NCBI GenBank assembly: GCA_918797485.1 | Contig: CAKKNE010000005.1 | Coordinates: forward strand, 4,216,001 to 4,280,000 | Length of the DNA stretch: 64,000 nt | Source: Pelagomonas calceolata | Taxonomy: Eukaryota > Sar > Pelagophyceae > Pelagomonadales > Pelagomonadaceae | Direction: 5' to 3' | Part shown: positions 1 to 64,000 of the stretch, in pieces | How positions within the stretch are numbered: the stretch's first letter is position 1 | How the letters are laid out: the number at the start of each line of letters is the position of its first letter | Position numbers and translations under genes: made by a program | The notes under the pieces: model-generated | Told to the model about the DNA's origin: nothing | The model's database searches: none | Seen by the model: the letters and a program-made list of their open reading frames with translations, nothing else

Positions 1-303
1 TTGCATGAGCCCGAACAACGCCACGAGCGCGCACGCGTCGAGGGCCGGCCGGCTGCCGAGGTGCCGCGCGGCGACGGTTGTTTGTGCTATTGTGCCCAGC
101 ACCAAGTCGGCGCTAAACCATCGGCCCGTCTTGCAGAAATCTTGGAATTGCTGCGGAGCGAGGTTGCCGAAGGCCGCAAATGCGAGTAGTGTGCGGCCGG
201 CTGCCGTGCTCGTCAGGAAGCCATCCGCGCCGCTGCAGACCAGCCAGAGCACTATGAGGGATTCGATGCTCACGAGGAGCTGGTGGGCGCGCTTCTTGGC
301 CAT
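1..303 (-). CDS. Unknown membrane-like protein, N-terminal part (runs off left edge)
   Basis: Reading leftwards from an ATG at 303, the frame stays open for 101 codons to the window edge, so the gene is truncated by the window. The peptide begins MAKKRAHQLLVSIESLIVLW and has hydrophobic stretches at about residues 9-25, 37-48 and 70-100, which suggests an integral membrane protein. No family was recognised. The divergent F-box-like gene starts at 484, and a CTAG-ended motif (410-432) lies between the two starts. I prefer this frame over the opposite-strand frame because it has a normal start, membrane-like hydrophobicity and an upstream promoter-type motif. Function unknown. Confidence 0.5.
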   Translation of the reverse strand, partial: MAKKRAHQLLVSIESLIVLWLVCSGADGFLTSTAAGRTLLAFAAFGNLAPQQFQDFCKTGRWFSADLVLGTIAQTTVAARHLGSRPALDACALVALFGLMQ

Positions 304-409
304 TGTATGGGGCGCTGCGACTTTTTAAATGATCGATGCGGTGCGAAATGGGGCCGCGCAGGGCACGACGGGCGAAATGGGGCCGCGGGGCAGCCTTCAC
401 GCAGAGCTT

Positions 410-432
410 GCTAGTGTCTTACATACGCTAGC
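410..432 (+). promoter_or_regulatory. CTAG-palindrome promoter motif, copy 1
   Basis: GCTAG-TGTCTTACA-TACG-CTAGC. It lies 52 bp before the ATG at 484 and 107 bp before the minus-strand ATG at 303. One of twelve related copies, all in 5' flanks. Confidence 0.6.
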
Positions 433-483
433 TAGCCGAGCAAAAACAAAAACACAGCGTGAGGATGGGCGAATAGATGCGAA

Positions 484-1260
484 ATGGCGGAGATAAAGCC
501 GTCGTTCCCTTCCTCTCTGCCGCCGCAGCTCGTGATAACTTGGCTGCCGCTGCGCGATATCTCTTCTGCACTGTGCGCGTCCTCTTCCTGGCGCGGTGCT
601 AGTGAGCCGGTCTTTAAGGTCGTCGCGGAACGCAATGGTCTCACGCGCGGCACGGATTCATGGCGAGGTGGCGTGCTGAGGCACCCTACCTGGTCTCGTT
701 CCAAGCCGGCCCGGCAGCAGTACAGATGGCCTGAGTTTACCGGTCCGAGGACGGTCACTAATGAAGTCGCTGAGCGTGATTTCTACTTTGTCGCCAACAG
801 CATTCGGGTACCGCTACACAGGATGGCTCGATTTCGTGTGCAAATGAAGAAAGAGGAATTGAGGACTACGGATGGATGTGGCTTTGCCTTACTCTCGGGC
901 AGCGGCGCAATCAAGCGTGCGTATGTGTGGAACAGCAACGGCAACGATTATACAGGCATTGGCAGCCCTCTTCTTGGAAGAATCGAAACGTTCTCTTTCA
1001 AAAATAAGCGCATCAAAAGTGGCCAGACGCTGCTTGTTAGCGTCTGGAACGTACCGCCCTACCACTTCCACGCGACGCTCGAGCGCGTGGAAGAGGATGG
1101 AAGTCTCTCTGAAATAGCGACAGAACGCGACAGAGCGCGATATTTCAGCGTGGATGATAGTGATGAAGAGGATGGACCTTTCGTCCTGGCTCCATTGGTT
1201 CGTCTGTTTACAGGCTCATCCGCGACGCTGGGCTTGTATGAGCCACTGGCACATGAATAA
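484..1260 (+). CDS. F-box-like protein
   Basis: Encodes 258 residues. Residues about 10-45 read LPPQLVITWLPLRDISSA followed by CASSSW, which fits the F-box pattern (LPxEL..ILxxLPxxDL...xxVCxxW). F-box proteins recruit substrates to SCF ubiquitin ligases through Skp1. The remaining 210 residues show no repeat (no WD, LRR or Kelch). They are beta-rich in character and contain a short acidic patch (DDSDEED) near the C-terminus. There are no membrane segments or targeting peptide. The stop codon is 13 bp from the stop of the convergent GST-like gene. The family call rests only on the N-terminal motif; the substrate is unknown. Confidence 0.55.
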   Translation: MAEIKPSFPSSLPPQLVITWLPLRDISSALCASSSWRGASEPVFKVVAERNGLTRGTDSWRGGVLRHPTWSRSKPARQQYRWPEFTGPRTVTNEVAERDFYFVANSIRVPLHRMARFRVQMKKEELRTTDGCGFALLSGSGAIKRAYVWNSNGNDYTGIGSPLLGRIETFSFKNKRIKSGQTLLVSVWNVPPYHFHATLERVEEDGSLSEIATERDRARYFSVDDSDEEDGPFVLAPLVRLFTGSSATLGLYEPLAHE

Positions 1261-1272
1261 GAAATACTATTG

Positions 1273-2994
1273 TTATGAATCAACCCCCCAAAGCCGCCCA
1301 ATCTCCGCGCCAACCTCCGCGAACGCCTCCCGCTCCAACAACGAGGCGCGCCAAGCAAGCGTCGCCGGCCGCGGCGCCGCCGCGACCGACCCTGAGAGAG
1401 GCGCCGCGCCGCACGCGTGGGCGCATTCGACGATGGGAAACGCGAAGGCGTCGGCTAGAGAAGGAAACCCCGGCGCCAGATCGCCATTCGCGAGCGTCTC
1501 CTCGACCGTCGCGAGGGCCGCCGCGAGTTCGGCGGTAAGCGCGGTGTCAAGGGGCGCATTACAATCGCGGCACCGCTCCAGTGCTAAGGTTCGTTCGACC
1601 GGAGGCAGCGGCGCCAGCGCGTACTCGATACCGCCCCGTTCCAACAAGCGCCGCGGCCCAACATACAAAGCGTAGAGGCGCTGGAGCACGTCGCCGTCGA
1701 CGGATCGCGCCCAGTGCATCCACCGCTTGATGGAGACTGCCGCGTCCAGGCTATCGCCAAGGCGCCCGTTTGAGAGCTGTGTGGCGACGGCGAGCGCCCC
1801 GGCGACGGCCTCACCACCACCAAGCAACAGAGGCAGCCGCGCGCAGCCGCCGGCGAGGGCGCCGCACGCCGCCAGCGCGTCGGGCGTCGGGGCGAGGCGC
1901 TCGAGCGAGGGCGCGTCGAGCGTCAGGACCGTCACGTTGTCCCCGAGCTCGCGCGCCGCGATTCTGACGGCGAAGCACGTGGCCGCCGCCGCGTCGACGA
2001 CGAGCGTGCGGGCCGTCGTCGACGGCCTCGCCGTAAACTTGGGCGTCCGCGCCACGGCCGCGTCGACGGCCGTGGCAGAGGCGCGGTGCACCGTCGAGTA
2101 CGCCGCGTTGCGGACGTTGCCCCAGGCCTCCAGTACCGGCACCACAAACCTACCAACAACGTTCGGCCGCCAGAAGAGCCGCGTCTGCGCCGCGCCCGCG
2201 TCCAGGACTGGCAAAGCGAGGCACCGCTCGACGTACGCTATTATATTACCGAACCGTTCCTCCTGCAAGGGCGTGCGGAGGAAGTGGTTCTGCGGACATT
2301 TCAGTAATCGCGGCAGCACCGCCGCGTCGGCCGCCGAAAACTCTGCACCGCCCAAGAACGCGCGACCGTCCGCCAGCGCCCCTTCGAGCTCACTCAGATG
2401 TGCCGCGACGCGCTCGAGACATGCTTCGGCTTCAATACCTTCACAAAATGTCCCGTCGAAGATGCGGGTCCACTTGGCCGCGAAGGGCCCCTCTGGCAAA
2501 TCTTGGACGAAGTGCGGCCTCGCATGCAGGGACCGCACGATATGAGCGTCGACGTACTGCCTCGATAACCTTGAAAAGGCGTCGGCGAGCGACAGCTCCC
2601 AGTCGAGCCACGGCGTCTCCAAAGGTTCATTTTGGGGGCCGAACTTGGAATCGATGTAATACGAAATGGCGCCCGACTCGTAGAGTATCAAATCATCATG
2701 ACGCAGGGCGGGCACTTTACAGAGAGGATTGATCTTCTTGTAAGCTTCAGAGCGCTGCTCGCCCCGCAGCAAATTGACTTCCACGAATTTGTAGGAAACA
2801 CCATGCAACTTCAGGTGGATCAACACGCGCCGCGTGCAGGGGCTCGCGACGTTGCCGTACAAGGTCAGTCCTGCTTTCGCTTCGAAGCGTTTTTCGAGCG
2901 CCGCTTCTCTCCGCTCCTTCGCCGTGCGCTTCCTACGAGATGCCCACCAGTGGTACGCCAGCGCCGCGGCCGCCGCCGCCGCGACCTGTTTCAT
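1273..2994 (-). CDS. Membrane-anchored protein with two glutathione-S-transferase folds
   Basis: Encodes 573 residues. An Ala-rich hydrophobic stretch at residues 3-18 followed by a basic patch (ASRRKRTAKERR) suggests an N-terminal membrane anchor. Residues about 42-115 are a thioredoxin-fold GST N-domain: LYGNVASPCTRRV contains the active-site-like Cys, and KVPALRHDDLILYES carries the cis-Pro and the glutamate-serine glutathione contact. Residues about 125-260 are the helical C-domain. A second, degenerate GST-like unit follows (about 345-573) with a cis-Pro-like LPLLLGG motif but no catalytic Cys/Ser. A single GST is about 210-240 residues, so this is a tandem fusion. Expected activity is glutathione transfer or thiol reduction. 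Its ATG overlaps the stop of a 40-codon ORF upstream (2991-3113). Confidence 0.75.
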   Translation of the reverse strand: MKQVAAAAAAALAYHWWASRRKRTAKERREAALEKRFEAKAGLTLYGNVASPCTRRVLIHLKLHGVSYKFVEVNLLRGEQRSEAYKKINPLCKVPALRHDDLILYESGAISYYIDSKFGPQNEPLETPWLDWELSLADAFSRLSRQYVDAHIVRSLHARPHFVQDLPEGPFAAKWTRIFDGTFCEGIEAEACLERVAAHLSELEGALADGRAFLGGAEFSAADAAVLPRLLKCPQNHFLRTPLQEERFGNIIAYVERCLALPVLDAGAAQTRLFWRPNVVGRFVVPVLEAWGNVRNAAYSTVHRASATAVDAAVARTPKFTARPSTTARTLVVDAAAATCFAVRIAARELGDNVTVLTLDAPSLERLAPTPDALAACGALAGGCARLPLLLGGGEAVAGALAVATQLSNGRLGDSLDAAVSIKRWMHWARSVDGDVLQRLYALYVGPRRLLERGGIEYALAPLPPVERTLALERCRDCNAPLDTALTAELAAALATVEETLANGDLAPGFPSLADAFAFPIVECAHACGAAPLSGSVAAAPRPATLAWRASLLEREAFAEVGAEIGRLWGVDS

Positions 2995-3113
2995 CGCAGG
3001 CGCTGCTGGGCCCGCCAGCGCCGCATATTAAGTGCAAAGATGGCACCGGCGATGAGGACGCCGAGCGCCACGCCGACGAGGAAGATCGGTTCCGCTGGGG
3101 CCGAGAGGACCAT
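2991..3113 (-). CDS. Small one-pass membrane peptide ORF (40 aa) overlapping the GST gene start
   Basis: A 40-residue ORF beginning MVLSAPAEPIFLVGVALGVL. It has one strong hydrophobic segment (residues 9-28) and a basic tail (RRWRAQQRLR). Its TGA overlaps the ATG of the GST-like gene in the arrangement ATGA. It could be an upstream ORF, an unrecognised first exon, a genuine micropeptide, or chance in GC-rich DNA. Nothing outside the hydrophobic segment supports a family. Confidence 0.3.
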   Translation of the reverse strand: MVLSAPAEPIFLVGVALGVLIAGAIFALNMRRWRAQQRLR

Positions 3114-3418
3114 TTTTTGGGCAGCAGTTTGTCGTTTGGGCAGCGCGTCGTGACGTGAGGGATGGCTTGAAATTTATGTGAGGCTGCCCCGCACGCTACG
3201 GATCCGTCCGGGGGCCTCCGGATATGTCTCCGAGCGACTGCCTGCGAGTCGCCGCAGGCCTAAACCGGCCAGGTGCAACTTCGTGGGGGTCCTGATCTCA
3301 AAGGAAAACAGAGTCTGCGAGCTGGTAAAAGCTGCCGCACGAGACGCGAGCGCGTCAAGCGGTGCGCGCGCCGCCTCAGGGGCCATCACCGCATCTATAG
3401 CAGCGCCGGGGCAGCGAA
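3114..3418. other. Divergent intergenic region, GST-like / ABCG
   Basis: About 305 bp between two divergent genes. No CTAG motif was seen here. Positions 3316-3343 carry a 28-bp stretch starting TGCGAGCTGG that recurs at 11160-11186. Nothing else was recognised. Confidence 0.5.
3316..3343 (+). repeat. Short dispersed 5'-flank repeat, copy A
   Basis: TGCGAGCTGGTAAAAGC followed by TGCCGCACGAG. It resembles 11160-11186 (TGCGAGCTGGTGAAGGC then GGCACACGAG). Both are on the plus strand upstream of plus-strand genes (76 and 276 bp before the ATG). Confidence 0.35.
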
Positions 3419-6400
3419 ATGAAGGGCTACGGCACGCTCGACGCCGACGACGAGGACGGCCGCGTGCCACCGACGACTCTACGCGCGAACAGGCTCTGCT
3501 GGACGGTGGAGACCAACTCAGTAAAGCGGGAGCTGCTGAGCGACGTTTCCGCCCGGTTCTCCCCAGGAACGATCACGGCCCTCGTCGGGCCGAGCGGCGC
3601 GGGCAAGACGTCGCTGCTTATGGCATTGGCCGGGCGCTTGCAAGGCGACCACCGCGGCGCCATCCTGGTGAACGACGTCGCCGCCACGGCGTCGGAGCGG
3701 AGCCGCCTCTCGTCGCTGATGCCCCAGGACGACCGCCTCTTCGAAAGTTTGACGGTCGAGGAGACATTACTGTATGCCGCTCGCTTAAAACTAAGGGTGA
3801 ACCGCGAGGGGCGCGCTTCTCGAGTCCGGTCCGTCCTGAAAGCATTAGGACTGACCGACGTCCACAAAGAATCGGTAAAGAACGTGTCAGGGGGGCAACG
3901 ACGGCGGACCTCCGCCGCGATCGAGTTGCTCTCAAAGCGACCACTCTTACTGCTCGACGAGCCGACGTCGGGTTTAGATTCGTATGCTTCCTACAACCTC
4001 GTGCAACTCCTCAAACAAACGACATACAGAGAAAAAAGGACCACCATCGCCACCGTCCACCAACCCGCGTCACAACTATTAGCATTGTTCGATTCAATAC
4101 TAATACTGGCGCCGGGCGGCCGCCTAGCCTTCGAAGGTTCACCTCAAGAATTGGACGCCTTCTTCGTTGAGCGGAACATGCCTTTACCGACCAACGAGAC
4201 CGCCCCGGATCATGCCATCAACGTCGTGCTGCGAACGCCGGACAAGCGTACCTACCGCTCTCCGAGGAAAGTAACCAGGGAGAGTGGTGAGATGCCTTGC
4301 ATTGAGGACGGTTCCTCCATAAGTACGCAGTATTTGGTGTTGCTACATCGCCAGTGTAAAATCTGGACGAAGGATCAAGATCAAGGCCGACTCATGGTCC
4401 TGATGGTCCTGGCGCAGGCCCTATGGCTCGGGTTGCTCGCAACAGGGATGACGCCCTGCATCTCCAAGGGCAACTTGATACAAGTGTATGCTGGTGCGAT
4501 CCTGATGGCGAGCGCGAACTGGCTCTGCGTGTCTCTACCGTTGGAGCGGCCTGTGGTACTAAGGGAGTATCGAAATGGATCGTATGGTGTTGTAGCGTAT
4601 TTCCTAGCGAGAGTGACGCTGTGTTGCATCGTAGCATTAATTGCGGCTCTCGCGTCGATGGCGGTGTTCTACGTCCTACTGCAGACGAGATGGCGTCCCG
4701 TGAGCGTGCCGGACAAGTGGCTCTGGGCCACCTTTTTACTATCGGCGTGTTCGAACTTCCTCGGGTTATGTGTTGGCTTCCTAGTGGACTCGCCGCTCGA
4801 CGCGCTCGGCGCCATACCTACATTGCAGTTAATAATGATGCAGTCCACGGGCTTCGGGCCGCCCCAGAACCAGATGCAGCCCTACGTCAAGCCGTTGAGG
4901 TATCCCAATTTGTTGCACTGGTCCAATAAAATATTCTTGACGTTGAATTTCCATCACACGAACGAAAAGGGTACTCAGGTACTACAAATGTATGATATAA
5001 GGACGGGCCAGGTCACGGCCTGCTTCCAGGCGTTGTTATTGTGTTTTTTAGTGACACTATTCTTAGCTGGTTGTGCGTGCTACCGCTCTCTAACTAAACA
5101 GAGGAGGACGGGCCGCGAGCGCGCCCCCAAAAAATCTCGGAGCGAGGTCGAACAGGACGCGGCGTCGTCCATAAGGCGGTTGTTCGAAGGAAGTCCTCCT
5201 CCTTCGTCGGACGACGACTATGATCCCGACGATACTCCTGTATCTACGACGAAGCCGCCCGCGATTCACTGTATCAATTTAACAACTTCATATGGAGGCG
5301 GCTCGACTTTAATGGATCTGTCCTGCGAGTTCGAAGGGTCGACGTGCCTCATGGGGCCCTCGGGCGCCGGGAAGACGTCGCTCTTGAACGCGCTGTCGGG
5401 AAGGGCGCAACACAACATCGTGCGAGGTTATGTGACGATAGACGGCGCCGAACCCAGTTCAAGGGTAGTGCAATTGACACCTCAAGAAGATACGTTGCTC
5501 GCCGGCTTGACCGTCGAGCAGACTTTTAGGTATGCTTCATTACTATATAGTGACCGAGACGACGCGGTCGAGCGCGCCGATGCCCTCGTAGATGCTCTGG
5601 GCCTCAAAGCAAGAAGACATCTCGTCGTAGGCAACGCCTTAGCGCCGGGCGGCCTGTCGGGGGGGCAAAGGAAACGTGTCTCGATCGGCATCGACATGCT
5701 GGCCGAGAAGCCAGTCATGTTGGTAGACGAACCGACGACGGGCTTGGATGCGTCCGCCGCGCGCCACGTCGGTCGGATGGTCGTTTCTCTCTCGAAAAAG
5801 TACGCGAGGACGGTGGTCTGCACGCTCCATCAGCCGGCCTGGTCGATCGTCGAAGGCTTCGACCGGGTCGTTCTGCTGTCGCGCGGCCGGTGCTGCTTCG
5901 CGGGGCCGCCCCGTCATTTGCGGGATTTCTTTTCCGCGTTGGGCTTGCAGTGCCCCCCGGCGACGAACCTCGCGGACCACGCGTTGCATGTTCTCTCGTC
6001 TTCTCCGGACGTCGCGGCGCGATGTGCTGATAGGTTACAAACGGTTAAGGATGCTCCCATGGTGCAGCAGCATACTTTACCTAAAGTGTCGCCAATCAGG
6101 CAGGCTTTCATACTGACGAAGCGGACGGCGTCGGTCTACGCCTACTCGCCGGACCAGCTCGGGCTGTGTGTCCACGCGTCGATCATGAATGCATTAGTTG
6201 CGGGTCTAGTATACAGGGCCTGGCCCATGGACCTCTGGATCGGCTTCGGGGCCTGTTTAGGCGGGATGGGCATGTCGATGAGTTGCGCGATGACCTCGAT
6301 ATTGGCGCTGCCTACGGAGCGGCCCTTTGTCGCGCGCGAGTATGCGAACGGGACCTACACGGCGGGGAGCTACTGGTGTGCGCGATGCGTCGTATGTCTT

Positions 6401-6994
6401 GGGGTTTGTACGTTAGTCGGTGTCCTCACGACGCCCATCTGGTACTTTCTCATCGGTGTATCGATGGGACCTCAACTACTGACAATAATGATAGCCTCGA
6501 TACTAGCGGCCTTCGCGTTCACGACCTACGCGAACATTGTGGGAGCGCTGTCTTCCACCCCGATCGCCGCGGCGAACTTCGCCGAACCGTTGTTAACGGC
6601 CATGCTCCTCCTCAACGGCATCATGATCACGCGGCACAAGATCAAGAGCTTGTTTTATCCTTTTTATCTCATAAATCCGCAGTCCTGGCTCTGTTATATA
6701 ATTGTCGAGGCCGTGACGCACGGTCATCCTCGCGGCGATCACGTCATGGATTATTTTCAATACAAGAAAGGGCAAATAGGGGCGTCGTTTTGCGCGTTGC
6801 TCGCGATCGACGCGGGTGCTATACTACTAGGCTGGGCCGTGCTAACGCACGCCTTCGCCGCCGAGGTCGACGGGTCCGAATTAAGTGTGGTCGAGAAGGT
6901 CGCGACGTGCGGCATCGCCGACGATGCAGAAGATGATTTGAAGCATCCGCGGGAGGAGGAGGGCGAGGTCTGCCTGCCCGTGGGGATCTGTTAA
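3419..6994 (+). CDS. Full-size ABCG-type ABC transporter (NBD-TMD-NBD-TMD)
   Basis: Encodes 1191 residues in one exon. NBD1 has Walker A GPSGAGKTS (about residue 57), signature VSGGQRRR, Walker B LLLLDEPTSGLD and an H-loop HQPASQ. It is followed by six hydrophobic helices (about 320-545). NBD2 has a second GPSGAGKTS (about 645), LSGGQRKR, MLVDEPTTGLD and HQPAWS, followed by a second membrane domain (about 905-1140). The reverse order, NBD before TMD, and the HQPA H-loop are diagnostic of ABCG; the duplicated form matches PDR-type full transporters. All catalytic motifs are intact in both halves. Expected role is ATP-driven export of lipids or hydrophobic compounds across plasma or vacuolar membrane. 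The start is the first ATG, followed by an acidic cytosolic leader. Its stop lies only 5 bp from the stop of the convergent DUF1805 gene. Confidence 0.93.
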   Translation: MKGYGTLDADDEDGRVPPTTLRANRLCWTVETNSVKRELLSDVSARFSPGTITALVGPSGAGKTSLLMALAGRLQGDHRGAILVNDVAATASERSRLSSLMPQDDRLFESLTVEETLLYAARLKLRVNREGRASRVRSVLKALGLTDVHKESVKNVSGGQRRRTSAAIELLSKRPLLLLDEPTSGLDSYASYNLVQLLKQTTYREKRTTIATVHQPASQLLALFDSILILAPGGRLAFEGSPQELDAFFVERNMPLPTNETAPDHAINVVLRTPDKRTYRSPRKVTRESGEMPCIEDGSSISTQYLVLLHRQCKIWTKDQDQGRLMVLMVLAQALWLGLLATGMTPCISKGNLIQVYAGAILMASANWLCVSLPLERPVVLREYRNGSYGVVAYFLARVTLCCIVALIAALASMAVFYVLLQTRWRPVSVPDKWLWATFLLSACSNFLGLCVGFLVDSPLDALGAIPTLQLIMMQSTGFGPPQNQMQPYVKPLRYPNLLHWSNKIFLTLNFHHTNEKGTQVLQMYDIRTGQVTACFQALLLCFLVTLFLAGCACYRSLTKQRRTGRERAPKKSRSEVEQDAASSIRRLFEGSPPPSSDDDYDPDDTPVSTTKPPAIHCINLTTSYGGGSTLMDLSCEFEGSTCLMGPSGAGKTSLLNALSGRAQHNIVRGYVTIDGAEPSSRVVQLTPQEDTLLAGLTVEQTFRYASLLYSDRDDAVERADALVDALGLKARRHLVVGNALAPGGLSGGQRKRVSIGIDMLAEKPVMLVDEPTTGLDASAARHVGRMVVSLSKKYARTVVCTLHQPAWSIVEGFDRVVLLSRGRCCFAGPPRHLRDFFSALGLQCPPATNLADHALHVLSSSPDVAARCADRLQTVKDAPMVQQHTLPKVSPIRQAFILTKRTASVYAYSPDQLGLCVHASIMNALVAGLVYRAWPMDLWIGFGACLGGMGMSMSCAMTSILALPTERPFVAREYANGTYTAGSYWCARCVVCLGVCTLVGVLTTPIWYFLIGVSMGPQLLTIMIASILAAFAFTTYANIVGALSSTPIAAANFAEPLLTAMLLLNGIMITRHKIKSLFYPFYLINPQSWLCYIIVEAVTHGHPRGDHVMDYFQYKKGQIGASFCALLAIDAGAILLGWAVLTHAFAAEVDGSELSVVEKVATCGIADDAEDDLKHPREEEGEVCLPVGIC

Positions 6995-6999
6995 TGTTG

Positions 7000-7440
7000 T
7001 TACTTGATTAGTGCGAGCGCGTCGCGGCCGGGCATGCCGTCCTTCACGCCTAAGGCTTTTGCCGCCTTGCTCGCCTTCGCGACGGGGGCGTCGAGGAAGG
7101 CCTCGTGCGTCGCGACGCCCGAGAAGACGACGCAGGCCTCGCCGAACTTGTCCGCCGCGTCCGTGGTTATATACGCGCAGGCCGCGTACCCCTTGCTGCC
7201 CTTCGCGACGAGGAGCGGGCGGGCTAAACCGTCGATGCGCGAGCATTCGAAGCCGTCCAGCTGTGCAGATTTCTTCGGGGCTCGGGCGGGCGGCTTCGGC
7301 TGGACGAGCAGGCCCTGCTTCGCGTCCTTTTCGTGCGCCACGGCGGCGGAGTCGCGCTCTTGGGCTCTCGCGTGGTCGAGCAGCGTCATCGCCGGCGTCG
7401 CTGGGGTTGCTGTAGTTGCTGTAGTTGCTCTTGAGAGCAC
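7000..7440 (-). CDS. DUF1805 / YunC-like protein
   Basis: Encodes 146 residues. From about residue 75 the protein matches the small DUF1805 domain as I remember it from Bacillus YunC and archaeal relatives: GSKGYAACAYITTDAADK, a central GVATHEAFLDAPV and the C-terminal LGVKDGMPGRDALAL, which parallels YunC's LGIKVGMSGREAL. The bacterial proteins are about 100 residues and their biochemical role is not established. The extra N-terminal 60-70 residues (Thr/Ala-rich, then Pro/Lys) could be a targeting or linker segment. A second in-frame ATG lies at 7389. The family is mainly prokaryotic, so lateral acquisition is possible. Confidence 0.7.
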   Translation of the reverse strand: MLSRATTATTATPATPAMTLLDHARAQERDSAAVAHEKDAKQGLLVQPKPPARAPKKSAQLDGFECSRIDGLARPLLVAKGSKGYAACAYITTDAADKFGEACVVFSGVATHEAFLDAPVAKASKAAKALGVKDGMPGRDALALIK

Positions 7441-7586
7441 TTGGTAAGGGCTGGTTTTTTTGAGCTATTTCTCGGTCTTTCGACGCAATGCGCGGCTGCA
7501 GCACTTGAAATAAGACAGCCCTGCGGGCGAATTGATGCGCAGCGACGCCAATACAGCGCGCTGGCTGCAGCTGCACCGCCTCTCAG

Positions 7587-7606
7587 AGTGTCTTACCGCC
7601 GCTAGC
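7587..7606 (+). promoter_or_regulatory. CTAG-palindrome promoter motif, copy 2 (left half-site decayed)
   Basis: AGTGTCTTACCGCCGCTAGC. It lies between the divergent DUF1805 gene (147 bp) and the EF-hand gene (48 bp before 7654). The 5' GCT of the left half-site is lost; the core and right half match. Confidence 0.5.
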
Positions 7607-7653
7607 GTGAGCGGGTTTTCGTCCAGGTATCCGTAGACCACTCGATTGGGCTG

Positions 7654-10600
7654 TTGGACAATGGTCCGCGCCGACGCCGCAACGTGCGGGCCCAGCGCCT
7701 CAAGACTGTTGTTGCTTGGCCGAACGCGTGCGCACAGCAGAACTGCCAGTCGACAGACGCTCTCGCCGCGTCGTATTGTCCCTCGCCACCGCTGCGGGCA
7801 GCCCCGGCCGCCAGGAAGACCGGCCGCACCACCAATCAATCACAACGACCGGCAGCCCCGGTACCCAGTAAGAATGTGGCTCTCGACGACGGGCAGCAGC
7901 GCCCTGGGCCAGCCCTCGACGAACACGGCGCGTTCCGAAGATTCGTTCCGCCACCCGCCGACGCATCGCGACTACCGCCGGATCCGGCGGCCGACGCGCG
8001 CGCTGCCGAGTCGTTTGTTAGGAGGGCGCTCACCGCGCACAAGAACAAAAAATAGAGTCGACTTCGCCGCCCTCAGAGTACCGAAGCACACGATCAAGAA
8101 GCACGCGCCCAGAGAGACCACCAATGTCCCGACGCCGCCCTCGCCGTCCGAGGAGCTCCTCGCGAAGTACAAGTCGAGGCACGAGGAGCGGCCCTGGGCC
8201 CAGCCGCCCACGCCCAAGGCCCGTCCTAAAACACCGGTGGCCCCGACGCCGCCGCCGCCGCCGCCGCCCCCGTCGCCTTATAGCCCGAACACGAAGAAGA
8301 GTTTATTAACAGTAGTGAAGTCGTTGGACGCGGGCCTCGCCGCCTACTTCCACAAGCAGAGGAAGCACATCAAGCTGGGCACGTCGTGGCAGGAATTCTT
8401 CGAGTTAGTTGATGAAGATAGATCTGGTCGATTGACCTTTGATGAGTTAGCATCGTCTGTACTCAATGGAACCCTGAAATGCAAGGACCTGTCGAGGTAC
8501 GATTTGAGGGTCTTCTTCGCCAAGGCCGACAAGGATTCAAGTGGAGAAGTCACGCTGAGGGAATTTACGACTCTCATCTATGAGGTCCAATTAAGTGCGT
8601 GGCCGGACCTCACGGATGACGCCTGCGACAAAGCTGTGGATATCTTGAATCAGGCGGCCTCACATTGGTATCGTGCCGATGGGAATTGGTACAAGATCTT
8701 CAAAGCCTTGGACGTCGAGGACAGCGGTGAGTTGAAATTTGACGACTTCGTTCAGGCTGTTCGGGGTTCCTACCCGCCCGGCGTGGACGTTCCTTCGTCC
8801 AAGTTATCGTCAGCGACGCTGAAGGGCCTCTGGAAGAGATTAGATAACGATAGATCGCAGCACGTCACTTTACAAGAATTTATGGTGTTTTTTCGGAGGT
8901 GCCAAACGGTGTCCGCTTCGGAACTTCGTCGATGGCGTCACGCCGCCGCGACGCCGTCGACGCCGCCGCGAGAGAGGTCCATGCGTCTCGTGAGAGCAGG
9001 TCGCGTCGATGGCGTCGACGCGGACGCGACGCCGCCGCGACGCCGTCGACGCGCCTCACGAGAGATCCCACGCAGGCACGGCCAGGCGCACTCCATGTTC
9101 AAACAAACCGAACACGACAAGCTCCTGCATGGCACGTTGGAGAAGCCTGAACCGCCGCCTTCCGTCGAGTCAAGTGATAGTGAGGTCTGGAGTACACTAA
9201 GACTATTGATGAGAACCCTGAACGCCAAAAACACAAAAAAGAAGAAGTACGACAAGGCGGACGTCTGGCGCGACTGGGCGCGCTTGTTCGATGCCTTGGG
9301 CGGTCCCGACCGCGTGACGTGGGCCACGTTTTCATCTGCTGCCAAAGCACTCACAGATGTAGAAGACCAAGCATTGGCGGCGCTGTGGACCCGGGCCGAC
9401 GATGATAAGTCCGGCGAATTGGGCAGAGGCGAGTTCCAGAGATGCGCTTATACTATACAAGTCCAGAGTTGGCCTGTACTAGAGGGCGAGGAGTTGAAGA
9501 AGGTCGTCGCGTTATTAAATGCGAGTGCAGAAAGATTGCACCGCTGCGGCGGGAACTGGTTCAAGATCTTCCGGCTCTTCGACGACGACGACAGCGGTCC
9601 TTTCCCGCGTCCCGTCCTCCGATGCCGATCGTCCGGCGGCCTTGCGTCGCGTCGATGGCGTCGAGCCTCGACGCCGTCGACGCGTTGATACACACGCAGG
9701 CCTCATGTCCTACGAGGAGCTCAAGAAGGTCCTCAGGACGGGATACCCCGGCCTGGAAGTGACTACGGATCAAGTCACCGACAACCAGATTAGGGGACTG
9801 TGGCGAGGGTTGGATGACGACTTGTCGGGCGAAGTGAGCGTGCAGGAGTTCATGATTTTTTTTAGGAGGCACGGGCGCGAGCACTCGATGTTCAAGCCGA
9901 CGGACCACGATCTAGCTAGTCGCGGGTTGTTGAAAGGGCCAGAGAAAGTGGAGAAAGTACAACTCCCACCGGAGAAATTAAGATCTATCGTCCTGGATCT
10001 AAAAAGGAACCTCAAAAAATATTATGAGAGGCGGGGCATGTCCCCGAAGCTCGACGAGCAGTGGCGCGTCTTCTTCAACACGGTCGACGAGGATCAGAGC
10101 GGTAGACTGGACTTTCCGGAATTAAAAAGGGCCGTGAAAGTCCTACAAGTACAGTTAGACGACGAATCGCTCCGAGGCTTGTTTACCGCCGCCGACGAAG
10201 ATTCGTCGGGAGAGATCACGGTTGACGAGTTCCAGCACTGCGTCTATAAATTGGAATTAGAGACGTGGCCGGATTTGCTGGATAAGGAGGAACTGTTGCA
10301 AAGAGCCATTTCCGTGCTCAATGCACACGCGGAGAAGTGGCACCGCGCCGGCGGGAACTGGTACAAGATCTTCAAAAGAATAGATGCTGATGATAGCAAT
10401 ACGTTGGCCTTTGAGGAATTCCGGCACATGTGTCGAAGTATCTACCCGGGGCTGAACATCGATCGGAAATTGTTGCCGGACGGACTACTGAGGGGTTTAT
10501 GGCGAGGCATCGATGCTGATAGTAGTGGCAATGTCACCGTCCAAGAGTTCATGGTCTTCATGCGGGCGCACGCGGCCCATTTAGATTCGATGGCGGGCTA

Positions 10601-10982
10601 TACGCACCGAATGCATGAACTAGCTTCATCCCAAAAAGTGGTGGAAGATACGGTAAACGTGGAGAAGGGTACGGGACTGAGGAAACTCGCGTTACTGCGG
10701 GACGCTTCCATCAAATTTGAGGTGTCAGAAGAACCTCCAGTGGTCGCGGAATGGGACTTCGAGGCTTTGGTGAGGTCCATGGGTTTGTCTGAGTCTGATC
10801 TGACGGCGGACGACTGCCACGCCGTCTGGCGCGCTATTGCTGGAAGGGGCGAGGCTTATGATAGGGACGGGCTGCTCGCGTGGTGCCGCGACCCGCCCGT
10901 TTTGAAGGACGGGGCTACTGATGACGAGGCGGCGCCGGCGCCGGCGGCGACATCTCCGGCGACGACGGGGGGCGCGGAGTAA
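7654..10982 (+). CDS. Large calcium-binding protein of twelve EF-hands in three modules
   Basis: Spliced model: 7654-8012, 8077-8898, 9076-9596, 9700-10982 (995 codons, in frame). The EF loops are easy to read, for example DEDRSGRLTFDE, DKDSSGEVTLRE, DEDQSGRLDFPE and DADSSGNVTVQE. They occur in three repeated modules of four hands (about 8380-9120, 9240-9900, 10050-10620). Each module has the same pattern: helix plus hand, hand, NWYKIF- or NWFKIF-type hand, LRGLW-type hand ending EFMxFxRR. The second module's first hand (DALGGPDRVTW) is degenerate. The C-terminus is an Asp/Ala/Pro-rich tail. The last two introns are well supported by module alignment: removing them restores the repeat exactly. 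The first intron and the start at 7654 are less certain; an alternative start is the ATG at 7874 in the other frame. Probable Ca2+ sensor or buffer. Confidence 0.75.
8013..8076 (+). other. Candidate intron 1 of the EF-hand gene (64 bp)
   Basis: GTTTGT...CCTCAG joins the acidic upstream frame to the frame carrying the EF-hands in phase 2. It also removes the stop at 8053. The size fits the roughly 65-bp intron class here. No conserved module tests it, so it is tentative. Confidence 0.4.
8899..9075 (+). mobile_element. Introner-type intron, 177 bp, in EF-hand gene
   Basis: Begins GTGCCAAACG and ends GATCCCACGCAG. Splicing gives AG|G CAC GGC, restoring FFRRHG, which equals the equivalent position of the second module (FFRRHGREHSMF). 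It holds two partly repeated copies of the CGTCGATGGCGTC...ACGCCGTCGACGC core. Being a multiple of three without stops, it reads through as Arg-rich peptide if unspliced. Confidence 0.8.
9597..9699 (+). mobile_element. Introner-type intron, 103 bp, inside an EF-hand loop
   Basis: Begins GTCCTTTCCC and ends GATACACACGCAG, with CGTCGATGGCGTCG and GACGCCGTCGACGC inside. It interrupts the third calcium loop of module two after DDDDSG. Splicing (AGC G|GC CTC ATG) gives DSGLMSYEELKK, an intact EF-hand. Confidence 0.85.
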
Positions 10983-11461
10983 GCGGCGGAATTCATATTT
11001 GGGGAGGCAAGCGAGAGCGCCGCAGGGGGTCGCGTCGACCACGCGGGGGGCTGCCCTCGTCGCTGATATAAGCCTGGGCTTGGGCTGCAAGTCGCCGCCG
11101 CGCGCGCCCCCGGTCGGCAACGTCATTCCGGCTGTGCCAGGGTGTATGGAGCTGTCTTTTGCGAGCTGGTGAAGGCGGCACACGAGTCTTCGTGCGTCGT
11201 CCGATCGATTCGCTAGTAGGATCGCGGCTCGATGAAGCTGGGCTACCAAGGTTTGGGACCGGATAGCACGGCACAACCGCAGAGCTAGGGAATTCTAAGG
11301 CTGCGTAGCATCTCTCCGCAGCGTTTCCTGCTAGCACACGAAGTTTCAGCTTCGTGCAGCGAGTTTAAGCCTGGTTTCACCAGCATCTAGCATCATCTAC
11401 AACATAGAGGCATAGCCGCTGCCTCCTGTGCTTCTCTCGCATCCACAGCTGTAGACGCATC
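10983..11461. other. Intergenic region, EF-hand gene 3' side to lumen-protein gene
   Basis: 479 bp. It contains the short repeat copy at 11160-11186 and a partial CTAG element near 11327 (GCTAGCACACGAAG) that does not match the full motif. No ORF or RNA gene was recognised. It presumably holds the 3' end of the upstream gene and the promoter and 5' UTR of the gene at 11462. Confidence 0.4.
11160..11186 (+). repeat. Short dispersed 5'-flank repeat, copy B
   Basis: Counterpart of 3316-3343; about 27 bp with roughly five differences. Confidence 0.35.
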
Positions 11462-12031
11462 ATGGCACCTCTCAAGCTCGCACTCGTCGCCGCGTCGGCG
11501 GCCGCGCTGGCGCCCGCGTCGACGCCGCTCGTGAGCCGCAAGCTCGCGCTCCAGGAGTTCGGCATCGCGGCCGCCGGCGTGCTCGGCGGCGCGACGCTCT
11601 TCGCGCCGCCGGCCGAGGCGCTGACGCAGGCGGAGAAGGACGCGCTGTACCAGGAGTTCAAAGCCAAAAAAGAGCGGAAGCAGGACCTCCGCCGCGCGAA
11701 CTCCTACTCGGACAAGGCCCGCGGCGCGAACCTCGCCGGCTCGCTGCCCGACGAGGACCTGGCCGCCAAGCTCGCCGACAAGGCGGGCGCCAAGCAGATG
11801 AAGTCGCTCGCGCGCGAGGCGCCGGGCGCGAAGAAGCCGAAGGACATCCAGGGCAAGGACACCATCCGCACCGAGACGAAATCTTTGAAGGAGTTGGCGC
11901 GGGAGGGCCCCGTGGTCCAGAAATACGACGCCGGCCGGCCGCCAGTGCAGGAGACGATTTCCGATAGGGACCGCAAGGAGACGACGCGGAAGGAGCAGCG
12001 CGAGCTGAGCCGCAAGCTGACGGGGAAGTAG
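11462..12031 (+). CDS. Predicted thylakoid-lumen-targeted small basic protein
   Basis: Encodes 189 residues. The N-terminus looks tripartite. An ER signal (MAPLKLALVAASAAAL) is followed by APAS, a version of the stramenopile plastid-entry motif. A second hydrophobic stretch preceded by SRK (FGIAAAGVLGGATLF) then ends in AEA, a typical thylakoid processing site. The mature part, about 135 residues, is highly charged (Lys/Arg/Glu/Asp) and predicted helical. It has two repeats of a K(S/E)LAREGP-like motif (MKSLAREAPG and LKELAREGPV). No enzyme motif is visible. The targeting is an inference from the presequence; the function is unknown. Confidence 0.6.
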   Translation: MAPLKLALVAASAAALAPASTPLVSRKLALQEFGIAAAGVLGGATLFAPPAEALTQAEKDALYQEFKAKKERKQDLRRANSYSDKARGANLAGSLPDEDLAAKLADKAGAKQMKSLAREAPGAKKPKDIQGKDTIRTETKSLKELAREGPVVQKYDAGRPPVQETISDRDRKETTRKEQRELSRKLTGK

Positions 12032-12205
12032 AAAATCGGCGAAAATCGCATCGGCGGCGGATATGCCAGCCGCGGCCCCTCAGGGGTGGCGGCCGGTAGG
12101 ATTAAGAACTATGCAGATCATCATGGTCTTTTCTTATGCACACTTGGTCCCCTTGATGCGTAGCGCGCAGCGATGCGAGGTCATGAGGCGGCGCCGCGAC
12201 CCGCC
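12032..12205. other. Short convergent gap, no feature recognised
   Basis: About 170 bp between the plus-strand lumen-protein gene and the minus-strand small ORF. Probable 3' UTR sequence. Confidence 0.4.
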
Positions 12206-12532
12206 CTACACCTCGGTTCGCGGCACATCAGCGATCGGCGACACGTAGTACGGCGGCGTGCCGGCGCGGGCGTCGGGTCGTCGCCAATGCTTCGGCGTCG
12301 TCGCCGCCCGGTATTCCGCCGGGATCGCGAGCTCGACGTCGAGGTCGGCCGCGGGCGGCCCGCCCACGAGCTTCGCCGGCTCGCCTATACCGCTCGCGAG
12401 GCAACACATCACGAAGCCGAGGATCATTGCCAAGCTCCCACAACAATCGATTTGCCTGGGATGAGCGCGGCGGCCGGCCCAGACGAGCCGGTTTTGCATA
12501 CGTGCCTGCGCATCCAAGAGCCGTCGCAGCAC
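12206..12532 (-). CDS. Small uncharacterised ORF, possible one-pass membrane protein
   Basis: Open for 108 codons. An internal ATG at 12427 gives a 73-residue protein starting MILGFVMCCLASGIGEPAK, with a short hydrophobic N-terminus followed by a hydrophilic tail (YYVSPIADVPRTEV). The frame is open even further upstream, to about 12619, without an ATG, so a 5' exon is possible. It lies just downstream of the NAP1 gene on the same strand. No family was recognised, and it could be NAP1 3' UTR. Confidence 0.35.
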   Translation of the reverse strand: MLRRLLDAQARMQNRLVWAGRRAHPRQIDCCGSLAMILGFVMCCLASGIGEPAKLVGGPPAADLDVELAIPAEYRAATTPKHWRRPDARAGTPPYYVSPIADVPRTEV

Positions 12533-12633
12533 CGCTCCGGGGACCGATACCCGGAGCCGCGTCGGCGAATTCGAAAGCAGGGCCGCCGCGGACGCGAGGT
12601 CACTTATAACAATACTTACTTAGCCCCCCCCAT

Positions 12634-15600
12634 CTACGGATCAAAGACCTCGGGCGTGAACGGCGCCTTCGCGTCGTCGGCCGCCGTCTGGTGGCCCATG
12701 GCGATGTCCATCAGCGCCGCGTGGATCGCCGCGTACGGCAGGTGCCGCTCGAGGTACGACCGCGGCAAATTCCCGTCGACCGCCGCATTTTCAATGACCA
12801 TGTACTGCGCCCGCAGCGGCAAATCCATAAACTCCGGCGATTTTTCATGGAGTCTCATATGCGTCACGATGGACGACGCCGACGACACAAAGTCGGCGAC
12901 CATCTGTTGCGCCCTTTTGGGGGACTGAGGATCATCTAACGGCCCAGAAGAAACATGAGCCAAGGCTCGCAGCGCGAAGGAGATCACGTGGAGACCGGGC
13001 GAGCAGCACGCGAGGTCCGGATACCACCTCGCGGGTTTCCACGCGTCGGCAGACATCGCGACAGCCAAAGCCCAAGGGGTGTAGCGGAAATCCTCTGATG
13101 TTTCCACAACAGCAGCGGCCTCCCGATGCAAGTTCCCGTCCCGCTCGTAGTGCTCCACACCGAACGGTGAATCCGCCGTCAAAGCACGATAAAGGGGAGA
13201 ATCATAAGCGTCGTCGTCCACAGGGGGAAGATAAGTAGGGTCGTAGGGCTTCTTGGGGGGCGGCACGAGCCACGACGGTGCTGCCGCGGTACTGTTCGAC
13301 GAGCCTTGGGCGTCCAACGCTAGCAATGCCGAAGATAATAAGTGGGGACACGCTTCCCGCGAGACTCGCGCGTGCGACTCCCTCGTCAGTGCCCTTAAAG
13401 CTAGGATGTTGCCCAGTCTCACACAGGCAGCTAGTAACGCATCCAACACGCCGGCGGTCTTCAGGTCCTGGGAAGCTGGCACCCAGTCGCCTGTCAGACT
13501 ACCTTTCCGGACCCGCTCGAAGATCGGTCTTAATTGTTTGGCGGCGAGGGCCGTCTTGCACCTGCGTGTGTGATGCGGTGATGGCGTCTGCTCGATGGCG
13601 TAAACACAAGGACGCCGCGCACGCACCGCGCCATCTCGTCGACCGCGGCCCTTGTAAATGCGGCGTCCAAGCAGCGCGCACCGTCCGCACCCAACACCCT
13701 TAATAAAGCTTCGAGCTCGGGCCCCTGCAATACTTTCTCAGCTAAAGACGGCTCCTTCGGCAACACTTCATTCTGCTTTTTTTTGCTCTCGGGCGCTACG
13801 TACGTCGACCGCCAGGCCCTATGTTGTGGACAATACACTACATGAGCTGGCAAAGCTCTTATAATACGGACATATTGATCTGCCACTCTCTCAGCTAATA
13901 CAGAGCCGATCGGTTCTCCTCGAGCCCTATCAGCAGCAGACGGCAGATTCGGATCTTTCTGCCAGCCCGGCGGGCCACCCAGCATATCATACACATGACC
14001 GCAGTAGTCCACGTCGAAGTAGCCCGCAGCTCGCGCGCAGGCGCCCATGAGTGACGTGTAGGTCCGTTCCGCGGTCGTCGGTCGTGTGAATTGGTTTCCT
14101 GAGAAGAACGCGTTCGGGATCTCCCGGTCCAAGAAGGTGGTCACGGCTTGTCTCGCGTACTCCAGCGGTCGCAATCGGACGTCTCCGACGACGAGCGCGC
14201 CGCCGAACACGCCTCGCGCGTCTTCTCTGTCACTAAAATCCCAGCGCGCGACCTCCAGCAACGAAGCTAGGCGCGTCTCGGCGTTCACGAGCGGCTGGAT
14301 GGCCCGTTCGTTGCGCGGATGAGACTCATAACCAGCTAAAGGTGCTTCCTTGGGCTTCTCGAGACCCTTCCTCGCGGCTTCTCGCAACGCGGCTTCGCGC
14401 CGCTCCTGGCGGTACGCCGCCTCGACCGGTGCTATTTGAGCTGCCAATGATTCAAGACTTTTCGTGATGTTCGTCAGGCAGCCCTGGACACATGACGCGA
14501 ACCTATCTAAAACAGCTTCAGCTAACGACTTGGAATCGGATTCGAGCTGAATGGCGTCGGCCTCGCAGGCGCCGTGGCCCAAACATCGTCGCGCATATCT
14601 CGACGTTTCTAGGAGTGTTCTAACCAACCGAGACGGCCCTTCTGGCGCGGTCGTCGCGTCCAACCTTCTGAGGAGTTGGTTCCTGAAGGGCCACAACGCA
14701 CCGGCGTCGCAGTGCTCCAGCAACAAAGACCCGTCGGCCAACGACAAATGATCCAACATGACATTCGCCCAGCGGCAGAACGTCGCGAGGTCCCCTTGTA
14801 TTGGAGAACAAGATAGTCGAGCCTGAACTCTCCGCCAGTCTAGTTTTAATGTCAATATGGAAGACGCCTGGACAGCATCAGCGTTCAGCTCCCCCCCGCC
14901 AAACCGCCCGTCGCGCTCCGCCCGTAGCAACGTCTTGACGCATGCATCGACGTCGTTCACGGAAGCTACTCTAGATGCAAGTGAAGAAATCATCGAAGCG
15001 CAGTTCGCCGGCGCCGTCGACGAAGCCTTCCCAGCGAACTTTTGTAGTGCTTCGGCGTCGGCCTTCGACGCGTACGCTAAGTGGTAAGACGCGACCTTTT
15101 TGCGATCTCTTCTGAGTAGAGCCGCCAGGGCCACGAACGCGTCGGCCAGCTGCGGCAAGTCTGGACTTTCGAAGTGCTTTTCGTCGTAGTGCTTCATGCG
15201 ATGTTTCGGCGGTAACGCCGCGCCTCCTCTTGTTGGATCGTGCCGTAAGGCCCACAGCACTTCGTCCCGAGCTAGGGCGCAACACGCTAACACCAAAGGC
15301 GCCTTCGCCGTGCTCAACCCCGGCACGGCGACCAACAGCCCTTGGGCCACATCTAATTCACCGAGTAGATAAGCCCGTCTCTCCCGATGCTTCAGGCCAC
15401 TATGTAATACCGCGTTCTTCGACCACTCCTTGGCTAGTTTTGCGAGCTTGACGTCGCGCCGTTGCAGCGGGTAGTTCCGGGGCGGAAACCACTTCCCTAG
15501 AGCCTCCAACTCGCTATGGACATTTATCGTCGACGAGCGATACAGCTGCATGACTAACGCATCCTCGCAGGCCATCTTCGATACTAAGAGCGCAAGACCT

Positions 15601-16499
15601 TGGGCGTCGAACACAACCCCGGGACACGCTAACGTCGCTAGGATCGCAAAATCACACCCGAGTCGCGCCTCGAGCAATTCCCCATGTAAAGTCCGACAGT
15701 CCCTCCGACCCTTATGCTTCGTATCCAATGGAGCTTCGGACGGCTTCTGTAAACCGGACGCGTCCTCCAACAATGTGAGAGCGGACCTCCTTACTAGCGA
15801 CTGGGCGCCCTCGCTATGTAATTGTACGAGCTCCAATTGCTGCGCTACGAGCGAAGATAAAGTAGCCACGTGCTCCTTGAAGGCCTCGACGCAAAAGCGC
15901 CAGCAATCATCTAATCGAGGTAAGAGTTTCTTGGCCACAGGCTCGTAGTTGCCAGGCAACGGCCTCGAGGCAGCTTTGAGGGCACACGCGTACAAAGCGA
16001 CCAATGCCTTCCGATCAGGAATGGTGGACGCGAACTTCAACAGCCGCGTGTAGGCATTGAACAGCCTCAAGACAGAACGAGTCGTCTCCCGACCTTCGTC
16101 CAGAGAATAATGCCTCAGTTGCCCGAGCATGGCCCTGAGAGTGGTCAAGTGCACAGCTAAGTGCGCTTCCAGGTCCACGAACAGCTCATAACCGTGCCTC
16201 AACTCGGCAGCGGTCTCCGTCGCCCGCGCGCGGAAACTCTCTAGCTTCGCGTCCTTGGTCAAATCCGGCAATGTGGGAAACGCCTTCGCGAGCTTGCTGC
16301 GCAGGCCCTTCCACTCCGGTTCGCGCACGGCCCGGCACTTGTCATTGGACCTTAGAGTGCGGTCGAGGCGGTGGCACCTTGCTAAAAGGCCCTCGGCGCC
16401 GTCTAGTAGCACCAAAGTTCGTTCCGCGAAGCGCTCGGGCGCGAGATGGTTTGATGGTGGTGGCGGCGGTTTGTCGGGCGCGCCGGCGTGCGTGGCCAT
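12634..16499 (-). CDS. NAP1/HEM family protein (NCKAP1-like), SCAR/WAVE complex subunit
   Basis: Exons 16499-13627 and 13561-12634 give 1266 residues, the size of the HEM/NAP1 family (about 1130-1400). The N-terminus FAERTLVLLDGAEGLLARC, then EERKAIIGLY-like DRKALVALYACALKA, resembles animal NCKAP1. The best block is HRERRAYLLGELDVAQG followed by ARDEVLWALRHD, against HRERRKFL and ARDEIIWLLRHAD in NCKAP1. LDWRRVQA matches LDWFRLQA. NAP1 forms the SCAR/WAVE complex with SRA1/CYFIP, ABI, BRK1 and SCAR, which activates Arp2/3 downstream of Rac. There are no membrane segments. The single intron (13562-13626) splits an Arg codon and joins VDEMAR to CKTALAAKQ. Confidence 0.8.
13562..13626 (-). mobile_element. 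Introner-type intron, 65 bp, in NAP1 gene
   Basis: In sense: GTGCGTGCGC ... TTTACGCCATCGAGCAGACG ... CACACACGCAG. It contains the ACGCCATCGAGCAG core of the family. Phase-2 splicing (GCG CG|G TGC AAG) rejoins the two frames, and GTGC is shared at both exon-intron boundaries. Confidence 0.8.
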
Positions 16500-16923
16500 T
16501 TTCTATGAGCTTTGGCGCGTCGTCGGCGTTTTACGCGCTGCTTTTTAATGGCTGCCTTTTTGAGATGCCTTTTTTTTATGCGTACGGAGCTGTTGCTGAC
16601 ACAGGTTCGCGTCGCAACTCGTTTTTACCAGTGATGGCAATCACGTACCGCACGCGTGCCTTGGCTCACTGCAGCGCGCCGCGCAAAAGCTCCGCGCCAA
16701 AGATGGAGCTAGCGGCATGTAAGACACTAGCAAGCAACTCCGTGGAGGGTTCTCCGGAGAAGAAGCCCTCTCTTGCGACTGTTCTTCATTAGTTTTAGCC
16801 CAGCGTGCGCATCCGCCGGCCGGTTGTTGCGATGTAAGCAAGCAGGCCGCACTACGGCTCGCAGGAGAACCTCCGCCCCCCCCTACGCCGTCGACGCTAG
16901 GTGTCATAGTCTTACGCGGAAAC
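16500..16923. other. Intergenic region upstream of NAP1
   Basis: 424 bp between the NAP1 start and the guanylate kinase stop. It contains the CTAG motif at 16708-16731 and AT-richer patches near 16550-16580. No ORF was recognised. Confidence 0.4.
16708..16731 (-). promoter_or_regulatory. CTAG-palindrome promoter motif, copy 3
   Basis: Reading towards NAP1: GCTAG-TGTCTTACA-TGCCG-CTAGC, 209 bp before the ATG at 16499. Confidence 0.65.
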
Positions 16924-17577
16924 TCACGACTGCGAGCAGCCCCCCCGCAGCGCCGCGCACGGGTTCTTCCGCAGCGACCCCCCGCCTCCTAAATGCGGGT
17001 ACCACGTCTGCAGGATGGCCTTCATCCGCTCGTGTGCGCTGTCCAGATCGTCGTTCACGAGGTAAGCGTCGAAGGGCGCCGGGCCGGCCCGCGGCCGTGC
17101 GTAGTCCATCTCGGATTGCGCGTTCGTCATGCGCTTCTGGATCTTCTCCTCCGTCTCCGTGCCGCGGCCCCGCAACCGCGCTTCCAGAGCTTCCATGGAA
17201 GGTGCTTCCACCCACAGACACTTCGCGCCGAGGTTCGCTTCTTTCACACTACGCACTCCTTGACAGTCGATGTCTAAGACACAAATCTTGCCAGCCTTCT
17301 GGACGTCCTCCACGCTGGCTTTGGACGTGCCGTAGTAGTTGCCGTGGACGTGGGCACTTTCCAGAAATTTGCCCTGTTCTATCTCGGCCTTCATCGTATC
17401 GACCTCGGCGAAGTGGTAGTGGACGCCGTCCTCCTCGCCCGGTCTCGGCGCACGCGTCGTATGGCTCACCGAAAAGCCAAATGCTTCCGGATCCCAGGCC
17501 ATCAGCTTCGCGATCAACGTGCCCTTGCCGGCGCCCGAGCAGCCGGCGACCACCAGAGGCGGGAAGTAGGAGGCCAT
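16924..17577 (-). CDS. Guanylate kinase (GMP kinase)
   Basis: Transfers phosphate from ATP to GMP. From the ATG at 17577 (another lies at 17583) the protein is 217 residues, the normal family size. It begins MASYFPPLVVAGCSGAGKG: P-loop GCSGAGKGT, then the GMP-binding SVSHTTRAPRPGEEDGVHYHF block (S..TTR.PR..E..G..Y.F), then GNYYGTSKASV and LDIDCQGVRSVK. Every hallmark is present. The frame is open upstream to 17796 with a Ser/Arg/Thr-rich extension (73 residues) that could be a mitochondrial or plastid transit peptide, so the true start is uncertain. The C-terminus has a short Gly/Cys tail. Confidence 0.93.
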   Translation of the reverse strand: MASYFPPLVVAGCSGAGKGTLIAKLMAWDPEAFGFSVSHTTRAPRPGEEDGVHYHFAEVDTMKAEIEQGKFLESAHVHGNYYGTSKASVEDVQKAGKICVLDIDCQGVRSVKEANLGAKCLWVEAPSMEALEARLRGRGTETEEKIQKRMTNAQSEMDYARPRAGPAPFDAYLVNDDLDSAHERMKAILQTWYPHLGGGGSLRKNPCAALRGGCSQS

Positions 17578-17583
17578 TCTCAT

Positions 17584-18148
17584 ATGCTTGCTCCTTGCGT
17601 TTGCGTAGGAGAGTGTGCGCCGGAGCGCGGCGGCGCGCGACGTCGTTGCTTGCCTTTTTTGGCAAGTTTGGGCTGAGCAAGTTTGGCTGCTCCCAGCACT
17701 CAAACGACGGCTGGACGGTGCCGAGCGCTTGCGCAGCGATTTATGCGCGTCGAGGCGCTGTCGCTGAGTCCGCGCGTTGCACGGATTGCGGCTCACGAGT
17801 TGGACGCCGATTTTTGGCTAAATTGTGTGTAAAACCCGCGACGGCCACCGCCAAACCTAGGCGACGGACGCCGTTGCATGTGAAGCATCGTTCCAGGCTT
17901 CGGAACAAAGGCTCGGAGCAGTTGCGAATTAAGCAGTTTCCCTCCAGGCAATCTCCGCAGGTCGCGGCGTGCTGTTGCTCGCGCCGTATTCAGATACTTT
18001 TTGGTTGAAAGATCGAGCATCGTCAGCTGCTTGACGCCATCGTTCACGAATTTTCCGCAGCGGTGCCCTCCGGGAAAGGAGCAGCCCTCTTTGGGTTCCA
18101 ACCCCAGCTCGCTCTGTTTCACTGCGGCGCGGGCCGCGCGCAGAAACA
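17584..18148. other. Divergent region, guanylate kinase / zinc-knuckle gene
   Basis: About 565 bp. No CTAG motif was found. A minus-strand frame (18227-17793, with an ATG at 18020) stays open and encodes a basic 75-residue peptide beginning MLDLSTKKYLNTARATARRD. It lacks a family match and overlaps the possible kinase transit peptide, so I do not call it a gene. Confidence 0.35.
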
Positions 18149-18550
18149 ATGAGTGCCAAAATCCCCGGCGGCAAGCCGACTGACGACACGAAGAAAAAAC
18201 CAGCCGAGCGACGAAGGAACCGGACAAACTACCGCTGCTCGAAGTGCGGCCAGCCGAAGCGAGGGCACGTCTGCCCCTACCAGCCGCGGGTCGTGAAAGA
18301 TCCGACCGCGCCTGCGGTGCCCACCAGGAACGCCGCGGTCCAGGTCGAAATGGACGAGCGGTTGGCCGTGCGGCATTTGTCGCTGGCGGCGCAGGGCTAC
18401 CCCGAGAGCTACGGGGAGATACCGCCGCCGCCGCCGCCGGGCGCGCCGCCGAACTATTCGCCGGGCGGCTCGGGCGCGTCGCCGGACCTGTCTTTTTCTG
18501 GTGATCTCTCCTTGGGCAGCGCCGGCGCGCTTCCGCTGTCGCCCGGGTGA
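18149..18550 (+). CDS. Small zinc-knuckle protein (CxxC...HxC), Pro/Ser-rich tail
   Basis: Encodes 133 residues. After a basic leader (KKKPAERRRNRTNYR) comes RCSKCGQPKRGHVCPYQPR, a CxxC-(x)7-HxC putative zinc site. I recall it as common at the head of many stramenopile nuclear proteins (the 'GQPKKGHVCP' motif). The rest is low complexity: six consecutive prolines near residue 90 and a Gly/Ser/Leu-rich C-terminus with repeated SLGSAGALPLS-type segments. This suggests a nuclear or DNA/RNA-binding protein; its targets are unknown. Confidence 0.6.
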   Translation: MSAKIPGGKPTDDTKKKPAERRRNRTNYRCSKCGQPKRGHVCPYQPRVVKDPTAPAVPTRNAAVQVEMDERLAVRHLSLAAQGYPESYGEIPPPPPPGAPPNYSPGGSGASPDLSFSGDLSLGSAGALPLSPG

Positions 18551-18608
18551 GGTCTCTCGTGTGTAATCGGTTTTTACATACGTCCGTTTTGTTCAGACAA
18601 TAGCATAG

Positions 18609-19565
18609 TTATCCTCCAACGGATTTCTCGAAGCTTGGCGCGCGGAGCGGCGCGTTCGGCGAGGGCGTGGCGTAGGTACCGAACACGCGGTCCCACAGCG
18701 TGAACCGCTTCGCGAAGTTGACCGCGGCGGCGCCGTGGTGCGCGTCGTGGTCCGCCGTCCGCAGCGCGATGCCGAGATACCGCGGTAGCCAGACGCACTG
18801 GGGAAACGACGTCGCGCGGCTCTCGCAGCCGGCGTGGCCCGCCGCCTCGACGTAGGCCTTATAGGCCCACACGAGCGTGACGGAGTCCAGCAGCCGGCCC
18901 GTCGCCGCGAGCGCCGCCAGCGCCGGTAGCGCGTTGCAGACGACGACGTCGAGCGGCGCCTGGGCGTAGGCCAGCACGGGCGCCAGCCCCGAGGCGTGGG
19001 CGTGGTGCGCCGCGTGGGCGTTAAAGAACGCCTTCGCGATTCCGCTGCGGCGCCGGGCGCAGGCGTGCGCGAAGCGGTGCGTCCAGTAGTGCCCGAGGTC
19101 GAAACAGACCTCGAAACAAAAAGACGCGGCGACGAAGCGTAGGTAGGACGTGGGCCGCGGGGCGCCGACCCAGCCCAGATGGCGCGCGAGGCAGAGCGTG
19201 ATCGCGTCGACCGGCGCTGCGACCAGAAAGAGCCGCCGCCAGGCGTCTTTGACCTGGCTTCGTGAGGGCCGCGCGCGGTCATTCAGTCGGGCCTTGCCCG
19301 CCGTCGCTACGTCGAGGAAGAGCACCACGAATGCGTCGCGCAGCGCGCAAGCGGCGAGGCAGGCGAGGAACGACGGCCCCATTGCCGCTTCCAGCCGGTC
19401 GACGGCCGACGCGAGGGCGACGAGGAAGCCGTTCACGAGGAGGAAGGGGCGCAGCCAGCCCAAGTTCCGTTTCGCTATTTTACCTTGCTGGACCTGTTTG
19501 GGGGCAAGGCGCAAGCCGCCACGGCCGGCACCCATTCTCTGGATCAAAATCTGGCCCTGGGGCAA
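18609..19565 (-). CDS. Fatty acid hydroxylase / sterol desaturase superfamily membrane enzyme
   Basis: Encodes 318 residues with about four hydrophobic segments. It has the three histidine boxes of the di-iron superfamily in the right order: HYWTH (HX3H) in DLGHYWTHRFAHA, HAAHH (HX2HH) in FFNAHAAHHAHA, and HDAHH (HX2HH) in TADHDAHHGAAAVNFAKR. The C-terminal FTLWDRVFGTY block is typical of the ERG3/ERG25/SUR2 group. The expected reaction is O2-dependent hydroxylation or desaturation of a sterol, sphingoid base or fatty acyl chain in the ER. An internal ATG at 19535 (MGAGRGG) is an alternative start. The substrate class cannot be decided by eye. Confidence 0.85.
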   Translation of the reverse strand: MPQGQILIQRMGAGRGGLRLAPKQVQQGKIAKRNLGWLRPFLLVNGFLVALASAVDRLEAAMGPSFLACLAACALRDAFVVLFLDVATAGKARLNDRARPSRSQVKDAWRRLFLVAAPVDAITLCLARHLGWVGAPRPTSYLRFVAASFCFEVCFDLGHYWTHRFAHACARRRSGIAKAFFNAHAAHHAHASGLAPVLAYAQAPLDVVVCNALPALAALAATGRLLDSVTLVWAYKAYVEAAGHAGCESRATSFPQCVWLPRYLGIALRTADHDAHHGAAAVNFAKRFTLWDRVFGTYATPSPNAPLRAPSFEKSVGG

Positions 19566-19637
19566 TTTGTTGCTGTCAAGGTTGTGGCGCTGGTGTATAT
19601 AGGGCTCCTAACCGAGTTGAGGCCCCTGCATTGGTTT

Positions 19638-19660
19638 GCTAGTGCCTTAATGCCGCTAGT
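19638..19660 (+). promoter_or_regulatory. CTAG-palindrome promoter motif, copy 4
   Basis: GCTAG-TGCCTTAATGCCG-CTAGT. Between divergent genes: 73 bp from the ATG at 19565 and 198 bp from that at 19858. Confidence 0.55.
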
Positions 19661-19857
19661 AAAAACTCGAGCGCGCATCGAGCGCTGAAAACACCCTGCG
19701 AAGGGCCGTTTTCCACAGCCTTGTGCTCCCGCGAGCCTCACACCGGTCTACACGAAGCCACAAAACCGAAAAAGCAGCCGTAGGTCAGCGCGTGACTAAA
19801 ACACAAAAAGAGCTACCAGCTCTCTGCTGCAAAAACCACCGCGACAGCGTAAAAAAG

Positions 19858-22468
19858 ATGGGCCAAAACCAACCAGGAGGCTTCCAGGACGACGGCGTGC
19901 CCTCGGCCGCGCCGCCGCCCGAGCTCACGACGATCACGGGCGTCGGCGTCCCGGGCGACGGCACGACGCGGCTGGACGAGGCCGAGGCCTCGCCCGCCCA
20001 AGAAGCTTTAGATCAAGCGCGCGTCCAGCAGCTCACGCCCGATAGCCATGATGAGCTCGTGTCGAACGCCGCCGACAACGACGAAAGACGCGCGGCGCGG
20101 GACGGGAGGGCCCAGTACGAGCGCCGCGTGCGCGCCCAGGACGAGGCGCCGCCGCCGCCCTCCGCCGCCATTCGCCAGGCCGTCGACCGCGCGGCCGCGC
20201 GGTCGCCGGGCCGCAGCGTCACGTCCCATAGTTCGGGCGACGCGCCGTCGCAGGAAGAAGCTCCCTCAGAATACATGTGCCCCATCACTTTATCGATGAT
20301 GGCCGACCCCGTCGTGGCCAACGACGGCCACTCGTATGAAAGGGCCGCCATCGCGCACTGGCTCGCGACGCACAACACGTCGCCGCAGACCCGAGAACCG
20401 ATGGTCTCGCGCGAGCTCGTGCCGAACCACGCGCTGCGCGCGCGCATCGCCGCCTGGCGGACGCAGCGCGGGTTAGATCCCTTGCCGGCGCGCTGGATCC
20501 CGCCCGCGGCGCCCGCGCCCGCGCCCCAACAACCGCAGCAGCGCCAGCCGCGGCCGACGGCGCTGCACTTGACGAACGAGCGCATGGCCGTCGTCTGCCA
20601 GGCGATCCACGGCGTTTTGAATAGAGCGCCCCACCTGCGGCAGACGCTGGGCCTCGCCGCGGCGCCGCGCGGCGCCGTGCCGCGGCTCGTGCTGTCGCGG
20701 CCGCGCGCCGTCGAGGCGCTCGCCCATTATGCCCGAGACGTGCCGGACCTCCAGCACTTCGCGGCCGTGCTCTCGCGCGTCGGCGACCGGCGTCCGCCCA
20801 CGCGGTTCTTCACTTGACGCGCCGATGGCGTGGAGGCCGGGCTCGGACGCCGTCGACGCGACGCGCCCCGCGCAGATCCACGCCCAGCAGCAGCGGGCCC
20901 TGGACCAGGCGAACTCGGGCCTGCCGCCGCCGCCGCCGCCGAACGCGCCCCAGCAGCCCCTTCCGTCGAGCTTCCCGACGCGGCAGCCCAACGCCGAGCC
21001 CGTACCCAGTAGAGCGGCAGCAAGATTGTCCGCGGCCTGCAGCGCCCTGCGGGCCGACGACGCGTCGGCCTTGGTGGCCGCGCTGACGGGCATCGGCCCT
21101 TCTGATTTGCACAACGTGCAATTACGAGAGGACTGCACGAACATGGCGTTAAGGTTGGGCAACAACGCGCCCGCGGCCTTGAGGAGGGCGGCGCACGACT
21201 GCGCGTCCGGCGATTCCATATTGCACGTCGCGTGCGCGCAGGGCGCGCACATGTGCGCCGCGCAGCTTATTGATCGCTTCGGCTTCGACCCGTCGGGGCG
21301 GGCGCCCTCGGACGGCGCCACGCCCCTCCACCTGGCGGCCTTCGCGGGGCGGAGGAAGCTCGTCGAGGCTTTACTAAGAAGAGGCGCGGACGCGAACGCG
21401 CGAAGCTTGGGCGCGGACCCGAACGCGATCCGCATGCGCGACGGCCCGCGGCCGCCGGTCTGCGCGGACGCGACGCCGCTGCATTACGCGTGCCTCGGCG
21501 TGCGCACGTCGCGGTCCGAGGCCGTCGAGGCCCTGCTCAAGGGCGGGGCGTCGCCGCATAGGAGAGATGAGCACGGCTCCACACCTTTACATGTGTGCTG
21601 CCACCGCGGCGTCGAGGGCGCGGCGCTCGCTTTATTAAAAGCCGCGTCCGAAAAGCCGCTCACGGACTTCAGCGAGGGCGCCTCGGCTTCCGATAGAGAC
21701 ACGGCCTACGCGTCGCGCCGCGACTACGTGGAGCGCTTCTCGCCGCTCCATCGCCTCGCGCAGTCGGGCCGGCCGGACTGGGCGCCCTCGAACCTCATAA
21801 AGAAGCTCGTCGAGGCGTCGGCGGACGTGCACTCGCTGTCGCGACGGGGCCTGACGCCGTTGCACGTCGCGGCGGCGGGCGGCCGCGCCGCGTCGTGCGG
21901 CGCGTTAGTACGAGCGGGCGCGAACGCCGGCTTCAGCCAGCGGGGCGGCGCGCACGAGACGCCCTTGCATGCAGCGGTCCGAGCGAAGCAGGTGGGAGCT
22001 TTAAGGGCGATGCTCGAGGCCTGCCCGGAAGATAAACGAAGGGCGACGTGCGACGCGCCGTCGCAGGACGGGTCGACTGCTTTACATTTAGCGTGCGCGC
22101 TGGGCAGCGTCGACGCGTGCGAAGCTTTGTTAGATGCGGGCGCGTCCGTCGACAGTAGGACGGACGACGGCGACGCGCCACTGCACGTCGCGGCCTGGAC
22201 GAACTCGTTGGCCGTCGCGGACGCGCTGCTCGCGCGCGGCGCGCCCGTCGACGCCGCGAAGCTCGACGGGAGCACTGCCTTGCATCTGTGCGCCGCGCGG
22301 GGCCTCCACGCGATGGCGCGCGGGCTCCTCGACCACGGCGCGGACCCGTCGCGGCGGACCGTGTCGGGCTCGAGCCCGCTGGACCGCGCGCGCCTCTTCC
22401 GCGACGACCGGCTCGCGCGCGTCCTCGAGCTCGCGGCCGCGACGCCGCCGGCGAGCCCCACTAACTAG
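19858..22468 (+). CDS. U-box plus ankyrin-repeat protein (putative E3 ubiquitin ligase)
   Basis: Exons 19858-20778 and 20876-22468 give 837 residues. Residues about 135-205 are a U-box: EYMCPITLSMMADPVVANDG, then HSYERAAIAHWL, then SPQTREPM and LVPNHALRARI. U-boxes bind E2 enzymes and confer ubiquitin ligase activity. After a Pro/Gln-rich linker, ankyrin repeats run from about residue 430 to the end (DGATPLHLAAFAGRRKLVEALLRRGAD, STPLHVCCHRG and similar, eight or more). They probably bind the substrate. I choose ATG 19858 (MGQNQPGG) over the upstream non-ATG frame. The two domains lie in different frames; an introner-type intron joins them. Confidence 0.78.
20779..20875 (+). mobile_element. 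Introner-type intron, about 97 bp, between U-box and ankyrin parts
   Basis: It holds CGCCGATGGCGTGG and GACGCCGTCGACGC, then ends CGCCCCGCGCAG. The only phase-0 GT before the stop at 20815 that fits is GTCGGCGACC at 20779, joining LSR to IHAQQQ. The 5' boundary is less sure than the 3' one. Confidence 0.6.
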
Positions 22469-22579
22469 CGGTGCTTTTTGGAAGTTTACGTCACAGATTA
22501 GTACGGGTGCGAGTCGGCGACGCGAAGGGGGGAGGGGGCGCGAGATCAGAAAGATGGCGGCGCGACGAGGAAAGCTAGG

Positions 22580-25577
22580 CTAGGCCGGCGCGACGGAACC
22601 GTCGCCGCGGGCCGGCATCCGCAGGCACCAGAGCGCGCACGGGGCGCACACGCACCAGGTGACGAACATAAGTGCACACGCGACCTGCAGGCCCCAGTCG
22701 CTCCAGTAGAAGAACACGCCCCACTGGATGAGCTCCATGTCCCACGTGGTTCTTGTTGCTGGGCCGCGGGCGTTGTGCAGAGCTCTTGGGTCGTTGCGCC
22801 GACGCTTGGCATCGTTCGCGCACAAAGAGAGGGCCCCCAACACCAGATAACAGCCGAATTGGTAGCGGCAGCCGACGACCCACGCGTAGCGGTGGCACCC
22901 GAGGCACGTCGCCTCAAAGAAAGGCACCTTATCGAGTTCCTTCTGCGCCTCGTCGTCGGCCTCGGCCTGGAGCATCTCGGCGATCTCCCGGCCGAGCCGC
23001 GACTGCGCCAGACCCTCCTCGCCGCCGGCAATCCTCAAAAACACCTTCTCCATCGTCGCGCGCGCGAGCGAAAAGTCGATCACGCCGAGCCGCGCGCACG
23101 CGTCGTCGTCGAACGCGCGGAACGCGAGCGCCGGCGTCCGCCGCGGGTCGACGCCCGCGAGCTCGAGCGTCGCGATGTCCGCGTCCGCGGCGGCGACGTC
23201 GACGTCCGGCGACGAAAAGGCCTCGCGCGCGAACGCCACGAGGTCCGCAACGTGCGCGTCGTCCCGCGTCTCCAGGCGGCACGAGATTTCGTAGCCCGCC
23301 GCGTAGCGCTCCTTGAGCTCCTGCGGCGTCCCGATGCAGCGCATGGTGCCCTTGACCATGATGCCGACGCGGTCGCAGAGGAGATCGGCCTCGCCCATCG
23401 AGTGCGTCGTCAGGACGACGGCGCGGCCCTTCATCGTGACCTTGATGAGGTCCCAGAGATTCCTTTGCGCTCCTGGATCCAGGCCCGACGACGGCTCGTC
23501 CAGCAACACCACCGAGGGGCCGCCGACCAGCGCCACCGCGACCGCCAGCTTGCGCTTCATGCCCCCCGACAGGCGGCCCGCCGCTTTGTCGGCGTGGTCG
23601 GACAGGCCGACGACGGCGAGCGCTTGCTCCGCGGCATGGCGCGCGTCTCCTTCGATATCGACGCCCCGGAGCCGCGCGAAGAGACTCAGATGGTCTCGGC
23701 AGCTCAGGTGGTCCCAGAGGACGTTCTTTTGGTTGACGACGCCGAGCGCGCGCGCCGCCGCGTTCTCGAAGTCGAAAAGCACGCTCTTTCCCGCGACCCT
23801 GGCGTCCCCGGACGTCGGCTCGACGGCGCGGCAGACCATCGACACGGTCGTCGTCTTCCCGGCGCCGTTCGCGCCTAGTAAACCAAAGACCTGGCCCGTC
23901 GGCACGCCGAAGGCCGCGCACTGGACGGACTCGACGGCCGAACCGCCGAAGAACCGCGGCGGATATATCTTCCGCAGGTCCGAGACGACGAGGCCGTCGC
24001 GGTCCGCTGACTTGATGTCTCGCACGAGCGGCGGCGGGTACGGGTCGTCGCCCGGCGGCACGTTCCGCAGCATGGCGACGGTGTCACGCACGGCGGCGGA
24101 AAGGCTCATCCGCGGCTGCCGCGTCGGCGGCGCTTCCTCCTCCGGCTCGTCTACCACAATCTGGAAGTCGTCTTCGCCCGTCGACAGGGCGTCGCCCGCG
24201 CTCGCGGCGTCGCCCGCGCCGGTGAGCGCCGCGACGCGTGCGCGCTCCGCGGCGACGTCGTCGGGCATCGCGGTCGCGCGCGCCTTGGAGACACGCGTCT
24301 TCACCCAGGCGAGCGGGCGAAGGGCCCGTCGATCTTTAAAGAAGACTATTCCTTCATAAAGCACGATGTGGAACAAGGCGAAGATCACGGCCGCCCAGCC
24401 GCTCGGTAAAGGCGGGTCCGCGCGCTGCCGCCCCAGGGGCCCGTCGCCCGACGCCTCGAGAAATCCCGCGCGCTTCAGCTGCGGGTGGAAGGCCACCTTA
24501 CAGATCTGGACCGCCAAGTTGCCGAACGGCGTTGCGATCGATGCGAGCCACCCTATCTTACAGAGGAAATCTTGGCCGAGCATCTTGTCTGGATCGCTGG
24601 TGGCGACCCACCAGAGGCCCGCGAGCCCGGCCGGCGCCGCGCCGCCCAGGATAGCGATGAAAATGGGCGTCGACGCGACCGCGATGAGCGGAGAGTCGAA
24701 TGTCGTCGTCGCGAAGTGCGAGAAGCTCACGATCCCAGCGCTACAGAGCGGCAGTAAAATCCACAACCACGGCCAGCGTTCCATCCAGCGGCGGACGACA
24801 AATTTGGTTGCGTTCTGCCAGGCCCCGGCCCCGATGCCGTGGTCCCAGATGCTGCCGCAGTACCACTGCTTGATGGTATCGTAGGACTCGGAGCGCCACA
24901 GATCGTTCGGGTCTTCGTCGAAGCCCTGCGGGTACCTGCTTTTGAAAGCGTCCGCCATGGACTCGACGGTCGCATCGTAAGGCCCTAGGTCGAGCTGCTC
25001 CTTCCGAGCGGCCGCGTGGAGCTGCGCGTAGGTCGGCGCGCTGCTACATAACCGCTTGCGATATGCCATGCGCGTCGCCGCTAACATGAAAACGACGCAG
25101 ACCGAGCCGCCCACGAGTACCAGCGCGTCGCCGAGCCAGTTTCCCAGCCAGTACGTGAAGGTGTCGAGGCCCGAGACGGCCAATAGATTCCGCAGACCTC
25201 TGGCTCGCTCGCGGACGTAGGGCTCCACCACGAAGCCCGCCACAAGAAGATAGGCGGCCACCAGGACCCCCGCGACGAGGGTGTTGTAGTACTCCGCGTG
25301 TCTACTTTTGAAACCGAACGCCCGCTTTCCTTTGCCGGGCATTTGCGCGCGCACGACCAGCGGCATCGCCGCCGCCGCCACTTGGAGGAGCACCAGGGTC
25401 GTTCCATGTATCCCGGCGGAACAAAACGCTGAGGCGAAGACGGAGCCCAAAACTTCCACGACGAGGCCAACAAAGAATCCGGCGACGCCGCCGGCGGTCC
25501 GCGCCCGCGCGCGGCGGCCCGCCGCGCTCGCGGCCATGCGCCGAAACGTCTTTTTGCGCACGCTCAGGCATACGCTC
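22580..25577 (-). CDS. ABCA-type transporter, second half (TMD2-NBD2 plus C-terminal membrane segment)
   Basis: From ATG 25537 this is 985 residues; the frame may begin upstream at a 3' splice site (25577). Several membrane helices include the ABCA-like LRNLLAVSGLDTFTYWLGNW block. NBD2 follows, with Walker A GANGAGKTTT, signature LSGGMKRK, Walker B VVLLDEPSSGLD and H-loop LTTHSMGEAD. It is followed by the ABCA regulatory region (RATMEKVFLRI). Unusually, two further hydrophobic segments follow NBD2 (GCYLVLGALSL and QVACALMFVTWCVCAPCALW). It lies downstream of the ABCA first half on the same strand, so the two probably form one full-size transporter. However, the junction I can find (intron 25578-25646) is one base out of phase. 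A separate half-transporter is the alternative. Confidence 0.8.
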
Positions 25578-25646
25578 CTGTGCGGAAATAAACCAGCGTT
25601 TTGGGTGCTTGGACTCTCCGCCCGTCGAAGAGTTAGAATTGAGCAC
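25578..25646 (-). mobile_element. Candidate introner-type intron, 69 bp, ABCA locus
   Basis: In sense it starts GTGCTCAATTC and ends GCTGGTTTATTTCCGCACAG, matching the family end (CACTGGTTGATTT..GCACAG). Both splice dinucleotides are canonical, but joining 25647 to 25577 leaves the frames one base out. Either the 5' site differs or the sequence or gene model is broken here. Confidence 0.5.
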
Positions 25647-26224
25647 TGAAAGCGCGCCAGCCCGTGAGCCATCCGACTAGGCATCCCGCGACCGCGCCGG
25701 CTGCCGACGTGGGTACGCCAAAGTACGGCCGGAGCCCAGCCTCGAGGCCGACCGCTACCGCCGTGGCTATCGCCCACGTCAGCCCTCCCGTAAAGGCGTG
25801 AAGAACGAAATGATGCTGCGCATTTAAACCACACACGCAAACGCCGAAAACGGAGCCGACGACGCATCCCGCGACCGAAAACGGCGCGGACAACGCGGCG
25901 CCTCCAATAAAACGTATGCCGCACTCCAAAGCAGCCAAGGCGAGTGTCGAAGCCGCAACGGCCGATCCGGCCGCCGTGCCCGCCGCCCACCCCCGGGGCG
26001 AATCCCGGCTTCCCTTTTCGGTCAAGCCCACAGCCAAGCCAACGATAAACCCCGAGGACAAAACCGCGGCGAGCACGGCGAAAGGCGTTGGCACGGTGAA
26101 AGTCGTGGCGCCGCCCTTGTCGCCGCGGGCGCGCTTGACGGCGCGCCGGAGCCCGCCGGGCAGCGCCGCGCCGCCGAGGACGAACTTTTTGATCCACACG
26201 AGGTCGTCTCTTATTTGCTGGAGC
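25647..26224 (-). CDS. ABCA locus, middle exon: glycine-rich multi-pass membrane segment
   Basis: About 190 codons. It begins (after splicing) QLQQIRDDLVWIKKFVLGG and then runs through five or six hydrophobic, Gly/Ala/Val-rich helices such as FAVLAAVLSSGFIVGLAVGL and FTGGLTWAIATAVAVGLEAG. The frame closes at 25633. It is spliced to the ABCA first half with correct phase (intron 26225-26289), so it belongs to that gene. Such a segment is not part of the standard ABCA layout, in which TMD2 follows NBD1 directly. It may be an inserted membrane domain or the true C-terminus of the first-half protein. Confidence 0.6.
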
Positions 26225-26289
26225 CTGTGTGGGAATCAAGAGGTGAGTCGAGGTCACTTTGATCTGTCTGCACCGCTGGGAGCCGAAAC
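26225..26289 (-). mobile_element. Introner-type intron, 65 bp, in ABCA gene
   Basis: In sense: GTTTCGGCTCCCAGC...CGACTCACCTCTTGATTCCCACACAG. Phase-2 splicing (GTC CA|G CTC) gives VVQLQQIRDDL. GCTCCCAGC before the element and GCTCCAGC after it look like a target duplication. The 3' end matches the inverted-repeat end of the element at 45500-45697. Confidence 0.8.
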
Positions 26290-29200
26290 TGGACCACGGC
26301 CGCGACGAGCCTCCCCGCCGGCACCGGCTCGCCCGGCGCCGACGGCAGCAAGGCCCCGCCAACCAACGTCTCCGCCTCTACGGGCGCCGCCGCGCCCTCG
26401 ACCTGCTCGCCGACGGATATGAACACGTCCTCGAGCGACGTCGCCGTCACGGAAACGTCGACGAGACCCAAGCCGTCGGCCTCGGCCTCCAGCCCCTCGA
26501 AGAGAGCGGCGACGCGCGCCTTGGATGCGTGGATGGTGTACGTCGTCGTGACGTCGCGCGCGGAGTCCTCGAGGAGGGGGGCCTCGGCGCCGTCCGCCCA
26601 GTTCCGCGACGCGGAGAAGCTCGCGCCCCGGGTCGCGTTCAGGAGCGGGCTCTTAAATGATGAGGAAAAGCTTTTGGGTGTCGACCCGAGGAGCGGATTC
26701 GCGGCGTCCGTTTCGGTCGCCCGGCGGAGGTCCTCCTCGAGCTTCGAGGCCGCCGCTAGCTTGGCTTTGGGCATGTGCTGCGCAAAAACCGCTTTAAGTT
26801 GATCGCGCGCCGCGGCGGCCGTCGTCACCGCGATGTGAAGGCCGCCGGTCGACGTGCCGTCCGCTGCGTCGTCGCCCCCGCCGAAGTGCCGCTTCAGGAA
26901 AGATAGAGTGCCGCAGCACGTCACGCTCCCGGCCGCCATGATCGCCACCCGGTCCGCCAACGCTTCGGCCTCCTCCATGTGGTGCGTCGTGAGGAGCACC
27001 GACCGGTCGACGCGGACGTCGCGCAGCAGGGTCCAGACCTCGCGCCGCGCCACGGGGTCCATCCCCGCCGTCGGCTCGTCGAGGACCACGAGTCTGGACC
27101 CGCCGGTCAGCGCCGCGGCCATCATCACTTTGCGCTTCTGGCCGCCCGAGAGCTTGAGCGGAAACCCCTCGGCCATTTCCGTGAGGCGGAAGAGCTCCAG
27201 CAGGCCAGACGCCTCGTTCTCCGCTCTAGATTCCTCGACGCCCTTGAGCCGCGAGTAGAAAATGAGGTGCTCCCGGAGCGTGAGCCGAGGGAATAGCGCG
27301 TCGTGCTGCGGGCAGAAGCCGAGGAGCTGGCGGAGCCTATCCAAACCATCCGCGTCGGCTAAGGGGCCGAGCGTGCGGATCCCGAAGAAACTTGCGCTGC
27401 CGCCGTCGGGCGCCATTGCTCCAGTCATCATCGACATGGTGGTCGTCTTGCCCGCGCCGTTGTGACCCAGCAGGCAGAAAATCTCCGAGTCGCGGATCGC
27501 GAACGTCGCGTCGGATACGGCGACCTTCTTCCCGAAGACCTTCCGGAGGCCTCTTACCTGGACCGGCGCGTCGCTATCTTTATCATTCTCGAACCACTCG
27601 TCGTGGTCCACGAGCGGCGCCTTCTCCACGACCTCGTCCGGCGGCGGCGGTCGCCAGTACGCCTTCCGGAGGCAAAAGAGCAGGTCCTTGCCCTTGCCCC
27701 GCGCCGCCGACGTGGACACCTGGATCACGTACCACAGGACGGCCGCCCACAACACCACGGACACCATCAGCATGCAGTAGACCCCGGCCGTCCACGCGGA
27801 CTCGGGCCGCCAGCCCCGATCCTCAGTCTTCTCGTACCAGAAGGGCCAGACGTCCTCGCACATGAGGTGCTCGTCGGCGCAGGGCGCCGCCGTCAGCGAC
27901 TTCCTCGCCAGATGCTGCTCGAAGGCCTCGCGCCGCGGCCTCGGGGCTTTTTCCCAGCACTCTTTTCTACACTTCTCGCACGGGTAGCGCTCCCCCACAA
28001 AACCGTCGTCGACGAGCCAGCACCGCCAGCCCGCTCGTTTTTTCGTCGGGCTGAACGAGTCCACCAACAAATCGTAGGCGAACTGCGGCAGGAGCGCGCT
28101 TGCGAAGTGCGCGCGCGGCCGCGCCCGCAAGCGCCAGTTCGTTTTGTATCTCCGTTTCCCAACGTTCCAGGTCCGGAGCGGGGCCCAGAGCAAGTAGCAC
28201 CCGTGCAGGGCCGCGTGCAACAGGGGCGGGAGCCCCGCCGCGGCGATCTGCGACCGAAGGAGGCACGTGACCACCACGAAGGTCTGGAGGACGAGCGCCA
28301 GCAGAAAGAGCCAGTGGAGGGCGAAGAGCTCGAGGAACGCGGCGACCTCGAAACTCTTGCCGGCGCGCCGGAAGAGGCCCGGCGCGGCGCCCGCGGCGAT
28401 CGCGACGGCGACGCCGCCGCCGACGGCGACGCCCTCGACCAAAAAGGATGCGAGCCAGTAGGCCGCGTCGGCGCCGCCCGCCGCGCGCGTCGCCTCGCGC
28501 GTGCCTTGCGCAACGTCCCCCACCAACGCCGAGGCGACGACCTGGACCCACGGCACGAAGAACAACTGGAAGATGACGAGCTCGAAGTCGCCGTGGTTCG
28601 TGTCGAAGGTCGTCCGCTTGCGGGTCTTCGTGACGGCCGTCGGCGCGCTCGTCGCGCTCGTATCGCTTGCAACGGTGCTCCTCGCTAGCCGGTTCTCTTC
28701 CCTGGCGTTGTACAGTAACCACAGGACGCCGACGCCGAGGAGCGGGACGAATACTTGCTTGGCCAGCGCGGCGGTCGTGCGCTTTTTTATAATCCACGCC
28801 TTGCGCGCGAGGAGCGCGGTGCGTTCCGTGAGCGACGGCGGCTCGGCGGCGTGTTTCGGCGCGACGGCGCCGTCGCCCGCGGGCGCCGCCTCCGCGAGCG
28901 AGAAGAGCTGGCCCCTTTGGACGCCCTCCGGCACCTTGACCTTGATGCCATCGGGGCGGGTCACGATCGTGCCCGGCGGGCCCGGCGCCACGACCCAGGG
29001 GGCCGTCTGCTCCGTCCCGTCCTCCGCGGTGTAGACGGCCGCGGGCGGCCGCTTGACCAGGCATCGCCGGAAGGAGTCGCACAAGCAGTAGCAGTAGCGC
29101 GCGAGACAGGACCGCGCGGCCGCCGCTCCTTTCCTGAAGGGCCACGCGACGGCCGCGGCGCCGGCCGAAATTTTTCCCACGCACGGCGAGAGCTTCTCCA

Positions 29201-32200
29201 GAATTGGCGCGACGTGGCGTCCGAACCAGGAGCGCCGCTCGCAGAACTTCTCGTAGCGCGCGCGGACCTGCTCGCGGAACACGATGAGCAGCCCGCCGAA
29301 GAACAGGAAGAAAAAGAGCGCCGCGGCGCCCGCCCCTAATTGCCCGCTGAGCGTCACCGCGAGCACTACGGGAACGACCGTGACAAAAAGTAGCGCGGGC
29401 CGGCGCAGACAGAGCTCCAGACTCGCGAAGAACCAGCCGCCGCAGCACCAGAAGAGGCCCCACCGCGTCAGCTTCCCGTCCGCCGCCCAGTTCCGGATTT
29501 TCTGGAGCCGGGCGTAGCCCCAGCACGTCGGCTGCGATATGCAGCAGGCCCAGGCGACGCCCGCCGCCCAGAGACCCACGAGCGCCAGGATCGCCAGGAC
29601 CTGGCGCCAGGTCCACCACGTCGGGTCCGCGTCCCAGGCGATGGTCGCGTCGAAGCCGCAGACGTCCGGGATCGCCTCGCCGCCGCCCGCGTCGGGCCAC
29701 CGCTTCACCGCGTCCTTGAGCTTCTCGAAGAGGACCGGGTCGTGGCCGAGCTCGTCGCACGTCTTCCCGCAGGTCCCGAGGCAGCCGCTGTAGAACTCTC
29801 GCTCCGCGTCCTGCGCGCACGCGTCGGCCGCCGCCGCCGTCGGCCGCGCCTCGAGCCCGCTCCAGCGCCGCGGCGCGCGGGAAGAGGCCCAGAAGTGCGT
29901 CCACGGGTGCTCGACGTACGTCTCCGGTTGCTCATGTTCATGATGCTTTTCGTGATGCCGGTAGTACGGATCGCCCAGGGGTTCCACGCGGAAATCGGCG
30001 CCGTGCCACGGCGTCCGGTAGGGGGCCTCGCCGCTGATACTCGCAGATTCAGGAGCTCTGTCTGCGCAGCCGGCGCAAGTGTTTCTGCAGCCGGCGCAGC
30101 CGGCCTCGTCCCAGCGCTTCTTCTCCCGGAGCTGCGCGTGGAAGAAATCGCCGTCGGCGGTCACGACGCCGCAGGCCCGGATCCGCATCCGCTCGCCCTC
30201 CCACCGATTCTTCGCGGTGTGCGGCCAGGGCCGCCGACCCGGCAGGTCCGTACGCCACCACGACCGGTGGCAGGGGCTTCGGCCGTACCAGCCGAACCAG
30301 TAGTCCAGGAACGACCACCAGCGCCACTTGTGGGAGCGCACGTAGTACAGCGTCTGCGTGTCGGGGTCGCACCGCAGGTCGTCGCAGGCGTACGGCGCGC
30401 GCCGCGGCGAGAACCCGCAGGGCCGGTCGCGGACGTGCTCTATCCCCGCGGCGCGCCCGGTCCAGCCCGCGGTCCCCCCTTTTCCGTACAGCTCCTCGAT
30501 TTTGTGGGCCGGCACCGCGTCGTAGGCCGCGCCGAAGTACTTGAGGAGGACGTCGCACCGCCGCAGCCCGGTCTCGTGGAAGCAGACGGGGAGCGGCGCC
30601 ACGCAACCGGCCGGCGCCGTCGCGTTCGTGCAGCAGGCGCCGACGCCCGGCACGTAGTCCATGCCCGCGAGCCGGTGCCCGTCGGCGCAGTACCGCGCCG
30701 CGGCCGGCGGGCCGAAGGCGCGGAGCGCCACATCGGCTACATTGACGCCTTGGATGGGCGGTGCGACGCGCGAGCAGTCGTCGTTATAGTTCAGCCCAAG
30801 GTCGCCCGGGTCGCGGTCGACGACGTCCTCGAGGGCGGCGATCCGCGGCCCGCCGGGCTTGAACGAGCGGCAGGCGTCCGCGTTGCAGTCGCCGCGCCGC
30901 GTCGGCTTCGTGAACGGATCGGTTTTCCGTATCTCCCAATACTGGCCGCTCATGTCGTAGTGCGACCAGAAAGTAACTATTCTGGCGCGGCACTCGGTCT
31001 CGCGGAACCACTCGCCCTCGTCCCAGCCGTGGCGCGTCCCGTCGTCGACGATGTAGACCTTGCTCGTCGTGTTGGGGCAGTGGTCCGAAGAGTCGTCGCA
31101 GCAAAGGTAATGGAACTCGATGCCACCCGCTGCCCAGTGTGGGACAGGGAACTTCCCCTCGTTCGCGTGGGCCTCCCAGCACACCGCGCCCGCCCGGTCC
31201 ACTTCGGTGGCGGTCAACGCCTCCGCGTCGCCCTTGCAGCAGGTGAAGACGCAGGGCGCGTCCCCCGGCACGACCGTGTAGCCGTCCTCGCACACGGGGA
31301 CCTCGTTCGGCCCCGCGCAGCACTGGCCCCGGGGCGCTCGCGCGATCCCGTCCCAACAATTTTCGGATTGCATGGTCCAGGGCCGCTGCTCCGTGCATTC
31401 CGTGTGGTGGTCGCCGTGTTCGGTCCGTCGCGCCTTGCGCACCGAGCACGCGAGGTCGTCGACGCCGGGCCCGCAGGACCCGTCGTCGACGCCGCGGCGA
31501 ACGCGCGCGCACTCGCAGTCGGCGCTGAAGTCGCAGCAGTCGCCGCAGTCGTGGTACCCGACCGGGCACCACCCTTCGGGCTGGGACACGTTGTCGTGGT
31601 ACGCGAGGCTGCATATTTCCCAACCGCACACGAATGGGTAAGTACCATAGCGGCTGTCGTCGTTCCATCGTCCTGAGTCGGAGATCACGATGTAGGGCTC
31701 GTCGCCCCCCCCGTTGTTGGGCTCTCCGAATTCCCAGTTCTCGTAATCCCACGCCGTACCGTCCGACCAAGTCCACGTGCCCTCTTGGGCCGCATCGGAG
31801 CCCCCGATCCAGCATCCACCGTGACAAAGCGCCGCAACTGCCGCATTCTCGCTGGAGCTGTGGATTGACGCGAGGTCGTGATAGTGCGCGCGGCAGTACG
31901 CGCGCGCATCGTCAAAGCTCTTCGCTTGATCGACGTGCACGAAGGAGCCGCTGGTTGTAACACGTACGTTCTCCCCCTCGTGTATTGGTGCAAGCGTCGC
32001 CGTCGGCGTTGCTGTTGTCGGCGCCGGAGTCGGCGCGGGCGTCGCCGTCGGTGCTGCCGTTGTCGGCGCAGGAGTGGGCACGGGCTTGGCCCCGTTCCGC
32101 GAGCACAGGTACGACGACCGGCAGTTACGGCACCAGTAGTCAAAGAACTCAAAGCCCTCGTTTTCCGTCCAGCCGTGCGTGCCAAGCCAGCAGCCGGCTT

Positions 32201-34895
32201 CGTAGTCGCCGTTTGGCTCGCTGTAGCTCGACAACCGCATGAACCACGGATCCCCGGCAACGCTTTTCCAGCCGACGCCGCCGTACGTGGCCATAGCGTC
32301 GCTGTTCATCGCGTAGCCCTGGCACGAACCGCAGCCTCTCTCGTCGCGGTAAATGCCAACGAGTGGGTCATACCAGCCCGTCGCCTCGACGACGGCGAGC
32401 GCGTGCGCGTAGCTGCGCGGGACCCAGATGTCGAAGCCTGCCGGGCAGCTGTTCTCGTCCGTGTGGCGGCACGTATATTGGCCGTCCTCGACGAGCAGGA
32501 CGTCGTAGATCTCGCCGTCAGCCTCGACGCAGTAGCCCGTATGTCCTTCGTACTTAAATCTACCGGCCGAAGAGCAGTCCGACGGCCATGGCGCCGTCGG
32601 CGCGGAGGTAGGCGCTTCCGACCACGAGCAGATCTCCACAGAGTCCCAGGCGGCCTCGCAACCGTCGCAGTCCGCGCCGACGTAGGCATAGAGCGGTCCG
32701 GACGCGCCAATAGTGTCCGAGAGACTGAGGTCGCCACTGACTCCACTGACTTCCCCACAGCACTCGTACCTCTCCTCCTCGGGGCACCAATAATTCTGCC
32801 CGCCCGAGCGGGGCACGAAGCCCGCTACGCGACACCCGCGGGGCTCGTCCCAATGTTCCGACGCGCAACAGTCATCTCCGTAGTCGGTGCAGATGTCGTT
32901 TCGGCAGTCGATCGTCACCGTCTCCGCCTCGGTAGGGTCCCGAAACGTCACCGTCGACTCGTCGATCGTGATCTCGATGTCGTAGGTCTGCCGCGACGGA
33001 CTATAGGTGGACACGACGCCGGTCTGGCCGTAGATGGCCCGGTAATCGCAGTTCCACACGAACGTGACAAAGCCGGGGCGGTTGGACCACGGCGCGCCCG
33101 AATCAGTGCTTTGGGTGGAGACCTTTATGTAGTGGTCCGAACAATCGTCAGTCTTGTCGAGCGACCCGCTGATCATCAGCGGGGCCTCGATGATTGTATT
33201 CGCCGTGCGAATGTGCGCGCCATTGTTCGCGTTCTTGCAGACCAACACCCCGGCGCCGCTGAGCGCGCACTCGCCGTCGCCGCCGGCGGAAGACGTCCAC
33301 TGCGGGTCGAGGCTGGTCCCTTCGAAGTCGTCCGACACGCAGGTCGTGGTCGTCGGTGCAGCCGGCGGGGTCGGCCTGGGCGAGGGTGCGGGCGTGGGCC
33401 GCGGCTCCGCCAGTCGCGCCGTGCAACTACTATCGCAGGCGCAGTCCGCGTCGCGGTCGCAGCAATCGCCGCACTCGTAGTATCCTTCGGGGCACCGGGG
33501 CGTGCGCCATTCATGCGCGTAGGCGTCGCCACCGAGCCCGTCGCAGGAGCAGTCCGCGTCCTGGTCGCAGCAGTTGGCGCACGTGTAGTAGCCCGCGAGG
33601 CAGCCGTCGAAGTCCGTCGTTGGCTCGACGGCGCCCGGTTCCGTCGCGCAGCACTGGTACACCGCGTCCGGGTCCTCGCACGCCCCGTCGCGCGACACGC
33701 CGCCCGACCGGACGGCGTAGCCCGCGAGGCTGCACCCCGGCCGCTCGGGGAACGGCGCGCAGCAGTCCCACCCGTAGTCGGTGCAGATGTCGCTCCGGCA
33801 CGTCTCGTTCGCCGCCGGGCGGTTTCCGGCGGCGTCCGGGCACCCGAACTTGTACAATTGCCAGTCGTCCAGCGCCGCGATTCTCGCGGCGCAATGATCC
33901 GTGACGCAGCGACACGTGATGTCGGGACTCCAGTAGAAGTACTCGCCGTCGCACCCGGTCCCGGCGAGTGCGCGCACGGCGGCGGCGCACTCCTTGAGGC
34001 CCATGCGGGACCGCGCGCCGTCGTAATAGGACCAGGGATGGTCGATGATCTCGTACGCGCCCTCGCTGATTTGTCCGAGGCGGGCGGTGCGCGCGCAGGC
34101 GCGGTCGAAGACCGGGCCGACGTAGCTGGGCGACGAACAGTTCCCGCTGCCCGCGCACGTGATTATGACTCCCTGCGTGTCGTAGAGGTTCGAGGCCGGG
34201 AGGGCCTCGGGGGCGTGGCGCGCGTCGCACGTGAGGTAGCCCAGGGTCCCGTCGTGGCTATAGACCTCCGGCTCGAGGCGGCCGAGCGGCTCGAACACGC
34301 CGCTGCAATGTTCGTCCTTCGCGCACCTCTCCAGCAAAAACGGGACGAAGTCGTCCATGTACGGATCGTTTGCCGCGAGGGGCGTGCAGCGACGGTCAAA
34401 GGTGTAGGCGTACGGCCAGCGACAAGGAAGCGACAGCTGCCGGCTGCACTTCGAGTTGTCGCACACCGTCGGTGGCTCGGGCAGCTGCGGGATCCACGGC
34501 GCGTAGTCGCCGCAGCAGTACAAGAAGGAGTGGCCGCAGCTCGCCGCATCTGGGTACCGCACCGGATCATGATGGGTGTGGCAGGGATGCGGGTCGGGCG
34601 CGTGCTGGACGCTGTGCAGACTGCAGAGTGGTCCGTTCGCCCATTTCCCGTACTGAAGCCACTCGTCGCTGCCGTCCGACACGGGCACCCACGTGTCCGA
34701 GCTGTAAACGCCGCCATCGAACGGCGCACCGGTCGGACAGAGCTCTTCGGACGAGCAGAGGCCCTGGCCGCGGGACTCGCACTCCTCGCGCGCGGCGTTC
34801 CACGACACGGATGGCCGTTCACCGGCGGGGCTCGGTCGAGCGGCACTACTGACGAGCGCCGCGGCGACGACGACGCGACCGAGCCGCATCGTCAC
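26290..34895 (-). CDS. ABCA-type transporter, first half, with giant Cys-rich C-type-lectin ectodomain
   Basis: A single exon of about 2869 codons. A signal peptide (MTMRLGRVVVAAALVSSA) leads into a secreted-type region of roughly 1700 residues. It is rich in Cys, Trp and Tyr and has repeated short modules (CPEGYYECGDCCDRDADC, CLAGYYTCANCCDQDADC; SDICTDYGWDCCA, NDICTDYGDDCCA). Near its middle is a textbook C-type lectin domain: FDDARAYCRAHYHDLASIHS, CWIGGSD, GTWTWSDGT, WEFGEPNNGGG and the closing Cys. Membrane helices follow (TWRQVLAILALVGLWAAGVA; ALLFVTVVPVVLAVTL). Then come a linker with a VPEGVQRGQLF motif, the ABCA membrane domain from KAWIIKKRTTAALAKQ, and NBD1 with GHNGAGKTTT, LSGGQKRK, LVVLDEPTAGMD and TTHHMEEAEAL. 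Predicted lipid or sterol translocator with an external carbohydrate-binding part. Confidence 0.88.
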
Positions 34896-35074
34896 CGGCG
34901 CTGCTCACTCCGCTTGTGCTTGGTTGGCACGCTGCCCCCGTCCTACGAGTCGCAGTGCGCTTGATGGTCCTTGCTCCGCTTGCATGGGCACGGCACGCTG
35001 CTCACCAATCGCACTGCCTGCCAGTTGGCACGGCCGGCTGCCCCGTAATACAAAAAGCAGCGCTCTGAATAATA

Positions 35075-35099
35075 GCTAGCGGCCTTGTAAGACACTAGC
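35075..35099 (-). promoter_or_regulatory. CTAG-palindrome promoter motif, copy 5
   Basis: Reading towards the ABCA gene: GCTAG-TGTCTTACA-AGGCCG-CTAGC. 180 bp before 34895 and 190 bp before the divergent ATG at 35289. A TATA-like TATAAG at 35149 lies on the helicase side. Confidence 0.65.
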
Positions 35100-35288
35100 A
35101 GTAAATGCAACAAGCGGCGCGCCTCATTTGAAGCCGAACCTGTGCACATATAAGCGCACGTGCGCGAGGGGGGTCCAATTTATCGCAAACACTGCGGCTG
35201 CGCCCTGTGTGTTGCGGCGGTGTGCCCAATAGCAGCCAGGCGCCGCCCCCCCCCGATCGACAGCAGCTGCGAGCCACACGCCGCATTG

Positions 35289-38200
35289 ATGATGGACAGC
35301 AGCCACGAGCTCCCCGGCGCCGCCCCATTGCTCGACGCCCTCGGAGCAGAGACCGCGGCACCGCTGCTCGCGCTCGCCGCGGCCACGGAACGCGTCGGCG
35401 AGGTGAGGCTCCCAGCGACGCTCAGCGCGCAGCAGCGCCACGCCGTCCACGTCTTCTGCGAGGGCGTCGGCCTGCAGTCGACGAGCGCGGGCGCCGGCGA
35501 CGACCGCCAGGTGAGTTGCCGCGACGTCGCGTTCGACGGCGCCGCGTGGGCCCGGAGCACGCTGCGGGCCCTCGAGGCCGAGCGGGACGCCGAGGCGTCC
35601 GAGCTCGACGTCGCGCTCCAGACCCTGACGGCGAACGAGTGCGCGGCGCGCGGCATCACGGTGCTCGGTTTGCGGGCGGCCGACGTCGACGTGGGCGGCC
35701 CCGGCGGCCGCACGCGCCTCCGCCTCGCGCACGCGAACGGCCTCATGCTCCCGGCGCACCGCCTCGGCGTCCGGTCCGAGGTGACCGTGCGGGGCAAGCA
35801 CGGCGCGCGCGTCGAGGGCGTCGTCTCGCGCGTGACGCAGGATATGATTGACGTGCTGACCGACGCCGACGACGAGGCCGTGGCCGCGGTGGGCGTCAAG
35901 GGGCTGCGCGTCGACGCGCGGCCGAACGCCGCCACGCTCGGGTGCCTCCGGCGCGCGTGCGCGGCCGTCGCCACGCTCACGGCGGAGAACGAGCTCTGCG
36001 CGCAGCTGCTGGGCCGCGCGCCGCCCGCAACACGATTAGGTGACGAGCCGCGCTGGCTCAACGCCGCCCTGGACGCCTCGCAGCGCGACGCTGTCCGAAG
36101 GGCGCTCGCGGCGCCGCCGCTCTTGCTAATCCACGGGCCGCCGGGCACGGGCAAGACGACGACGCTCGTCGAGATCGTCTGCCAGGCCGCTTCCCTAGGC
36201 CAGCGCGTGCTCTGCTGCGGCGCGTCGAACCAGAGCGTGGACAACCTGCTCGAGCGCGTCGCGGACGTCGTCGAGTCGAAAGCCTGGCGCAAGCGGCAGG
36301 GGCGGAAATCTAGACCGGTCCAACTGTTGCGGCTGGGCCACCCCGCGCGCCTGTCTCCAATCGTATTGCGCCACGCCGTCGAGCGGCGGTTGCGGGACGC
36401 GGACGGCGCCGACGTCGTCGAGGACGCGCGGAACGAGGCGCGGGACCTCGCGCGGCGCGCGGCCACGGACAAGGCGGCGCGGCGCGACGTGCGCGCCGTC
36501 AGGGCCGAGGTGCGCCGCCGCGAGGGCGAGCTGTTGACGCGGTTGGTGGGGGCGACGCGCGTCGTCTTCGCGACGAACGCGGGCGCGGCGCGGCGGGAGA
36601 TTTGTGAAGAGCGCTTCGATCTGGTCGTCGTGGACGAGGCGGCCCAGGCCCTGGAGGCGTCGTGCTGGATCCCTTTACTGAAGGGCGACCGGGCGATCCT
36701 GGCCGGCGACCACAAGCAACTGCCGCCCACCGTGAAGTGCGACGGTATCGAGGCGGAATTACTCGGGAGGACGTTGTTCGAGCGGCTGATGGAGGACAAG
36801 CGGCCCGGCTGTAAAGAGAGGCGGAGCGTCCTGCTCACGACGCAGTACCGCATGCACGGTGATATATGTGAGTGGGCCTCGGCGGCGTCCTACGGCGGGT
36901 TGCTGGAGGCGGCGCCGGTCTGCGTGAGGCGCGACCTGTACGAGGACTACCTCGCGAATGACGAGGATCGTCTGGCGGTGATGGTCCACGTGGACACGTG
37001 CGGGCTAGGCCTGGACGACGACTCGAGCGGGACGGAGGAGCACGGCGCGCACTCGGTAGGGAACGAAGGCGAGGCGCGCGTCGTCGTGAAGCACGTCGAA
37101 TTGCTGCTGAAGCGAGGCATGGCGCCCGGTCACATTTGTGTGGTTGCGCCGTACCACGCGCAAGTTACTTTGTTAAGAACCATGCTCCCGGCCGACGTCG
37201 ACTGCAAGACCGTGGACGGGTATCAAGGAGGGGAGCGCGACGCCGTCGTGCTGTCGCTGACGCGGTCGAACCCGCATCGAGTCGTGGGCTTCCTCGCGGA
37301 CGAGCGGCGCCTGAACGTGGCCGTGACGCGCGCGCGGCGCCACGTCTGCGTCGTCGGCGACTCGGATACCGTGCGCGCGTCGCCGTTCATCGCCGCGCTG
37401 CTCGACCACGTCGCGAACGTCGGCGACTACGTCTCGGCGGCGGAGTACCTGCCCGCGGCGGCGACCGTCGTCGCGGCGCCTGTGGCCGCTCCAATCGAGG
37501 CGGCGCCCGAGCCCACGCCTGCAGCGCCGCCGGCTGCGCCCGAGCCGCCCACGCCTGAAGCGGCGGCGCCCGCTGTGGAGGATGAGGCGCCCGCCGAGAG
37601 TCCTCCGGCCACCGCGGCGGCGCCGCTGCCGCCGGCGTCGGGCGAGCTGCGCGTCGCGTTTGCCGGCGCCACGGTCTTCGTGCCCTTCGCGCCGGCCTGG
37701 ACCGTCGGCGAGCTCAAGGTTGCCATCGAAGAGGCGACGGGCGTCGAGATTCCGCGCCAGAAGCTCGTCGGCGCGGGAAAATTCGTGGACGACTCGATGG
37801 CCCTCGCCGCCGCGGCGCCGCGGCTCGCCAGTGGCGCCAAGCTCATTCTGATGGCTATTCCGCGGCCCGAGGACGCCGTCGCGCCGCCACCGCCGCCAAA
37901 AGGCAAGAACGCGCAAAAGAAGGCGCGGCGCAAGGCGCGCGCGGCCGCTGCCGCCGCGCCCGTCGCGGCGCCTGCACCCGCGGCGCCGAAAACGTTCGGG
38001 AGCGGGGCCAGCGGCGAAGCGGCCCGGCAGCTGGCGGGTGCGAACGCGCTGCTCCAGAAGCTCGCGCAGGACCGCGCGGCGCGGGCGGCGGCGCGGCCCG
38101 CCCCGGCGCCGAAGCTGGCGCCGCGGCCCCCTGCGAAGAAGAAGAAAGCGCCGAAGACGAAGCCTCCACCGGCCGACGACGACCTGGGTCTGGACGACGA

Positions 38201-38411
38201 CGCGCTGCTCGACGCGGCGATCAAGGCCAACGCCAAAGAGAAAAAACGTGAGCCCGAGTACAAACGCTGGATAGACGCTGACGGAAACATCAAGGGGAAC
38301 ACGCTCCACTCGAGACAGGCGGAACGGGACCGGGCGGCGCTCCTCGCCAAGCTTGAGAAAAAGAAGGCAGGGGCCGCTCGCGAGAAGAAAAAGCAGCCCA
38401 CAAAAAAGTAA
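35289..38411 (+). CDS. SF1 RNA/DNA helicase (SMUBP-2/IGHMBP2-like) with a ubiquitin-like domain
   Basis: From the first true ATG the protein has 1040 residues. The N-terminal beta-barrel region (about 60-240) resembles the Upf1/IGHMBP2 accessory domain. Helicase motifs: GPPGTGKTTT (I), GASNQSVDNLLER (Ia), VVVDEAAQALE (II), AGDHKQLPP (III), TTQYRMH (IV), VDGYQGGERDAVVLSL (V) and NVAVTRARRHVCVVGD (VI). A Pro/Ala linker follows. Then about 80 residues fit a ubiquitin fold (ELRVAFAGATVFVPF ... VGELKVAIEEATGVEI ... QKLVGAGKFVDD ... GAKLILM). The tail is Lys/Ala-rich with a conserved-looking EYKRWIDADGNIKGN. IGHMBP2 unwinds 5'-3' and associates with ribosomes and tRNA. The UBL domain is not usual for that family. 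Confidence 0.88.
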   Translation: MMDSSHELPGAAPLLDALGAETAAPLLALAAATERVGEVRLPATLSAQQRHAVHVFCEGVGLQSTSAGAGDDRQVSCRDVAFDGAAWARSTLRALEAERDAEASELDVALQTLTANECAARGITVLGLRAADVDVGGPGGRTRLRLAHANGLMLPAHRLGVRSEVTVRGKHGARVEGVVSRVTQDMIDVLTDADDEAVAAVGVKGLRVDARPNAATLGCLRRACAAVATLTAENELCAQLLGRAPPATRLGDEPRWLNAALDASQRDAVRRALAAPPLLLIHGPPGTGKTTTLVEIVCQAASLGQRVLCCGASNQSVDNLLERVADVVESKAWRKRQGRKSRPVQLLRLGHPARLSPIVLRHAVERRLRDADGADVVEDARNEARDLARRAATDKAARRDVRAVRAEVRRREGELLTRLVGATRVVFATNAGAARREICEERFDLVVVDEAAQALEASCWIPLLKGDRAILAGDHKQLPPTVKCDGIEAELLGRTLFERLMEDKRPGCKERRSVLLTTQYRMHGDICEWASAASYGGLLEAAPVCVRRDLYEDYLANDEDRLAVMVHVDTCGLGLDDDSSGTEEHGAHSVGNEGEARVVVKHVELLLKRGMAPGHICVVAPYHAQVTLLRTMLPADVDCKTVDGYQGGERDAVVLSLTRSNPHRVVGFLADERRLNVAVTRARRHVCVVGDSDTVRASPFIAALLDHVANVGDYVSAAEYLPAAATVVAAPVAAPIEAAPEPTPAAPPAAPEPPTPEAAAPAVEDEAPAESPPATAAAPLPPASGELRVAFAGATVFVPFAPAWTVGELKVAIEEATGVEIPRQKLVGAGKFVDDSMALAAAAPRLASGAKLILMAIPRPEDAVAPPPPPKGKNAQKKARRKARAAAAAAPVAAPAPAAPKTFGSGASGEAARQLAGANALLQKLAQDRAARAAARPAPAPKLAPRPPAKKKKAPKTKPPPADDDLGLDDDALLDAAIKANAKEKKREPEYKRWIDADGNIKGNTLHSRQAERDRAALLAKLEKKKAGAAREKKKQPTKK

Positions 38412-38474
38412 GTATGACTGTATGTTGTTGTGGTACTTCAAGTTACAGGATATACAGGACATAGGGGAAAAAGA

Positions 38475-39704
38475 CTAGAGGAGGGGCTTCTCCAAACCGT
38501 CCGGCACGGCGCGGACGACGCCGACGGCCAGCGCCGACGGGTGCGCCACGAGGCCGTCGAGGAGCATGAACCCAATAATCGCCAGCGCGTTCGCCCACTC
38601 GAGCACGGCCAGCGTGTCTAATAAGGAAGGCGGCACATGCATAATGTGGCGCATATGGATCGGTGCGCAGAGCCAGCATACAATCGCGCACGTAACTCGC
38701 GCCCGCGATGAGGCGTCGTCGAGCACCGCGCAGACCGTCCAAATGTCATACCCATAAAAGAAGACGAGGGCCCCCGTTATGTGCAAAGGAAAGTTCTCGG
38801 ACTCGTCGCAGCAGCCCACGATGGATAAACCAACCAACGATACAATGGCCACGACCAGACCCATCTTTCTAAGTTTTGATGTTGTATCAGCGAACATGGC
38901 CACATGCGCGACCCAGCCGGCATGGCAGCCCTGCATCACGGCCCAGCGCGAGAGCCAGTTGCCCGGGATCTGCGTCCACATGTCGCTGATGAACCAGAAG
39001 CGGCGGTGGTTTCGTGGGATGTAGCCCGCGTGCAGACCCATCACGCAACTCACAAGTAAGGTGGATACGTATATGACGCCGCAAAGCTTCAGTAAAGAGT
39101 CGCTCGTGATACTCCAGATTGTGTTCTGCAGTCGCCCGAAGCCCCACCTCAGATCACGATCGACGCGCCGCGCCGACCACACTAACACGAGCAAGATATT
39201 GGTCCACTCCAGGCAAGCGACCCACCAGAGCCGCGTGTGGTACGTAGTCCTTGTAGTGGTGCATATGGTCGCCAACAAAGCCAGCACCAAGTCCTGCTCG
39301 TAGGAAACGAGCATGACAAGATCATATAAAACGAACCACGTGATGGCGAAGAACGAGTGCACGTATAAATTACCTTTGCATTGGCGATTCGGGCTGTCGC
39401 AGATCGACCCCACGACCGACAGGCACAAGATAGCTGCCAGACTCACCCTCAGACACAACTTTTGTTTCGTCGAGCCGCGGCCCGCCGCCGCCTCCGGGTA
39501 TATAAATACTTGTAATAACGCGAGGCAGCCCGTCGCCAGCCCGACGAGCCACCTGCTAAAGTACGTGCCCGGCGCCGTGTCCCACGTGTTGCTGATCGTC
39601 GGCAGGAAGGGGTCCCTGCCCTCGGCGAGCCAGATGGCGTAGCCGCCGCCGATGGCGGACAGGCAGATCACGGTGGGAACGGCCGTGTACTGGAGGGCAC
39701 TCAT
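38475..39704 (-). CDS. FRAG1/DRAM/SFK1-like membrane protein, internally duplicated
   Basis: From ATG 39704 (MSALQYTAVP) 409 residues; in-frame ATGs exist up to 39827, but that extension is Thr/Pro/Ser-rich. About eleven to twelve hydrophobic helices. Each half begins with the family's hallmark luminal segment: FLPTISNTWDTAPGTYFSRW and, 200 residues later, FWFISDMWTQIPGNWLSRWA (compare P.IS..G...P....F...). Each half then has further TM helices with CDSPNRQCKGNLYVHSFFA and CDESENFPLHITGALVFFY, so the protein is a tandem repeat of one six-helix unit. Relatives act in GPI-anchor remodelling (PGAP2/FRAG1), lysosomal autophagy (DRAM) or plasma-membrane lipid homeostasis (Sfk1). Its stop faces the helicase stop 60 bp away. 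Confidence 0.7.
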   Translation of the reverse strand: MSALQYTAVPTVICLSAIGGGYAIWLAEGRDPFLPTISNTWDTAPGTYFSRWLVGLATGCLALLQVFIYPEAAAGRGSTKQKLCLRVSLAAILCLSVVGSICDSPNRQCKGNLYVHSFFAITWFVLYDLVMLVSYEQDLVLALLATICTTTRTTYHTRLWWVACLEWTNILLVLVWSARRVDRDLRWGFGRLQNTIWSITSDSLLKLCGVIYVSTLLVSCVMGLHAGYIPRNHRRFWFISDMWTQIPGNWLSRWAVMQGCHAGWVAHVAMFADTTSKLRKMGLVVAIVSLVGLSIVGCCDESENFPLHITGALVFFYGYDIWTVCAVLDDASSRARVTCAIVCWLCAPIHMRHIMHVPPSLLDTLAVLEWANALAIIGFMLLDGLVAHPSALAVGVVRAVPDGLEKPLL

Positions 39705-40008
39705 TGTCATTGGCGTCGGTGGCGTCGATTCGCACGGCGTTGGCGGTCTGGTCATCATGCTCTTGGTGTGTGCGTCGATTCGCGTTCCGTGAGCGCTTGG
39801 AGCTGGAGATGAGGTCGACAGCTTCACTATTCAGAGTTCTTAACGCACGAGCAGCGTCTCCGTGCGCCGCAGCGGTCGATCACCCGGCCGGTGGCACAAG
39901 ATTATGAGCTAGATCCAGAGACGCTCTAGGAAAATTTAATGTACTCGTCCGCCCACTAGTCCTAGCACCGTAACAATAGGACTGTACTCGTCCTCACACA
40001 AATACAAC

Positions 40009-40896
40009 TTACCCAGGTCGCCGCCGTCGTCGCGCTACGTATTCGGCGTTCAGCGACTTCGCATCGTAGGAGGACAAAGGCACGCCGAGCTCCGCCGCCA
40101 TCTCCGCGCGGACGCGCGCCGCGAAGGCCGAGGCGTCCTCGCCGTCCAAGGGCCGCGTCGCAGGAAGAATGGTGACGGTCATGCGCTGGTACGGCGCGCT
40201 GAGCAGCCGCGCGAGGTGGGAAATCAACGTGCCGCAGAACGAGCCGTCGACGCACCCCGAAAACCGCACGCAGACGGGCTGCACCGGCGCGAGCGGTTTG
40301 AAGGCTCCCTCGAAGAACTTCAGGAGGCTCGCGCCGTTGTGCGTCGTGCCCTCGGGCAGCACGGCCACGGGGCGGCCGCCCTTGTAGTCGGCCGCGTGGG
40401 TGGCGAGGGCCTGTCTCGCTGCTGCTGACGGTTTCGCGTCCGCCGGGGCGACGCTCGAGCCCTTCTTGTGGCGTTTGAGCTCCACGAGCAGCGCGCCGTT
40501 GGCCCGCACGATGGCTCCAATCACCGGTAGTTTGGCAAAGGTCCGCATCATCATCGGGCGCGCGTCGAAGTAGTAGGCCGCGAAAAGGCCCTCCAATAAA
40601 CCGTGGTGCGGCGCGAGGACGACGATCGGCGTTTCTGCCGCATCACTCTTCTCACGCCGGTCGTCGACGGCCAAGAGGCCGGGAAGCACGCCGAAGCAAC
40701 ACATAGCCAATCGCGTCAGTCCGATGCGCGGCGCTTTGACCCGCGCGCACGCCACGTAGACGAGGGCGCCCAGCAGCAAGCACGCGAGGCGGACCGCGGC
40801 GACTGCGGCGCCGACGACGAATGCGACCGGTGCCGGGACCGCGTCGGCGTAGGCGTAGGGGTGCCTCGATGGCTGCCCATCCTCAGCCGCTGCCAT
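40009..40896 (-). CDS. PlsC-type glycerolipid acyltransferase (LPLAT family)
   Basis: Encodes 295 residues. One or two N-terminal membrane helices (AFVVGAAVAAVRLACLLLGA) precede the acyltransferase domain. Motif 1 reads PHHGLLEG where HX4D is expected, so Glu replaces the usual Asp. Motif 2 is around RTFAKLPVIGAIVRANGALL. Motif 3 is VLPEGTTHNG (the EGT block), and motif 4 is APVQPVCVRF. The layout and size resemble LPCAT/AGPAT enzymes that esterify lysophospholipids in the ER. The last residues are Arg-rich. The catalytic His is present; the D-to-E change is conservative, so activity is plausible. Confidence 0.8.
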   Translation of the reverse strand: MAAAEDGQPSRHPYAYADAVPAPVAFVVGAAVAAVRLACLLLGALVYVACARVKAPRIGLTRLAMCCFGVLPGLLAVDDRREKSDAAETPIVVLAPHHGLLEGLFAAYYFDARPMMMRTFAKLPVIGAIVRANGALLVELKRHKKGSSVAPADAKPSAAARQALATHAADYKGGRPVAVLPEGTTHNGASLLKFFEGAFKPLAPVQPVCVRFSGCVDGSFCGTLISHLARLLSAPYQRMTVTILPATRPLDGEDASAFAARVRAEMAAELGVPLSSYDAKSLNAEYVARRRRRPG

Positions 40897-41233
40897 GTTG
40901 GGCAGCCCTAGTCGTGGTGCGGAGGCATGGCAGGTCCCGGCAGCCTAATTGATGATCACATTTACGAGCGATACCCAGCCGTACGTCTAGTTCACGCGTC
41001 CGCGCACCGCTCCTTGCTAGTATCTTACAGCCGCTAGCTAAATCGAGCGCGTTGCACGCCCGGGCAGCCCGGGCAGCCGAACTAGTGGCCAGCTCGCACG
41101 CCGGGACGGCCCAAAGGCTGCCAGCGACCCACAGACGCCGCCGCGGCGCGGCTCTCCACGCCGCCGCCGCAACACCCAATTATACCTCTGATACGTCGAG
41201 CGGGCAGCCGCCGCGCGCGCGTCAGAAGCAGCC
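40897..41233. other. Divergent promoter region, acyltransferase / MORN gene
   Basis: 337 bp. Contains the CTAG motif at 41016-41038; otherwise no ORF or repeat was recognised. Confidence 0.45.
41016..41038 (+). promoter_or_regulatory. CTAG-palindrome promoter motif, copy 6
   Basis: GCTAG-TATCTTACAGCCG-CTAGC. 120 bp from the ATG at 40896 and 196 bp from 41234. Confidence 0.6.
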
Positions 41234-42889
41234 ATGGTCCACCCCCTCTTCGCCTCCCCACACAATGAGGGAGGCGGCTCCTACGCCGACCGCGACGTCA
41301 GTCAATTAGAAAAAATACGGGAAGAAGATCTGGCCAAGGCCACGAAGCGACTTAAACAGCTGCAAGAGAAGCTCGAGAAGCTCGAGAGCCGTAAAAGAAA
41401 ACCCAGGACCTACGAGGAGGACAAAGCCAAGCTCCAGGCGGCCATCGTGAAGGTGAAGAAACTCGTCGAGAGGTACCAGCCCAAATCTAAAAGTACGTGG
41501 AAGGGCATCGACATCGCCGACGCGGGTGCGATCGCGCTCAAGATCGACAAGGAGACGAAGGAGAAGGAGACCGGGGCCGCTATTGGTTCGGTCGTAAATC
41601 AGGAGATCACGCGGCTCATGGATCCGGAAGCGGAGAGAATCGCGGCCGAGAAGCGTCAAGCGTTAGAACAGCAGGGCCACAAGCAGCCCCCGAAGCCGCC
41701 GCCGGCGCAACCGGGGCCCTGCAGCGAGTGCGCGGACAAGCAGAAGGGCTCGTACTGGTGCGAAGTCTGCGGTTTATTCTTATGTGATTGGCACCGCCAA
41801 AATCACGAGAGAACAAAACAAACTTGCGGCCACTGCGTCCTCAAGATTGGAAGTGGTAAAGAAGAGAGAGCCACCTCGAAGCAGCGAGCGCGGTCGCGAG
41901 GCAAGGCCTCCAAGAAGCAGCACTACCCGCGAGTCGGGCCGAACCTCGACGACCCGACAGATACGAAGCGCTTCCCGAACCAGGCCTACAACGGCCAGCT
42001 GCCCTACCCCATCCCGCCTCGCACCAAAAAATACGCCGGTGAATATGAAGGGGATTTCGACGAGCGAGGTGTCCGGGAAGGTTCTGGTAGAGTACTGTTC
42101 CCGAACGGCGACGTGTACACGGGCAAATTTAAAAATGGGATGCGCCAGGGCTTCGGGACCTATGTCTATCACATCAACAAGATGAAGGGCGAGACGAAGC
42201 CTAGGAGGTATGAAGGCCAGTGGCAGCAGTCCGAGAAAAAAGGTAGCGGTAAGGAGACGTGGCCCGATGGTTCGTATTATCATGGCGAGTACCTCAAGGA
42301 TAAATTCCACGGGAAGGGCACGCACTACAATCGTCGTACAAAATACACGGGCGAGTTTAGGGAAGGATTGAGGTTTGGCAAGGGTAAATGTGAATGGTTG
42401 AAGAGTAAAGATACGTATGATGGGGAATGGATATCCAACAGAATGCACGGGTTCGGCACCTACATCTACGGTTCGGAAAGGAAGAAGCACATGGACCCGG
42501 GTAAGAAATATGACCCGTGGGACCACGTCTTCGAGAATGATACGTATAAGGGTGAATGGATTAAAGGTAAAAGAAGTGGGCGAGGGGTCTTCACGAAGTC
42601 GTCGGGCGAGCAGTGGGACGGCGAGTGGAAGAATGGTTACAGGCACGGCATGGGGACCATACGATATAGAACGGGCAAGAAAAGGGATGGCGTGTGGAGG
42701 CACGACGCGCTAATCGTGTGGAACACGCCGGAGTACTTCTCGGCGCCTCCTTCGGATGCCGTGGGCCACCGCCAGAAGGCCGACGTCGGCAAGGCCGTCG
42801 GCTCCATGATCCGCGAGCGGGCGGTGAGCGCGGAGCCGCCTCTCGACGAAAGGAAGGCGTGGATGGCGCGGTCGCGGCAGCTCGACTAA
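41234..42889 (+). CDS. B-box zinc finger and MORN-repeat protein
   Basis: Encodes 551 residues. Residues about 18-80 form a charged coiled coil (LAKATKRLKQLQEKLEKLES). Residues about 155-200 carry a B-box-type zinc-binding set (CSECADKQKGSYWCEVCG, then LFLCDWHRQNH). From about 270 to 500 there are at least seven MORN repeats, such as YEGDFDERGVREGSGRVLFP, YTGKFKNGMRQGFGTYVY and YKGEWIKGKRSGRGVF. MORN arrays bind lipids or act as scaffolds at membranes, cytoskeleton and flagella. The B-box plus MORN combination suggests a structural adaptor. There is no signal peptide and a single exon. Partners unknown. Confidence 0.85.
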   Translation: MVHPLFASPHNEGGGSYADRDVSQLEKIREEDLAKATKRLKQLQEKLEKLESRKRKPRTYEEDKAKLQAAIVKVKKLVERYQPKSKSTWKGIDIADAGAIALKIDKETKEKETGAAIGSVVNQEITRLMDPEAERIAAEKRQALEQQGHKQPPKPPPAQPGPCSECADKQKGSYWCEVCGLFLCDWHRQNHERTKQTCGHCVLKIGSGKEERATSKQRARSRGKASKKQHYPRVGPNLDDPTDTKRFPNQAYNGQLPYPIPPRTKKYAGEYEGDFDERGVREGSGRVLFPNGDVYTGKFKNGMRQGFGTYVYHINKMKGETKPRRYEGQWQQSEKKGSGKETWPDGSYYHGEYLKDKFHGKGTHYNRRTKYTGEFREGLRFGKGKCEWLKSKDTYDGEWISNRMHGFGTYIYGSERKKHMDPGKKYDPWDHVFENDTYKGEWIKGKRSGRGVFTKSSGEQWDGEWKNGYRHGMGTIRYRTGKKRDGVWRHDALIVWNTPEYFSAPPSDAVGHRQKADVGKAVGSMIRERAVSAEPPLDERKAWMARSRQLD

Positions 42890-43038
42890 GCTTTATTTGT
42901 GGTATGTTTTGCCTAGGGGAGACGTATCGCGGTATTCAGGTCCGACGCGAGGCCGCCCCGAGGGTAGTCATAAATGGAAAGGAAGGGTAGTTATACTACT
43001 ATCAAGGGAAGGGGAAGGGAAAGGAAATATGTTCAACT

Positions 43039-44293
43039 TCAGGCCTTGCACTCGACGGTGCCACAGGCAAGAGCGGTTTCCGGCTTGCAGCCCTCGTCGG
43101 CGTCGACGCCGTAGTAGTCCTGGCCGTTGGCCGTCCCCGTTCCCTTCGGTCCGGCGACCTCGCCTTGCGGGGAGTCCACCGCGGGGGAGTAGCCGCCGCC
43201 GCATAACTGCTTCGTGCCCCAGACGACGCTGTGGGCGCAGATGTACTCCTCCTGATACGTGTCGTAGCCCTGCTTGATGGTGAAGCGCGGGCGGCAGGGT
43301 TGCGTGTGCTGGTTCACGTTGTTGTGGGCCCGGACGAAGAAGCTGACGAGGGTGCGCTGCGACTTGCAGGCCTCCTCGGGCGCGAGGCACAGGGACTCGT
43401 CGAAGGACCCGGGGACCCCGGTGGCACCGCCGCACTCAGCATCAAAAAGCCCGTTCTTGTCCTTGTTCATTTGAATGAACCTGTGCGTAGAGAAAGTCGC
43501 GCCGACGGCGCGGGTCTCCGACGGAGTCGCGTCCGCCGGAACGCCATCGCCGCGACCGCGCGCATTGAGACGCTGAACCAGACTGGCCGAGGTCCCAGGC
43601 GCAGTGCGAGCAGGGAATCAGGTACGGGAGCGCGTTGATAAAGTTGGTGCACGCGTCGACGGCGGCCTCGGTCGGCGGCGAGTGGTAGTTCACCGCGAAT
43701 GTGTGTAAGGTCTTCCACGTGTGCGGCCCGAAGACGCGACTGTCCCAGCTGGGCCGCGAACCGCAAGAGCCCGGAGGAAAGTCCAGGAGACCCTCACCTA
43801 CTGACTCGTACTTGCCGTCAACTTCTTTGAAGCCATTGACGAGGTCAGACCCAATCGACCACGGGTTGGTGGCGCACTCGTTCTTGTTCGGCTCCACTGT
43901 CAGAGGCGAGCGATTCGTCCAACCCTCCTGGTCCAGGATGTCGATGAAATCCTGGGCGCTGCACGGCGAGTTCTTGTCGTGGCCGCAGGTCGGCTTGGCC
44001 TTCTGGTTCGCTGCGGGCGCGGCCGGCGCCGGCTTCTCGTTCGCGGCTTTCTTGTCCGCGGCCGGCGCGGGCTCGCTCGCGAGAGACGTCGTGACGGTCG
44101 TCGTCGGCTGAATGCTGGTCGCGGAGCTGGCGGTCGCGAGGATCGAGCCGAGCACAAATGAGAGGACCACGGCGCCAGCTACAAGGCCCTTGCGCTTGAT
44201 CGTTTTGCCCTGAGCTTTGGGCTTGAGGTAACACTGCTCCTCAGGAATCGTCTTGAACGTGGTCGGATCAACGGGGAAGTGTTCGAAAGTCAT
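43039..44293 (-). CDS. Erv1/ALR-type sulfhydryl oxidase, membrane-anchored
   Basis: Exons 44293-43584 and 43480-43039 give 383 residues. A hydrophobic segment at residues about 35-55 (GLVAGAVVLSFVLGSILAT) acts as a signal anchor, followed by an Ala/Pro/Lys linker. The Erv fold follows: FGPHTWKTLHTFAVNYH...FINALPYLIPCSHCAWDL with the redox CxxC. After the intron, a 30-residue insert leads to RTLVSFFVRAHNNVNQHTQ, equal to the HNxVN FAD-contact motif. Erv/ALR enzymes make disulfides using FAD and O2. The C-terminal 90 residues have six more cysteines. The usual second-motif Trp region is replaced by SLCLAPEEACKS, so this is a divergent member. Confidence 0.75.
43481..43583 (-). mobile_element. 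Introner-type intron, 103 bp, in Erv1-like gene
   Basis: In sense: GTCTGGTTCAGCG...GGCGATGGCGTTCC...CTTTCTCTACGCACAG. Phase-2 splicing (GGC CA|G TTC ATT) joins AWDLGQ to FIQMNKDKNG. GGTTCA occurs on both sides, suggesting a worn target duplication. Confidence 0.8.
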
Positions 44294-44493
44294 CTTGCTG
44301 ATGCTGGTAGTCGTTACGCCGGCCGGCGGTGCCGTATTTTATGCTTGGTGCTAGCTGAAAATGCCGCAAAGTGAAGGGTGTTGTGAGCTCGAATTTTCCT
44401 TCGTGTGTTTTTCGAGGCGTGGCACGGTTCTTGCGGTCCTATACATGCCTCATAACGACGTGGCTGCGAGGCGAAGGACGCGTGCTGGAGCTA

Positions 44494-44516
44494 GCTAGCG
44501 GATGTAAGGCACTAGC
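44494..44516 (-). promoter_or_regulatory. CTAG-palindrome promoter motif, copy 7
   Basis: Reading towards the Erv1-like gene: GCTAG-TGCCTTACATCCG-CTAGC. 201 bp from the ATG at 44293 and 109 bp from the ATG at 44625. Confidence 0.6.
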
Positions 44517-44624
44517 AAGCTAATTTTTTGTGGACGGCAGCTTAAAAATCGTGTAAATATAGTGTTATGGCAGAGAGTGGTTAGAATTTTGATCATTGAT
44601 CGGCGCTGGAGCGCTGCGAGATCG

Positions 44625-46174
44625 ATGCGCGCATTGCTACTGCTCGGCACAGCCTCGGCAGCAGCAGCCCTCTCGAACGCCACGCTACACGCCATCGCCG
44701 CGGACGCTATTTGGCCGGAAGTAGCGACAGGATGCATTTTGAGAGCAGACTTCCTTAACCACGTAGTAGAACTAGAAACGAGCACGGGCGAGACGCGGAC
44801 GGTGCTCTCGAAGGAGAGCCCAATCCCACCGGTCATCCCGGGGCCGCCGCAGCTCTGTGCTCTCAAGAACGACCATGATAATGATGGAAAACAGAGGTCT
44901 GTGTTAACCATAGCTACTGATCTGAAGTATTTGAGACCGTGGTCGCATTTCCTGTGGAACAAGCTGTGCTACTGTAAGCGGGAGGGCCTGGATTTCTTAC
45001 TGTTTCTGGGCAACGTCGACACGGCCCACGCGCCGAATCCGAAATGCCTGTCCGGTAAAGCAGGAAACCACTGGATTAAGGCCGTCGCGATCCACGCTGC
45101 CTTATCTCGCGCGGGCCAGGACGAAGTTTTAGTGCTAGATACGGACGCCATCTTCCGCAGGGAGTCCTTCTCAAGGCACGGCCTGGCGTCCTGTTATTTC
45201 GGGGTCATGGAGGACGCCCAGGCTTCTGTGGCGGCCGGCGCCGAGCATTATCAAGTCTTCGTCAATGCCGCCGTGTTGCTCGTAAGAGAGACTCCGTGGA
45301 CGCGGGCTTTGTTAAGACTGTGGTGGCGCGACCGGTGCGGCGAGAAGGACCAGCTCATTCTGTGGCACTCGCTGCTGACGCTCTGGAATAAAGATTCAAA
45401 TCTGAACTACGACGGCGAATTGTTAGCTTATACATCTAGAGACTACAAGAACAAGAGCTCGACGTCTACATATAAACACGCTAGGCGGGTGGTCACGTTC
45501 TGTGTGGAAATCAACCAGTGCGACGGGTGCACAATTCTTCGCTAAGTCATTTCTCGGCGATGACGCGGCCGTCCTGGCTCGGTCGAGCGGCGAGGAACCG
45601 GCATCGCCACGCCATCGAGCAGGCGTCGCGTCGATGGCGTGGAGGTCCGCGCGACGATTCAGCACGAACGTGCCGTAAAATTTTGATTTCCACACAGGTC
45701 ACGTTCGACTACGCGCGGCAATTGCGGCCCGCGCACTTCGTGAAGTCGCCGGTGGCGCGTTCGTGGCCGGCGTCCTACTTGAGAGTGTTCCACGCCGTCG
45801 CCGCGACTCGGTGACGGCGCGGCGGCCTCGGTGCGTCGCGATTGTCCCTATTCCGCACAGGTGCCCACCCGATCTACCACCTCGCAGCCGACAGTCTATT
45901 AGATTTCCCGGACTTCGCGCTCCTGCCGCAGACGGCGCTGCCGCCTCCGAAACGGTGCCCTGGGCCCGGGCTGCCGTCCTTGCGGAGCAACGCCGCTCGG
46001 CGGAAGAAGGGCGCGCGCGGCGCCGGGCCGGCGTCGTTCCTCGCGCACACGAAGAACCGGCCGGCCTTCGACTGCTGTCCTGCTGGTAACGTCGACGCGG
46101 CCGCGCCGTGCGTCGCCGTGAACCTCGAGCGGTCGACGCACCGCAAGGGCGAGTCGACGCCGCACCGTCGTTAG
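44625..46174 (+). CDS. GT-A-fold glycosyltransferase (GT34/MNN10-like), secretory
   Basis: Exons 44625-45491, 45698-45758 and 45861-46174 give 413 residues, in frame. A signal peptide or anchor is present (MRALLLLGTASAAAA). The catalytic region contains VLVLDTDAIFRRES, a DxD-type metal/nucleotide-sugar site, preceded by GNHWIKAVAIHAALSRAGQD and followed by VFVNAAVLLVRETPWTRALL and CGEKDQLILWHSLL. These are hallmarks of the GMA12/MNN10 group, Golgi galactosyl- or mannosyltransferases. Exon 3 encodes AHPIYHLAADSLLDFPDFAL and a Lys/Arg/Pro-rich end. The first intron is very well supported; the second fits the frame, and the copy at 48463 reads across the same junction without it. The unspliced alternative ends at 45814. 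Confidence 0.72.
45492..45697 (+). mobile_element. Complete introner element (TIR + TSD), intron 1 of glycosyltransferase gene
   Basis: Element 45500-45697 (198 bp) has perfect 15-bp terminal inverted repeats: CTGTGTGGAAATCAA at left, TTGATTTCCACACAG at right. It is flanked by an 8-bp direct duplication GTCACGTT (45492-45499 and 45698-45705). The intron uses GT of the first duplication and AG of the right repeat. Phase-0 splicing restores RRVVTFDYARQ. Inside is an ACGCCATCGA...TCGATGGCGT hairpin. Confidence 0.93.
45759..45860 (+). mobile_element. Probable introner-type intron, 102 bp, intron 2 of glycosyltransferase gene
   Basis: GTTCGTGGCC...CTATTCCGCACAG; it joins CGT across the boundary to give VARAHPIY. 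It has a CGCCGTC/GACGGCG hairpin. The duplicate at 48463 encodes the same VARAHP without interruption, which supports the junction. Confidence 0.6.
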
Positions 46175-46190
46175 CTCTACTGTAACACTG

Positions 46191-46217
46191 TTATTTATTT
46201 ATTTTATTTATTTATGT
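46191..46217. repeat. AT-rich TTTA microsatellite
   Basis: A run of TTTA/TTAT units (GTTATTTATTTATTTTATTT, then ATTTATG) in the 3' flank of the glycosyltransferase gene. It is a rare AT-rich tract in otherwise GC-rich DNA. Confidence 0.7.
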
Positions 46218-46277
46218 TGACAAGCTTAGAAAGAGACAAGAGCGGGGGAAGGGGAGAAGGAGGCGTCGGAAGCACGT

Positions 46278-47993
46278 CTACTCGAGCTCGTCCAGCGGCT
46301 CGACGCGGGGCCGCTTCGGCGGCGACGGCGAGTTGCTCAGGTCGAGGGGGTCCGCGCTGGAGCCGGAGCCGGCGAGGACGAGCTTCGCCGTCGGCGGCGC
46401 GGCGCCGAAGTAGCGCGAGAGCGGCACGGGCGGCGGCGTGACCTTGGCCTTCCGCTTCCCGCTTCGGGATTTTTTCGGCTTCATCTTGGCGCCGGGCCAC
46501 TCGGTCGCCGGCGCGTCGTACTTGCGGTTCGCCTCGCTCGCGTTGTACCAAATCACGTGGCCCTCTTCCAGCGCCGGCCGCGTCGCCGTGTCGTCGCCGA
46601 GCAGATACGCGTCGACCTCGTTCCAGCGCGCGCGCAGGGCCTTCAAACCCTCGGTGGCGACCATGCCCATGATTTGTAGCGTCGCGACCGGGTCAGAGAC
46701 GTGGGCCTCGCTCTCCAAACACTTCTCCGCGGCCGCGTGCTGGTAGGGGGTGACGAACGGGTCCTTGACGACCGCATCATAATCGCAATTGACCATCTGC
46801 CCCATCATGGGCATGTTGGTCGCGATCGGGCACGGCGCCTTGGTGGACCTGTTCCGGTGCTGGCCCTGCGAGTTCATGCCCAGCGCGACGGACAGGACGG
46901 CGTGGAAGTTGCGGTAGCGCTCGGCGAGCCCGAGGTGGTCCAGCAAATCCTTTTCCGGGAACGAGCCGAAGGACCAAATGCGCTTGTCGTCGTGGCCGGG
47001 CGTCTTCATGAGCTCGCGGACGCGCGGCTCGCCGAAGGGCTTCGCCTGGCCCTCGTTCAGGATCACCTCGACGTCGCCCTTGCCGAGGTCCGGTCGCAGC
47101 CGCCCGACGACGGCGCCGAGCTGGTTCGCCTCATACGCGACCACTAGCCCCTTGGGCTGGTTCTCCGCGCGCATCCGCTTCGTCAGACTCCACTGATCGG
47201 CCCGCTCGATGTCGAAGGACAGTACGTCCTCGCCGCGGATCTTGGCCGCCAGCAGCTCCCTGTAGTGCGCCTTCGCGGCGGCCTGGGGATCGGTGTCCTC
47301 GGGGAGCGGTAAGATCGTCTTGAGGATGTCCGAGTGGCCGAAGACGACCTCGAACAGCCTCTTGACGCGATCGTAGCCCGGGTCCACGCCCTTCATGATC
47401 GTCTTGAGGAGCGGCGGCGGCGTGGACGCATGACTCCGCTCATGGCCCCCCTTGCCCGACCTCCCCGACGCGCCCGACTTGCTCTTACGGACGCCGCCAA
47501 AGACGGGCTGCCCTAGAAACAGCTCCGGGAAGAGGTTGTAGTTGTCGCAGGTCGTCGCCACGCCGTACCTAGATACGCCGTCCCCCTTCCGAGGGTGTGT
47601 TCCCGACACACGTGCACGACAGTCCTCCACCCAGCCCGCGGGATAATCCTCGCCCGTGCGTATTCCGACGCGGTTCTTGCATTCGCACGCGGTATGGCGG
47701 CCCTGCACGCAGTCCGCGGAGGAATGAAGCCCGGCGATTCCGGCGCCTGCGGCTAGTAGAAACTGGATCAACTTCTCCGACGAGCCGCCCGAGGCCTCGT
47801 CACCAAAGATGATGGGTCTGATGGACGCCAACCGAGAACAGCCGGCGTCGATGTCGAGCGTCGACGCCGCGGCGTCGACGACGCGGTAGGATGCGGTGTC
47901 GGCGCCGCGGCTGACGAAGAGCGCCTTCACGCTCGAGCCGAGCGGCGCGGCGGCGCGCCCGCGCGCCCGCGCGGCGAGTCGCCGTAGCAGCAT
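46278..47993 (-). CDS. Uncharacterised 571-residue protein, organelle-type N-terminus, basic C-terminus
   Basis: One exon. The N-terminus is Arg/Leu/Ala-rich without acidic residues (MLLRRLAARARGRAAAPLGS), like a mitochondrial presequence. The middle has charged helical segments and conserved-looking blocks (DIERADQWSLTKRMR, ILNEGQAKPFGEPRVRELMK, YQHAAAEKCLESEAHV). The C-terminus is Lys/Pro/Ser-rich (KMKPKKSRSGKRKAK, PSPPKRPRVEP), which looks like a nuclear localisation signal, in conflict with the presequence. I recognise no domain. It sits between the two copies of the glycosyltransferase last exon, on the opposite strand. Codon use (GC-rich third positions) is like its neighbours, so it is probably a real gene of unknown role. 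Confidence 0.6.
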   Translation of the reverse strand: MLLRRLAARARGRAAAPLGSSVKALFVSRGADTASYRVVDAAASTLDIDAGCSRLASIRPIIFGDEASGGSSEKLIQFLLAAGAGIAGLHSSADCVQGRHTACECKNRVGIRTGEDYPAGWVEDCRARVSGTHPRKGDGVSRYGVATTCDNYNLFPELFLGQPVFGGVRKSKSGASGRSGKGGHERSHASTPPPLLKTIMKGVDPGYDRVKRLFEVVFGHSDILKTILPLPEDTDPQAAAKAHYRELLAAKIRGEDVLSFDIERADQWSLTKRMRAENQPKGLVVAYEANQLGAVVGRLRPDLGKGDVEVILNEGQAKPFGEPRVRELMKTPGHDDKRIWSFGSFPEKDLLDHLGLAERYRNFHAVLSVALGMNSQGQHRNRSTKAPCPIATNMPMMGQMVNCDYDAVVKDPFVTPYQHAAAEKCLESEAHVSDPVATLQIMGMVATEGLKALRARWNEVDAYLLGDDTATRPALEEGHVIWYNASEANRKYDAPATEWPGAKMKPKKSRSGKRKAKVTPPPVPLSRYFGAAPPTAKLVLAGSGSSADPLDLSNSPSPPKRPRVEPLDELE

Positions 47994-48462
47994 GCCGCGC
48001 GCTGCGTGAAATAGCCATGGTTAAAGGTGATGATGAAAATCCAAGTTTTGTGGCGGCGGAGCTGCGTCTTTTGTGGCGCGCGGCGGTCTCGCAGCGTGGC
48101 GCTGCCGTCTCGCGCCACTGCCAGCGCTACATCACGCTAGCGTTTGTGTGAGGCGAGCGGCGGTCGAGGGACGGCAGTCGATTGCGATGCGCCGCGAGGG
48201 CCAATGAAGACGAGATTTCGAGGTGACGCTTATGACGCTGCAGGCGCACTGTGGGTCTGATCTTAGCCTCGGCGGGCTCGGAGATCTCCCGGTTGTGGCG
48301 TTCTTTGAGAAGCAAACTGCCACAAAAGGGCACAGCACCATGCAGGCAACATCGGCCCAGGGAGGATACGTATGCGCCGGGATTGAGAGGCCTATCGAGT
48401 CTTCGAGCACTCCGCCCTACTCCTAGCAGAGTCGTAGCGAGGGGCGACGCCACACTAGCTAT
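47994..48462. other. Region between unknown gene and duplicated exon
   Basis: About 470 bp. It holds a 44-codon plus-strand ORF (48017-48151, starting MVKGDDENPSFVAAELRLLW) and other short frames, none convincing. There is a single CTAG half-site near 48136 (CGCTAGCG) but no full motif. Confidence 0.35.
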
Positions 48463-48795
48463 GTCGCGCGCGCGCACCCGATCTACCACCTCGCGGCCGA
48501 CCGTTTACTAGACTTCCCCGACTTCGCGCTCCTGCCGCAGACGGCGCTGCCTTCTCCGAAACGGTGCCCTGGGCCCGAGCTGCCGTCCTTGCGAAGCAAC
48601 GCCGCGCGGCGGAAGAAGGGCGCGCGCGGCGCCGGGCCGGCGTCGTTCCTCGCGCACACGAAGAACCGGCCGGCCTTCGACTGCTGCCCTGCTGGTAACG
48701 TCGACGCGGGCGCGCCGTGCGTCGCCGTGAACCTCGAGCGGTCGACGCACCGCAAGGGCGAGTCGACGCCGCACCGTTAACTGTCACATTGTTAT
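48463..48795 (+). pseudogene. Intronless second copy of the glycosyltransferase last exon
   Basis: About 305 bp of near-identity to 45863-46170 (some 15-17 differences, about 95%), plus weaker similarity in the 3' flank (CACATTGTTATT against AACACTGTTATT). The reading frame is intact (HPIYHLAADRLLDFPDFALL to STPHR and a stop at 48778). Just before it, GTC GCG CGC GCG CAC encodes VARAH, continuous with what splicing of intron 2 produces in the parent gene. No catalytic domain or obvious start precedes it, so it is read as a gene fragment, possibly a retrocopy. Its end abuts the stop of the next minus-strand gene. Confidence 0.75.
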
Positions 48796-48796
48796 T

Positions 48797-49693
48797 CTAA
48801 CTAGACGACGACGACGAACGGGAGCGTTTCTTCTTTTTCTTCGACCTCTTCTTCGACTTCTTCTCGTGCTTGCGCTTCTTCGGGATGCGGTCGGCGTCGC
48901 GAGGCGGCGGCACCGGCACCGGCGCCGACGCGACGACGGCAGGTCGGGGTGCGCGCGGCGCCGCGGCGCGCACGGCGACGGCGTCCACCCGGGGCGCCAC
49001 GGCGGGGGCCGGCGCCGGCGCCGCGGGTTGTACGACCGCGCGCGCGGCGGCCAGCAGCGCGTCGTCGCCGTCGCGCGGCCCGCCGTAGCGTCGCGCGGCG
49101 GCGACGTCACTCGCGACGCCCTCGGCGAGCTGGTGCGGCTTCGCCGTGACGCCTTCGAGCAGCCCGACCCGCGCGCGAGCTCTCCCTCGGTACGCGTCGC
49201 CGTTCGTCGCGTCGAGGGCGATGGCGTCTCCAAACCTCCGCACGGCGTCGGCCCAGCGGCCGTGTGTGAGGTCATCCTCCGCGCGCGCCGCGCGCTGCCG
49301 CGACCACCTTTGATTTTGAAGCGCGCGCGCGGTGTCGTAGTAGTCCTCCGTTGGGATGTCCAGCTCGCCCTCAAAAAGAACGTGCGACCGCCGCGCGTCC
49401 AGCCCGCCCAGCGCCGCGCACTGGCGCGCGAAGGCGCCGGGCGCCGCCTGGCGCCGGTCTCGTAGTAGTGCATCTAAGGCCTTGGCGCCGGCGTCACTCG
49501 CAAAGCCGCCGGGCGGCTCGGGAGCCTTGGCGTGGAGCCGCGTCCAGCTCGCGAAGCAACTTGAGGATGTGTCCGGCGGATTGGGAGGAGGCGGCACGAG
49601 GTCCGCATCCAGCAGAAACGGTCGCAGCCGCCGTACTCTTGCGCGCCAGTCGGCGTCGTCCTCGACCTCGCCGTCCGAGGCGTCGTCGGCCAT
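48797..49693 (-). CDS. Nuclear-type TPR-like protein with Lys/Ser-rich tail
   Basis: From ATG 49693 (MADDASDGEVEDD) 298 residues; the frame is open to an ATG at 49741. An acidic N-terminus leads to a helical domain. Around residues 130-190 there is a TPR-like pair: RAARAEDDLTHGRWADAVRRFGDAI then ALDATNGDAYRGRARARVGL, fitting the W..A...Y..A|..P.....Y..RA consensus. An Ala/Pro/Val linker follows. The C-terminal 35 residues are Lys/Arg then eight serines (KKRKHEKKSKKRSKKKKKR), typical of nuclear or nucleolar RNA-associated proteins. Partner-binding and RNA roles are inference only. Confidence 0.65.
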   Translation of the reverse strand: MADDASDGEVEDDADWRARVRRLRPFLLDADLVPPPPNPPDTSSSCFASWTRLHAKAPEPPGGFASDAGAKALDALLRDRRQAAPGAFARQCAALGGLDARRSHVLFEGELDIPTEDYYDTARALQNQRWSRQRAARAEDDLTHGRWADAVRRFGDAIALDATNGDAYRGRARARVGLLEGVTAKPHQLAEGVASDVAAARRYGGPRDGDDALLAAARAVVQPAAPAPAPAVAPRVDAVAVRAAAPRAPRPAVVASAPVPVPPPRDADRIPKKRKHEKKSKKRSKKKKKRSRSSSSSS

Positions 49694-50163
49694 TGCGATT
49701 TTGTTATCGTGTGCGGTTTGTGCAGCCGCGTTTGCCAGCAATGCTTGCTTGCTTCGCCGCTGTCCTGCTGCGCGACGCGCTGGGAGGCGCTGCTGCTCGC
49801 AGTGGGTTTTTGGCTTTTTGCGCTTCTTTTGCCAACACTATTCTGTCGTACGTTTTCGTGAGGTTAATAATCGATGCGTGCGCGCACGCGTACGCGCGTA
49901 ATAGCTTCACGCAGCCAGCAAGACGACCGCGCAGCTGTACGCTAGTGTCTTACATGCCGCTAGCTGACCCACCACTCGACCAAAAAGCCGCGTAGAGCTG
50001 CATCACCGCGGTCGCTGCGCATCGAACACGGGCAGCACAGCTGCCACATCGCGTGGTCGCAGCGCCAGCCGTTCCGCGCATTCCTGCGGCATCAAAAAAC
50101 GCAGCATAGCAGCCTGCCAACATTATTGCCCTCACGACCGCAAAGGTCGCCGGCGAGCGCAGC
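49694..50163. other. Divergent promoter region, TPR gene / FAAL gene
   Basis: 470 bp, containing the CTAG motif at 49941-49964. No RNA gene or repeat was recognised otherwise. Confidence 0.45.
49941..49964 (+). promoter_or_regulatory. CTAG-palindrome promoter motif, copy 8
   Basis: GCTAG-TGTCTTACA-TGCCG-CTAGC, identical in core and spacer to copy 3. 248 bp from 49693 and 200 bp from 50164. Confidence 0.65.
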
Positions 50164-52332
50164 ATGGCTGAGGACGCTGAAACCGTCAGCGAGCTCCTCG
50201 CCGCGTGGGCCGCGACAAAACCGGACGCGCCTCTGTTTTCGTGGCTCGAGGACAAGAACCAGAGCGTGAAGGCGACGCTCTCATTAACTTATGGTGACGT
50301 CGAGAAGGCCGCCGCACGGACGGCACACAAGCTGCGACACAAGGAAGGTGTGAAAGAAGGCGCCCGCTGCCTCCTGGTCTACGAGCCGGGCCTGGCGTAT
50401 ATAGTTGCGTTCCTGGGGGTGTCGCGGGCTGGAGGAATACCAGTACCGGTCTTCCCCCCGGAACCAAGGAGAAGGAAGACGAGCGAGTTGCATGCCTTCT
50501 GCCAAATTGCCGAGAGTTGCGGCGCGGCCTTCGCTCTTACATCTTCTTTATATGATTTCGCGAAGAAGACAACTGCTTTATCGAAGTTGGTCGCGGGCGG
50601 CGACGCGACGTGGCCGTCGTCCCTCAAGTGGGTCGTATGTGATATTGACAAGTCTACGCCTGGCTTGGCAGCGGCGCCCGCGTCGCAGGAAGTGGCCTTC
50701 CTGCAGTTCACGTCGGGATCCACGAGCGCTCCGAAGGGCGTCGTGATCACGCATTCTTCCCTAAAGCACAACCTCGACCTCATCGTCGACGACCTGAAAG
50801 CTGATGAGACAACAATCAACGTCAGCTGGCTGCCCCAGTACCACGACATGGGTTTGATAGGAAGCTACCTGGGCACGCTGCGGTGCGGCGGCCGCGGCTA
50901 CTACGCGTCCCCGCTCAAATTTGTGGCTCGGCCCGCGTCGTGGTTGGAAGCTATATCGCAGGTCCGGGGCACGCACACGCAGGCGCCGAATTTTGCGTAT
51001 GCCCTCGTGACGCGGAAGCCGCCCTCGCAAACCTTGGATCTGTCCTGCCTTAAACATGCGATCAACGCGGCCGAGCCCGTCGACGCGGCGGTAATCGACG
51101 CCTTCGAGCGCTTCTTTGGCGAGAAGCATGCACTGAGGAAAGGTGTCGTCTTCCCGACCTACGGCCTCGCGGAGAGCACGGTTTTGGTGTGTGGCAATGG
51201 TGTTATGAGGTGCAGGATAGATGCGGACGCGCTGCGGGAGCGGCGCTGCGTTTCTTCTGAAGAGGGCGTCGCGCTCGTGGGGTGCGGCGCGCCGCGTTCC
51301 GATCGCGGCGTCTCCATCAAGATCGTGCGGATTGATGACGACGATCAAGGCACAGCGACTCTGGGTGAGAATGAGGTCGGCGAGATCTGGGTCCGATCGC
51401 CAAGCGTGGCCCGGGGCTACTGGGGCGTGGAAGATCCTAGTTTCGGCGCGTCCATCGACGGTGAGAGCGGCTTCCTGCGGACGGGCGACGAGGGCTTCTT
51501 TCGCGAGGGTGAGTTGTATGTGTGCGGCCGCCGCAAGGACCTTATCATACTAAGAGGCAAGAACCACTACCCCCAGGATTTAGAGCGGTGCGCCGAGCGG
51601 GCCGCGCCTCAATTAAAACCCGGCTGCGTCGCCGCGTTCTCCGTCGATGACAAAGGCGAGGAACGACTCGTGGTGATCGGCGAGGTCCGCGACGACGCTA
51701 GTACAAGAAAGAAGCGTTCCCAGGACGGCGCCTACGCGGCGCTTTGTGAACAAGTCGCTTCCAGTATAGCACACGAGCACGGGGCTTCGGTGGACACGCT
51801 GTGCATTGTCGCCCCGCGGACGGTCCCGAAGACGACGTCGGGCAAGATCGCTAGGCGTCGGTGTCGCGACGCGTTCCTCGCTGACAAGCTGGACGTGGCG
51901 TATCGAAGTTCTGATGGTCCTACGACGGCGGTCGTCGCGGAGCAGCCCACTTCGAGTTATGAGCACAGTGGAGTGGTTGCGGACGTCGCGCGCGCGCTCG
52001 GGAAGGTATCTAGAAGGGACGCATCATCATTGCCGTCGAAGCGACCCCTGGCGGATTTGGGTGTCGACTCGCTCGACCTGGCTCAATTCAAGGGCGTCCT
52101 GGAGGGCGAGTTTGGATTACAAGGGCTGCCGGACGATTTGTTATTTCGGGACGACTGCACGTTAGCAGCTCTTGGTGCTTTAGTTGAACGTGGCGGGGCG
52201 TTCACGGAGGAGGCCTACGCGCGCTGTGTGCGCGACTTGGACGTCGAGGGCGGCGGCGCGAAGAAGAAGGGGGACTGGGTCGTGGAGAACTGCGCGTGTT
52301 GTCTGGTTTGCTGCCCGGGTAAGTTAAGGTAG
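50164..52332 (+). CDS. Fatty-acyl-AMP ligase fused to an acyl carrier protein domain (FAAL-ACP)
   Basis: Encodes 722 residues as drawn. The adenylation domain has P-loop FTSGSTSAPKGVV (about residue 182), WLPQYHDMGLIG (typical of FAALs), PTYGLAESTVLV (about 330), GEIWVRSPSVARGYW, TGDEGF and GRRKDLIILRGKNHYPQDLE. FAALs activate fatty acids as acyl-adenylates and pass them to a carrier. An ACP follows at about 600-690, with the phosphopantetheine serine in DLGVDSLDLAQ. The last residues are ENCACCLVCCPG, a Cys cluster that could be S-acylated to anchor the protein. A strong 5' splice site (GTAAGT, 52319) lies just before the apparent stop. Splicing to 52441 would end the protein GSF instead of GKLR (stop 52449-52451). 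Confidence 0.9.
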   Translation: MAEDAETVSELLAAWAATKPDAPLFSWLEDKNQSVKATLSLTYGDVEKAAARTAHKLRHKEGVKEGARCLLVYEPGLAYIVAFLGVSRAGGIPVPVFPPEPRRRKTSELHAFCQIAESCGAAFALTSSLYDFAKKTTALSKLVAGGDATWPSSLKWVVCDIDKSTPGLAAAPASQEVAFLQFTSGSTSAPKGVVITHSSLKHNLDLIVDDLKADETTINVSWLPQYHDMGLIGSYLGTLRCGGRGYYASPLKFVARPASWLEAISQVRGTHTQAPNFAYALVTRKPPSQTLDLSCLKHAINAAEPVDAAVIDAFERFFGEKHALRKGVVFPTYGLAESTVLVCGNGVMRCRIDADALRERRCVSSEEGVALVGCGAPRSDRGVSIKIVRIDDDDQGTATLGENEVGEIWVRSPSVARGYWGVEDPSFGASIDGESGFLRTGDEGFFREGELYVCGRRKDLIILRGKNHYPQDLERCAERAAPQLKPGCVAAFSVDDKGEERLVVIGEVRDDASTRKKRSQDGAYAALCEQVASSIAHEHGASVDTLCIVAPRTVPKTTSGKIARRRCRDAFLADKLDVAYRSSDGPTTAVVAEQPTSSYEHSGVVADVARALGKVSRRDASSLPSKRPLADLGVDSLDLAQFKGVLEGEFGLQGLPDDLLFRDDCTLAALGALVERGGAFTEEAYARCVRDLDVEGGGAKKKGDWVVENCACCLVCCPGKLR

Positions 52333-52440
52333 TGGCCCCGTTCTTTGTTTGTACTTCTGTTCGGTGCTAGGACTAGTGGGCGGCGCCCCTGGGGGGGGAA
52401 CTCACGTGCACGCCATCGACGCGACGAGTAGTGCAAACAG
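52319..52440 (+). mobile_element. Candidate terminal intron of FAAL-ACP gene, introner-like core
   Basis: Starts GTAAGTTAAG, the most canonical 5' site in the window. It contains CTCACGTGCACGCCATCGACGC and ends GTAGTGCAAACAG. The core resembles the introner family, but the 3' end is weak. Alternatively this is unspliced 3' UTR. Confidence 0.45.
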
Positions 52441-52459
52441 GTTCTTTTTAGGGCTCGGC

Positions 52460-53158
52460 CTAGGCGGGGTACATCTGGCCCGGCCCGCCGGCGACGAGCT
52501 CCTGGAGCCGCTCCCATGCCGTCTCGGGCGACCGCCGCTTGCCGTTTATCTCGACGCGGTCGACCTCGTGGGCCTCGACGAAGCCCCGGTCGTCCAGGGA
52601 GTAGTAGGACACGGCGTCGATCTGAATCGGCTTTTTGGCCATGGAAGTTCTCCACGTCGAGTACCAGCAGATCACGATGCGCCCGTTCGCGTCGTCGACG
52701 CGGAGTCGGTGGCGCACGCTGACGTCGTCGACCATCAACGAGCGAAACAAGCGCACGAGCTGGAAGAAGCGCTTGTAGTTCGCCAATCCTCGAGCTCGGA
52801 CGCCCGTGGGGTCCGCAAGCTGGATCTGCTCGCTGTAGATGCTCCAGTCGAGCTCGGCGTCGGCGAAGCGCGTCGCGTCGGCGTTGAGCGCGTCGATGGC
52901 TTTGCCTCGGTTCAGCTCGTACTCCGTCGGCGGCCGCCGGTTCGTGCCCTCGATCTGGAGCGCGTCGTAGCGCTGCCTTGTGAGGCGCGCGGATTGGAGG
53001 AGGCGCAGTGGTCGCAGCTTTGGCGCCAGCGCGCGCGTGGGCGGCGCGTTTGTTGTCGGGATCCGGCTAGGTAGCACTTTCAGGCCATGCGTGACGGCGG
53101 CGAGCAGGACAAAGCCTGGGCGTCGTCGCCAGTGTATGTAGGCTACCTGAGAAGGCAT
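52460..53158 (-). CDS. NTF2-like / SnoaL-type fold protein with organelle presequence
   Basis: Encodes 232 residues. The first 60 residues are basic and hydroxylated with no acidic residue (MPSQVAYIHWRRRPGFVLLA ... TRALAPKLRPLRLL), suggesting import into mitochondrion or plastid. The rest fits a cone-shaped NTF2-like domain: an N-terminal helix pair (YELNRGKAIDALNADATRFA), IYSEQIQLADPTG followed by GLANYKRFFQLVRLFRSLMV, then strands with VRHRLRVDDANGRIVICWYS and the closing AVSYYSLDDRGFVEAHEVDR. The pattern LxxDxxxLx..DPxGxxxxGxxxY is seen in DUF2358-type plant/algal plastid proteins. Function unknown. Confidence 0.6.
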   Translation of the reverse strand: MPSQVAYIHWRRRPGFVLLAAVTHGLKVLPSRIPTTNAPPTRALAPKLRPLRLLQSARLTRQRYDALQIEGTNRRPPTEYELNRGKAIDALNADATRFADAELDWSIYSEQIQLADPTGVRARGLANYKRFFQLVRLFRSLMVDDVSVRHRLRVDDANGRIVICWYSTWRTSMAKKPIQIDAVSYYSLDDRGFVEAHEVDRVEINGKRRSPETAWERLQELVAGGPGQMYPA

Positions 53159-53226
53159 GGGAGCGCCGGTTTGAGCTACTATGAGCCCACCGCGGCCAGA
53201 AATCTGAGCTTCTATAACTCCGTCTT

Positions 53227-53248
53227 TCTAGCGGCCTAAGACACTAGC
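53227..53248 (-). promoter_or_regulatory. CTAG-palindrome promoter motif, copy 9
   Basis: Towards the NTF2-like gene: GCTAG-TGTCTTAGGCCG-CTAGA; spacer shortened. 69 bp before the ATG at 53158. Confidence 0.5.
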
Positions 53249-53380
53249 GTTCGCGGCCAGTTTCACCGAGGTGGACACGGACGAAGGTCCATGCGTCCCC
53301 CGCCTTCAATCACCGTATCATTTTACATTCTAGTTACACAATTTCGCGCGGCCGAACGAATAACGTTCCGTATCGTCTGT

Positions 53381-53719
53381 TCAGTATGTGCCGGGGTATT
53401 TGTACGGGTCCGTTCCCACGGGTGGCTGCTCAGGCCCCTGGGCCTGGTCCCGCTCGTCTTCCACGGGAATGGGGATCGGCACCGGCGCCGGGCCGAGCAG
53501 GCCGTCCGCCACCCGGCCGAGTCCTCCGAGGAGCCCGCCGACTAGATCCGCCAGCTCTTCCAGCGGCTCTGGTTCTCCGACGTAGATCTTGCCGGTGATG
53601 GGGTCGCGTCGTGTGCTCGAAAGCGCAGTCGGTGCGACAGCTGGCCTCCTGGCTATGCTCGATTGCGCGCTAAACGCGCCGACAGCAGCTGCGCTTGCGA
53701 GGGTGGCGAGTACTTTCAT
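53381..53719 (-). CDS. Small plastid-targeted protein
   Basis: From ATG 53719 (MKVLATLASAAAVGAFSAQS) 112 residues. The signal peptide followed by AFSAQ matches the stramenopile plastid-entry motif. A short Arg/Ala/Pro transit segment follows, then DPITGKIYVGEPEPLEELA. The hydrophobic Gly/Leu-rich LVGGLLGGLGRVADGLLG looks like an amphipathic or membrane-associating helix. The tail is Pro-rich (PAPVPIPIPVEDERDQAQGP). The open frame upstream of 53719 lacks these properties. No family was recognised; the targeting call is an inference. Confidence 0.6.
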   Translation of the reverse strand: MKVLATLASAAAVGAFSAQSSIARRPAVAPTALSSTRRDPITGKIYVGEPEPLEELADLVGGLLGGLGRVADGLLGPAPVPIPIPVEDERDQAQGPEQPPVGTDPYKYPGTY

Positions 53720-53981
53720 ATTGGAGACTTTAAGCTTGATTTCTAGCTTCGCGCCGCGTTTTTCGATGAGCGTGGCGCGCCGAATAAAAACACGCGCTGC
53801 TTGAGATTTTTGCGCGTGGCCGGTCGGCCAATCACCCCTCCACAGGCAGCAAGAGCACTGAACTACCCCTCTCATACCGATATACCGGAAGAAACCGGGC
53901 CCAAATCGACTTTAGCCCGAGTCCCGCGTCCATACATCGTCCAATCGGACCGATCCCTATAGAAAACACGAAGCAAGCGCC
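53720..53981. other. Intergenic, nothing recognised
   Basis: About 260 bp of 5' flank of the small plastid gene. No CTAG motif. Confidence 0.4.
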
Positions 53982-54284
53982 TTACGCGCACGAAGATGAC
54001 TCCAGCTCAATACTAGGCATCGCCAGCCGCGGCCGCGCCGCCGGCGCCGCGTCGTAGCCGCGCGGCCCGAGCCAGAACGACGCGACGCACGCGAACGCGT
54101 CGTCGGGGAGGCACTCGGAGTCGAAGAGCGCCGCGACGACGGCGTACTGCGCCGCGACCGCCGCGGCGAGCTCGCGGAGCGTGGCGTACTTGTGCTTGCG
54201 CAGCGCGACGAACTCCGTCGTATGAACTGAGCGGCGCGGGTTCAGCCCGCAAAACCCGTTCAGATATTGATGTTCGGCTCCATG
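53982..54284 (-). CDS. Unassigned 3' exon or partial gene (frame without an ATG)
   Basis: A minus-strand frame without ATG, open from about 54284 to a TAA at 53982. It encodes roughly 100 residues of natural-looking protein, including HQYLNGFCGLNPRRS, TTEFVALRKHKYATLREL, AAQYAVVAALFDSECLPDD and SFWLGPRGYD, ending MPSIELESSSCA. A 3' splice site (CGCCCAG) lies just before it and a stop just before that, so it is probably the last exon of a gene whose 5' exons I could not assign. The composition (balanced Asp/Glu, aromatic and hydrophobic) is unlike the Arg-rich shadow frames around it. Confidence 0.45.
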   Translation of the reverse strand, partial: HGAEHQYLNGFCGLNPRRSVHTTEFVALRKHKYATLRELAAAVAAQYAVVAALFDSECLPDDAFACVASFWLGPRGYDAAPAARPRLAMPSIELESSSCA

Positions 54285-54468
54285 CTGGGCGCGTCTGAAG
54301 GTTCAAAAGGCGCCCAAGGGCCCGAGGAGACGCCTCGGGAACAAGCCGGCACGGCACGCGGCTCGACGTGCCTGCGCCGAGTCGCCGACGTGAGTGGCCT
54401 CGTCTGAAATCAGCAACTCTCACGCTTGTACGGAGATTACCTTACACAAACCAAAAATTAAAACAACA

Positions 54469-55116
54469 TCACCGAGGCAACGGCCTCCCGAGAAACCACG
54501 TCCGCTCGTCGAGCGTCGCCGCCGAGCAGTCTCCGACGACGACGAGATCCGCGCGCGCCGCGATGATGCAGGAGCCGTCGCGGTGGCGCAACGTCCGGTC
54601 GTGCGCGTGCGTCCAGACGGCGTGCGTCGTCGCGCCGACGGCGCACGGCTCCGTGTCGAGACCCCCGTCCTGCGCGACGACGCAGCGCATCGGGTCTTCG
54701 CCGACCGTGCCTCCGACGATGAGGCGCCCGTTCCGCGCCAGCAGAAACAATTGGGACTCAGCCCCTTGGCGCAGGCTGCGGCAGGGCGCCGCGCCGGGGC
54801 CGCGCGCCGCGTCGAGGCAGCCCTTGGCGCCGCGGAACGTGCCCAGGTGCTGCCAGTCGCGCCGCGCGTATTCTGGCGGTTCCGTGCCATTGATGTTGAG
54901 CAGCGCGCCGCCGCGCGCGTCGTAGTGGATCAGCGACGGGTGGATGTCGACCTCCGGCGCGCTCCGCCGGTGGTGATGCAGCAGACTCCAGATCGTCGAC
55001 GCGACGGCGAGCAGCGCGACCCACGCGAGCAGGATTTTTAGCGGGTCTTCTGCGCGCCGCTTCCCATTGTTGTGGTAGAGCGGTAGCTTTTGGGAGCGCT
55101 TTCGCGGCGACGGCAT
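54469..55116 (-). CDS. Type II membrane protein with a possible lectin-like luminal domain
   Basis: From ATG 55116 (MPSPRKRSQKLPLYHNNGKR) 215 residues. A short basic cytosolic tail is followed by a TM anchor (ILLAWVALLAVASTIWSLL, about residues 27-45). The luminal or external part has six cysteines and repeated short strands of the type FLLARNGRLIVGG, CVVAQDG, TLRHRDGSCIIAA and DLVVVGDCS. That resembles the beta-trefoil pattern of ricin-B lectins, where each strand pair ends in a (x)xG turn. The beta-trefoil call is tentative because the QxW signature is not clear. Golgi or cell-surface location is inferred from topology. Confidence 0.5.
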   Translation of the reverse strand: MPSPRKRSQKLPLYHNNGKRRAEDPLKILLAWVALLAVASTIWSLLHHHRRSAPEVDIHPSLIHYDARGGALLNINGTEPPEYARRDWQHLGTFRGAKGCLDAARGPGAAPCRSLRQGAESQLFLLARNGRLIVGGTVGEDPMRCVVAQDGGLDTEPCAVGATTHAVWTHAHDRTLRHRDGSCIIAARADLVVVGDCSAATLDERTWFLGRPLPR

Positions 55117-55229
55117 GCTGCCAGGCGCAAGCAGGGCTCGGCCACAATCCGTATATGTGCTATGGCTGAGAGATGCACGAGCAGCGCTACGCAAACCAAA
55201 GCTACTCGGCGGCGGCCGGCCAGGAGTGA

Positions 55230-55253
55230 GCTAGCGGTCTGTAAGACACTAGC
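55230..55253 (-). promoter_or_regulatory. CTAG-palindrome promoter motif, copy 10
   Basis: Towards the gene at 55116: GCTAG-TGTCTTACA-GACCG-CTAGC. 114 bp before the ATG. Confidence 0.65.
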
Positions 55254-55511
55254 AAGCCTGAGACATGTCTCGGAGGCGTCTGCGCGAGGGGCGACCGTAA
55301 CGTTCAATACCGGTAGAGTGGCATCCACAATGTGCAGTCAATTTGTTTTTGTTTTTTTACACGCGGGGGTTCTTAAAGCGGGAGCCGCGGGGGCCCTAGG
55401 GATTGGGATGGGGACCGCTCGGAATCCAGGGACGGGTCCGGGTGCAGGTTGGATTGAGTTCCCGGAGGACGGTGAGCACTGGAGCACGATCTGGACAGGT
55501 GGGGCGCGACT

Positions 55512-55886
55512 TCAGGGAAAGACACACTTGCCGCAGCAAGCGGGGGGGACCGCAGGTGAGAAGCCGCCGCCAGCCTCTTCGCAGCCGGAGCGTGTCGACA
55601 GGCTATCACACGACTTATCCTCGTCGGCGAACACCCACCCGGTGATTTCTTGACAAGTGAAGACCCCAACACATGGAACAACCCCATCCTGTTCGCCACA
55701 TTGAGCTTCCTCCACGAAAACCCCCACACACTTAGTTTCAGTGCCACCAGATTCATCTTCGACACTCCAACAAACTTCTCTTGGGCCGGCCGCGCAGGGG
55801 CAGGGCTGAGTGACGCCAAGCGCCTCCGCCGTGTCCGGCGCCGCGGCGAACGCGATGGCGACGAGGAGGGAGACAGTGCGCGCCAT
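55512..55886 (-). CDS. Small secreted cysteine-rich protein
   Basis: Encodes 124 residues. A clear signal peptide (MARTVSLLVAIAFAAAPDTAEA) is followed by about 100 residues with fourteen cysteines. Their spacing includes CPCAAGPREVCW, KCVGVFVEEAQCG, CVGVFTCQ and a C-terminal PPACCGKC. KCVGVFVEEAQCGEQ and PCVGVFTCQ look like two short repeats. No domain was recognised; it resembles secreted disulfide-rich effectors or cell-wall proteins. There are no TM segments after the signal peptide. Confidence 0.6.
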   Translation of the reverse strand: MARTVSLLVAIAFAAAPDTAEALGVTQPCPCAAGPREVCWSVEDESGGTETKCVGVFVEEAQCGEQDGVVPCVGVFTCQEITGWVFADEDKSCDSLSTRSGCEEAGGGFSPAVPPACCGKCVFP

Positions 55887-56115
55887 GTTGCCGAAGTGAA
55901 GTGGATGCCTGCGGCGTCGGAAATATCGCTTCCCCGGGGTCGCGCGGTGCTCGTGGCCACCAGAGCTCTGATTGGATATGAGCTAAGTCGAGGTTTCTCG
56001 CTCGAGCGGCGCGGCGCCCCGTGGTAGCGTTAAAAATACAAACGTAGGCCCCGGTTTCACGATCATCTACGCCGCCGCGGGCCTCGTAATCGTGGTTTTT
56101 TACGCCTGCTTGCTT

Positions 56116-56138
56116 GCTAGTGTTACAGGCCCTCTAGC
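56116..56138 (+). promoter_or_regulatory. CTAG-palindrome promoter motif, copy 11 (divergent core)
   Basis: GCTAG-TGTTACAGGCCCT-CTAGC. 230 bp upstream of the minus-strand ATG at 55886; the core is rearranged compared with the others. Confidence 0.4.
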
Positions 56139-56180
56139 GCTTAGCTGAAAGCCATGCGCACGGACTACAACAAAGACAAG

Positions 56181-57674
56181 TTACCGCCGCCACCGAAACC
56201 CAAAAGCAATCGCCTCGAGCGACGCCGTCAAGGTCGCCTTAAAGTTCCGCCACGTGAGCGCGAGCGGCAGCAGCGGGTCGTCGTCGGCGCCGTCGTCCAG
56301 GCCGGCGAGCTGATCCGCTGCGGCGGCCGCCGCCGCCGCGTCGCCGCGCGTCCGCGCCCGGAACTTCGCCGCGTCGCGCACCAGCGCCGCTGCGACCAAC
56401 GCGAAGCCGAACCCTAGAATTTTGGGCGCCACTTCCACGACCAAGGCGCACGTCGCACAGGCGAGGGCCGCCGTCGCCGACGCGAGCGGCACGCGCGCGC
56501 AGGCCTTGCGCGCCTGCTTCGAGTACGCGTCGGCCACCGCCGCCGTGCGGCCCTTGGCGGCCACGGACTCGGTTGCCCGCGCGATGCCGTACTCCGCCGC
56601 CGTCAGGTAGTAGGCGGCCTGCGCCGCGGCCACGGCGGAGGCCACTGGGGCAGCTAAAGCAAAGCTGCCTGAATACGTCATGAACGCCGCCGCGAAGGGC
56701 GCCGGTAATATGGACCGGGCGAACCCGACCCAGAGCGCGGTGTCCGCCTTCGCCTCGTCCTGGGACAGCTCCACGACGGAGCGCCAGGTGTAGCCCACGT
56801 TTTCACTCGTAGCAAAGCGCCTCCTCCCGAGCGCTTGCGCCTTGTCGCACCGCCTCCGCGAATCCTGCTCCGCCACCACCGCAACAGACGCCGCCAGGAT
56901 GGACACCGCGGGGCAGACCAATGAGACAAGTGTGCGACTCCGCACGGCCGCGGATCGATCGACGAACAACGGCTGCGTCGCCGGCACCTCCATCGTCGGC
57001 GTGTTGTATTTCACGAGCGGCGCCCAGCGTGGCGCTTCGTCGTAATACTCGGGGATCTGCTCGACGGCCGTCGCGGGCTCGACGAGTTCTAGTAGAGCGG
57101 GCGCCGACGAGCTGAGAGCTGTCGCCGTCGCTCCCAGTACGACACATACGGGCAGCACCGACTTGACGCGCTCGGCGCCGGCCAGGATCTCCTCGGCCTC
57201 GGCCGCGGCGCGCACGGCGACAGCTGAGACCTCGTGCGCGTTCGCCGCGGCGCGCAGCGCGCCCCACTCCTTGTAGCCGCCGATCGCCGCCGTGGCCGCG
57301 GCGCCGGCCGCGACCGCCGCGGCCGGCGCCGCCGCCGTGAGCGTCGCGCCGGCCGCGACGGCCGTCGCCGCGCCCAGCGCGACCTTCTCTCTCCTTTCGA
57401 GCGCGCCTCGCCGGTCGCTGCTGAAGTCGACGCGGTCCATGTCCCGCGTGACGCGCGCGACGGCGCGGTCGATGGCCTGGGCCTCTCGATCTTTTCGCTT
57501 GACGCTCTTCGCCTCTTCGACGGCCGCTCGGAGCGACTGCGGCGCGTCACTGGCGGCACTCGCGGTCGCTCTCCGCCGCACCGAGGTCCTGGCCACCGCG
57601 CGGTGCGGCCCGGGCGGTGTCGTGAGAGCTGAAGCGCTGACTACCAGGAGCAGTAGGGCATGCCACGCCACCAT
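56181..57674 (-). CDS. Plastid-targeted multi-pass membrane protein of unknown function
   Basis: From ATG 57674 (MVAWHALLLLVVSASALTTP) 497 residues; the frame opens at 57794, but those 40 residues lack signal character. A signal peptide and an Arg/Thr/Ser transit-like region are followed by a charged helical segment (VEEAKSVKRKDREAQAIDRA) and about seven Ala-rich hydrophobic helices. It has an inverted or tandem symmetry: each membrane block is followed by an Ala-rich helix with conserved Tyr/Arg (ALAAPVASAVAAAQAAYYLT; VLGATATALSSSAPALLELV). No transporter signature was recognised. The gene is divergent from the CRAL-TRIO gene. Confidence 0.55.
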   Translation of the reverse strand: MVAWHALLLLVVSASALTTPPGPHRAVARTSVRRRATASAASDAPQSLRAAVEEAKSVKRKDREAQAIDRAVARVTRDMDRVDFSSDRRGALERREKVALGAATAVAAGATLTAAAPAAAVAAGAAATAAIGGYKEWGALRAAANAHEVSAVAVRAAAEAEEILAGAERVKSVLPVCVVLGATATALSSSAPALLELVEPATAVEQIPEYYDEAPRWAPLVKYNTPTMEVPATQPLFVDRSAAVRSRTLVSLVCPAVSILAASVAVVAEQDSRRRCDKAQALGRRRFATSENVGYTWRSVVELSQDEAKADTALWVGFARSILPAPFAAAFMTYSGSFALAAPVASAVAAAQAAYYLTAAEYGIARATESVAAKGRTAAVADAYSKQARKACARVPLASATAALACATCALVVEVAPKILGFGFALVAAALVRDAAKFRARTRGDAAAAAAAADQLAGLDDGADDDPLLPLALTWRNFKATLTASLEAIAFGFRWRR

Positions 57675-57841
57675 CTTCACCCTGTCGTGTTGCCACCCCT
57701 GTCGTGTTGGCCCCGCAGGGCTATTCGATATACCAGTCTTCGCCGGAGGTCCTTCTGCTGGCTCTGAACTCTCGTTTGAACCACGTCTCACCACCGCTGG
57801 ACCACTACGTAGCGTGTACGGCGGCTCGAGCCAGACTGCTT

Positions 57842-57865
57842 GCTAGCGTCGCGTAACACACTAGC
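57842..57865. promoter_or_regulatory. CTAG-palindrome promoter motif, copy 12
   Basis: TTGCTAGCGTCGCGTAACAC followed by ACTAGCAAG, the most symmetric copy (GCTTGCTAG ... CTAGCAAGC). 168 bp from 57674 and 183 bp from 58048, between divergent genes. Confidence 0.55.
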
Positions 57866-58047
57866 AAGCGGCTCATTCGTCTGCTTTTTGGCCCTGTACA
57901 CAGCAGCCGCAAGATCAATGGCACAGAGAAGCGAGTTCTAGAAGTCTTTGCTGCACTACTGCGACGCACGCTGTCTTCTAGCACCGCGCGCCCTGCGCCA
58001 ACAACGAAACGAATCGAGGCAGGCGCCGCCGCAGCGAAAACAAAGCG

Positions 58048-60579
58048 ATGGCGCGCGCAACCGAAGCCCTGAGCGCCCTCGTCGAGGGCTTCTCGTCGTT
58101 TAGCCTCTTCCCGCCCTTCGGACCTAGAGCATTGGCGCGGTCCGGCGCGACCGCGCTACGCACAAGGCAAGTCGTGCAGTGGGGAAGGGTGGTTATTGCG
58201 GCCGTGCTAGGCCGGCGGAGCGGGAGAATAGTGCGTGCATTCAGTGAACGATGCGCCCTGCCCGAGATGCCGCTGAGCCTCAAGCTCACACTACTCATAG
58301 CGGCGCACGCGGCTTTGGGGAACGTGCGGTCCGGGCGGACCATGTATTTTTGGAGGTTTGTCGCCGGTTGTGTCGCGGCCTTTGGGTGGGCGCCGCCGCG
58401 GCACGACGCGCGTTCGAGGAGGAGCGACGCGTGGTCGATAGCGGGCCGAGCGTGCGGCGCCTCTATACCATTATTAGGGTTGGCCGCGCGGAGCTTCTGG
58501 CGGCGTGTATTGCGGGGGCTGCTCGCCGCCGTTTCTACACAAAGACCGCTGCCGAAGTCCCCCGACGTTAGAGTGGTGTGGTACGCGGTCGTCCAGGCTT
58601 GTCTGAGGCATAAAGTGCGGACGCTGGAGGTCTTGCTTGGTATTGTACTTGTATCCTACCTGCTCACGAAGGCGCCTCGTATCAGACGGCAAGCATCCCT
58701 ACCCATTGTGCGAGCGGCGAGTACCCCCGTCAAGAGAAGAGGTACTGACGAGCCGCCCGTGCCCCGCTTATATCTACAGTCCTGCGACAACGACCGGGCC
58801 AAAGCCACGGAACGGTGGCGCGCCACCCAACAATGGCGAAGGGAAAGGAACGTCGATAGTATTGCTATCAGTCAACAACCGAAGTACCACGACATCAAGC
58901 GCGTCTACCCGCACTATTTACACGGCAAGACGAGGGACGGGGCCATCTTCATGTGGGAGCGCGTCGGGCGGCTCGATACGTCGGCGCTGAAGAGCGGTCG
59001 CGTGACGACGGACGAGGCTTTTAGACATTTTATCTTCGTCCACGAGTACATGGCTCGAAAATATGATGGGGAAGAAACGCGCATGGTCACGGTCTTAGAT
59101 ATCGAAGGGTTGCGGTTCAGCGAGGTCAACAAATTCCTCCTGAACCTCATCTCGACCGCGTCGGACGTCCTGAACAACTTGGCACCGTTCCGCGTGCGCA
59201 AGATCATCGTGGTCAACGCGCCGTCGTGGATCGGCGCGGCCTGGCCCGCCGTGCGGCGTGTCTTACCGCGAGACGTGAGAGACCGCGTCACGATCGTCGG
59301 AAGCGACTACCCTTCCACTTTGTCAGAAGTGGCTACCTCAGAGCAGTTACCGGCCGATTATGGTGGTAGTGGACCGCCTCTAGGTGAAGCCGATTCAGAG
59401 TTAGATATGCTCGACGCCGTCTGTGTCTTGAACGCCGGCGGCTCGGTAGACTTCCTCGACGAAACTAAAACGGTGGAAGCATTCGAGGAAGAAGTCACAC
59501 CACCACCTCCAGAAATACAGCCTGATACGCCGTGGTACGCGAAGTTATTGGGGCGGACGTCGTCGGCGAAAATCGCCCATCTGGGTAATACGGAGGGAGA
59601 GTTCTACTACTGCGAGCAACGAAAAAGGTGGGTCCTGGAGGGTGACGAAGATGAACAACCGGGCACGCCCGGTCGAAGTGTGTCAGAGGACGACGTCGTG
59701 CTGGCGATCCAGGCCGCGACGCTGCGCCGGTCGCTGTCGACGTCCGAGAACTTGGGCAGCCTCGCGCAGCGGACGCAGGACGATTTGAGGAGGACGCTGC
59801 CGAATCATTTTTCCGCGCCGGCGCGGGCCGTGCGCGACGCGTCGCCTGAACCGCCGTCGGAGGCCGACCCCTTGCTGAGCTTCGTCCTGGGATTAAATCT
59901 CGCGTCGGTCTGCGCCGCGAATTCTTTCTTGGTGGTCGCGGCGCCGTGCTGGGCGCTCGCGCCGGCGTCGCAGGGTGGGGTGGGGTTGCGCACGGCCGAC
60001 GCGTCCTGCGTGGTTGTTGTCGCTTGTGTGCTCGTGCTCGTGTTGAGAATAAGGGCGCCCGAAGCGCTCGCAAAAATGCCGCGGCGAGCACCATTAAGGG
60101 GCGTGCGCGTCGCGGGCGCGGCGGGCTGCCTCGCGACGCTCGCGGCGCCGGCGCTCCTCGCGGCGGCGCGGCAGGAAGGGTTATTGCCGCGCGACTCGAT
60201 CGCGGCGAAGGCCTGCGTCGCTGTGGTGGCGGCGGCATGGCTCGTGACGGGCCGGTTGGGCCGCGACGCCGCGGCGGCGGCGGCCGGCGCGGCGCGGGGC
60301 GGCCGCGTCCGGGCCGTGGCCGCGCTCTCGGACGCGGGCGACGTCGCCGGCGCGGTCGCCGCGTCGCTTTTGTCCACGGCGGCGGCGCCGCAGCGCGGCT
60401 TGTATCTCGCCGCTTTAGGTTATGCCGTGGTCTACGGCGTCTCGCTGGCCGTGTACCGGCGCGTCCTCGGCGACGTGTCCGACGACTCGGGCTCTGCGCC
60501 GTGCTCCATTTTCCTCGAGCTGCCCGCGCGCGACGTCCAGCGGATCGTGGACGACATGACCGAGGGGGACGAGGTCTAG
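58048..60579 (+). CDS. CRAL-TRIO (Sec14-like) lipid-binding domain fused to membrane segments
   Basis: Encodes 843 residues. Hydrophobic helices near the N-terminus (about 75-95, 105-120, 140-165 and 190-210) precede a CRAL-TRIO domain at about 285-440: YPHYLHGKTRDGAIFMWERV, then FIFVHEYMARKYDGEETRMV, TVLDIEGLRFSEVNKFLLN, and IIVVNAPSWIGAAWPAVRRV with the VRDRVTIVGS lid end. Sec14 proteins exchange phosphoinositides and other lipids. After a Ser/Pro/acidic linker, the C-terminal 210 residues contain about six further helices (FVLGLNLASVCAANSFLVVA to AALGYAVVYGVSLAVYRRVL), perhaps half of an MFS-like bundle. The protein ends in an acidic helix. A membrane-tethered lipid-transfer protein is the likely role. 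Confidence 0.75.
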   Translation: MARATEALSALVEGFSSFSLFPPFGPRALARSGATALRTRQVVQWGRVVIAAVLGRRSGRIVRAFSERCALPEMPLSLKLTLLIAAHAALGNVRSGRTMYFWRFVAGCVAAFGWAPPRHDARSRRSDAWSIAGRACGASIPLLGLAARSFWRRVLRGLLAAVSTQRPLPKSPDVRVVWYAVVQACLRHKVRTLEVLLGIVLVSYLLTKAPRIRRQASLPIVRAASTPVKRRGTDEPPVPRLYLQSCDNDRAKATERWRATQQWRRERNVDSIAISQQPKYHDIKRVYPHYLHGKTRDGAIFMWERVGRLDTSALKSGRVTTDEAFRHFIFVHEYMARKYDGEETRMVTVLDIEGLRFSEVNKFLLNLISTASDVLNNLAPFRVRKIIVVNAPSWIGAAWPAVRRVLPRDVRDRVTIVGSDYPSTLSEVATSEQLPADYGGSGPPLGEADSELDMLDAVCVLNAGGSVDFLDETKTVEAFEEEVTPPPPEIQPDTPWYAKLLGRTSSAKIAHLGNTEGEFYYCEQRKRWVLEGDEDEQPGTPGRSVSEDDVVLAIQAATLRRSLSTSENLGSLAQRTQDDLRRTLPNHFSAPARAVRDASPEPPSEADPLLSFVLGLNLASVCAANSFLVVAAPCWALAPASQGGVGLRTADASCVVVVACVLVLVLRIRAPEALAKMPRRAPLRGVRVAGAAGCLATLAAPALLAAARQEGLLPRDSIAAKACVAVVAAAWLVTGRLGRDAAAAAAGAARGGRVRAVAALSDAGDVAGAVAASLLSTAAAPQRGLYLAALGYAVVYGVSLAVYRRVLGDVSDDSGSAPCSIFLELPARDVQRIVDDMTEGDEV

Positions 60580-60620
60580 TGTGATATGTTGAGGTTCACT
60601 TATCTTATGACAGACGACCC

Positions 60621-60662
60621 CCGACGTGTTGTCGGCTCTGTGACCCTGAGTGTGAGGGTCAC
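60621..60662 (+). other. Pair of adjacent short hairpins in 3' flank
   Basis: CCGAC-GTGTT-GTCGG (60621-60635) and GTGACCCT-(7)-AGGGTCAC (60640-60662) lie about 40-80 bp after the CRAL-TRIO stop. They may be part of a 3' UTR structure. Confidence 0.45.
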
Positions 60663-60809
60663 TTCCGATTTTTAAGGGTTGATTTTGCGGCTGATTTTAC
60701 GCGAGATTAACCCAGCTTAATCCTTTTTTTATTCAACCGTCAGAGAGGTTAAAAACTAAACGCATGGCACGAACTGCATCGATGACCAAAAAAACTAACA
60801 ATTGAAAAG
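60663..60809. other. AT-richer spacer, nothing recognised
   Basis: Contains a T-run (60724-60730) and A-rich stretches before the small ORF. No motif was identified. Confidence 0.4.
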
Positions 60810-60980
60810 ATGGTGTCGGCCCTCGAGAATTACCTGCACGGGCAGGATTCGGAGCAGCTCAAGTGCCTCTTCGAGCCGAACAAGCTCACCAAGAAGAAGC
60901 GCGACAGCCTCGTCGCCACCGTCGGCCGGCTCCAGAAGGCGCAGGCGCGCATGAACCAGGGGATCCTCGCGCGGGGGTGA
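60810..60980 (+). CDS. Small 56-residue basic/helical protein
   Basis: ATG GTG ... TGA, 56 residues beginning MVSALENYLHGQDSEQLKCL, then FEPNKLTKKKRDSLVATVGR and ending NQGILARG. It has balanced charge, helical periodicity and no low complexity, and its GC-rich codons contrast with the AT-rich flank immediately before it. It might be a stand-alone small protein or the last exon of a gene with upstream exons (a 3' splice-like AAAAG precedes the ATG). It stops 44 bp from the stop of the convergent EF-hand gene. Confidence 0.5.
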   Translation: MVSALENYLHGQDSEQLKCLFEPNKLTKKKRDSLVATVGRLQKAQARMNQGILARG

Positions 60981-61024
60981 TCGATCTCGCGCATACGCGT
61001 TCTAACGTTAACATACTACAGTAG

Positions 61025-64000
61025 TTACATGATCGCGCACAGCAGCGACGACCGGTTCGAGAGCGGCATGCCCCAGGCGTTGCGCGGAATCGCCTTGAGG
61101 CGCGCGAGCTCGGCCTCTTCCGCCCTTCTATCCATCTCCTCCTGAGATATAATATTCCCGTCTTCGTCGATGCGTCCTTCCAATTCCGCGAGTTTGCGAT
61201 CGCGCACCGCCTCGAGCGAATCCGCATTCATATCAAACGCCTCCGCAAGTCTTTGGTCGGCCGCGACCTTCTTGTCTCTACTACGGGCCGCGGCTCTCTG
61301 TTCGAGCTTCTTGTCCAATGCTATGGCGATGGCCGAGTCCCACTCGTCCAACGAGATGATCCCGTCCTTGCTCGTATCCAGCTCCCAGAGCATCGGGCCC
61401 AATCTAGCCGGCACGCAGAGGTACTGCAAATGTTCGTTGCCACAAGATATGAGGAAGCGCGACACCCGCTTCTGGTTGATGCCCGCCATGAGCTCCTCCT
61501 TGTCGAGCGTCCACGAGTCGTCGGCGTCGATCATCTCAAAGACCTCTCTGGCTTTCGTCTGGAAGTCGATGGCGAACTCGTTGTCCGCGTCGCGGTCCTT
61601 CTGGCGCTCGTCGAGCAGCTTCGTGAGCGAGCTACCGACCGCTTCCGTCCACTCGTCTTTACTGATGCTCCCGTCGTCGTCGGTATCCATCTCTGACAGG
61701 GCCTTGTCGAGGAGCTCCGGATTCAATAGGTCTTGCAGCTCCGGCAGGGGGCATTTTACCACAAACTCGATCACGTCCTCGTCCTCGCCGCAGGCTTTGA
61801 CGAGCTCCTCCTTCGACAGCGTCCCATTCATGTCTTCATCAATAAGGTCGTAGACGATGACCGCCATGTCGAGAAATTCGTCTATGAACCTGTGCGCAAA
61901 TCAACCAGTGAGTCGGGTGCTCGCGTCGATGGCGTCAAGGTCGACGCGAAGATTCAGCACGAAGGCGCCGTGGCATTTTGATTTATGCACAGACCGAGAC
62001 TCATCGTCGTTGCCGCGAGCGAGCGCGTGCCGCTCCAAGATAGCCTCCAAGGATCTATCACTCAGAGCCTTCCACTCGTCTCGGTCCAGTTCGCCGTCTG
62101 AATTGGTATCACATTCCTTCATCGCGGCTTGCACGCGTGGAGGCACCAAAAATTCGGAAAGGACTGGGTTCCGGCAAGTCTTGATGAACCTCAAAACATC
62201 GGGCTTGCCCTTGAGCGCGAGCATGATTTCGGGAAGGCTGAGCGTCCCTGAGCCATCTTCATCTATCAGGTCGAAGATCTTCGCGCAGTTCGCGCGGAAG
62301 TCCTTGGCCAGCAGGTCGGCCTGCGGGGAAACAACACCAGTGAGCCGCGCGGGTCTCGAGACGAGAATCGACCGCCACGCCATCGAGCAGACGGCGCGTC
62401 GATGGCGTACACGCTCGGCAACAGTAGAAGACCGCCCGTCGAGGTCGAACGAAAGGACCTTTGAGACGCCGCGACCGCGACCTGCTCCTGCGCGTCCCTT
62501 TCCCTCTTAGCCTTCAGCCGCCGCTTAATCACGGAATCGTTCGTGTCCATGGTCCTGCTCTTGGCCGCCAACCGCGAGGCGAGCGACTCCTTCTGGACCA
62601 CCACTGGCGCGTCCTTGACCCTCTTGCGCCGGGGCGCGCCCTTGGGCTGCGGCGGCTTCAAATCCTCGGGAGTGAGTTCGAGCTCGCCCCGCCGGTAGGC
62701 CGCGAGCATGTCACGTAACGCGCGGTCGCGGACGGGTACAATTTTGTCGAGGCCCGGCACGCCCGTCGAGTTGATGTTCCGCGAGTGGTTGAACCATGCA
62801 TAAAACTCCGGGAACGACACCGCGCCGGACCGATCGACATCGACCTGCCGGAACGCATCCCGCAACTCATCGCGAGTAGGAGGCTCGTCGACGCCCAACA
62901 ATAACCCGTTCTTCATCATCGCGATGAACTCCTGCCGGTCGATCTCTCCACTATTATCAATATCATACATCGAGAACGCGCACTGCAGCACGTCCTTCAA
63001 TTTGTCGTCGCGCGTCGGGAGCTGGGCCGCGGCCTTCATCCGCTCCGACTCCCTATTGTTAGCGGCCTTCTCGAACTCTTTCAGTTCATTGGGATACTTG
63101 TCCTTCAAAACGCGCGAGAGCCAGGCGTCGCGCGCTTGCTGGACCGCACTACTGAGTTCTTGGCGAGCCAGTGCTTGTTTCTGAATCACTTCGCTCCTCT
63201 TGATATTGCCGATCTCTCCACTAAGCCACTCCCTTGCTTCGGTCTGGGCTATTGACGTGTGAATCGCTCGCTCGCCCAAGGCTGATAAATATTTATGTCC
63301 AAGCTCCATCAGTACCCTAGCGCGTTGCAATCGCTCCACTCTGTTCATCAAATGCTCCCTAGCTGCTACTTGACGACGACAGTGCGCCAAGCAACACGCG
63401 CCCACCGCGTTCAGCATATCCACGGCGTTCTCCGTCCTAAAGACCTTCTCGATGGCGCCCCTACCGAGCTTATCCAATGATATGAACATCTTGTCGCGCT
63501 TCTTGTTGGCTATCCTACCCTTCTCGGCCTTGGTGATCAAAATCTTCATGTCTCTTCTCCTTAATATCTGTTGCCGGTGCACGCGCACGGCTAACGTACG
63601 CAATTCGAGTGCCGTGATCGCCCGGGCCTTCTCCGCGGCATGGTACTGCGCCGACACCTCGCGAATGCGTATTAATTCAATCTGCATGATCACCCACGTC
63701 GCGCGCATGTTCTCTCCCCTTTCACTGAGGAAGGTGTGCGCCGCGAGTAGATCCGCGTTCAAGGACAGACACTTCTTGCCGCGCCACGTCAAATATTCAA
63801 AGGCCGCTTTGCGTCTAAAATGCAGCTCCCAGGCCTTGGCCGGGGCGGCCTTGCCTTGGATGAGGGCCGTCTTCTGCTCTCGGGCCGCCCTTGCCCTAAT
63901 CATGAGGTAGCGGTGCGCGTCGTTCCGGTTCTCTCGATGTCTTCTCGCTCGTCCGACGCGCGCCTTGCACCACTGGTAGGCCTTCTGCTTCTTCGTCCAG
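61025..64000 (-). CDS. Large EF-hand protein, 5' end beyond right edge
   Basis: Exons 64000-62482, 62320-61995 and 61889-61025 (the first continues past the edge). About the first 330 residues seen are helical and highly charged, without a recognised domain (for example LITKAEKGRIANKKRDKMFI). Eight EF-hands follow: DIDNSGEIDRQE, DVDRSGAVSFPE, DEDGSGTLSLPE, DTNSDGELDRDE, DEDMNGTLSKEE, DTDDDGSISKDE, DADDSWTLDKEE and DTSKDGIISLDE. All but the seventh (Trp for Gly at the sixth loop position) look able to bind calcium. The C-terminus is Arg/Glu-rich. The second intron is confirmed by precise rejoining (ESR|FIDEF); the 5' site of the first (62481) is chosen by phase. A calcium-dependent structural or regulatory role is likely. 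Confidence 0.8.
61890..61994 (-). mobile_element. Introner element spliced from the opposite strand, 105-bp intron
   Basis: The element, 61890-61992, starts CTGTGCGCAAATCAACCAGT and ends ATTTTGATTTATGCACAG on the plus strand, the same orientation as 45500-45697, but the host gene is on the minus strand. Inverted repeats match at 13 of 15 positions. In sense the intron is GTCTGTGCAT...TTTGCGCACAG; phase-2 splicing gives DDESRFIDEFLD. No clear target duplication remains. Confidence 0.88.
62321..62481 (-). mobile_element. Introner-type intron, about 161 bp, in EF-hand gene
   Basis: In sense it ends CTCACTGGTGTTGTTTCCCC then GCAG, like the family end, and contains the full hairpin ACGCCATCGA...TCGATGGCGT. 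Phase 0 requires the 5' site CAG|GTCGCG at 62481, joining AQEQ to ADLLAKDF. A better-looking AAG|GTCCTTTCG 13 bp downstream is out of phase. Confidence 0.7.

What the first reader, a model, noticed from the sequence alone, without database searches (positions are those of the whole stretch)
410..57865. Twelve copies of a CTAG-ended palindromic motif, one per 5' intergenic region
The motif GCTAG-TGTCTTACA-(0-3)-CCG-CTAGC occurs at 410, 7587, 16708, 19638, 35075, 41016, 44494, 49941, 53227, 55230, 56116 and 57842, in either orientation. Each copy is 48-248 bp upstream of at least one start codon. Eight lie between divergent genes. I saw none inside coding sequence or in convergent gaps (6.99, 22.5, 38.4, 43.0, 52.4, 61.0 kb). 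The half-sites GCTAG/CTAGC are strictly kept while the spacer varies by 1-3 bases, as expected for a dimeric factor or a core promoter element. I know of no described element of this form.
Basis: partly seen in the sequence, partly recalled or inferred. Interest (0 to 1): 0.85.

Follow-up and report, generated by a model that had tools for sequence, protein, structure and literature searches.

The report
Genome-wide two-way promoter motif in alga
A 22-letter DNA sign sits upstream of about half the genes sampled in this tiny ocean alga, usually once between two genes that run in opposite directions, and most likely marks the shared switch region where a still unknown protein opens the DNA for reading.

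Summary
All 12 copies exist; the genome (32.4 Mb; by size and contig number Pelagomonas calceolata) holds 719 strict copies (control 0) and 4,152 pairs CTAGTG-N6..20-CGCTAG (control 72). In 264 kb with gene calls made without the motif, 55 sites lie in divergent gaps (37), tandem gaps (15), one convergent gap, and coding sequence (2, weak). 36 of 55 divergent and 14 of 46 tandem gaps have it, 0 of 29 intron-like ones. It sits mostly 150-250 bp from the coding edge, near the middle of divergent gaps, almost always single. Its pieces lead a de novo search for promoter words. Flanks are largely unrelated (not a repeat end), the ends do not covary (not a hairpin), strand is random (not a typical core element), and recognition is asymmetric (CTAGCG..CGCTAG is at background). 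Best reading: the binding site of an unknown, abundant protein that serves both genes of a divergent pair, working like yeast general regulatory factors. The protein, transcription starts and chromatin are untested; other pelagophytes could not be checked; about half of the promoter-type gaps lack the element.

The parts
407..433 (+). motif copy, divergent gap 316-608
   Evidence: profile score 40.8, gap class
7581..7607 (+). motif copy with degraded left half (CAGAG), divergent gap
   Evidence: score 22.4
16707..16734 (-). motif copy, tandem gap, 208 bp upstream of start at 16499 (-)
   Evidence: score 42.0
19635..19661 (+). motif copy, divergent gap (fatty-acid hydroxylase gene on the left)
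   Evidence: score 30.8
35074..35102 (-). motif copy, divergent gap, 185 and 187 bp from the two starts
   Evidence: score 35.8
41013..41039 (+). motif copy, divergent gap (acyltransferase / MORN gene)
   Evidence: score 38.2
44493..44519 (-). motif copy, divergent gap (Erv1/Alr gene / gene without Pfam match)
   Evidence: score 38.1
49938..49965 (+). motif copy, divergent gap (gene without Pfam match / AMP-binding gene)
   Evidence: score 36.7
53226..53251 (-). motif copy, tandem gap, 68 bp upstream of DUF2358 gene start
   Evidence: score 22.0
55229..55256 (-). motif copy, tandem gap, 113 bp upstream of start at 55116 (-)
   Evidence: score 42.0
56113..56139 (+). motif copy, tandem gap, about 227 bp upstream of ORF 55512-55886 (-)
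   Evidence: score 21.6
57841..57868 (-). motif copy, divergent gap, 167 and 180 bp from the two starts
   Evidence: score 34.5

Best explanation
It is an upstream, orientation-independent promoter element of consensus CTTGCTAGTGTSTTACANNMCGCTAGCT, read as an asymmetric 22-bp site (CTAGTG-10-CGCTAG) by one abundant sequence-specific DNA-binding protein (or complex) that serves a large part of the genome. The site sits near the middle of the gap between divergent genes, so one bound protein serves both promoters. The likeliest mode of action is like that of yeast general regulatory factors (Abf1, Reb1, Rap1): the protein binds, with neighbouring A/T tracts helps keep a short stretch clear of nucleosomes, and transcription starts on either side, perhaps 80-140 bp away. 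Shown here: the site, its abundance, placement, singleness, asymmetry, lack of strand bias, largely unrelated flanks. Inferred: the protein, its effect on chromatin, the position of transcription starts.
For: Genome-wide abundance against reversed-pattern controls. 52 sites in promoter-type gaps (1.23 per kb) against 3 elsewhere (0.014 per kb); 50 of 101 promoter-type gaps against 1 of 84 others; among gaps >=200 bp, 49 of 88 against 1 of 21 (summed). Further sites: of 24 motif-selected loci outside the training stretches, 12 are divergent, 11 tandem, 1 undetermined. Distance from motif centre to coding edge is 150-250 bp in 52 of 89 arms. Only 1 of 36 divergent gaps has two copies, 6.1 expected if promoters acquired copies independently, P(<=1)=0.002. 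Strand in tandem gaps: 16 of 26 with the gene, p=0.33. TTTT within 30 bp outward in 22 of 89 promoter arms against 1-8 in later bins. Outward A/T skew low in the first 80 bp, higher further out. Pieces of the motif lead the promoter-enriched 6-, 8- and 10-mers.
Against: No binding, expression, chromatin or transcription-start data; gene calls are from a simple coding model without transcript evidence and missed at least one likely short gene. 51 of 101 promoter-type gaps lack the element, so it is not obligatory. The skew signal is ambiguous: the 100-120 bp bin is flat (0.014) and arms beyond about 140 bp increasingly contain coding sequence. A-runs, unlike T-runs, are only weakly concentrated at the motif (AAAA 18 of 89, then 5-13). 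Conservation in another pelagophyte could not be tested.
Confidence: 0.7

Rival explanations
1. A core promoter element (initiator or TATA equivalent) bound by the basal machinery at the start site.
For: Very common and promoter-specific; TATA boxes are nearly absent (3 sense and 3 antisense TATAAA in 156 upstream sequences).
Against: No strand bias, one copy for two divergent genes, mostly 150-250 bp from coding edges; composition asymmetry appears only some way outward (weak).
Confidence: 0.1
2. A target of an ordinary regulator of one condition or pathway (a large regulon), not a general promoter factor.
For: 51 of 101 promoter-type gaps lack it; the site is long and specific.
Against: Neighbouring genes in the window have unrelated Pfam domains; 86 of 156 predicted starts border a gap with a copy (counted).
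Confidence: 0.12
3. The end of a dispersed repeat, miniature transposon or introner element.
For: Short inverted ends; intron lengths in the species peak near those of introner elements (PMC9481584, passages); a separate repeated string CTAGTGAGTTTTGCGCCACTAG exists; 17 of 110 flank queries have more than one match in the 264 kb.
Against: Conservation falls to background within a few bases of the ends on both sides; among 110 flanks only 7 pairs from different gaps match at E<=0.01, six of them 17-45 bp and one 75 bp; 0 of 29 intron-like gaps hold it.
Confidence: 0.02
4. A hairpin acting in the 5' untranslated RNA or as extruded DNA.
For: The ends could pair (GCTAGTG with CGCTAGC).
Against: Outer pair in 55 sites: 29 G-C, 11 C-C, 7 G-G, 8 others, and 0 compensated C-G; no significant preference for the coding strand.
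Confidence: 0.02
5. A chromosome-organising or replication-origin site that happens to sit in divergent gaps.
For: Preference for divergent gaps; about one per 4.8 kb in the sample; nearly always single.
Against: Also in tandem gaps, at a fairly steady distance from the downstream start (median 188 bp) and variable distance from the upstream stop; very dense for origins (general knowledge).
Confidence: 0.04

Closest known systems
Yeast general regulatory factor sites (Abf1, Reb1, Rap1)
   Same: Frequent, promoter-specific, orientation-tolerant, upstream of the start, near A/T tracts; Abf1 sites are also bipartite (site properties recalled; for PMC9481977, PMC11069190, PMC12541377 only the search listing with the start of the abstract was seen).
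   Different: No sequence likeness known to me; this site is longer (about 27 bits) with CTAG at both ends; the protein is unknown.
Vertebrate ZNF143/THAP11 promoter site
   Same: Long asymmetric site, enriched in bidirectional promoters (recalled).
   Different: Different sequence (recalled); no homologue was sought here.
Toxoplasma upstream GAGACG-type elements
   Same: Orientation-independent elements upstream of starts in a protist (recalled).
   Different: Short, often repeated, unrelated sequence (recalled).
Oomycete core promoter elements (initiator, FPR, DPEP) of Phytophthora infestans
   Same: Genome-wide stramenopile promoter elements (only title and start of the abstract of PMC3599244 seen in a listing; element names recalled).
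   Different: Those are start-site elements (recalled); this one is upstream and strand-independent.

Membership tests
General regulatory factor site | Promoter-specific and frequent | tested here: met
   50 of 101 promoter-type gaps against 1 of 84 others
General regulatory factor site | Placed in either orientation, upstream of the start | tested here: met
   Placement only: 16 of 26 same strand, p=0.33; 52 of 89 arms 150-250 bp from coding edge; activity not tested
General regulatory factor site | Near poly(dA:dT) tracts | tested here: met
   TTTT in 22 of 89 promoter arms within 30 bp against 1-8 further out; AAAA only 18 against 5-13
General regulatory factor site | Bound by an abundant factor that makes a nucleosome-depleted region | not testable with these tools
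   no chromatin or binding data
Core promoter element | Fixed strand relative to transcription | tested here: not met
   16 of 26 in tandem gaps, p=0.33; one copy between two divergent genes
Core promoter element | Fixed short distance to the start site | tested here: inconclusive
   start sites only guessed from base skew
Symmetric homodimer site | Equal half-sites accepted in all combinations | tested here: not met
   T/C pair 4152 v 72 control; C/C 58 v 95; T/T 155 v 15
Dispersed repeat or introner end | Shared sequence continues beyond the motif on one side | tested here: not met
   information falls to background outside the motif in 55 sites; few flank matches
RNA or DNA hairpin | Compensatory changes in the stem | tested here: not met
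   outer pair: 0 compensated C-G of 55, 18 same-base clashes; other stem positions vary too little to tell
ZNF143-type site | Bound by a ZNF143 homologue | not tested
   no protein search was made

The most novel reading that the evidence does not exclude
Promoters of pelagophytes are organised by a single lineage-specific master protein that reads a 22-bp asymmetric code with two alternative cores (TCTTACANNM at spacing 10, TGTCGATA at spacing 8), placed once per bidirectional promoter and serving about half of all genes.
Probability: 0.35. Interest if true: 0.8.

Novelty: new variant of a known kind. Interest (0 to 1): 0.62.

Why it matters
[quoted passage not shown] One easily recognised sign at about half of the sampled promoters would help to place promoters and gene boundaries from sequence alone, gives a direct bait for finding the protein, and, if the reading holds, adds an independent case of general-factor-like bidirectional promoter organisation far from fungi and animals.

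Tried and rejected
Hairpin, dispersed-repeat end, symmetric dimer site and strand-fixed core element were each tested and not supported. A search for a second fixed-position promoter element gave only GGCAGCC/GGCTGCC words, enriched in promoters but without a fixed place or strand; a word count with the motif masked gave nothing above z=3.5. Viral contigs hold no exact match to CTAGTGTSTTACAN{0,3}MCGCTAG (that answer says records of the window's own genome may be left out). A prokaryote-genome scan was not run because I estimated that chance alone would give several matches. Literature: one search found 98 papers holding at least one of three strings and listed 20, all with 0 occurrences of the 14-mer; since papers with more of the terms are listed first and a paper with the 14-mer would hold all three, none of the 98 should have it; none was opened. 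Searches gave listings only. In the main texts of PMC13284251 and PMC9481584 'motif' and 'promoter' have 0 occurrences. PMC5917014 (passages) describes a different, viral motif; PMC11267843 (passages) holds CTAG only inside an HSF site TTCTAGAA. The first strand tally of the extra loci (3 same, 8 opposite) wrongly assumed that loci were turned to the motif; corrected (7 same, 4 opposite).

Full report
WHAT IS THERE. The window lies at contig 5, 4,216,001-4,280,000, of an assembly of 32,445,274 bases in 8 contigs. All 12 reported copies exist. A profile built from the window and a 200-kb stretch of contig 1 finds 55 sites with score >=18 and none at that score in the same sequences reversed. 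The profile was built at a looser threshold (77 sites, 19 control hits), so its information content of 17.6 + 9.6 bits is if anything too low.

ABUNDANCE. Strict pattern GCTAGTGTCTTACA-N0..4-CCGCTAG: 719 in the genome, 0 control. CTAGTGTSTTACA: 1,864, 0 control; CTAGTGTSTTACA-N0..5-CGCTAG: 1,668, 0 control. A pattern that names only the ends, CTAGTG-N6..20-CGCTAG: 4,152, control 72. With spacing exactly 10: 2,154, control 9; exactly 8: 524, control 3. Of the first 100 listed end-only matches (plus strand, contig 1), 67 have TCTTAC, TGTTAC or CCTTAC next to the left end and 55 have spacing 10. Scaling 55 sites per 264 kb gives roughly 6,700 in the genome (extrapolation from two stretches). Counts include the duplicated chromosome ends described in that paper.

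PLACEMENT. Genes were called with a coding model trained on long ORFs of the same two stretches, without use of the motif. The 55 sites fall in divergent (37), tandem (15) and convergent (1) gaps and in coding sequence (2, scores 18.7 and 18.1). By gap: 36 of 55 divergent, 14 of 46 tandem, 1 of 55 convergent, 0 of 29 intron-like. Density is 1.23 per kb in promoter-type gaps against 0.014 per kb elsewhere, p=8.5e-38; per gap 50 of 101 against 1 of 84, p=1.6e-15. Convergent gaps are short, so I also compared gaps of at least 200 bp: 49 of 88 against 1 of 21 (summed). Thirty strict loci were fetched; 6 lie inside the 200-kb stretch and were dropped; of the other 24, 12 are divergent, 11 tandem, 1 undetermined, 0 convergent or coding. 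The distance from motif centre to coding edge is 150-250 bp in 52 of 89 arms and sites sit near the middle of divergent gaps. In tandem gaps the distance to the downstream start is fairly steady (median 188 bp, range 105-357 bp except one of 1,042 bp, the window copy at 56113, which has a likely missed gene 227 bp away), while distance to the upstream stop varies from 27 to 966 bp. Only one of 36 divergent gaps has two copies (31 bp apart, opposite strands), where 6.1 would be expected if the two promoters acquired copies independently (P(<=1)=0.002); another close pair, 37 bp apart, appears at C1:575888 and 575925. So one copy appears to serve two genes.

WHAT KIND OF SIGNAL. Conservation stops at the ends: CTT before and T after, then close to background. 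Among the 110 flanks, 7 pairs from different gaps match at E<=0.01, six of 17-45 bp and one of 75 bp between two sites about 3 kb apart; 17 of 110 flanks have more than one match in the 264 kb. That pattern does not fit a repeat end. The ends could pair as a stem, but the outer position shows 11 C-C and 7 G-G clashes and no compensated C-G among 55 sites, which speaks against a hairpin. Strand relative to the gene is not biased in tandem gaps: 9 of 15 in the sample and 7 of 11 in the extra loci, together 16 of 26, p=0.33. The two ends are alike but not equal: T in the left end and C in the right, in 50 of 55 sites. Ends of C/C type are at background (58, control 95); T/T type is about ten-fold over its control (155, control 15) but 27 times rarer than the mixed form, and 9 of the 50 T/T sites listed are one different repeated string. 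So recognition is asymmetric. Composition read outward from the motif has little A/T skew in the first 80 bp (0.00-0.09), 0.17 at 80-100, 0.01 at 100-120, and 0.13-0.23 from 120 bp on, in 124 arms; near against far differs at p=4e-7 in 89 arms. I read this as a hint that transcribed leader begins some 80-140 bp away, but arms beyond about 140 bp increasingly contain coding sequence, so the hint is weak. TTTT clusters in the first 30 bp (22 of 89 arms, then 1-8); AAAA does so only weakly (18, then 5-13). A free search for promoter-enriched words puts pieces of the motif on top for 6-, 8- and 10-mers.

MECHANISM. The simplest account is a long asymmetric binding site for an abundant protein that opens the shared region between divergent genes, like yeast general regulatory factors. 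Steps shown: site, abundance, placement, singleness, asymmetry. Steps inferred: protein, nucleosome effect, start sites. Genes beside the copies in the window have unrelated Pfam domains (fatty-acid hydroxylase, EF-hand, SMUBP-2-like helicase, MORN, Erv1/Alr, AMP-binding, CRAL-TRIO), which argues against a narrow regulon. In the sample 86 of 156 predicted starts border a gap with a copy (counted).

VARIANT. A second form, CTAGTGTGTCGATACGCTAG, has the same ends at spacing 8: 43 exact copies, 0 control, and 90 of CTAGTGTGTCNNTNCRCTAG, 0 control, all on contigs 1-6. Looser relatives (CTAGTGTGTC-type) occur in divergent gaps of the sample, but no exact copy lies in the sequence I held, and the placement of exact copies could not be checked because no more letters were allowed.

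LIMITS. No transcript, chromatin or binding data; gene calls are simple and the profile and calls come from the same two stretches; other pelagophyte genomes were not available. Absence from print is limited to the open-access searches named.

Noticed in passing
G000 contigs 1-6, e.g. C1:2297720, C2:3750274: A second motif form CTAGTGTGTCGATACGCTAG with the same ends at spacing 8 has 43 exact copies; at least three copies (capped list) share a further tail ATCACTAG.
   Followed up: partly
G000:C1 1196660, 2231511, 2722326, 2884445, 2886250, 2905263, 2905618, 3004753; C2 1724570: A different repeated string CTAGTGAGTTTTGCGCCACTAG (same ends, spacing 10; 9 copies in a capped list), several around C1:2.7-3.0 Mb; the copy at C1:1196660 lies close to the inverted repeat CCCCGTACCGTTAACGGTACGGGG.
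   Followed up: partly
   Followed up: no
promoter-type gaps of window and C1:1.0-1.2 Mb: GGCTGCCC/GGGCAGCC words are enriched in promoters (46 against 4.0 expected) but have no fixed place or strand.
   Followed up: partly
window 26211-34889 (-): A 2,892-aa ORF combines an ABC transporter domain with a C-type lectin domain.
   Followed up: no
window 55512-55886 (-): 124-aa ORF with a signal-like start and many cysteines, perhaps a secreted protein missed by my gene caller.
   Followed up: no
window 51225-51316: ARAGORN reports a tRNA-Arg inside the AMP-binding gene ORF 50164-52332; probably spurious.
   Followed up: no
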